The notes below the pieces were generated by a model. It saw only the letters and a list, made by a program, of their open reading frames with translations, did no database searches and was not told where the DNA came from. Shown here in pieces: positions 1-22,941 of a stretch of DNA of 22,941 nucleotides (positions within the stretch are counted from its first letter, which is position 1; each line of letters opens with the position of its first letter). Source of the stretch: Lachnospiraceae bacterium (lineage in GTDB: Bacteria > Bacillota_A > Clostridia > Lachnospirales > Lachnospiraceae); the NCBI GenBank assembly GCA_017652545.1, contig JAGCAV010000398.1, positions 1-22,941 of the forward strand. The letters are read 5' to 3'. Both the position numbers and the translations under genes were made by a program.

Positions 1-1239
1 CCTCTGGACCTGACGTTCCTGATGAAGATGTACGGGCTGGAAGGCTTTGATGATCTTCGCGAAACGCCATGGACACCGCAGCCGGTTCCGGCTCTGCGGG
101 GCGACTACAATATCTTTGAGGAGATCTCCAAGAAGGATATCCTTCTGCATCATCCCTACATGACCTTTGACCCGGTGGTAAATTTCGTAAAGCAGGCCGC
201 CGTTGATCCGCAGGTCCTGGCCATCAAGCAGACCCTGTACCGCGTCAGCGGACACTCGCCCATTGTGGCGGCGCTGGCCCGCGCGGCGGAAAACGGAAAG
301 CAGGTCACCGTACTGGTGGAGCTTAAGGCAAGGTTTGACGAGGAGAACAACATCCTCTGGGCGAAGATGCTTGAGAAAGCCGGCTGCCATGTCATCTACG
401 GCCTGGTCGGCCTGAAAACGCACAGCAAGATCACGCTGGTGGTCCGCCGTGAAGAGGACGGGATCAAGCGGTATGTGCATCTGGGCACCGGCAACTATAA
501 TGACAGCACGGCCAAGCTCTACACCGACTGCGGCCTGCTGACATGCTCGGAGCTGATCGGCGAGGACGCGACCGCTGCCTTTAACATGCTCTCGGGCTAT
601 TCAGAGCCGAAAAAGTGGAACAAGCTGTCCCTTGCGCCGATCTGGCTGCGCAGCCGCTTCCTGTACCTGATCGACAGGGAGACGGAGCATGCGCTGAAGG
701 GAAGCCCTGCCCACATCATCGCCAAGATGAATTCCCTCTGCGACAAGGAGATCATTGAGGCGCTCTATGCAGCCTCCGCTGCAGGCGTGAAGATCGAGCT
801 GATCGTCCGCGGGATCTGCTGCCTGAAGGTCGGGATCCCGGGCGTGAGCGAGAACATCACCGTGCGCTCCCTGGTCGGGTCTTTCCTTGAGCACGCCAGG
901 ATCTTCTACTTCTTTAACGACGGCCAGGAGGAAGTCTACATGGCTTCCGCCGACTGGATGCCCAGAAACCTGGACAAGCGCGTGGAGATCATGTTCCCTG
1001 TGGAGGATGAGGACCTGAAGAAGGAAGTCATGCACATCCTGGAGATCCAGCTTGCCGACAACATGAAGGCGAGGGAACTGACACCGGAGAATGTGTATGA
1101 GCGCATCGACAGGAGAGGCAAGGTCCTCCTCGGCGCCCAGAGCTATTTCTGTGAGGAAGCCGTCAAGCGCGCAAAACCGCCCAAGAAGGCTGCTGTCAGC
1201 CGCCGCTTTATCCCGGCGGAACCGGCGGAGGAAGAGTAA
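1..1239 (+). CDS. ppk: Polyphosphate kinase 1, 3' part (5' end outside window)
   Basis: PPK1 reversibly transfers the terminal phosphate of ATP to polyphosphate through a phosphohistidine. The reading frame is open from base 1, so about 413 C-terminal residues are seen and the N-terminal and head domains are missing; the ATG at 22 is internal. Visible family marks are the LKTHSKI motif, whose His (codon at 421-423) matches the phosphorylated histidine, HLGTGNYND just after it, and the second phospholipase-D-like half with FLEHARIFYFF (His codon at 892). The tail (about the last 25 residues) is Lys/Pro then Glu rich and looks disordered. The gene ends in TAA and is followed by an 81-nt gap filled with purine-rich repeats before ispG. 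Identity is secure from the motifs; whether it is the first gene of an operon cannot be seen. Confidence 0.95.
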   Translation, partial: PLDLTFLMKMYGLEGFDDLRETPWTPQPVPALRGDYNIFEEISKKDILLHHPYMTFDPVVNFVKQAAVDPQVLAIKQTLYRVSGHSPIVAALARAAENGKQVTVLVELKARFDEENNILWAKMLEKAGCHVIYGLVGLKTHSKITLVVRREEDGIKRYVHLGTGNYNDSTAKLYTDCGLLTCSELIGEDATAAFNMLSGYSEPKKWNKLSLAPIWLRSRFLYLIDRETEHALKGSPAHIIAKMNSLCDKEIIEALYAASAAGVKIELIVRGICCLKVGIPGVSENITVRSLVGSFLEHARIFYFFNDGQEEVYMASADWMPRNLDKRVEIMFPVEDEDLKKEVMHILEIQLADNMKARELTPENVYERIDRRGKVLLGAQSYFCEEAVKRAKPPKKAAVSRRFIPAEPAEEE

Positions 1240-1244
1240 AAGAG

Positions 1245-1320
1245 GGTGGAGTTTGGAGAGTTGAGAGTGGAGCTGCTGGAGAGTTAAGAGTTGAGAGTGG
1301 AGCTGCTGGAGAGCTGAGAG
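1245..1320 (+). repeat. Purine-rich heptameric repeat, locus A (ppk-ispG junction)
   Basis: The gap consists almost wholly of degenerate GAGTTGA/GAGTGGA heptads. A 27-nt segment is perfectly duplicated at 1257-1283 and 1287-1313 (period 30), with a third degenerate start at 1317. The first part (GTGGAGTTTGGAG, 1246-1258) is shared with locus B before alr. The final GGAG at 1308-1311 lies 9 nt before the ispG ATG and is the only plausible Shine-Dalgarno sequence, so the repeat seems to double as the ribosome-binding site. Confidence 0.8.
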
Positions 1321-2385
1321 ATGCTGATTACAAGAGATAAGACCCGTGAGGTTGCGATCGGAAACTGCCGGATCGGAGGGGGCAACCCCATCCGCATTCA
1401 GTCCATGACAAACACCAGAACAGAAGATGTTCAGGCGACTGTCAGCCAGATTCTTGCGCTGGAAAAAGCCGGCTGCGAGATCATCCGCTGCGCCGTCCCA
1501 ACCATGGAGGCGGCACAGGCACTCTCTCAGATCCGGGAACACATCCGGATCCCGCTGGTGGCGGACATCCATTTTGATTACAGGCTTGCCATCGCGGCTA
1601 TGGAGAACGGGGCCGATAAGATCCGGATCAATCCGGGAAACATCGGTTCCCGGGACCGGATCAGAAGTGTGGTCAGCTGCGCGAAGGAAAGGGAGATCCC
1701 CATCCGCGTAGGCGTCAACAGCGGCTCGCTTGAGAAGGAACTGGTCGAAAAGTACGGCGGCGTCACGGCGGAGGGCCTGGTGGAATCCGCCCTCGAAAAG
1801 ACCGCGCTCATTGAGGATATGGGCTATGACAACCTTGTCATCAGTATCAAGTCTTCAGATGTCCTCATGTGTGCAAGGGCGCACGAGCTGATCGCAGAAA
1901 AGACGGATCATCCGCTGCATGTGGGGATCACGGAAGCCGGAACGATCACCTCCGGCAACATCAAATCAGCCATCGGCCTGGCACTGATCCTCTCAAAGGG
2001 AATCGGGGACACCATCCGCGTATCGCTGACGGGAGACCCGGTGGAGGAAGTGCGCTCCGCGAAGCTGATCCTGCGTACACTCGGACTTCGGAAAGGCGGG
2101 ATCGAGGTCGTGTCCTGCCCGACCTGCGGCCGCACGCAGATCGATCTGATCGGCCTGGCAAACCGGGTGGAGGAGATGGTTGCGGACATTCCGCTGGACG
2201 GCGTTAAGGTGGCCGTGATGGGCTGCGTGGTCAACGGACCCGGGGAAGCAAAGGAAGCGGATGTGGGAATCGCGGGAGGCAAGGGGACCGGCCTGCTGAT
2301 CAGGCACGGCGAGGTGGTGAAAACGCTGCCGGAGAGCGAGCTTCTCGAGGCGCTGCGCTCGGAGCTGCTGGCGATGATGCGCTGA
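1321..2385 (+). CDS. ispG: 4-hydroxy-3-methylbut-2-enyl diphosphate synthase (flavodoxin/ferredoxin type)
   Basis: IspG (GcpE) reductively opens the MEcPP ring to HMBPP, the next-to-last step of the MEP isoprenoid pathway, using a [4Fe-4S] cluster. The 354-residue product has the compact bacterial length. An N-terminal TIM-barrel begins with IRIQSMTNT (25-33) and includes ADIHFDYRLA; the C-terminal cluster domain carries Cys266 and Cys269 (SCPTCGRT), Cys302 and Glu309 (GCVVNGPGEA), matching the three Cys plus one Glu that ligate the cluster in E. coli. The ATG at 1321 follows repeat locus A directly. In many Clostridia ispG sits in a dxr-rseP-ispG-polC order; here polC follows as expected but ppk replaces the upstream partners, with the repeat exactly at that junction. 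Confident call. Confidence 0.97.
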   Translation: MLITRDKTREVAIGNCRIGGGNPIRIQSMTNTRTEDVQATVSQILALEKAGCEIIRCAVPTMEAAQALSQIREHIRIPLVADIHFDYRLAIAAMENGADKIRINPGNIGSRDRIRSVVSCAKEREIPIRVGVNSGSLEKELVEKYGGVTAEGLVESALEKTALIEDMGYDNLVISIKSSDVLMCARAHELIAEKTDHPLHVGITEAGTITSGNIKSAIGLALILSKGIGDTIRVSLTGDPVEEVRSAKLILRTLGLRKGGIEVVSCPTCGRTQIDLIGLANRVEEMVADIPLDGVKVAVMGCVVNGPGEAKEADVGIAGGKGTGLLIRHGEVVKTLPESELLEALRSELLAMMR

Positions 2386-2420
2386 AACGATGCCCCACAT
2401 GCACAGAACGGATCATTGTG

Positions 2421-2426
2421 AAAGGA
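2421..2426 (+). promoter_or_regulatory. Shine-Dalgarno deciding the polC start
   Basis: AAAGGA lies 7 nt before the ATG at 2434 but only 1 nt before an in-frame TTG at 2428. The spacing supports 2434 as the start, two codons shorter than the longest open frame. Confidence 0.75.
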
Positions 2427-2433
2427 ATTGTCC

Positions 2434-5400
2434 ATGAGCCTTACCTTCAGGGAAGTATTCCCGGACATCCAGATAGATGAATCGATACGCGGACTGCTGG
2501 ATCAGTCCGCTGTTTCTCGTGTGACCATGAACGAGAGCCAGACTGTCATGACCGTTTATCTGGAATGCGACCGGCTGATTCACAGGGAGATCTTTGACCA
2601 TGTGGAGGAAATGATCCGGTCCCAGCTGTTTCCGGGACAGGCGGTCACGGTCAGGATCGTGGAAAAGTTCCGCCTCTCCGGCCAGTACAGCGCCCGTACG
2701 CTGATGCCGCTGTACAGGGACAGTATCTTTTATGAGCTGAGGAAATACGACAGGATCCTGTACAGTGTCCTGCACTCCGCATCGATGGATTTTACGGATG
2801 ACGATTCGCTGAAGCTGACGATTCCGGAAGGAAGCATCACCGACGCGGTGAGCCGTGAACTGACAGGGATTCTGGAGAAGATCTTTACGCAGCGCTGCGG
2901 CCAGGACCTGAAGCTTGACCTTGTATTCCGGAACGAAAAAGAGGAGAGCGAGAGGAAACGCCTGACAAAGAAACGCCTGAGACAGGAAGTCGCCCTGGTG
3001 ACGGAAAGGGCTGTCATTCACGAACAGGCGGAGAACGGCGATGATGTGCTCGGAGCACCTGCAAAGGAACGTTCCGTGAAAAATACGAAAGAAACAGGGA
3101 AGCAGAAGGACTCCGGCAAGGCTGTGGTCTCTCTGAAAGATCACAATTCGAAAAAAGCAGCGGATCCATGGCCGGGGAAAAAACCGGTTTCAGACGATCC
3201 GGATATGATCTTCGGAAGGAATTTTGATAATGAGGAGATCGCCATAGACAGGATCGTGGGTGAGATGGGAGAAGTCACGGTCCGCGGCCAGATCCGCGAG
3301 ATCGACTTCCGCCAGATCAAAAACGAAAAGACGATCGTGATCATGGAGGTCACTGACTTTACGGATACCATAGCAGTCAAGCTTTTTGTCTCGAACGAGC
3401 AGGCGGAGGAACTGAAACCGAAGCTGAAGAAGGGAGCCTTTGTCCGGATCCTGGGCGTGACCAATATCGACCGGTTCGATTCCCAGCTGACCATCGGGTC
3501 CGTCAGGGGAATCAAAAAGATCGCCGACTGGCGCACGCCCAGAATGGATACCTGGCCTGAAAAGCGTGTGGAGCTGCACTGCCATACCAAAATGAGCGAC
3601 ATGGATGGCGTCAGTGAGGTGAAGGACCTGATCAAATGTGCCATGAACTGGGGACATGAAGCCCTGGCCATCACGGATCACGGTGTGGTCCAGGCCTTTA
3701 CGGATGCGAACCATGCGGTTCCTCATGACAGCCCCTTCAAGATCCTGTACGGATGTGAGGGCTATCTGGTCGATGACGAGAGGGAGCTGGCGACGGGTTC
3801 GAAGGGGCAGAAGCTGACTGGCGACTTTGTGGTGTTTGATCTGGAGACCACCGGTTTCTCTCCGGTGAACAACGCGATCATCGAGATCGGAGCCGTGAAG
3901 GTGACAAACGGGAAAGTGACAGACCGCTTTTCCACTTTTGTGAACCCCAAAGTGCCCATTCCCTACCGGATCGAACAGCTCACCGGCATCAGTGACCAGA
4001 TGGTGATGGAGGCGCCGGCCATCGAAGAGATCCTTCCCACATTCCTTGCCTTCAGCGAGGGCTGTGTGATGGTGGCGCACAACGCTTCCTTTGACATGAG
4101 CTTCATCAGGGAGAACTGCGCCAGGCTGGGACTTGAATGCCCGCAGACCTATGTGGATACCGTCGGCCTGGCCAGAGTCCTGCTGCCGCAGCTGAGCCGG
4201 TTCAAGCTGGATACGGTGGCGAAAGCGCTGAGCGTCCACCTGGGAAATCACCACCGCGCTGTGGACGACGCGGAGTGCACAGCCCGGATCTTTGAAAAAA
4301 TGATCACCCGGCTCGAACAGCGGGATGTGTATGACCTGGATCAGATGAATGCGCTGGGGAAGGCTTCCGTGGACCAGATCCGCAAGCTTCCTGCTTACCA
4401 CATTATCCTGCTTGCGAAGAATGATGTGGGCAGGGTGAACCTGTACCGCCTCGTGTCTGAATCGCATCTGCGGTATTTCAACAGATATCCGAGGATTCCC
4501 AGAAGCCTGCTGACCAGGTACCGGGAAGGGCTGATCATCGGTTCGGCCTGTGAAGCGGGAGAGCTTTTCCAGGCGATCGTAAGAGGCGCACCGCAGCAGG
4601 AACTTTCCAGGATCGCGTCATACTATGACTATCTGGAGATCCAGCCCATCGGCAACAACATGTTCATGACGCGGGATGAAAAAGACCCGAAGACTGTGGA
4701 GGAGCTGAAGGACTTCAACCGGCAGATCGTCAGTCTGGGGGAACGCCTCGGCAAACCTGTCTGCGCGACCTGTGACGTTCATTTTCTGAATCCGGAGGAT
4801 TCCGTCTACCGTCAGATCATCATGACCGGAAAGGGGTTTGCCGACGCGAATGAGCAGGCGCCTCTGTTCCTTCGCACGACGGAGGAGATGCTGAAGGAAT
4901 TTGATTATCTCGGAGAGGAGAAGGCCAGGGAAGTGGTCATCACCAACACGGTGAAGATCGCCCGGATGTGCGAGCGGATCGCACCGGTCCGTCCCGACAA
5001 ATGTCCGCCCGTCATTGAGAATTCGGACCAGATCCTGACCGAACTTTGTTATACAAAGGCGCATGAGATCTACGGGGAACAGCTCCCGGAGGTGGTCTCG
5101 GAACGTCTGGAAAGAGAACTGAACTCCATCATCAGCAACGGCTTCGCGGTGATGTACATCATCGCCCAGAAACTGGTGTGGAAATCCAACGCGGACGGCT
5201 ATCTGGTGGGATCGCGCGGTTCCGTAGGCTCGTCGTTCGTTGCCACGATGGCCGGGATCACGGAGGTCAATCCTCTAAGCCCCCATTATATCTGCCCGTC
5301 CTGCCACTACTGCGATTTTGATTCGCCGGAAGTGAAAAAGTATGCGGGCATGGCCGGCTGCGACATGCCGGACAAGGTCTGTCCGAACTGCGGGAAGCCG

Positions 5401-6897
5401 CTGAAGAAGGAAGGATTTGATATTCCCTTTGAGACTTTCCTGGGATTTAAGGGGAACAAGGAGCCCGATATTGACCTGAACTTTTCGGGTGAATATCAGA
5501 GTAAGGCGCATAAATACACAGAGGTGATCTTCGGTGCCGGACAGGCTTTCCGGGCCGGTACGATCGGTACGCTGGCGGACAAGACGGCGTACGGCTTTGT
5601 CAAGAAATTCTATGAGGAACAGGGCATCCACAAACGGCCGTGTGAGATCAACCGGATCGTATCCGGCTGTGTGGGGGTGCGGCGGACCACCGGGCAGCAT
5701 CCCGGCGGGATCATTGTGCTGCCCTACGGGGAGGATATCTGTACGTTCACACCCGTCCAGCATCCTGCCAATGACACCGAGACGGATATCATTACGACGC
5801 ACTTTGATTATCACTCCATCGATCATAACCTGCTCAAGCTGGACATTCTCGGACACGATGATCCGACGATGATCCGCATGCTGGAGGATCTGACAGGCCT
5901 GAATGCCCGGGAGATCCCCCTGGACGACAGGCAGGTCATGAGCCTGTTCCAGAATACGGAGGCGCTGGGGATCACGCCGAAGCAGATCGGCGGCTGTCCG
6001 ACCGGGTCTCTGGGCATTCCGGAGTTCGGCACGGAGTTTGCGATCCAGATGCTTGTGGATGCAAAACCAAGATATTTCTCGGACCTGGTGAGGATCTCGG
6101 GCCTGTCCCACGGAACGGACGTGTGGCTCGGAAACGCCCAGACCCTGATCCAGGAGGGCAAGGCCACCATTTCCACAGCCATCTGTACCCGTGACGATAT
6201 CATGATCTACCTGATCGAGAAAGGGATGGACAAGGAACTGTCATTTACGATCATGGAGAGCGTCCGGAAGGGCAAAGGCTTAAAGCCCGAGTGGGAAGAG
6301 CAGATGACCGCGCACGGCGTGCCGGACTGGTATATCTGGTCCTGCAAGAAGATCAAATACATGTTCCCGAAAGCCCATGCGGCGGCTTACGTCATGATGG
6401 CCTGGCGTATCGCCTGGTTCAAGATCAACCGGCCGCTGGCCTATTACGCGGCGTATTTTTCCATCCGCGCATCCGGATTTAACTATGAGCTGATGTGCCT
6501 CGGAAAAGAGAGACTGCTGATGCACATGCATGACTATGAGAAGCGGATGGACTCCCTGACCAATAAGGAGCAGGATGAGTACAAGGATATGAAGAGCGTA
6601 CTGGAGATGTATGAGCGCGGATATGAATTCACGCCCATCGACATTTACCGGGCCAGCGCCAACCGTTTCACGATCTCGGACGGCAAACTCATGCCGGCGC
6701 TTTCCTCCATCGGCGGGATGGGTGAGAAGGCCGCCATGGGCATTGTGGAGGCAGCCAGGGACGGACAGTTCCTGTCCAGGGATGACTTCCGCGAGCGCTC
6801 CAGGGTCAGCAAGTCCATCGTGGACCTGATGGGGGACCTGGGGCTGCTGAAGGGGCTGCCGGAGTCAAATCAGATGTCGCTGTTTGATCTGATGTAG
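2434..6897 (+). CDS. polC: DNA polymerase III PolC-type, alpha subunit with 3'-5' exonuclease
   Basis: PolC is the main replicative polymerase of low-GC Gram-positive bacteria, with built-in proofreading. The 1487-residue product is close to the family length. Domains in order: N-terminal region (1-~230), a charged Lys/Glu linker, an OB-fold (about 280-370), and a PHP domain beginning with ELHCHTKMSD (His382, His384). Within the PHP domain the DEDD exonuclease is inserted (DLETTG with Asp469/Glu471; VAHNASFD; NHHRAVDDAE). Then come a Cys zinc module (Cys954, 957, 983, 986) and the palm with PDIDLNFSG (Asp1012, Asp1014) and KLDILGHDD (Asp1137). The extreme C-terminus, QMSLF at 1480-1484, resembles the beta-clamp binding motif. 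The start is set by AAAGGA 7 nt upstream of ATG 2434. The 48-nt gap after ispG shows no promoter, so cotranscription is likely. The gene ends 5 nt from the convergent ABC-F stop. Confidence 0.98.
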   Translation: MSLTFREVFPDIQIDESIRGLLDQSAVSRVTMNESQTVMTVYLECDRLIHREIFDHVEEMIRSQLFPGQAVTVRIVEKFRLSGQYSARTLMPLYRDSIFYELRKYDRILYSVLHSASMDFTDDDSLKLTIPEGSITDAVSRELTGILEKIFTQRCGQDLKLDLVFRNEKEESERKRLTKKRLRQEVALVTERAVIHEQAENGDDVLGAPAKERSVKNTKETGKQKDSGKAVVSLKDHNSKKAADPWPGKKPVSDDPDMIFGRNFDNEEIAIDRIVGEMGEVTVRGQIREIDFRQIKNEKTIVIMEVTDFTDTIAVKLFVSNEQAEELKPKLKKGAFVRILGVTNIDRFDSQLTIGSVRGIKKIADWRTPRMDTWPEKRVELHCHTKMSDMDGVSEVKDLIKCAMNWGHEALAITDHGVVQAFTDANHAVPHDSPFKILYGCEGYLVDDERELATGSKGQKLTGDFVVFDLETTGFSPVNNAIIEIGAVKVTNGKVTDRFSTFVNPKVPIPYRIEQLTGISDQMVMEAPAIEEILPTFLAFSEGCVMVAHNASFDMSFIRENCARLGLECPQTYVDTVGLARVLLPQLSRFKLDTVAKALSVHLGNHHRAVDDAECTARIFEKMITRLEQRDVYDLDQMNALGKASVDQIRKLPAYHIILLAKNDVGRVNLYRLVSESHLRYFNRYPRIPRSLLTRYREGLIIGSACEAGELFQAIVRGAPQQELSRIASYYDYLEIQPIGNNMFMTRDEKDPKTVEELKDFNRQIVSLGERLGKPVCATCDVHFLNPEDSVYRQIIMTGKGFADANEQAPLFLRTTEEMLKEFDYLGEEKAREVVITNTVKIARMCERIAPVRPDKCPPVIENSDQILTELCYTKAHEIYGEQLPEVVSERLERELNSIISNGFAVMYIIAQKLVWKSNADGYLVGSRGSVGSSFVATMAGITEVNPLSPHYICPSCHYCDFDSPEVKKYAGMAGCDMPDKVCPNCGKPLKKEGFDIPFETFLGFKGNKEPDIDLNFSGEYQSKAHKYTEVIFGAGQAFRAGTIGTLADKTAYGFVKKFYEEQGIHKRPCEINRIVSGCVGVRRTTGQHPGGIIVLPYGEDICTFTPVQHPANDTETDIITTHFDYHSIDHNLLKLDILGHDDPTMIRMLEDLTGLNAREIPLDDRQVMSLFQNTEALGITPKQIGGCPTGSLGIPEFGTEFAIQMLVDAKPRYFSDLVRISGLSHGTDVWLGNAQTLIQEGKATISTAICTRDDIMIYLIEKGMDKELSFTIMESVRKGKGLKPEWEEQMTAHGVPDWYIWSCKKIKYMFPKAHAAAYVMMAWRIAWFKINRPLAYYAAYFSIRASGFNYELMCLGKERLLMHMHDYEKRMDSLTNKEQDEYKDMKSVLEMYERGYEFTPIDIYRASANRFTISDGKLMPALSSIGGMGEKAAMGIVEAARDGQFLSRDDFRERSRVSKSIVDLMGDLGLLKGLPESNQMSLFDLM

Positions 6898-6902
6898 TTT
6901 GT

Positions 6903-8852
6903 TTACTCTGCCAGTTCTTCCCACAGCGAATAGAGTTCCTCGAGCTCCTGCGCGATCTGCGCCTTGCGCGTGGTAAGAGCCAGAACCTTTTCATTGTCGG
7001 TAAAAATAACCTCGTCCTGGAGCTGCTCATCGATCCGGGCATCCTCCGCCTCAAGCGACGCGATCTCTTCTTCCGTGGCTGCGAGGCGGGCGGCGCGCCT
7101 GCGGGAAAGAGCCAGCTCCTCTTTTCGCATAGCCCATTCATCCCGGGACCCGGTGCGCAGCGGGGCGTCATCAGGCTGATCGCCGCGCAGCGTTGCACTG
7201 CCTGTGCCTGTGCCGCGCTCCGGCAGCTTCTCCTGCGCTGAGAGCGCCTGCTCCTTTTTCTCCAGATAGTAATCGTAATTTCCGTAGTAGACGGTGAGAT
7301 CCCTTCCGGAAAGCTCGAGGATCCGCTGCGCGGTCCGGTTGATGAAATACCGGTCATGGGAGACATACAGGACCGTGCCGGTGTAGAGCGTCAGCGCGTT
7401 TTCCAGTATTTCCCTTGAGAACATGTCCAGATGGTTGGTCGGCTCATCCAGGATCAGGAAATTGGCCTTGGAAAGCATGAGCTTGGCCAGGGACAGCCTG
7501 CCGCGCTCGCCGCCGCTGATGTCCCGGACACGCTTGTAGACATCGTCCCCCGTAAAGAGAAACGCTGCCAGTGTGTTGCGGATCTGCGTGTTTGTCATCT
7601 CCGGCCGCTCGTCGCTGATCTCGTCAAAGAGCGTCTTGTCGGGATGCAGGACCTGGTGGTCCTGGTCATAGTAGCCGATCATGACGTTCGCGCCCAGCGT
7701 GAAGGAACCGGAATCCGCTTCCACAAGACCGTTCAGGATCTTCAGGATGGTCGTCTTGCCGGTTCCGTTGTCGCCGATGAGGGCGATCCGCTCGCCGCGG
7801 CGGACGGAAAAGCTCAGATCGGAAAACAGGACCAGGTCATCAAAGCGTTTGGAGAGATGGCTGACATCCAGCACATCTTTGCCGCTCTGCACAGCCGGCT
7901 CAAAAGCCAGGTGCATCTGCGTGTCCGCGGTAGTGGGGCGGTCCAGCACGTCCATTTTGCTGAGCATCTTTTCACGGCTCTCCGCCCGTTTGATGGATTT
8001 CTCGCGGTTGAATGACCGCAGCTTTTCGATGACCTCTTCCTGGTGCCGGATCTCGGCCTGCTGCTTCAGCCAGGCTTTCATGGCAGCATCGGTAATGTCT
8101 TTTTTCTTTGCCGCATAATCCGTATAATTGCCGGAGAAGGACATGACCCGGCCCTGATCGATCTCAATGACTTTGGTGACGACCTTGTCCAGGAAATACC
8201 TGTCATGCGCAACGATCAGGACGCTGCCTTTGTAAAGGGAAAGGTAGTTTTCCAGCCAGGCGATGGAGCTCATGTCCAGGTGGTTGGTCGGCTCGTCGAG
8301 AAGAAGCACGTCCGGAGAGGACAGAAGAAGCCTTCCGAGAGCGACCCGTGTTTTCTGACCGCCGGACAGATCGGATGTATTCCTGTAAAAGTCTTCCTCT
8401 TCAAAACCGAGTCCTTTCAGAACGCCCGTGATCTCGCTCTGGAGGGCATAGCCGTTATGCTGCTCGAACCACTCGTTTAAGGTATGGTACTGCTCCATGG
8501 CGGAACGAAGCGATTCCCCGGAAAGATCCTTCATGCTGTTTTCCAGGTCACGCAGCCGCTGCTCGGCGTCAGAGACATCCCGCTTTGCTTCCAGGAGTTC
8601 TTCCCAGATCGTGCCGTTCCCGATCAGCATCTGCTGCTGGGCCAGGTATCCGACAGAAGCGCCTTTTGCAAGGATGACGGAGCCTTCATCAGGCGCAAGC
8701 TCACCCACGATGATCTTCATGAATGTGGACTTTCCGGCCCCATTGATTCCGACCAGGGCAGCCTTCTCGTGATCACCCAGTGTAAAGGAGGCATCCTGAA
8801 GGATTATTTTTTCTGAGAATGATTTGCTGATGCTGTGGCATGAAAGTATCAT
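6903..8852 (-). CDS. ABC-F family ATPase, YdiF/Uup-like (ribosome-associated)
   Basis: ABC-F proteins are soluble twin ATPases that act on the ribosome (stall relief, assembly or antibiotic protection) rather than on transport. The 649-residue product has two nucleotide-binding domains. NBD1 has Walker A GINGAGKST (35-43), signature LSGGQ (162-166) and DEPTNHLD with catalytic Glu187. The charged P-site linker spans about 245-320. NBD2 has GDNGTGKTT (360-368), ISGGE (445-449), Glu470 and a SHDRYF switch. A Glu/Arg-rich coiled coil spans about 570-645. No membrane segment is present. The ATG at 8852 fits the family N-terminus (MILSCHSISKSF); an in-frame GTG at 8915 would add 21 unrelated residues and lies upstream of the predicted transcription start. 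AAGGA precedes the ATG by 11 nt, rather far. A ydiF-type gene near rex also occurs in B. subtilis, which favours a housekeeping role over acquired resistance; substrate unknown. Confidence 0.93.
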   Translation of the reverse strand: MILSCHSISKSFSEKIILQDASFTLGDHEKAALVGINGAGKSTFMKIIVGELAPDEGSVILAKGASVGYLAQQQMLIGNGTIWEELLEAKRDVSDAEQRLRDLENSMKDLSGESLRSAMEQYHTLNEWFEQHNGYALQSEITGVLKGLGFEEEDFYRNTSDLSGGQKTRVALGRLLLSSPDVLLLDEPTNHLDMSSIAWLENYLSLYKGSVLIVAHDRYFLDKVVTKVIEIDQGRVMSFSGNYTDYAAKKKDITDAAMKAWLKQQAEIRHQEEVIEKLRSFNREKSIKRAESREKMLSKMDVLDRPTTADTQMHLAFEPAVQSGKDVLDVSHLSKRFDDLVLFSDLSFSVRRGERIALIGDNGTGKTTILKILNGLVEADSGSFTLGANVMIGYYDQDHQVLHPDKTLFDEISDERPEMTNTQIRNTLAAFLFTGDDVYKRVRDISGGERGRLSLAKLMLSKANFLILDEPTNHLDMFSREILENALTLYTGTVLYVSHDRYFINRTAQRILELSGRDLTVYYGNYDYYLEKKEQALSAQEKLPERGTGTGSATLRGDQPDDAPLRTGSRDEWAMRKEELALSRRRAARLAATEEEIASLEAEDARIDEQLQDEVIFTDNEKVLALTTRKAQIAQELEELYSLWEELAE

Positions 8853-8897
8853 AGGGTAATGGTTCCTTCTTTTGCGGCCGGGAATGGAACTCGGCGT

Positions 8898-8926
8898 TTG
8901 ACAATTGATTGACACATCATTATACT
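8898..8926 (+). promoter_or_regulatory. Sigma-A promoter of rex
   Basis: A consensus -35 TTGACA (8898-8903), a 17-nt spacer and -10 TATACT (8921-8926) precede rex, giving a predicted start near 8933 and a leader of about 30 nt. A second TTGACA lies at 8909-8914, exactly 11 nt (one helical turn) after the first; it is too close to the -10 to act as a -35 and could be part of an operator. Confidence 0.85.
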
Positions 8927-8946
8927 CTTTTTTAGTCAGAAAACAA
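8919..8946 (-). promoter_or_regulatory. Divergent promoter of the ABC-F gene, overlapping the rex -10
   Basis: On the - strand a perfect TATAAT occupies 8919-8924, with TTGTTT (about 8941-8946) 16 nt upstream as a weaker -35. The predicted transcript starts near 8912 and has a leader of about 60 nt before ATG 8852. The -10 box shares four base pairs with the rex -10 box, so the two promoters cannot both be occupied. Confidence 0.65.
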
Positions 8947-8964
8947 TCGGTGCAGGAGAAAGAT

Positions 8965-9609
8965 ATGATTCAAAGAAACATTTCCAGGGCCGTTATCGCC
9001 AGACTGCCCAGGTACTACAGATATCTGGGAAACCTGCTGGATGAAAAGGTGGAGAGGATCTCTTCGGGCGAACTGAGCAAGCGGATGCACGTGACAGCTT
9101 CCCAGATCAGGCAGGACCTGAACAACTTCGGCGGGTTCGGCCAGCAGGGTTATGGCTACAACGTGAAATATCTCTACAATGAGATCGGAAAGCTGCTCGG
9201 GCTGGAAGAAACCTACAATATGATCATCATCGGGGCCGGCAACCTGGGCCAGGCGCTTGCCAACTATGTGCGCTTTGAAAAGCGGGGCTTCAGGATCATC
9301 AGCCTTTTCGATGCGGATCCTTCCAAGGAAGGAACCATCATCAGGGATGCGCTTGTAAGAAATGTAGATGAGCTTGCGTCTTTCCTTGATGAGCACCAGG
9401 TCGATATTGCGGCTTTCACCCTGCCGGCAGCCGGCGCAGCCAAAGTCTGCCCGATTGTCGTGGAGCACGGTGTCCCGGCGATCTGGAATTTCGCCCATAC
9501 GGATCTGGACGTGCCCGAAGATGTGATCGTGGAAAATGTTCATCTGTCGGAGAGCCTGATGCAGCTTTCATACCGGCTGCACACATCAAGGGAAGGGCAG
9601 GACAGGTAA
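8965..9609 (+). CDS. rex: Redox-sensing transcriptional repressor Rex
   Basis: Rex is a dimeric repressor that senses the NADH/NAD+ ratio and releases fermentation and respiration genes when NADH is high. The 214-residue product has the family length: an N-terminal winged helix (about 1-80, with the recognition region VTASQIRQDLNNFGGFG at 43-59) and a Rossmann domain with GAGNLG (90-95) and an acidic strand end FDADP (115-119), followed by a C-terminal swapped helix. ATG 8965 is chosen because AGGAG sits 6 nt upstream and the longer open frame to 8905 begins upstream of the predicted transcription start. The gene has its own strong promoter; autoregulation is common in the family, but I see no clean TTGTGA-type palindrome. 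Divergent from the ABC-F gene and followed by alr in the same direction. Confidence 0.97.
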   Translation: MIQRNISRAVIARLPRYYRYLGNLLDEKVERISSGELSKRMHVTASQIRQDLNNFGGFGQQGYGYNVKYLYNEIGKLLGLEETYNMIIIGAGNLGQALANYVRFEKRGFRIISLFDADPSKEGTIIRDALVRNVDELASFLDEHQVDIAAFTLPAAGAAKVCPIVVEHGVPAIWNFAHTDLDVPEDVIVENVHLSESLMQLSYRLHTSREGQDR

Positions 9610-9614
9610 AAGGA

Positions 9615-9641
9615 CTCTGCCGGTCAGACAGACCGGAAGAG
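9615..9641 (+). other. Hairpin between rex and alr
   Basis: CCGGTC (9620-9625) pairs with GACCGG (9631-9636) around a 5-nt loop; after one G/A mismatch the stem extends with CTCT/AGAG. No U-tract follows, so it is not a standard intrinsic terminator. It may stabilise the rex 3' end or attenuate readthrough into alr. Its right arm is also the start of repeat locus B. Confidence 0.55.
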
Positions 9642-9660
9642 TGGAGTTTGGAGCGTGGAG
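9631..9660 (+). repeat. Purine-rich repeat, locus B (rex-alr junction)
   Basis: This copy begins GACCGGAAGAGTGGAGTTT. The same 19 nt, with one substitution, starts locus D before icd (16509-16527). It then continues GGAGCGTGGAG. GGAG at 9657-9660 lies 6 nt before the ATG at 9667 and GGAG at 9643-9646 lies 8 nt before an alternative GTG at 9655, so the repeat supplies the alr ribosome-binding site whichever start is used. Confidence 0.7.
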
Positions 9661-9666
9661 CAGCAG

Positions 9667-10815
9667 ATGCAGCAGATGAATGAGAGAATACCGGATCGCG
9701 TCTGTGCCTGGATAGACCTGGACGCGGTCAGACAGAATTTTGATGTGATGCGCCGCCTGATCCCTCCCGGCACAAATATGTGCGCGGTGATCAAGACCGA
9801 CGCGTACGGCCATGGCGCCGTCCCGATCGCCCGGATGATGGAAGAAGAGCCGTACATCTGGGGATTTGCGGTCGCAGCGGTGGAGGAAGCCGCCGCGCTG
9901 CGCGAAGCCGGGATCCGCAAACCGATCCTGATCCTCGGCTATGTTTTCCCCGGGGACTATGAGACGCTGGCCCGCCTGTCGGTAAGACCCGCTGTGTTTA
10001 CGGAGGAGATGGCACTGGCGCTGGATCAGGCCGCCGCAAAGGAACAGACGGTTCTGCCGGTCCACATTGCGCTGGATACAGGCATGAGCCGGATCGGTTT
10101 CCTTCCGGGAGAGGAAGCGCTGGAACAGGTGGTCAGGATCAGTTCGCTGCCGCACCTGCGCCTGGAAGGCATGTTTACCCACTTTGCCCGGGCAGACGAG
10201 GTCGACAAGACGATCGCGAAGGAAGCGCTTGAGAAATACCTGGATTTTGAAGAAGGGCTGGAAAGGAAGGGCGTGACCATTCCCATCCGGCACTGCGCCA
10301 ACTCGGCAGCAATTCTGGAACTTCCGGAGGCGCACCTGAACATGGTCAGGGCCGGGATCACCATCTACGGCATCTATCCGTCCGAGGAGATGCGGCGTGA
10401 CAAGGACCTGAAGCCTGTTATGCAGCTTAAGAGCCATGTGGCCCATGTAAAGACGGTTCCTGCGGGAACACCGGTCAGCTACGGCGGGACCTTTGTGACA
10501 TCCCGGCAGACCCGGATCGCCACCATACCCGTCGGCTATGGAGACGGCTATCCGCGGTCCCTGAGCAACAGGGGATATGTGCTGATCGGCGGGAAAAAAG
10601 CGCCGATCCTCGGAAGGGTCTGCATGGATCAGTTCATGGTGGATGTCACAGGCATGGATGTGAAAACGGGCGACGAAGTGACGCTGATGGGATATGACCA
10701 CGGGGTGCTTCTGTCCGTGGAAGAGCTGGGAGCTCTTTCGGGCCGTTTTCCGTACGAATTCGTATGTGACATCAGCCCCCGGGTCAGACGGGTCTATATC
10801 GGAGTGGAGTTATAA
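9667..10815 (+). CDS. alr: Alanine racemase (PLP-dependent)
   Basis: Alr interconverts L- and D-alanine for peptidoglycan. The product of about 382 residues is typical. The N-terminal TIM barrel carries the PLP lysine in AVIKTDAYGHG (Lys43), the THFARAD and MVRAGITIYG motifs, and the C-terminal beta domain supplies the second catalytic base in VSYGGTF (Tyr272) followed by RIATIPVGYGDGYPR and GRVCMDQFMVDVT. Start is ambiguous: ATG 9667 has GGAG 6 nt upstream and is preferred; GTG 9655 and ATG 9676 are in frame. The last four codons (Gly-Val-Glu-Leu) and the TAA are identical to the first 15 nt of repeat array C, so the natural C-terminus seems to have been replaced or tagged by the repeat. Probably cotranscribed with rex unless the 9615-9641 hairpin stops transcription. 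Confidence 0.96.
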   Translation: MQQMNERIPDRVCAWIDLDAVRQNFDVMRRLIPPGTNMCAVIKTDAYGHGAVPIARMMEEEPYIWGFAVAAVEEAAALREAGIRKPILILGYVFPGDYETLARLSVRPAVFTEEMALALDQAAAKEQTVLPVHIALDTGMSRIGFLPGEEALEQVVRISSLPHLRLEGMFTHFARADEVDKTIAKEALEKYLDFEEGLERKGVTIPIRHCANSAAILELPEAHLNMVRAGITIYGIYPSEEMRRDKDLKPVMQLKSHVAHVKTVPAGTPVSYGGTFVTSRQTRIATIPVGYGDGYPRSLSNRGYVLIGGKKAPILGRVCMDQFMVDVTGMDVKTGDEVTLMGYDHGVLLSVEELGALSGRFPYEFVCDISPRVRRVYIGVEL

Positions 10816-10970
10816 ATCCGGAGTGGAGTTTTGAGAGTGAAGAGTGGAGTTATAGATTCAGAGTTGAGTTTTGAGAGTTGAGAGTGGAGTTATAAAATCC
10901 AGAGTTGAGTTTTGAGGGTTGAGAGTGGAGTTATAAATCCGGAGTGGAGTTTTGAGAGTGAAGAGTGTTT
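10801..10970 (+). repeat. Tandem ~40-nt purine-rich repeat array, locus C (alr-yebC junction)
   Basis: Four head-to-tail units lie at 10802-10841 (40 nt), 10842-10881 (40), 10882-10922 (41) and 10923-10962 (40), plus a truncated fifth. Units 1 and 4 are identical over 45 nt (10802-10846 versus 10923-10967). Each unit has two related halves, GAGTGGAGTTATAAATCC and GAG(T/G)GGAGTTTTGAGAG-like, built on a 7-nt GAGTTGA theme. The + strand is almost free of C. There are no spacers, so it is not CRISPR, and stop codons in TTATAA exclude a repeat protein. The first unit overlaps the end of alr. Between the array and yebC, 10971-11013 holds only an AT-rich stretch and a separate AGGAG. Confidence 0.9.
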
Positions 10971-11013
10971 GGAAGATTCAACCTCAGAAGAATAACATAT
11001 AAAGGAGAGTTTT

Positions 11014-11745
11014 ATGTCAGGACATTCCAAATTTGCCAATATCAAGCACAAAAAGGAAAAGAATGATGCCGCGAAGGGAAAGATCTTTACGATCATCGGC
11101 CGTGAGATCGCCATTGCCGTCAAGGAAGGCGGCCCGGATCCCGCGAACAACAGCAAGCTTCGCGATGTGATCGCCAAGGCGAAATCCAACAACATGCCCA
11201 ATGATACCATCGACAGAGGCATCAAGAAGGCTGCCGGAGATCTGGGATCTGTCAACTATGAGCGTGTCACGTACGAAGGATACGGACCTTCCGGAATCGC
11301 CATCATCGTCGAGGCGCTGACGGACAACAGGAACAGGACATCCGCCAATGTCAGGAGCGCTTTCACCAAGGGAAGCGGAAACATCGGCACCCAGGGCTGC
11401 GTGTCCTACATGTTTGACCGGAAGGGGCAGATCATCATCGACAAGGAAGAGTATGAGACCGATCCGGATGAGCTGATGATGGTGGTGCTCGACGCCGGCG
11501 CGGAGGACTTCTCCGAGGAGGAGGACAGCTATGAGATCCTGACCGACCCGGATGAGCTGAGCGCGGTGCGTGAGAAGCTGGAGGCGCAGGGCATTCCCAT
11601 GGCTTCCGCGGAAGTAGCCATGATCCCGCAGAACTATGTCGCCCTGACAGATGAGAACGACCTGAAGCAGCTGAACAGAACGCTGGACCTGCTGGACGAC
11701 GATGATGATGTGCAGGCCGTATATACCAACCTGGAGGAGTCATAA
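11014..11745 (+). CDS. YebC/PmpR (TACO1) family protein
   Basis: The 243-residue product has the standard family size and N-terminus (MSGHSKFANIKHKKEKNDAAKGKIF), followed by the three-domain YebC fold with KAKSNNMPNDTIDRGIKK and YEGYGPSGIAIIVEALTDNRNRT. The C-terminus is very acidic (LLDDDDDVQAVY). The family was long annotated as a transcriptional regulator; work on bacterial YebC2 and mitochondrial TACO1 supports a role in translation of proline-rich stretches. Which subgroup this belongs to cannot be settled by eye. AGGAG at 11003-11007 is 6 nt before the ATG. The following gene starts 3 nt after the stop, implying coupling. Annotated by sequence similarity to the family; role inferred. 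Confidence 0.93.
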   Translation: MSGHSKFANIKHKKEKNDAAKGKIFTIIGREIAIAVKEGGPDPANNSKLRDVIAKAKSNNMPNDTIDRGIKKAAGDLGSVNYERVTYEGYGPSGIAIIVEALTDNRNRTSANVRSAFTKGSGNIGTQGCVSYMFDRKGQIIIDKEEYETDPDELMMVVLDAGAEDFSEEEDSYEILTDPDELSAVREKLEAQGIPMASAEVAMIPQNYVALTDENDLKQLNRTLDLLDDDDDVQAVYTNLEES

Positions 11746-11748
11746 TCA

Positions 11749-12525
11749 ATGGATCAGAACCATTATCTGAGAGCAACCGAGGTCCTTTCACGAGTATTTG
11801 AGAGCGCGTCTGTCTCCATGGACGCGTTCGGAAGAAAAACCTACAAGGGTAATTTTGAACAGACGTATCATGCGCTGGTGCCGGCTTTTGATTCCATCGA
11901 GGAACTCTATAAGACCGTGGGCGATCCGCAGGCGATGCTGGAGAACATGGCAAAGGTCGTGACAGACCAGGCGCTCGCCAGGGTCGAGGAGTGCCCCCGG
12001 AGAGGCGCGAAGGAATCGGCGAAGATGAACCTGAACATGCAGCTGGCTGTTTTCCTGTTCCCGGCGATCCTCAACTATCACGGGGAGAGTTCAAAACCGC
12101 TGGCGGATGCCGTCGCAAAGGCATGGAAAGAAGCCTTCCCGAAGTCCAATGTGTCCATGGCTGATTATGAGACCATTGAGAAGGGCTTCCACAGGCGCTT
12201 CTGCTACATCACCACAGCTGTATGCGAGAATACGGGACTTGGTGATGACTGCTATGAACTCAATCTTCTGCGCGCCTACCGTGACGGATATCTGAGCCAT
12301 CTGGAAAACGGGCATGAGATGATCAGCACCTATTACGATGTGGCGCCGAGCATTGTCAAGCACATTGACGCAAGATCCGACAGTGCAGCGATTTATGCGG
12401 GGATCTGGAAGGACCACATCCGACCGTGCATCGGGCTGATCGAGCAGGGAGAGAACGAGGCCTGTGCCCGCCGTTACATGGCCATGGTATCCGAGCTGAA
12501 AGATAAATATTTCCTGCCCTCATAA
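11749..12525 (+). CDS. Conserved hypothetical protein with a CYITTAxC...DDCYEL cysteine motif
   Basis: I do not recognise a named function. The 258-residue, soluble, mainly helical product (no signal peptide or membrane segment) has a C-terminal region with CYITTAVC (Cys152, Cys159), then DDCYELNLLRAYRDGYL (Cys168), YYDVAPSIVKHID and a terminal IWKDHIRPCI...EACARRYM (Cys227, Cys239). The same Cys-Thr-Thr-Ala/Asp-Asp-Cys/Leu-Arg-x-x-Arg-Asp pattern recurs, to my knowledge, at the C-terminus of many uncharacterised clostridial proteins and recalls the so-called CFI-box (CFIATA...LRxFRD). The clustered cysteines suggest metal binding or a redox pair, but this is inference. GGAGGAG inside the end of the YebC gene is 9 nt before the ATG, so the two genes are almost certainly cotranscribed and coupled. 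Confidence 0.85.
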   Translation: MDQNHYLRATEVLSRVFESASVSMDAFGRKTYKGNFEQTYHALVPAFDSIEELYKTVGDPQAMLENMAKVVTDQALARVEECPRRGAKESAKMNLNMQLAVFLFPAILNYHGESSKPLADAVAKAWKEAFPKSNVSMADYETIEKGFHRRFCYITTAVCENTGLGDDCYELNLLRAYRDGYLSHLENGHEMISTYYDVAPSIVKHIDARSDSAAIYAGIWKDHIRPCIGLIEQGENEACARRYMAMVSELKDKYFLPS

Positions 12526-12569
12526 GGCGAATCCGGATAAAACGGAAAGCATTTTATTGGAGATACAAT

Positions 12570-13445
12570 ATGACATTACTGCAATCGGTGTTTCTGGGCA
12601 TTATCCAGGGACTGACGGAATTCCTGCCTGTGAGCAGTTCCGGTCACCTGGCGATTGTGCAGAATCTTTTTCATGTAGATACCGGGGATTCGGTCCTTTT
12701 TGACATCCTGCTGCATCTGGGCACCCTGGCGGTGGTCTTCATCGTCTTCAGGCGTGACATCCTGATGCTGATCCGGGCTTTTTTCGGCATGATCGGCGAT
12801 ATGTTCGCAAACATCGGGATCTCACGTTCCAACGCCCGGAACAAAGAACAGAAACCGCTGCGCAGGATCGTAAAGACCAACTACAGAAAATTCGCGGTGC
12901 TGGTGATCGTGGCTACCATACCGACAGCCATCATCGGCTTTGCCGGAAAAAAACTGGTCTCGGATGCTTCCTCCACACTTCTTGTGCCGGGGATCCTTCT
13001 GCTGGTCACAGGCGTGCTGCTTTTTCTCTCTGACAGGGCGAAGAACTGTGTGAAGATCCCGCAGGACATAACATACCGGGAAGGCCTCATCGTGGGCATC
13101 GCCCAGGGCTTCGCGACACTGCCGGGACTTTCCAGATCGGGCAGCACGATCACGGCAGCCCTGATGTGCGGGTTTGACAGGATGTTCGCGGTGAAATACT
13201 CATTCATCCTTTCGATCCCTGCGATCCTCGGCGCGGCCGTGCTGGAGATCAAGGACGTGGCCTGGGGGAGCGTCAGCGCATCGCAGATCGGAATCTATGC
13301 GGCAGGCGTTCTCTGTGCGGGCATCGTGGGATACATATGCATCCGCTTTATGCTGATGATCGTGCGGAAGCGGAAACTGAAGTACATTGCATTCTACTGC
13401 TTTGCGATCGGGGCGGTCGCGATCGCAGCGCATTTTTTCATGTAG
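12570..13445 (+). CDS. uppP: Undecaprenyl-diphosphatase (BacA/UppP family)
   Basis: UppP removes a phosphate from undecaprenyl diphosphate at the membrane, recycling the lipid carrier for cell wall synthesis and giving bacitracin tolerance. The 291-residue product is a polytopic membrane protein with about eight hydrophobic segments. The first signature is QGLTEFLPVSSSGH (Q13, Glu17, Ser22-24, His26), the second is PGLSRSGST (185-193, catalytic-type Arg189). A basic loop around 84-107 (ISRSNARNKEQKPLRRIVK) is somewhat longer than in E. coli. GGAG 7 nt before ATG 12570 fixes the start. The 44-nt gap upstream has no promoter or repeat, so it may belong to the yebC transcript. Confidence 0.96.
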   Translation: MTLLQSVFLGIIQGLTEFLPVSSSGHLAIVQNLFHVDTGDSVLFDILLHLGTLAVVFIVFRRDILMLIRAFFGMIGDMFANIGISRSNARNKEQKPLRRIVKTNYRKFAVLVIVATIPTAIIGFAGKKLVSDASSTLLVPGILLLVTGVLLFLSDRAKNCVKIPQDITYREGLIVGIAQGFATLPGLSRSGSTITAALMCGFDRMFAVKYSFILSIPAILGAAVLEIKDVAWGSVSASQIGIYAAGVLCAGIVGYICIRFMLMIVRKRKLKYIAFYCFAIGAVAIAAHFFM

Positions 13446-13495
13446 GAAATTCTTTCGCATGTGCTTTGATTCAGGGGAAATTGTAAGGGGTATAT

Positions 13496-16400
13496 ATGGC
13501 AGATAAAAAGAACCGGGGCAGGACCGGCGGAGGTTCGCCCTCTGCCGCGAGGCGGAAGTCAGGAACCGGAACCGTCAAAAAGACGGGTAAAGGCGGCAGC
13601 ACCCGCTCGTTGGGAAGCACCGCCATGAAAAGCTCTTCCGGACAGAAAGGCACGGGGACCGGAAGAAGCGCCGCATCCGCGCGTTCAGGCAGCATCAGGA
13701 AGACAGCCGCGCAGGCGCGCAGGCGTACGGATGAAAAAAGTGCCGTCACAATCGTGAAGAAGGAATACATCGACTACTCACTGGCGTGGGAGATCGCCAT
13801 GTGGGTAGTTATTGCGCTGTCAGCAATTCTGTTTATCAGCACTCTCGGACTGGGCGGTAAGCTGGGGAGGGTCTTTGAGGCGGTCAGCTTCGGGCTTTTC
13901 GGAGTGATGGCATACATTTTCCCGTTTGCGCTGTTTCTGATCGCATCCTTTTTCATTTCAAATCATGCCAGCAGGCTCGGCAAGATCAAAACACTCGGAT
14001 GGGTCCTCCTGTTTGTGACCCTTTGCGGGCTCATGCAGCTGATTCTTGTCGGATATAACAGTGACTATATCCTCAGGGAATTCTATGAGGCCAGCGCCCT
14101 GTACAGGACCGGCGGCGGTCTGGTCGGCGGAGCGATGACCCTCTTCTTCGGATCCGGGGTCGGTGTTGTGGGCACATACATCGTTTACGTGATGATGCTC
14201 ATCATCAGCCTGATCCTGATCACCCAGAAATCGCTTGTTTCCGGGATGAAACGGGGCAGCTCGGCGATTGCGCGGTCCGCCAGGAACGGGAAGAACCGTT
14301 CGCTTGAGGCCTTCAGGCAGTTCTGGAAGGCAAGGGAGAACGCGCTGAGCGAGATGGGTGATTCCGACACGCTCTATGATCCGGATCAGGATGAACCCGA
14401 AAAGGCCATGGAAGAGGAGGACGGTTTTTCAGACGACTTTTCCATTCTTCCGAAAGGCCGCAGAATTGAGAACAAGGTCAGGGGCGTAACCGGCGCGACA
14501 TCGCTTTCACCGCAGATTCCGGAAAGAAGCGCAAAGGCGGATCAGGATTCCGCCGCGGCCGCGGCAGCTCCCGAACCCGCGAAAAAAGCGGCATCCGCGA
14601 AAGAAGCGGTATCCGTGAAAGAAGCGGCATCTGCCAAAGAAGCGGCAGCCGGCGATGATGATATCTTTGACGAAGGCTTCACGATCAGGGGACTGGAAAA
14701 GAAGAAGATCTCTGCAGGGGATATCTTCCTGGACAAGCCGGATCTGCAGCGGACATCATCTTCCGGTACTGTCGCCAGGACGAAGCCGGCAGGCGCGCCT
14801 CCAAAGGAACCGACACAGAAGGAGATGCTCGAAGCTGCCCGCAAGGCGGATGAGATGATGGGGAAGACGGCATCCTCCGAAAGCAGGGAGAGTGCAGGGT
14901 CTCAGACCGGCGGAGCCGCTCAGGCTCCGGGCAGAACCGAAAGCACCGGAAAGAAGAAACAGGTCTCCCAGGGAGAGATTGAAGAGGGAATCCGCTCCGT
15001 GGCCGGAGAGATCGCCCAGGGAAGCACGCAGGTCATCAGGGAGTATCATTTCCCGAACACGCAGCTGCTGGCGGACAACAGGGGCGTAAACAACGGCACA
15101 ACGGAGGAGGAACTGAGGGAGACGGCAGCGAAGCTGGCGCAGGTGTTCAGAACCTTCGGCGTAAATGTGAAGATCACAAATGTGACGTGCGGTCCTTCCG
15201 TGACGCGCTATGAACTGACGCCGGAAATGGGCGTAAAAGTCAGCAGGATCGTCGCACTGCAGGATGACATCAAGCTGAACCTTGCGGTTACGGACATCCG
15301 GATCGAGGCGCCGATCCCCGGCAAGGCGGCGGTGGGCATCGAGGTGCCCAACAGGAAGCCGAGCGGTGTGTACCTCCGGGAACTCCTCGAATCGGATACG
15401 TTTAAAAAGCATAAATCGAACCTGGCTTATGTGGTGGGCAAGGACATCGGCGGAAACATCATTGTATCGGACATCGCCAGGATGCCGCATCTGCTGATCG
15501 CCGGTTCCACGGGATCAGGCAAATCGGTCTTTATCAATACGCTGATCATGAGCATCCTGTTCAAGGCAAAGCCTGAAGACGTCAAGCTGATCATGATCGA
15601 TCCCAAGGTCGTGGAGCTCTCCGTGTATAACGGGATCCCGCATCTGTTCATTCCTGTGGTCACCGATCCGAAGAAGGCAGCCGGTGCCCTGAACTGGGCA
15701 GTGGCGGAGATGATGGCCCGCTATCAGAAATTCGCGGAGACGGGTGTCAGGGACCTGAAGGGATACAATGCCAGGATCGATTCCCTGGGCGATGATGTCC
15801 CGCCCGAGACAAAGCCCGAAAAGCTTCCGCAGATCGTGATCATCGTGGATGAGCTGGCTGACCTGATGATGGTGGCAAGCTCTGAAGTGGAAGACGCCAT
15901 CTGCCGTCTTGCCCAGCTGGCCAGAGCTGCCGGCATCCACCTGGTGATCGCTACCCAGCGTCCTTCTGTTGATGTCATTACAGGCCTGATCAAGGCCAAC
16001 ATGCCGTCCAGGATCGCGTTTGCCGTATCCTCCGGTGTTGACTCCCGGACCATCCTTGACCAGGTCGGTGCTGAAAAGCTGCTCGGCAACGGTGATATGT
16101 TCTTCTCGCCGCAGACCTACAAGCAGCCGCTGCGTGTACAGGGCGCCTATGTCTCTGACAAGGAGGTGGCGGATGTGGTCGCTTTCCTGAAAGAGCAGAC
16201 CGGAGATGAAGCAGCCCAGCAGCAGCTGGCGCAGCGCATGGAAGAGGTGGCGAAAAATGTCCAGGCTGCCGCAGCCGGCGGCGGTGAGGACAGGGACGAG
16301 CTTTTTGAACAGGCAGGCCGCTTCATCATTGAGAAGGACAAGGCTTCGATCGGCATGCTGCAGCGCTGGTTCAAGATCGGCTTCAACCGTGCTGCCCGGA

Positions 16401-16510
16401 TCATGGACCAGCTGTGTGACGCCGGCGTGGTCGGACCCGAGGAAGGCACAAAGCCCAGAAGGGTCGAGATGAGCATGGAGCAGTTCGAAACATTCCTGGA
16501 GGAGAACTGA
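13496..16510 (+). CDS. ftsK: DNA translocase FtsK/SpoIIIE family
   Basis: FtsK/SpoIIIE is a membrane-anchored hexameric pump that moves chromosomal DNA through the septum. At 1004 residues it is clearly longer than B. subtilis SpoIIIE (about 790). An N-terminal basic, Gly/Ser/Arg/Lys-rich tail of about 85 residues precedes four or so membrane segments (about 97-117, 130-155, 166-186, 208-243). A long acidic and Ala/Lys-rich linker (about 250-500) includes hexapeptide repeats. The motor has an alpha region from about 520, Walker A GSTGSGKS (670-677), Walker B IVIIVDELAD (Asp785) and ATQRPSVDVITG. The C-terminal winged-helix gamma domain (about 935-1000, KASIGMLQRWFKIGFNRAARIMDQL) reads orienting DNA sequences. 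AAGGGG 5 nt before the ATG supports the start. Septal versus sporulation role cannot be told from sequence. Confidence 0.95.
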   Translation: MADKKNRGRTGGGSPSAARRKSGTGTVKKTGKGGSTRSLGSTAMKSSSGQKGTGTGRSAASARSGSIRKTAAQARRRTDEKSAVTIVKKEYIDYSLAWEIAMWVVIALSAILFISTLGLGGKLGRVFEAVSFGLFGVMAYIFPFALFLIASFFISNHASRLGKIKTLGWVLLFVTLCGLMQLILVGYNSDYILREFYEASALYRTGGGLVGGAMTLFFGSGVGVVGTYIVYVMMLIISLILITQKSLVSGMKRGSSAIARSARNGKNRSLEAFRQFWKARENALSEMGDSDTLYDPDQDEPEKAMEEEDGFSDDFSILPKGRRIENKVRGVTGATSLSPQIPERSAKADQDSAAAAAAPEPAKKAASAKEAVSVKEAASAKEAAAGDDDIFDEGFTIRGLEKKKISAGDIFLDKPDLQRTSSSGTVARTKPAGAPPKEPTQKEMLEAARKADEMMGKTASSESRESAGSQTGGAAQAPGRTESTGKKKQVSQGEIEEGIRSVAGEIAQGSTQVIREYHFPNTQLLADNRGVNNGTTEEELRETAAKLAQVFRTFGVNVKITNVTCGPSVTRYELTPEMGVKVSRIVALQDDIKLNLAVTDIRIEAPIPGKAAVGIEVPNRKPSGVYLRELLESDTFKKHKSNLAYVVGKDIGGNIIVSDIARMPHLLIAGSTGSGKSVFINTLIMSILFKAKPEDVKLIMIDPKVVELSVYNGIPHLFIPVVTDPKKAAGALNWAVAEMMARYQKFAETGVRDLKGYNARIDSLGDDVPPETKPEKLPQIVIIVDELADLMMVASSEVEDAICRLAQLARAAGIHLVIATQRPSVDVITGLIKANMPSRIAFAVSSGVDSRTILDQVGAEKLLGNGDMFFSPQTYKQPLRVQGAYVSDKEVADVVAFLKEQTGDEAAQQQLAQRMEEVAKNVQAAAAGGGEDRDELFEQAGRFIIEKDKASIGMLQRWFKIGFNRAARIMDQLCDAGVVGPEEGTKPRRVEMSMEQFETFLEEN
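14591..14644 (+). repeat. 18-nt coding repeat in the FtsK linker
   Basis: Three tandem 18-nt units (14591-14608, 14609-14626, 14627-14644) of the type GCATCCGCGAAAGAAGCG encode (A/V)S(A/V)KEA hexapeptides. The units differ at only a few bases, so the expansion is probably recent. It lies in the disordered linker and should be tolerant of length change. Confidence 0.85.
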
Positions 16511-16542
16511 CCGGAAGCGTGGAGTTTTGAGAGTGGAGTTGA
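16509..16542 (+). repeat. Purine-rich repeat, locus D (ftsK-icd junction)
   Basis: The copy starts GACCGGAAGCGTGGAGTTT, overlapping the last two bases of the ftsK TGA, and continues TTGAGAGTGGAGTTGA. Its GTGGAGTTTTGAGAGTG segment (17 nt) is identical to part of the array C unit, and its first 19 nt match locus B with one change. GGAG at 16535-16538 is 5 nt before ATG 16544, so the repeat again provides the Shine-Dalgarno of the next gene. Confidence 0.75.
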
Positions 16543-16543
16543 A

Positions 16544-17764
16544 ATGATGGCAACGATACCTATGACCAGCCCCATCGTTGAGATGGACGGAGACGAGATG
16601 ACGCGTATTCTGTGGAAGATGATCAGGGAGGAGCTGCTTGAGCCCTTCGTGGATCTTCGCACGGTGTATTTTGACCTGGGACTTGAGCACCGGAACGAGA
16701 CGGATGATCAGGTAACCGTTGACGCGGCCATGGCCTGCAAACAGTATCATGTGGCTGTCAAGTGCGCCACGATTACTCCCAATGCAGCCCGCGTGAAGGA
16801 GTATAACCTAAAACAGATGTGGAAGAGTCCCAACGGCACCATCCGCGCCATCCTTGACGGAACAGTGTTTCGTGCGCCGATTCAGGTCAAAGGCATCGAG
16901 CCGAATGTGCGGAGCTGGGAAAAGCCCATTACCATCGCCAGGCACGCGTACGGTGACGTATATAAAAACGCCGAGATGATCATACCCGGCGCCGGAAGGG
17001 TCGAGCTGGTGTACACGGCGGCGGACGGCAGGGTCACAAAGGAACTGGTGCATGATTTCGCCGGACCGGGCGTGGTGCAGGGAATGCACAACCTGAACGC
17101 CTCCATCGAAAGCTTTGCCCACAGCTGCTTCACCTACGCGCTGGATACAAAACAGGACCTGTGGTTCTCCTCCAAGGATACCATCTCCAAGAAGTATGAC
17201 CATACCTTCAAGGACATCTTCCAGGAGATCTTCGACAGGGAATACAAAGAACGTTTTGCCGAAGCGGGGATCACGTATTTCTATACGCTGATCGACGACG
17301 CGGTCGCCCGTGTCATGAAGTCGAAGGGCGGTTTTATCTGGGCCTGCAAAAACTATGACGGGGACGTGATGAGCGATATGATCTCGTCTGCCTGCGGTTC
17401 ACTGGCCATGATGACCTCCGTTTTGGTTTCTCCGGACGGCAATTATGAGTATGAGGCGGCGCACGGTACGGTACAGCGCCATTATTACAAATACCTGAAG
17501 GGTGAGACAACGTCCACCAACTCCGTTGCCACGATCTTCGCGTGGACCGGCGCGCTCCGGAAACGCGGACAGATGGATGGAAATGAAGCGCTCGCGTCAT
17601 TTGCCGACGCGCTTGAAGAAGCGACTCTGAAGACCATAGAGAGCGGCAGGATGACAAAGGATCTGGCTCTGATCACGGACATGAAAGATCCGGAAGTGCT
17701 TGACAGTCTTGGGTTTATCCGTGCAGTGCGGGAAACGCTTGAGAATCCGGGCAGCAAAGAGTGA
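16544..17764 (+). CDS. icd: Isocitrate dehydrogenase, NADP-type (eukaryote-like subfamily)
   Basis: The enzyme oxidatively decarboxylates isocitrate to 2-oxoglutarate, making NADPH and the carbon skeleton for glutamate. The 406-residue product resembles the homodimeric eukaryotic/type II NADP enzymes rather than E. coli Icd. Visible marks are [13 protein letters not shown] (10-22), the substrate loop SPNGTIR (95-101), ARHAYGD (Tyr136), the catalytic Lys in [11 protein letters not shown] (about 211), metal-binding Asp residues in LIDDAV (251-252) and NYDGDVMSD (274, 278), and the coenzyme region [10 protein letters not shown] (305-314). Two adjacent ATGs (16544, 16547) are possible; both use the GGAG of repeat D. 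The next gene begins 6 nt after the stop. Without other citrate-cycle genes nearby, its role is most simply glutamate synthesis and NADPH supply. Confidence 0.95.
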
Positions 17765-17770
17765 GGAAAA

Positions 17771-19738
17771 ATGACAGGATTACAGGAATACGCAAAAGCA
17801 CTGAAAGCAGGAGAGAAAGCCGCCAGGGCGGCATCGGCGAAGGGGGAATACCCCTATCTGCCCGCGCTGGATGAGATTCTGTCTTCACAGGATGTACAGT
17901 CCGAGATCTATCTGGGGCTGATGGATATCCCTCTGGAACAGATCGCCGGGACCAGGACGACCGGCCGCCAGAATGCCTTCGCCTGCAACTTTATGCCTCT
18001 GGTGGGAGAGAAGAGCGAATTTGCCATGAAATGGTCCGCTGTCTATGATCATCAGGTGGAGGAGGGGATTCACGACCCGATCGAAGTCTATGAATTCATG
18101 AACAGGTACTATGTTCTGGAAGGCAACAAGCGGGTCAGTGTCCTCAAATACATCGGGGCTTACAGCATCGAGGCAACGGTCACCCGGATCGTTCCGAAGC
18201 TCACATCGGATAAACAGGTCCACATATTCTACGAATATATGGAATTCTACCGCAAGACGGCCATTAACTATATCTGGTTCTCCAAGGAGGGAAGCTTTGC
18301 GGCCCTGACCAAGCTGTGCGGGAAAGGGATGGATGATATCTGGACCGAGGAGGAGAAGAAGGACTTTTCATCATCCTACCTGCTGTTCCAGAAGATTTTT
18401 GACGAGAAAGGCGGAAAGAAGCTGTCCATCACCTGTGCGGACGCGTTCCTGCTGTATCTGGACGTTTATCCGTACCGGGACATGAAGAACAAGAGCGCTG
18501 CGCAGATCCGCGCGGAAGTGGAAAAGGTCTGGAAGGAATTCCCGGCCCTGGAAGCACAGCCAGACCAGGCGCTGGTGCTCAGCCCGGACAACGCGCCTGA
18601 GGCAAATCTGTTCAACCGATTCTTCCAGGGAACCGGCAGCCGGGTCCTGAACGTTGCCTTTATCTACGACAAGCCGGTCTCCGAATCCGGCTGGAGCTAT
18701 GGACACGATCTCGGCCGCATGCACGTGGAACAGAAATTCGGGAAACAGATCCGCACAACGGTCTACGAGATGAACAGTACCCGCACGGATCCCGAAGAGG
18801 TGATCCGGTGCGCCTGTGAGGACGGCAACCATATTATTTTCACGACAAGCGAGCGTTTTCTTTCCGCAAGCCTCAAGTGCGCGATCAAGTTCCCCGGCAT
18901 CAAGATCCTGTGCTGCTGCGTGAACCGTCCGTACAACGCCATCCGGACCTATTACGGCCGGATGTACGAGGCGAAATTCCTGGCAGGGATGATCGCCGGA
19001 GCCATGACGCCCAATGACCGGATCGCCTACTGCGCGGATTTCCCGATCTACGGAAGCCTGGCCGGCGTGAATGCCTTTGCCCGCGGCGCGCTGATGACGA
19101 ACCCGGAAGCAAAGGTATATCTGCACTGGAACAGTGTGCCCGCCAGGAGCATGGAACAGATGCTCCGGGAAAATGAGATCTGTACGGTCTGTGACGTCGA
19201 TATGGTCCGCCCGGGCGGCGGCAGCCGCCGGTTCGGCCTCTACCGGATCCGCGACGGCGCCTATGAAAACCTGGCAGCGCCGATCTGGAACTGGGGCAGG
19301 TTCTACGAGAAGATCATCCGGGACATTGTGACCGGCTCCTGGAAGGAGGAGGAACGTTCCAGAAAAGCTGTGAATTACCTCTGGGGGATCTCCGGAGGGA
19401 TCATCGACCTGATCGTATCCCAGAAAGTGCCGGAGGGTCTGACGCGCCTTGTCGAGATCATGCGCTCCCAGATCTATCACGGCGTGTTGAATCCCTTCGA
19501 GGGAAGGATCCGGAAACAGGACGGCAGTTTTGCCGGGAAGAAAGGAGAGTGGCTTCCGCTGGAGGAGGTCATCACCATGGATTATCTGGCTTCCAACGTC
19601 ATCGGGAGCATTCCGAAGGCGGAGGAGCTGAGCGGGGAAGCGCTGTCCCTGATGGACATTATGGGAATTGTCAAGCCGGAGAATGAACAGCTTCGCATGC
19701 CTGCCGCGGTGGCGGGAAGGAGAGAGGATATAGTCTGA
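17771..19738 (+). CDS. BMP-domain (PnrA/Med-like) protein with ParB-like N-terminal region, no signal peptide
   Basis: This 655-residue protein looks like a fusion. Residues about 292-575 are a periplasmic-binding-type BMP fold (FIYDKPVSESGWSYGHDLGRMHVEQ; then NAIRTYYGRMYEAKFLAGMIAG and DFPIYGSLAGVNAFARGA), the family of purine-nucleoside lipoproteins and of Bacillus Med. Residues about 100-145 contain YYVLEGNKRVSVLKYIGA, which resembles the Gly-x-x-Arg core of ParB/sulfiredoxin-like domains. There is no signal peptide, lipobox or membrane segment, so it should be cytosolic, unlike transport BMP proteins. A Cys-Cys-Cys run (380-382) is notable. It starts 6 nt after icd with a weak GAGGA and ends in TGATG, overlapping the phosphoesterase gene by 1 nt. 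Likely a ligand-sensing cytosolic protein working with the downstream enzyme; automatic annotation as an ABC transporter binding protein would mislead. Confidence 0.8.
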   Translation: MTGLQEYAKALKAGEKAARAASAKGEYPYLPALDEILSSQDVQSEIYLGLMDIPLEQIAGTRTTGRQNAFACNFMPLVGEKSEFAMKWSAVYDHQVEEGIHDPIEVYEFMNRYYVLEGNKRVSVLKYIGAYSIEATVTRIVPKLTSDKQVHIFYEYMEFYRKTAINYIWFSKEGSFAALTKLCGKGMDDIWTEEEKKDFSSSYLLFQKIFDEKGGKKLSITCADAFLLYLDVYPYRDMKNKSAAQIRAEVEKVWKEFPALEAQPDQALVLSPDNAPEANLFNRFFQGTGSRVLNVAFIYDKPVSESGWSYGHDLGRMHVEQKFGKQIRTTVYEMNSTRTDPEEVIRCACEDGNHIIFTTSERFLSASLKCAIKFPGIKILCCCVNRPYNAIRTYYGRMYEAKFLAGMIAGAMTPNDRIAYCADFPIYGSLAGVNAFARGALMTNPEAKVYLHWNSVPARSMEQMLRENEICTVCDVDMVRPGGGSRRFGLYRIRDGAYENLAAPIWNWGRFYEKIIRDIVTGSWKEEERSRKAVNYLWGISGGIIDLIVSQKVPEGLTRLVEIMRSQIYHGVLNPFEGRIRKQDGSFAGKKGEWLPLEEVITMDYLASNVIGSIPKAEELSGEALSLMDIMGIVKPENEQLRMPAAVAGRREDIV

Positions 19739-20328
19739 TGAAGATCCTTACGCTGGCCGACGCGCCATGCAAAGCCCTGTGGGATTATTTTGACCAGAGC
19801 CGGATCGATGACATCGACCTGATCCTGTCGGCGGGAGATCTCCCGGCATCCTATCTTTCCTTTCTGGTGACCTTTGCCCACTGCCCGGTGCTGTATGTGC
19901 GCGGCAATCATGATGACAAATACGAAACGCAGCCTCCGGAGGGGTGTGTCTGCGTGGAAGATACGGTCTACACCTGGAACGGGATCCGGATCCTGGGCCT
20001 GGGCGGCAGCATGCGCTACCGGCCGGGAATCAATCAGTATACCGACGCGCAGATGGCGCGGCGGATCCGGAGGCTGCGGCTTAAACTGATGCTGAGCCGC
20101 GGCTTTGACATCCTGCTGACTCACGCTCCTGCCAGAGGGATCGATGACCATGACGATCTGCCGCATCAGGGCTTCGAACCTTTTGTGCGGCTGCTGGACA
20201 AGTATGAGCCGGGCTATATGGTCCACGGGCATGTGCACATGAATTACAGCTACAATCAGCCCAGAGTCATTCAGTACGGGAAGACGCAGATCATCAACGC
20301 GTATGAGCGATATACTTTTGAATATTAA
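19738..20328 (+). CDS. Calcineurin-like metallophosphoesterase, divergent first motif
   Basis: The 196-residue product has the metallophosphoesterase order GDL (33-35), GNHD (56-59), THAP (128-131) and GHVH (164-167), a fold that hydrolyses phosphomono- or diesters with two metal ions. The canonical first motif DxH is instead LADAP: Asp8 is present but the His is Pro10, so one metal ligand is missing or supplied elsewhere. No signal peptide. It overlaps the upstream BMP/ParB-like gene by 1 nt (TGATG), so the two are translationally coupled and probably functionally linked. Substrate cannot be predicted; by analogy with the nucleoside-binding BMP fold a nucleotide-like substrate is possible but is only inference. 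Confidence 0.88.
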   Translation: MKILTLADAPCKALWDYFDQSRIDDIDLILSAGDLPASYLSFLVTFAHCPVLYVRGNHDDKYETQPPEGCVCVEDTVYTWNGIRILGLGGSMRYRPGINQYTDAQMARRIRRLRLKLMLSRGFDILLTHAPARGIDDHDDLPHQGFEPFVRLLDKYEPGYMVHGHVHMNYSYNQPRVIQYGKTQIINAYERYTFEY

Positions 20329-20336
20329 TCTTGCTT

Positions 20337-20366
20337 TTGGCGACTGTATCTTAATCTGAATATAAA
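20337..20366 (+). promoter_or_regulatory. Possible upstream promoter of nfnAB
   Basis: TTGGCG (20337-20342), an 18-nt spacer and TATAAA (20361-20366) make a moderate sigma-A match upstream of the better promoter at 20394. It could be fortuitous in this AT-rich gap. Confidence 0.35.
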
Positions 20367-20393
20367 AAAATGGCACACAGTGAATGAAAATTC

Positions 20394-20422
20394 TTGAAAG
20401 TTGTATTTTCGGGGATTATACT
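20394..20422 (+). promoter_or_regulatory. Sigma-A promoter of nfnAB
   Basis: TTGAAA (20394-20399), a 17-nt spacer and TATACT (20417-20422) precede nfnA by 85 nt, giving a leader of about 78 nt. A CACATGTG palindrome (20425-20432) covers the predicted start site and could be an operator. No typical Rex palindrome is seen. Confidence 0.8.
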
Positions 20423-20464
20423 GTCACATGTGTGTTTTTTTATGCAGCAGGTCATGATGTCCAA

Positions 20465-20481
20465 TGAGGCTTTCCGCCTCA
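20465..20481 (+). promoter_or_regulatory. Small hairpin in the nfnA leader
   Basis: TGAGGC and GCCTCA form a perfect 6-bp stem with loop TTTCC, ending 12 nt before the GGAGG (20494-20498) of nfnA. There is no U-run after it, so it is not a terminator; it may protect the mRNA 5' region or modulate initiation. Confidence 0.5.
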
Positions 20482-20506
20482 GCTTAAATATACGGAGGTA
20501 TACTTT

Positions 20507-21391
20507 ATGTACAGAATTCTTGAAGCAAAGAATCTGGCGGGGAATATCTACGAGATGGTGGTAGAAGCACCCCGCGTAGCCAGACGCTGTCTTCCCGGCC
20601 AGTTCGTCATCGTAAAACTGGACGAGGTTTCCGAACGGATTCCGCTGACGATCTGTGACTATGACCGTGAAAAGGGAACCATCACGATCGTATTCCAGCC
20701 TGTCGGCGCTTCCACGTTAAAGTTCGCGGATCTGAAAAGCGGAGACGCCTTCGAAGATTTCGTAGGCCCGCTCGGCCGGCCTTCGGACCTGTGCCTGGAC
20801 CCCATCGAGGAAGTCAGGAAGAAAAAGATCCTGTTTGTCGCGGGCGGTGTAGGTACCGCGCCTGTTTACCCCCAGGCCAAGTGGCTGCATGAGCAGGGAA
20901 TCGAATGCGACGTGATCATCGGCGCCAAGACAAAGGATCTGGTCATCCTTGAAGAGGAGATGAAAGCGGTTGCCAATACCTATGTGACCACCGACGACGG
21001 TTCCTACGGACGCAGCGGCATGGTCACCAAATGCATTGAGGATCTGGTGGCGGAAGGACACGAGTACGACCACTGCGTCGCCATCGGCCCGATGATCATG
21101 ATGAAATTCTGTGTGCTGACGACAAAGAAGCTGGGTATTCCGACCATTGTTTCCATGAACCCGATCATGGTGGACGGAACCGGCATGTGCGGCGCCTGCC
21201 GCCTGATCGTAGGCGACGAAGTCAAATTTGCCTGTGTGGACGGACCCGAGTTTGACGGCTTCAAGGTCGACTTTGATGCGGCCATGAAACGTGCGACCCT
21301 CTATAAGACGGAGGAGGGCAGAGCGAAACTGAAGTATGAGGAAGGCAAAACCCACCACGGCGGATGCGGTCAATGCGGAGGTGACAAATAA
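20507..21391 (+). CDS. nfnA: NfnA-type ferredoxin:NADP+ oxidoreductase small subunit (FAD, [2Fe-2S])
   Basis: With the next gene this forms the cytosolic electron-bifurcating NADH-dependent reduced ferredoxin:NADP+ oxidoreductase, which makes NADPH from NADH plus reduced ferredoxin. The 294-residue protein has the ferredoxin-reductase layout: FAD site RIPLTIC (44-50), NAD site GGVGTAPVYP (113-122), and a [2Fe-2S] site with Cys228, Cys231 and Cys243 (MCGACR...FAC), with Asp223 just before, a position used as an unusual ligand in characterised NfnA as I recall. The C-terminus has an added GGCGQCGG tail (Cys287, Cys290). GGAGG 8 nt before ATG 20507 fixes the start. It overlaps nfnB by 1 nt (TAATG). 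A sulfide dehydrogenase-type (SudB) name is an alternative for the same family; the pairing and motifs favour Nfn. Confidence 0.88.
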   Translation: MYRILEAKNLAGNIYEMVVEAPRVARRCLPGQFVIVKLDEVSERIPLTICDYDREKGTITIVFQPVGASTLKFADLKSGDAFEDFVGPLGRPSDLCLDPIEEVRKKKILFVAGGVGTAPVYPQAKWLHEQGIECDVIIGAKTKDLVILEEEMKAVANTYVTTDDGSYGRSGMVTKCIEDLVAEGHEYDHCVAIGPMIMMKFCVLTTKKLGIPTIVSMNPIMVDGTGMCGACRLIVGDEVKFACVDGPEFDGFKVDFDAAMKRATLYKTEEGRAKLKYEEGKTHHGGCGQCGGDK

Positions 21392-22782
21392 TGGCAGATA
21401 TGTTGAAGAAAGTCCCGGTCAGGGAACAGGACGCGCAGGTACGTGCAACCAATTTTGAAGAGGTCTGCCTCGGATACAACCGTGAGGAGGCCATGGCGGA
21501 GGCAGAGCGCTGCCTGCACTGCAAAAACGCAAAGTGCATCCAGGGCTGCCCGGTCAATATCAATATCCCCGAATTCATCGGCGAGGTGAAGGAAGGCAAC
21601 ATCGAGAAGGCATTCCAGATCATCGGCGAGGCCAGCTCCCTGCCGGCGATCTGCGGCCGTGTGTGTCCCCAGGAGACCCAGTGTGAAGGCAAGTGCATCA
21701 GGGGAATCAAAGGCGAGGCTGTTTCCATCGGCAAACTGGAACGCTTTGTTGCGGACTGGGCGCTGGAAAACGGCGTCAAGCCTATCCCGGCTTCAGAAAA
21801 GAACGGCCACAAGGTGGCGGTGATCGGTTCCGGTCCCTCCGGACTGACCTGCGCCGGCGACCTGGCGAAGATGGGCTACGATGTCACCATCTTTGAAGCG
21901 CTGCACAAGGCGGGCGGCGTGCTGGTCTACGGCATTCCCGAGTTCCGTCTTCCCAAGGACAAGGTTGTTGCGAAGGAAGTGGACAATGTCCGATCCCTGG
22001 GCGTCAAGTTCGAGACGAACGTCATCATCGGCAAATCCGTCACCATCGACGAACTGATGGATGAAGAGGGCTTCGAAGCGGTGTTTATCGGCTCCGGCGC
22101 CGGCCTGCCCATGTTCATGGGGATCCCGGGCGAACAGGCCAAGGGCGTGTTCTCCGCCAATGAGTTCCTGACCAGGAACAACCTGATGAAAGCGTTCCGT
22201 GAGGATTACGATACACCGATCTCCTGCGGCAAGAAGGTAGCCGTGGTCGGCGGCGGCAACGTGGCCATGGACGCGGCCAGGACCGCGCTCCGTCTCGGCG
22301 CGGAGACACACATCGTCTACAGACGTTCCGAGGCCGAGCTTCCTGCCCGTGCGGAGGAAGTGCACCACGCAAAGGAAGAGGGGATCATCTTTGATCTGCT
22401 CACCAACCCGAAGGAGATCCTGGTGGATGAAAACGACAACGTGACCGGCATCCGCCTGATCAAGATGGAGCTGGGCGAGCCCGATGCTTCCGGCAGAAGG
22501 CGTCCGGTCGAGATCCCGGGATCCGAGTATGAGATCGAGGTCGATACGGTGATCATGTCCCTGGGCACATCACCCAATCCGCTGATCTCCTCCACCACGA
22601 TCGGTCTGGATGTGAACAGACGCAAATGCATCATCGCGACGGAAGATACCGGTGCCACCTCCAAGGAAGGCGTGTTCGCCGGCGGCGACGCGGTGACAGG
22701 CGCTGCAACGGTTATCCTGGCCATGGGCGCCGGGAAAGTGGCGGCGAAAGGAATTGATGAGTTTATTAAAGCCAAAGGTTGA
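21391..22782 (+). CDS. nfnB: NfnB-type subunit (glutamate synthase small-chain-like, NADPH/FAD, two [4Fe-4S])
   Basis: The 463-residue product is the large Nfn subunit, often annotated as NADPH-dependent glutamate synthase small chain. The N-terminal helical domain binds two [4Fe-4S] clusters: Cys41, 44, 49, 53 (RCLHCKNAKCIQGCPV) and Cys88, 92, 98, 102 (ICGRVCPQETQCEGKC). The FAD Rossmann fold has GSGPSG (146-151) with IFEA (167-170); the NADPH fold has GGGNVAMD (287-294) and YRRSEAELPAR (310-320); FAGGDAVTG (429-437) closes the FAD site. No glutamate synthase large subunit is adjacent, and the partner is an NfnA-type protein, so bifurcating transhydrogenase is preferred over glutamate synthesis. 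Start overlaps the nfnA stop; a strong intrinsic terminator lies 14 nt after the gene, so nfnAB is a two-gene operon. Confidence 0.9.
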   Translation: MADMLKKVPVREQDAQVRATNFEEVCLGYNREEAMAEAERCLHCKNAKCIQGCPVNINIPEFIGEVKEGNIEKAFQIIGEASSLPAICGRVCPQETQCEGKCIRGIKGEAVSIGKLERFVADWALENGVKPIPASEKNGHKVAVIGSGPSGLTCAGDLAKMGYDVTIFEALHKAGGVLVYGIPEFRLPKDKVVAKEVDNVRSLGVKFETNVIIGKSVTIDELMDEEGFEAVFIGSGAGLPMFMGIPGEQAKGVFSANEFLTRNNLMKAFREDYDTPISCGKKVAVVGGGNVAMDAARTALRLGAETHIVYRRSEAELPARAEEVHHAKEEGIIFDLLTNPKEILVDENDNVTGIRLIKMELGEPDASGRRRPVEIPGSEYEIEVDTVIMSLGTSPNPLISSTTIGLDVNRRKCIIATEDTGATSKEGVFAGGDAVTGAATVILAMGAGKVAAKGIDEFIKAKG

Positions 22783-22795
22783 GACGGCGGCTTGC

Positions 22796-22827
22796 AGGGA
22801 GACAGGGGCTTGGCTCTGTCTCCTTTT
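22796..22827 (+). terminator. Intrinsic terminator after nfnAB
   Basis: GGAGACAG (22798-22805) pairs perfectly with CTGTCTCC (22816-22823) around a 10-nt loop and is followed by TTTT. Flanking A/T and G/U pairs can lengthen the stem by two. Confidence 0.88.
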
Positions 22828-22867
22828 CGTTAGTTTCGGATGGATTCCCGGACGGCATGCGGGCTAT

Positions 22868-22924
22868 AAAGTTGTGGGAGCAGAGCGGGTGTGATATTCG
22901 ACGCTCAACCGCGCCCACAGCTTT
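22868..22924. other. Long imperfect hairpin of unknown function at the window edge
   Basis: AAAGTTGTGGG (22868-22878) pairs with CCCACAGCTTT (22914-22924) over 11 positions with one G/U. Inside it GCGG-TG (22885-22891) pairs with CA-CCGC (22906-22912) across one mismatch, leaving a 14-nt apical loop. No reading frame of note spans it. It could be an RNA leader, a bidirectional terminator or the end of an element continuing beyond the window. Confidence 0.45.
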
Positions 22925-22941
22925 GCATAAGTTCGACTACG

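Follow-up and report, generated by a model that had tools for sequence, protein, structure and literature searches.

A GAGAGTK heptamer family at gene junctions of a Lachnospiraceae bacterium, with Shine-Dalgarno-like sequences inside the repeat

Introduction

In cyanobacteria, short tandemly repeated repetitive (STRR) heptamers form intergenic tandem arrays of variable length, and we know of no role for them in supplying Shine-Dalgarno (SD) sequences. Intergenic arrays are likewise built by the GGGAATC-type heptamers of Xanthomonas and the GGGGA(T/C)T heptamers of Nostoc, which contain quadruplex-forming G-runs; near start codons, the G-rich pattern lies mostly on the non-coding strand, according to the available portions of the source (PMC4692102). 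In marine Beggiatoaceae, TAACTGA direct repeats are heptamers that are mostly intergenic and mostly oriented to a start codon only nucleotides away (MacGregor 2015, PMC4679880). As described in the accessible parts of that report, some of these repeats extend into the end of the preceding ORF, their distribution is patchy across distant phyla, and 7-nt indels are seen between strains; the repeats have little SD character, and canonical SDs are rare in the junctions concerned (PMC4679880).

The family described here comes from a 22,941-nucleotide stretch of DNA, hereafter the window, from the forward strand of contig JAGCAV010000398.1 of a Lachnospiraceae bacterium. Like the Xanthomonas and Nostoc arrays, its arrays are placed near genes by position and strand. 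The GGGAATC-type heptamers differ from it more than TAACTGA does, and the available portions of the source discuss no SD role for them (PMC4692102).

The window and its nearest relatives

The window carries the 3' part of ppk, ispG, polC, an ABC-F-like gene on the minus strand, rex, alr and yebC, followed by a Pfam-less gene, uppP (BacA family), ftsK, icd, a Bmp/PnrA-type gene, a phosphoesterase gene and an oxidoreductase pair. We take a Put_DNA-bind_N and CoA_binding domain pair to mark rex, and alr is a probable label read from alanine racemase relatives. The Pfam-less gene after yebC (11749-12525) encodes a 258-residue protein without a Pfam match at 1e-8, and relatives of this protein adjoin yebC in many Lachnospiraceae loci. 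Within ftsK, an 18-nt tandem repeat of 4.2 copies (14577-14651) appears, by eye, to give the linker a peptide repeat resembling KEAASA.

Among 80 of 546 loci, the nearest relatives were metagenome genomes of Lachnospiraceae and Clostridiales, whose Alr is at most 66% identical. The nearest genus comprises 13 genomes, 11 of which have a full-length Alr match (59-66% identity), and none of the 98 relatives of genome G002 that were searched was closer to the window. Since the best genome match reaches no more than 66% in Alr, the window is distinct from the genera searched; Alr relatives at 87-100% identity were found as protein records only.

Heptamer arrays at four gene junctions

The ppk-ispG, rex-alr, alr-yebC and ftsK-icd junctions hold degenerate arrays of the heptamer GAGAGTK and its variant GAGTTTK, and the repeat is confirmed as real. 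All four junctions lie between co-directional genes, and the arrays are on the plus strand, which is the direction of the genes. The pattern GAGAGTGGAG, with up to one mismatch, occurs 14 times in the window, always on the plus strand and 13 times within these junctions (the sole match elsewhere is at 14888, in ftsK), compared with a mean of 2.2 and a largest count of 8 in 100 dinucleotide-preserving shuffles. Allowing up to four mismatches, the 20-nt core GTGGAGTTTTGAGAGTGGAG is found at 11 positions, every one on the plus strand and inside the four junctions, while 60 Markov-1 resamples gave a mean of 0.03 and a maximum of 1. The first-pass annotation of this DNA had pointed to related sequence at four junctions, and a common core at all of them, far above chance, bears this out.

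The arrays differ in length and build. The ppk-ispG array (1242..1313, plus strand) begins 2-3 nt past the ppk stop and contains a second-order 30-nt unit (1.9 copies at 1257-1313 by TRF), along with a period of 7 at 1242-1302. The alr-yebC array (10801..10967, plus strand) is the longest, with 4.1 copies of a 40-nt unit (10802-10967) and a period of 7 at 10860-10930, and by translation it encodes the final alr residues, GVEL. Two short plus-strand arrays of about three units each complete the set, namely rex-alr (9637..9660, 28 nt past the rex stop) and ftsK-icd (16515..16540, beginning about 5 nt past the ftsK stop). As placed by the array finder, three of the four arrays start no further than 2-5 nt from the upstream stop; the distance from array end to ATG is 4-16 nt at three junctions and 46 nt at the fourth. 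The tandem units detected by TRF are those of a slippage minisatellite (VNTR). A MITE- or REP-like build was not seen, in that the alr-yebC RNA folds on itself without end arms common to the other copies. No array flank occurs among the 25 longest of the 56 inverted pairs in the window, as terminal inverted repeats would, and no carrier gene for a mobile element was seen in the window.

The arrays are poor in C (3-10%), from which they had initially been expected to be unstructured. The scarcity of C stands; the lack of structure fails for the alr-yebC array, because it folds better than its own shuffles (z -4.0), and folding is neutral at ppk-ispG (z -0.1) and ftsK-icd (z +0.6). The rex-alr junction as a whole gives a z of -2.9, with a hairpin upstream of the array. 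This hairpin (9614-9642) is stable, its 3' arm includes the first array bases, and no T-run follows it.

Shine-Dalgarno sequences and stop codons in the arrays

Three of the arrays contain a plus-strand GGAG at working distance from the next gene. In the ppk-ispG array, GGAG at 1308-1311 is separated by 9 nt from the ispG ATG at 1321 (duplex energy -6.4); in the rex-alr array, GGAG at 9657-9660 precedes the alr ATG at 9667 by 6 nt (-6.8); and in the ftsK-icd array, GGAG at 16535-16538 is 5 nt from the icd ATG at 16544 (-5.9), or 8 nt from an alternative ATG at 16547. Were alr to start at its second ATG (9676), the GGAG would be 15 nt away; P0002, a near-identical recorded protein, begins at the first ATG (9667). 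For ispG, alr and icd, the array GGAG is the only SD at the junction, just as had been claimed for a repeat-borne GGAG 5-9 nt before these starts, and the energies of -5.9 to -6.8 fall within the range of other genes in the window (-4.5 or lower in 9 of 10 control genes, with a median near -7.2). The array SDs are therefore of ordinary strength and placed where an SD is needed. The gene yebC has a GGAG of its own outside the array (11004-11007, plus strand; 6 nt before the ATG at 11014; duplex energy -8.0), so the SD claim is true at three of the four junctions.

A comparison with orthologous junctions lacking the repeat had been proposed at the outset, and in it the alr and icd orthologues of relatives use ordinary SDs (at or below -4.5 in 84% of 77 and 84% of 25, respectively). 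An SD precedes yebC in 67 of 67 orthologues, and for ispG the filter of this comparison let no orthologue through. Finally, rex and alr are adjacent in four relatives (L003, L015, L024 and L039), all with a repeat-free junction.

The arrays also contain stop codons. A pure GAGAGTT run has stops in all three sense frames and none in the antisense frames; a pure GAGAGTG run provides GGAG at every unit boundary and, likewise, no antisense stops. Within the window, the number of frames with a stop is three at alr-yebC, two at ppk-ispG, one at ftsK-icd and none at rex-alr, and since the last two arrays are without stops in two or three frames, a stop role is demonstrated at alr only. There, the array overlaps the end of the gene, a feature missed at first, such that the last residues, GVEL, and the plus-strand stop TAA at 10813-10815 lie, by translation, within the repeat.

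Recorded proteins vary at this same point. P0004, P0005 and P0007 have no differences over 369 Alr core residues, and their tails read TGVEF, TGVEFGELRASQRVEF and TSVELES. The window arrays can encode GVEF (P 0.09 against shuffled peptides) and GVEL (P 0.04) with 12 of 12 nt matching, GVEFGEL with 20 of 21 nt (P 0.006), and the whole long tail, TGVEFGELRASQRVEF, with 33 of 45 nt (P 0.02). Neither the final six residues of the long tail (P 0.42) nor SVELES (P 0.39) does better than shuffled peptides; a repeat origin of both is likely. More distant proteins, P0009 to P0011 (87-70% identity), are without a GVE(L/F) tail. Such tails suggest, at the protein level and for this one junction, that the array at the end of alr changes faster than the gene itself, with single-record assembly error as a possible partial explanation.

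Occurrence in other bacteria and in viral contigs

The repeat is nearly absent from the nearest genus, in whose 13 genomes the core, with up to three mismatches, matched once (a reversed control matched twice). The 17-mer GAGAGTKGAGAGTKGAG was present in 1 of 397 genomes of a family sample and 4 of 391 of a class sample, the two samples overlapping in part. Outside the window, a few Clostridia and viral contigs also contain the heptamers. For example, at L103/L110 an array is followed by GAGAGTGGAGGTAAACAG before an ATG, upstream of what is presumably LeuB, and at L127 GAGAGTGGAGGGTTGAAATG occurs at a gene that we take to be uvrC. This window-like layout is seen in two of the five genomes bearing GAGAGTKGAGAGTKGAG; other arrays in these genomes lie away from starts.

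Some copies are identical over considerable lengths. Genome G600 and the alr-yebC array share an exact match of 21 nt, and viral contig L095 and the ppk-ispG array one of 24 nt. Exact sharing of this kind, which includes the variant GAGTTTG, argues for common descent over repeated slippage, in what are few cases from contigs chosen for their repeats. Across nine genomes of its family, G600 alone contained GAGAGTGGAGTTAT, in three copies. The same genome (L106/L332) has a composite repeat in which GAGAGTTGAGAGTGGAGTTATTAAAT is followed by a heptamer-like AAAATTC run, twice, about 220 nt apart. A BLAST comparison of the alr-yebC array with plasmids and phages gave no match, which is weak evidence of absence with the low-complexity filter on.

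Strand and position in viral contigs

Viral contigs were scanned with eight exact patterns, and 204 loci were analysed among the matches listed, leaving out two whose matches fell inside coding sequence. Genes were called by a codon-model caller that recovers the window genes. Arrays in called genes and at divergent or convergent junctions were dropped, as were those lying over 600 nt from any called gene and those lacking an ATG, and the start was taken as the nearest in-frame ATG after the array. Distances to starts are consequently rough, because small genes are missed (e.g., in L168) and the nearest ATG stands in for the start. A total of 251 arrays were kept, or 210 after removal of within-cluster repeats, from 98 loci in 68 contig clusters; merging the pieces of single contigs had reduced these clusters from 75, which left the directions unchanged and weakened the p values.

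The 210 co-directional arrays comprise 90 in the sense and 120 in the antisense direction (a first set of loci gave 82:82). The first-pass annotation had named random strand of genome-wide copies as an outcome that would count against it, and in the pooled viral contigs the strand is indeed random. Its related statement, that all copies follow gene direction, holds in the window at four of four arrays, which is weak alone (one-sided p = 0.06), and does not extend to viral contigs, where strand is not uniform. Nor was same-strand consistency within viral contigs significant (p 0.11).

Strand does vary with position. Arrays adjacent to a stop and distant from a start are mainly sense (45:9; cluster majorities 25:3, p 3e-5), those adjacent to a start and distant from a stop are mainly antisense (3:35; cluster majorities 3:18, p 0.0015), and those adjoining both show no bias by cluster (9:18; clusters 7:8). 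In other words, the GAG strand is found mainly at upstream stops, as it also is at three of the four window junctions, and its complement CAACTCT mainly just before starts. Generic C-poor, G-rich segments of the same contigs gave sense-to-antisense ratios of 28:13 on the stop side and 19:23 on the start side. By comparison with these, at the array level, the bias is therefore peculiar to the repeat on the start side (p 0.0003) and only in part on the stop side (p 0.09).

Among arrays no more than 15 nt from a start, 7 of 15 sense and 3 of 65 antisense ones have an SD at or below -4.5, compared with 39% of 667 controls. The best example of a stop-plus-SD layout is L168, in which all six called co-directional arrays are sense; three of them have an ATG 5-9 nt downstream, with SD energies of -7.1 to -11.8, and two of these three overlap the upstream stop. 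L138 is a near mirror of the window, with a TAACTGA-like layout, in that each of the eight co-directional arrays called there is antisense, with CAACTCT on the mRNA strand, and six of these lie 4-10 nt before an ATG without any SD. At L094, L130, L166 and L194, as judged by eye, a GAG-strand array after a stop is followed by a CAACTCT array before the next ATG, and the two, being complementary, could pair as a long hairpin.

SD use of the host contig

Start-proximal arrays of the GAG strand were seen only in viral contigs whose other genes use SDs. In seven clusters, every array within 15 nt of a start is sense, and the median SD energy of their control genes is -7.1; for the 22 clusters with only antisense arrays at that distance, it is -1.95 (Mann-Whitney p 0.006; three clusters have both). 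Weak-SD contigs, with a median above -2, account for none of the 7 and 11 of the 22 (Fisher p 0.026), and a looser measure, the fraction of strong SDs before merging, gave a p of 0.07. For the 200 arrays with a host estimate, sense and antisense start-proximal arrays number 0 and 40 in weak-SD, 8 and 16 in middle, and 5 and 6 in strong-SD contigs. Strong-SD contigs have 5 sense arrays near starts and 32 far from them, and 6 and 19 antisense arrays, respectively. With no sense start-proximal array in weak-SD contigs and no start enrichment in strong-SD ones, the data indicate that low-SD hosts keep the GAG strand from starts and that SD-using hosts allow it there, with no sign that it is sought.

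Possible explanations

The preferred explanation, to which we give about an even chance, is that the four arrays belong to one lineage-specific heptamer family that acts as stop-plus-SD linkers, passed from junction to junction by copying and remodelled through slippage. Short arrays would be copied from existing ones into junctions, a step that is itself conjectural, after which slippage or unequal recombination would shift array length and give rise to the second-order 30- and 40-nt units. In gene direction, T-type units have TGA in every frame and G-type units GGAG plus GTG, whereby an array could act as a stop-plus-SD linker: it would end or follow the upstream gene and, when filling a short junction, recruit the ribosome for the next. 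We infer that the array SDs are used and that such use is selected for. The relatedness of the copies, their SD and stop content, the normal strength of the SDs, the variable alr tails and the near-absence of the repeat from the nearest genus all speak for linkers, as do the layout of L168 and the sense arrays at upstream stops in 25 of 28 merged viral clusters. On the other side, the alr-yebC array gives yebC no SD, stops are missing from two or three frames of the rex-alr and ftsK-icd arrays, the window offers only four sites, viral arrays touching both stop and start are strand-neutral, and the stop-side strand bias is partly generic.

A neutral repeat is an unlikely but credible alternative. 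Tolerance of insertions at junctions would let arrays spread and slip there, their SD and stop content would be a by-product of composition, and their strand would be due to chance. The pooled viral ratio (90:120), the p of only 0.06 for the window's four of four, the lack of SD gain at alr-yebC, and start-proximal sense viral arrays with SDs like those of controls (7 of 15 strong vs 39% of 667) are all compatible with neutrality, which is harder to reconcile with a strand that changes with position (3:35 next to starts vs 19:23 for generic segments, p 0.0003) and with three window junctions that are without any other SD. Improbable, in our view, is the original proposal of a mobile, portable translation-initiation region retained for bringing GGAG to the next gene. 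What survives of it is the relatedness of the copies and the sole SD at three junctions; GGAG does lie 5-9 nt from the start at three of four, the window arrays are all sense, and the control genes of all seven sense-only viral clusters use SDs (-7.1 vs -1.95 for the 22 antisense-only clusters, p 0.006). Sense orientation is not general, however, and sense arrays elsewhere lie mainly at stops rather than starts, without start enrichment even in SD-strong contigs (5 near, 32 far); moreover, yebC does without an array SD, and neither terminal inverted repeats nor a carrier gene was seen in the window. A portable SD is thus part of the story, and the stop-plus-SD linker fits better. For the alr-yebC array alone, its 40-nt unit could be taken as a tandem array of promoters or regulator-binding sites serving yebC, which we consider highly improbable. 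Two units do read TTGAGA-16-TAAAAT and TTGAGA-16-TAGATT, and yebC retains its own SD downstream of the array; yet the scanned region holds three promoter-like sites where 1.4 (sd 1.0) would be expected, one of the three lies outside the array, and the TATAAA part is absent from the other three arrays. The tandem promoter reading was accordingly no better than chance and was rejected.

It is tempting to extend the linker explanation, rather speculatively, to a two-faced linker present in viruses and bacteria of very different GC content. The purine strand, with stops in every frame, would close genes and, in SD-using hosts, open the next by its SD, and CAACTCT would open genes as a G-poor, non-SD leader in low-SD hosts. 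If so, which strand lies at a start codon would indicate how the host initiates translation, and the arrays would be seams for gene exchange. If the array SDs are used, the translation signals of ispG, alr and icd rest on a fast-changing repeat, expression could therefore shift with array length, and the family would supply naturally occurring variants with which the requirements of a start region could be tested. In the viral contigs, the strand rule ties repeat orientation to the way in which ribosomes locate starts, a link that any collection of genomes can be used to check.

Comparison with known heptamer repeats

The cyanobacterial STRR heptamers have other units than the window family and belong to another phylum. 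The closest described system is that of the TAACTGA heptamers of Beggiatoaceae, as far as the available parts of the report describe it (PMC4679880). Like those repeats, the window arrays are intergenic, with a start codon 4-16 nt off at three of four junctions, and the CAACTCT complement before starts in viral contigs is nearer still to TAACTGA in layout. Unlike them, the window arrays are built from GAGAGTK and GAGTTTK units and contain GGAG, with duplex energies of -5.9 to -6.8. The GAGAGTK heptamer was not found named as a bacterial repeat in the available text of the literature matches listed.
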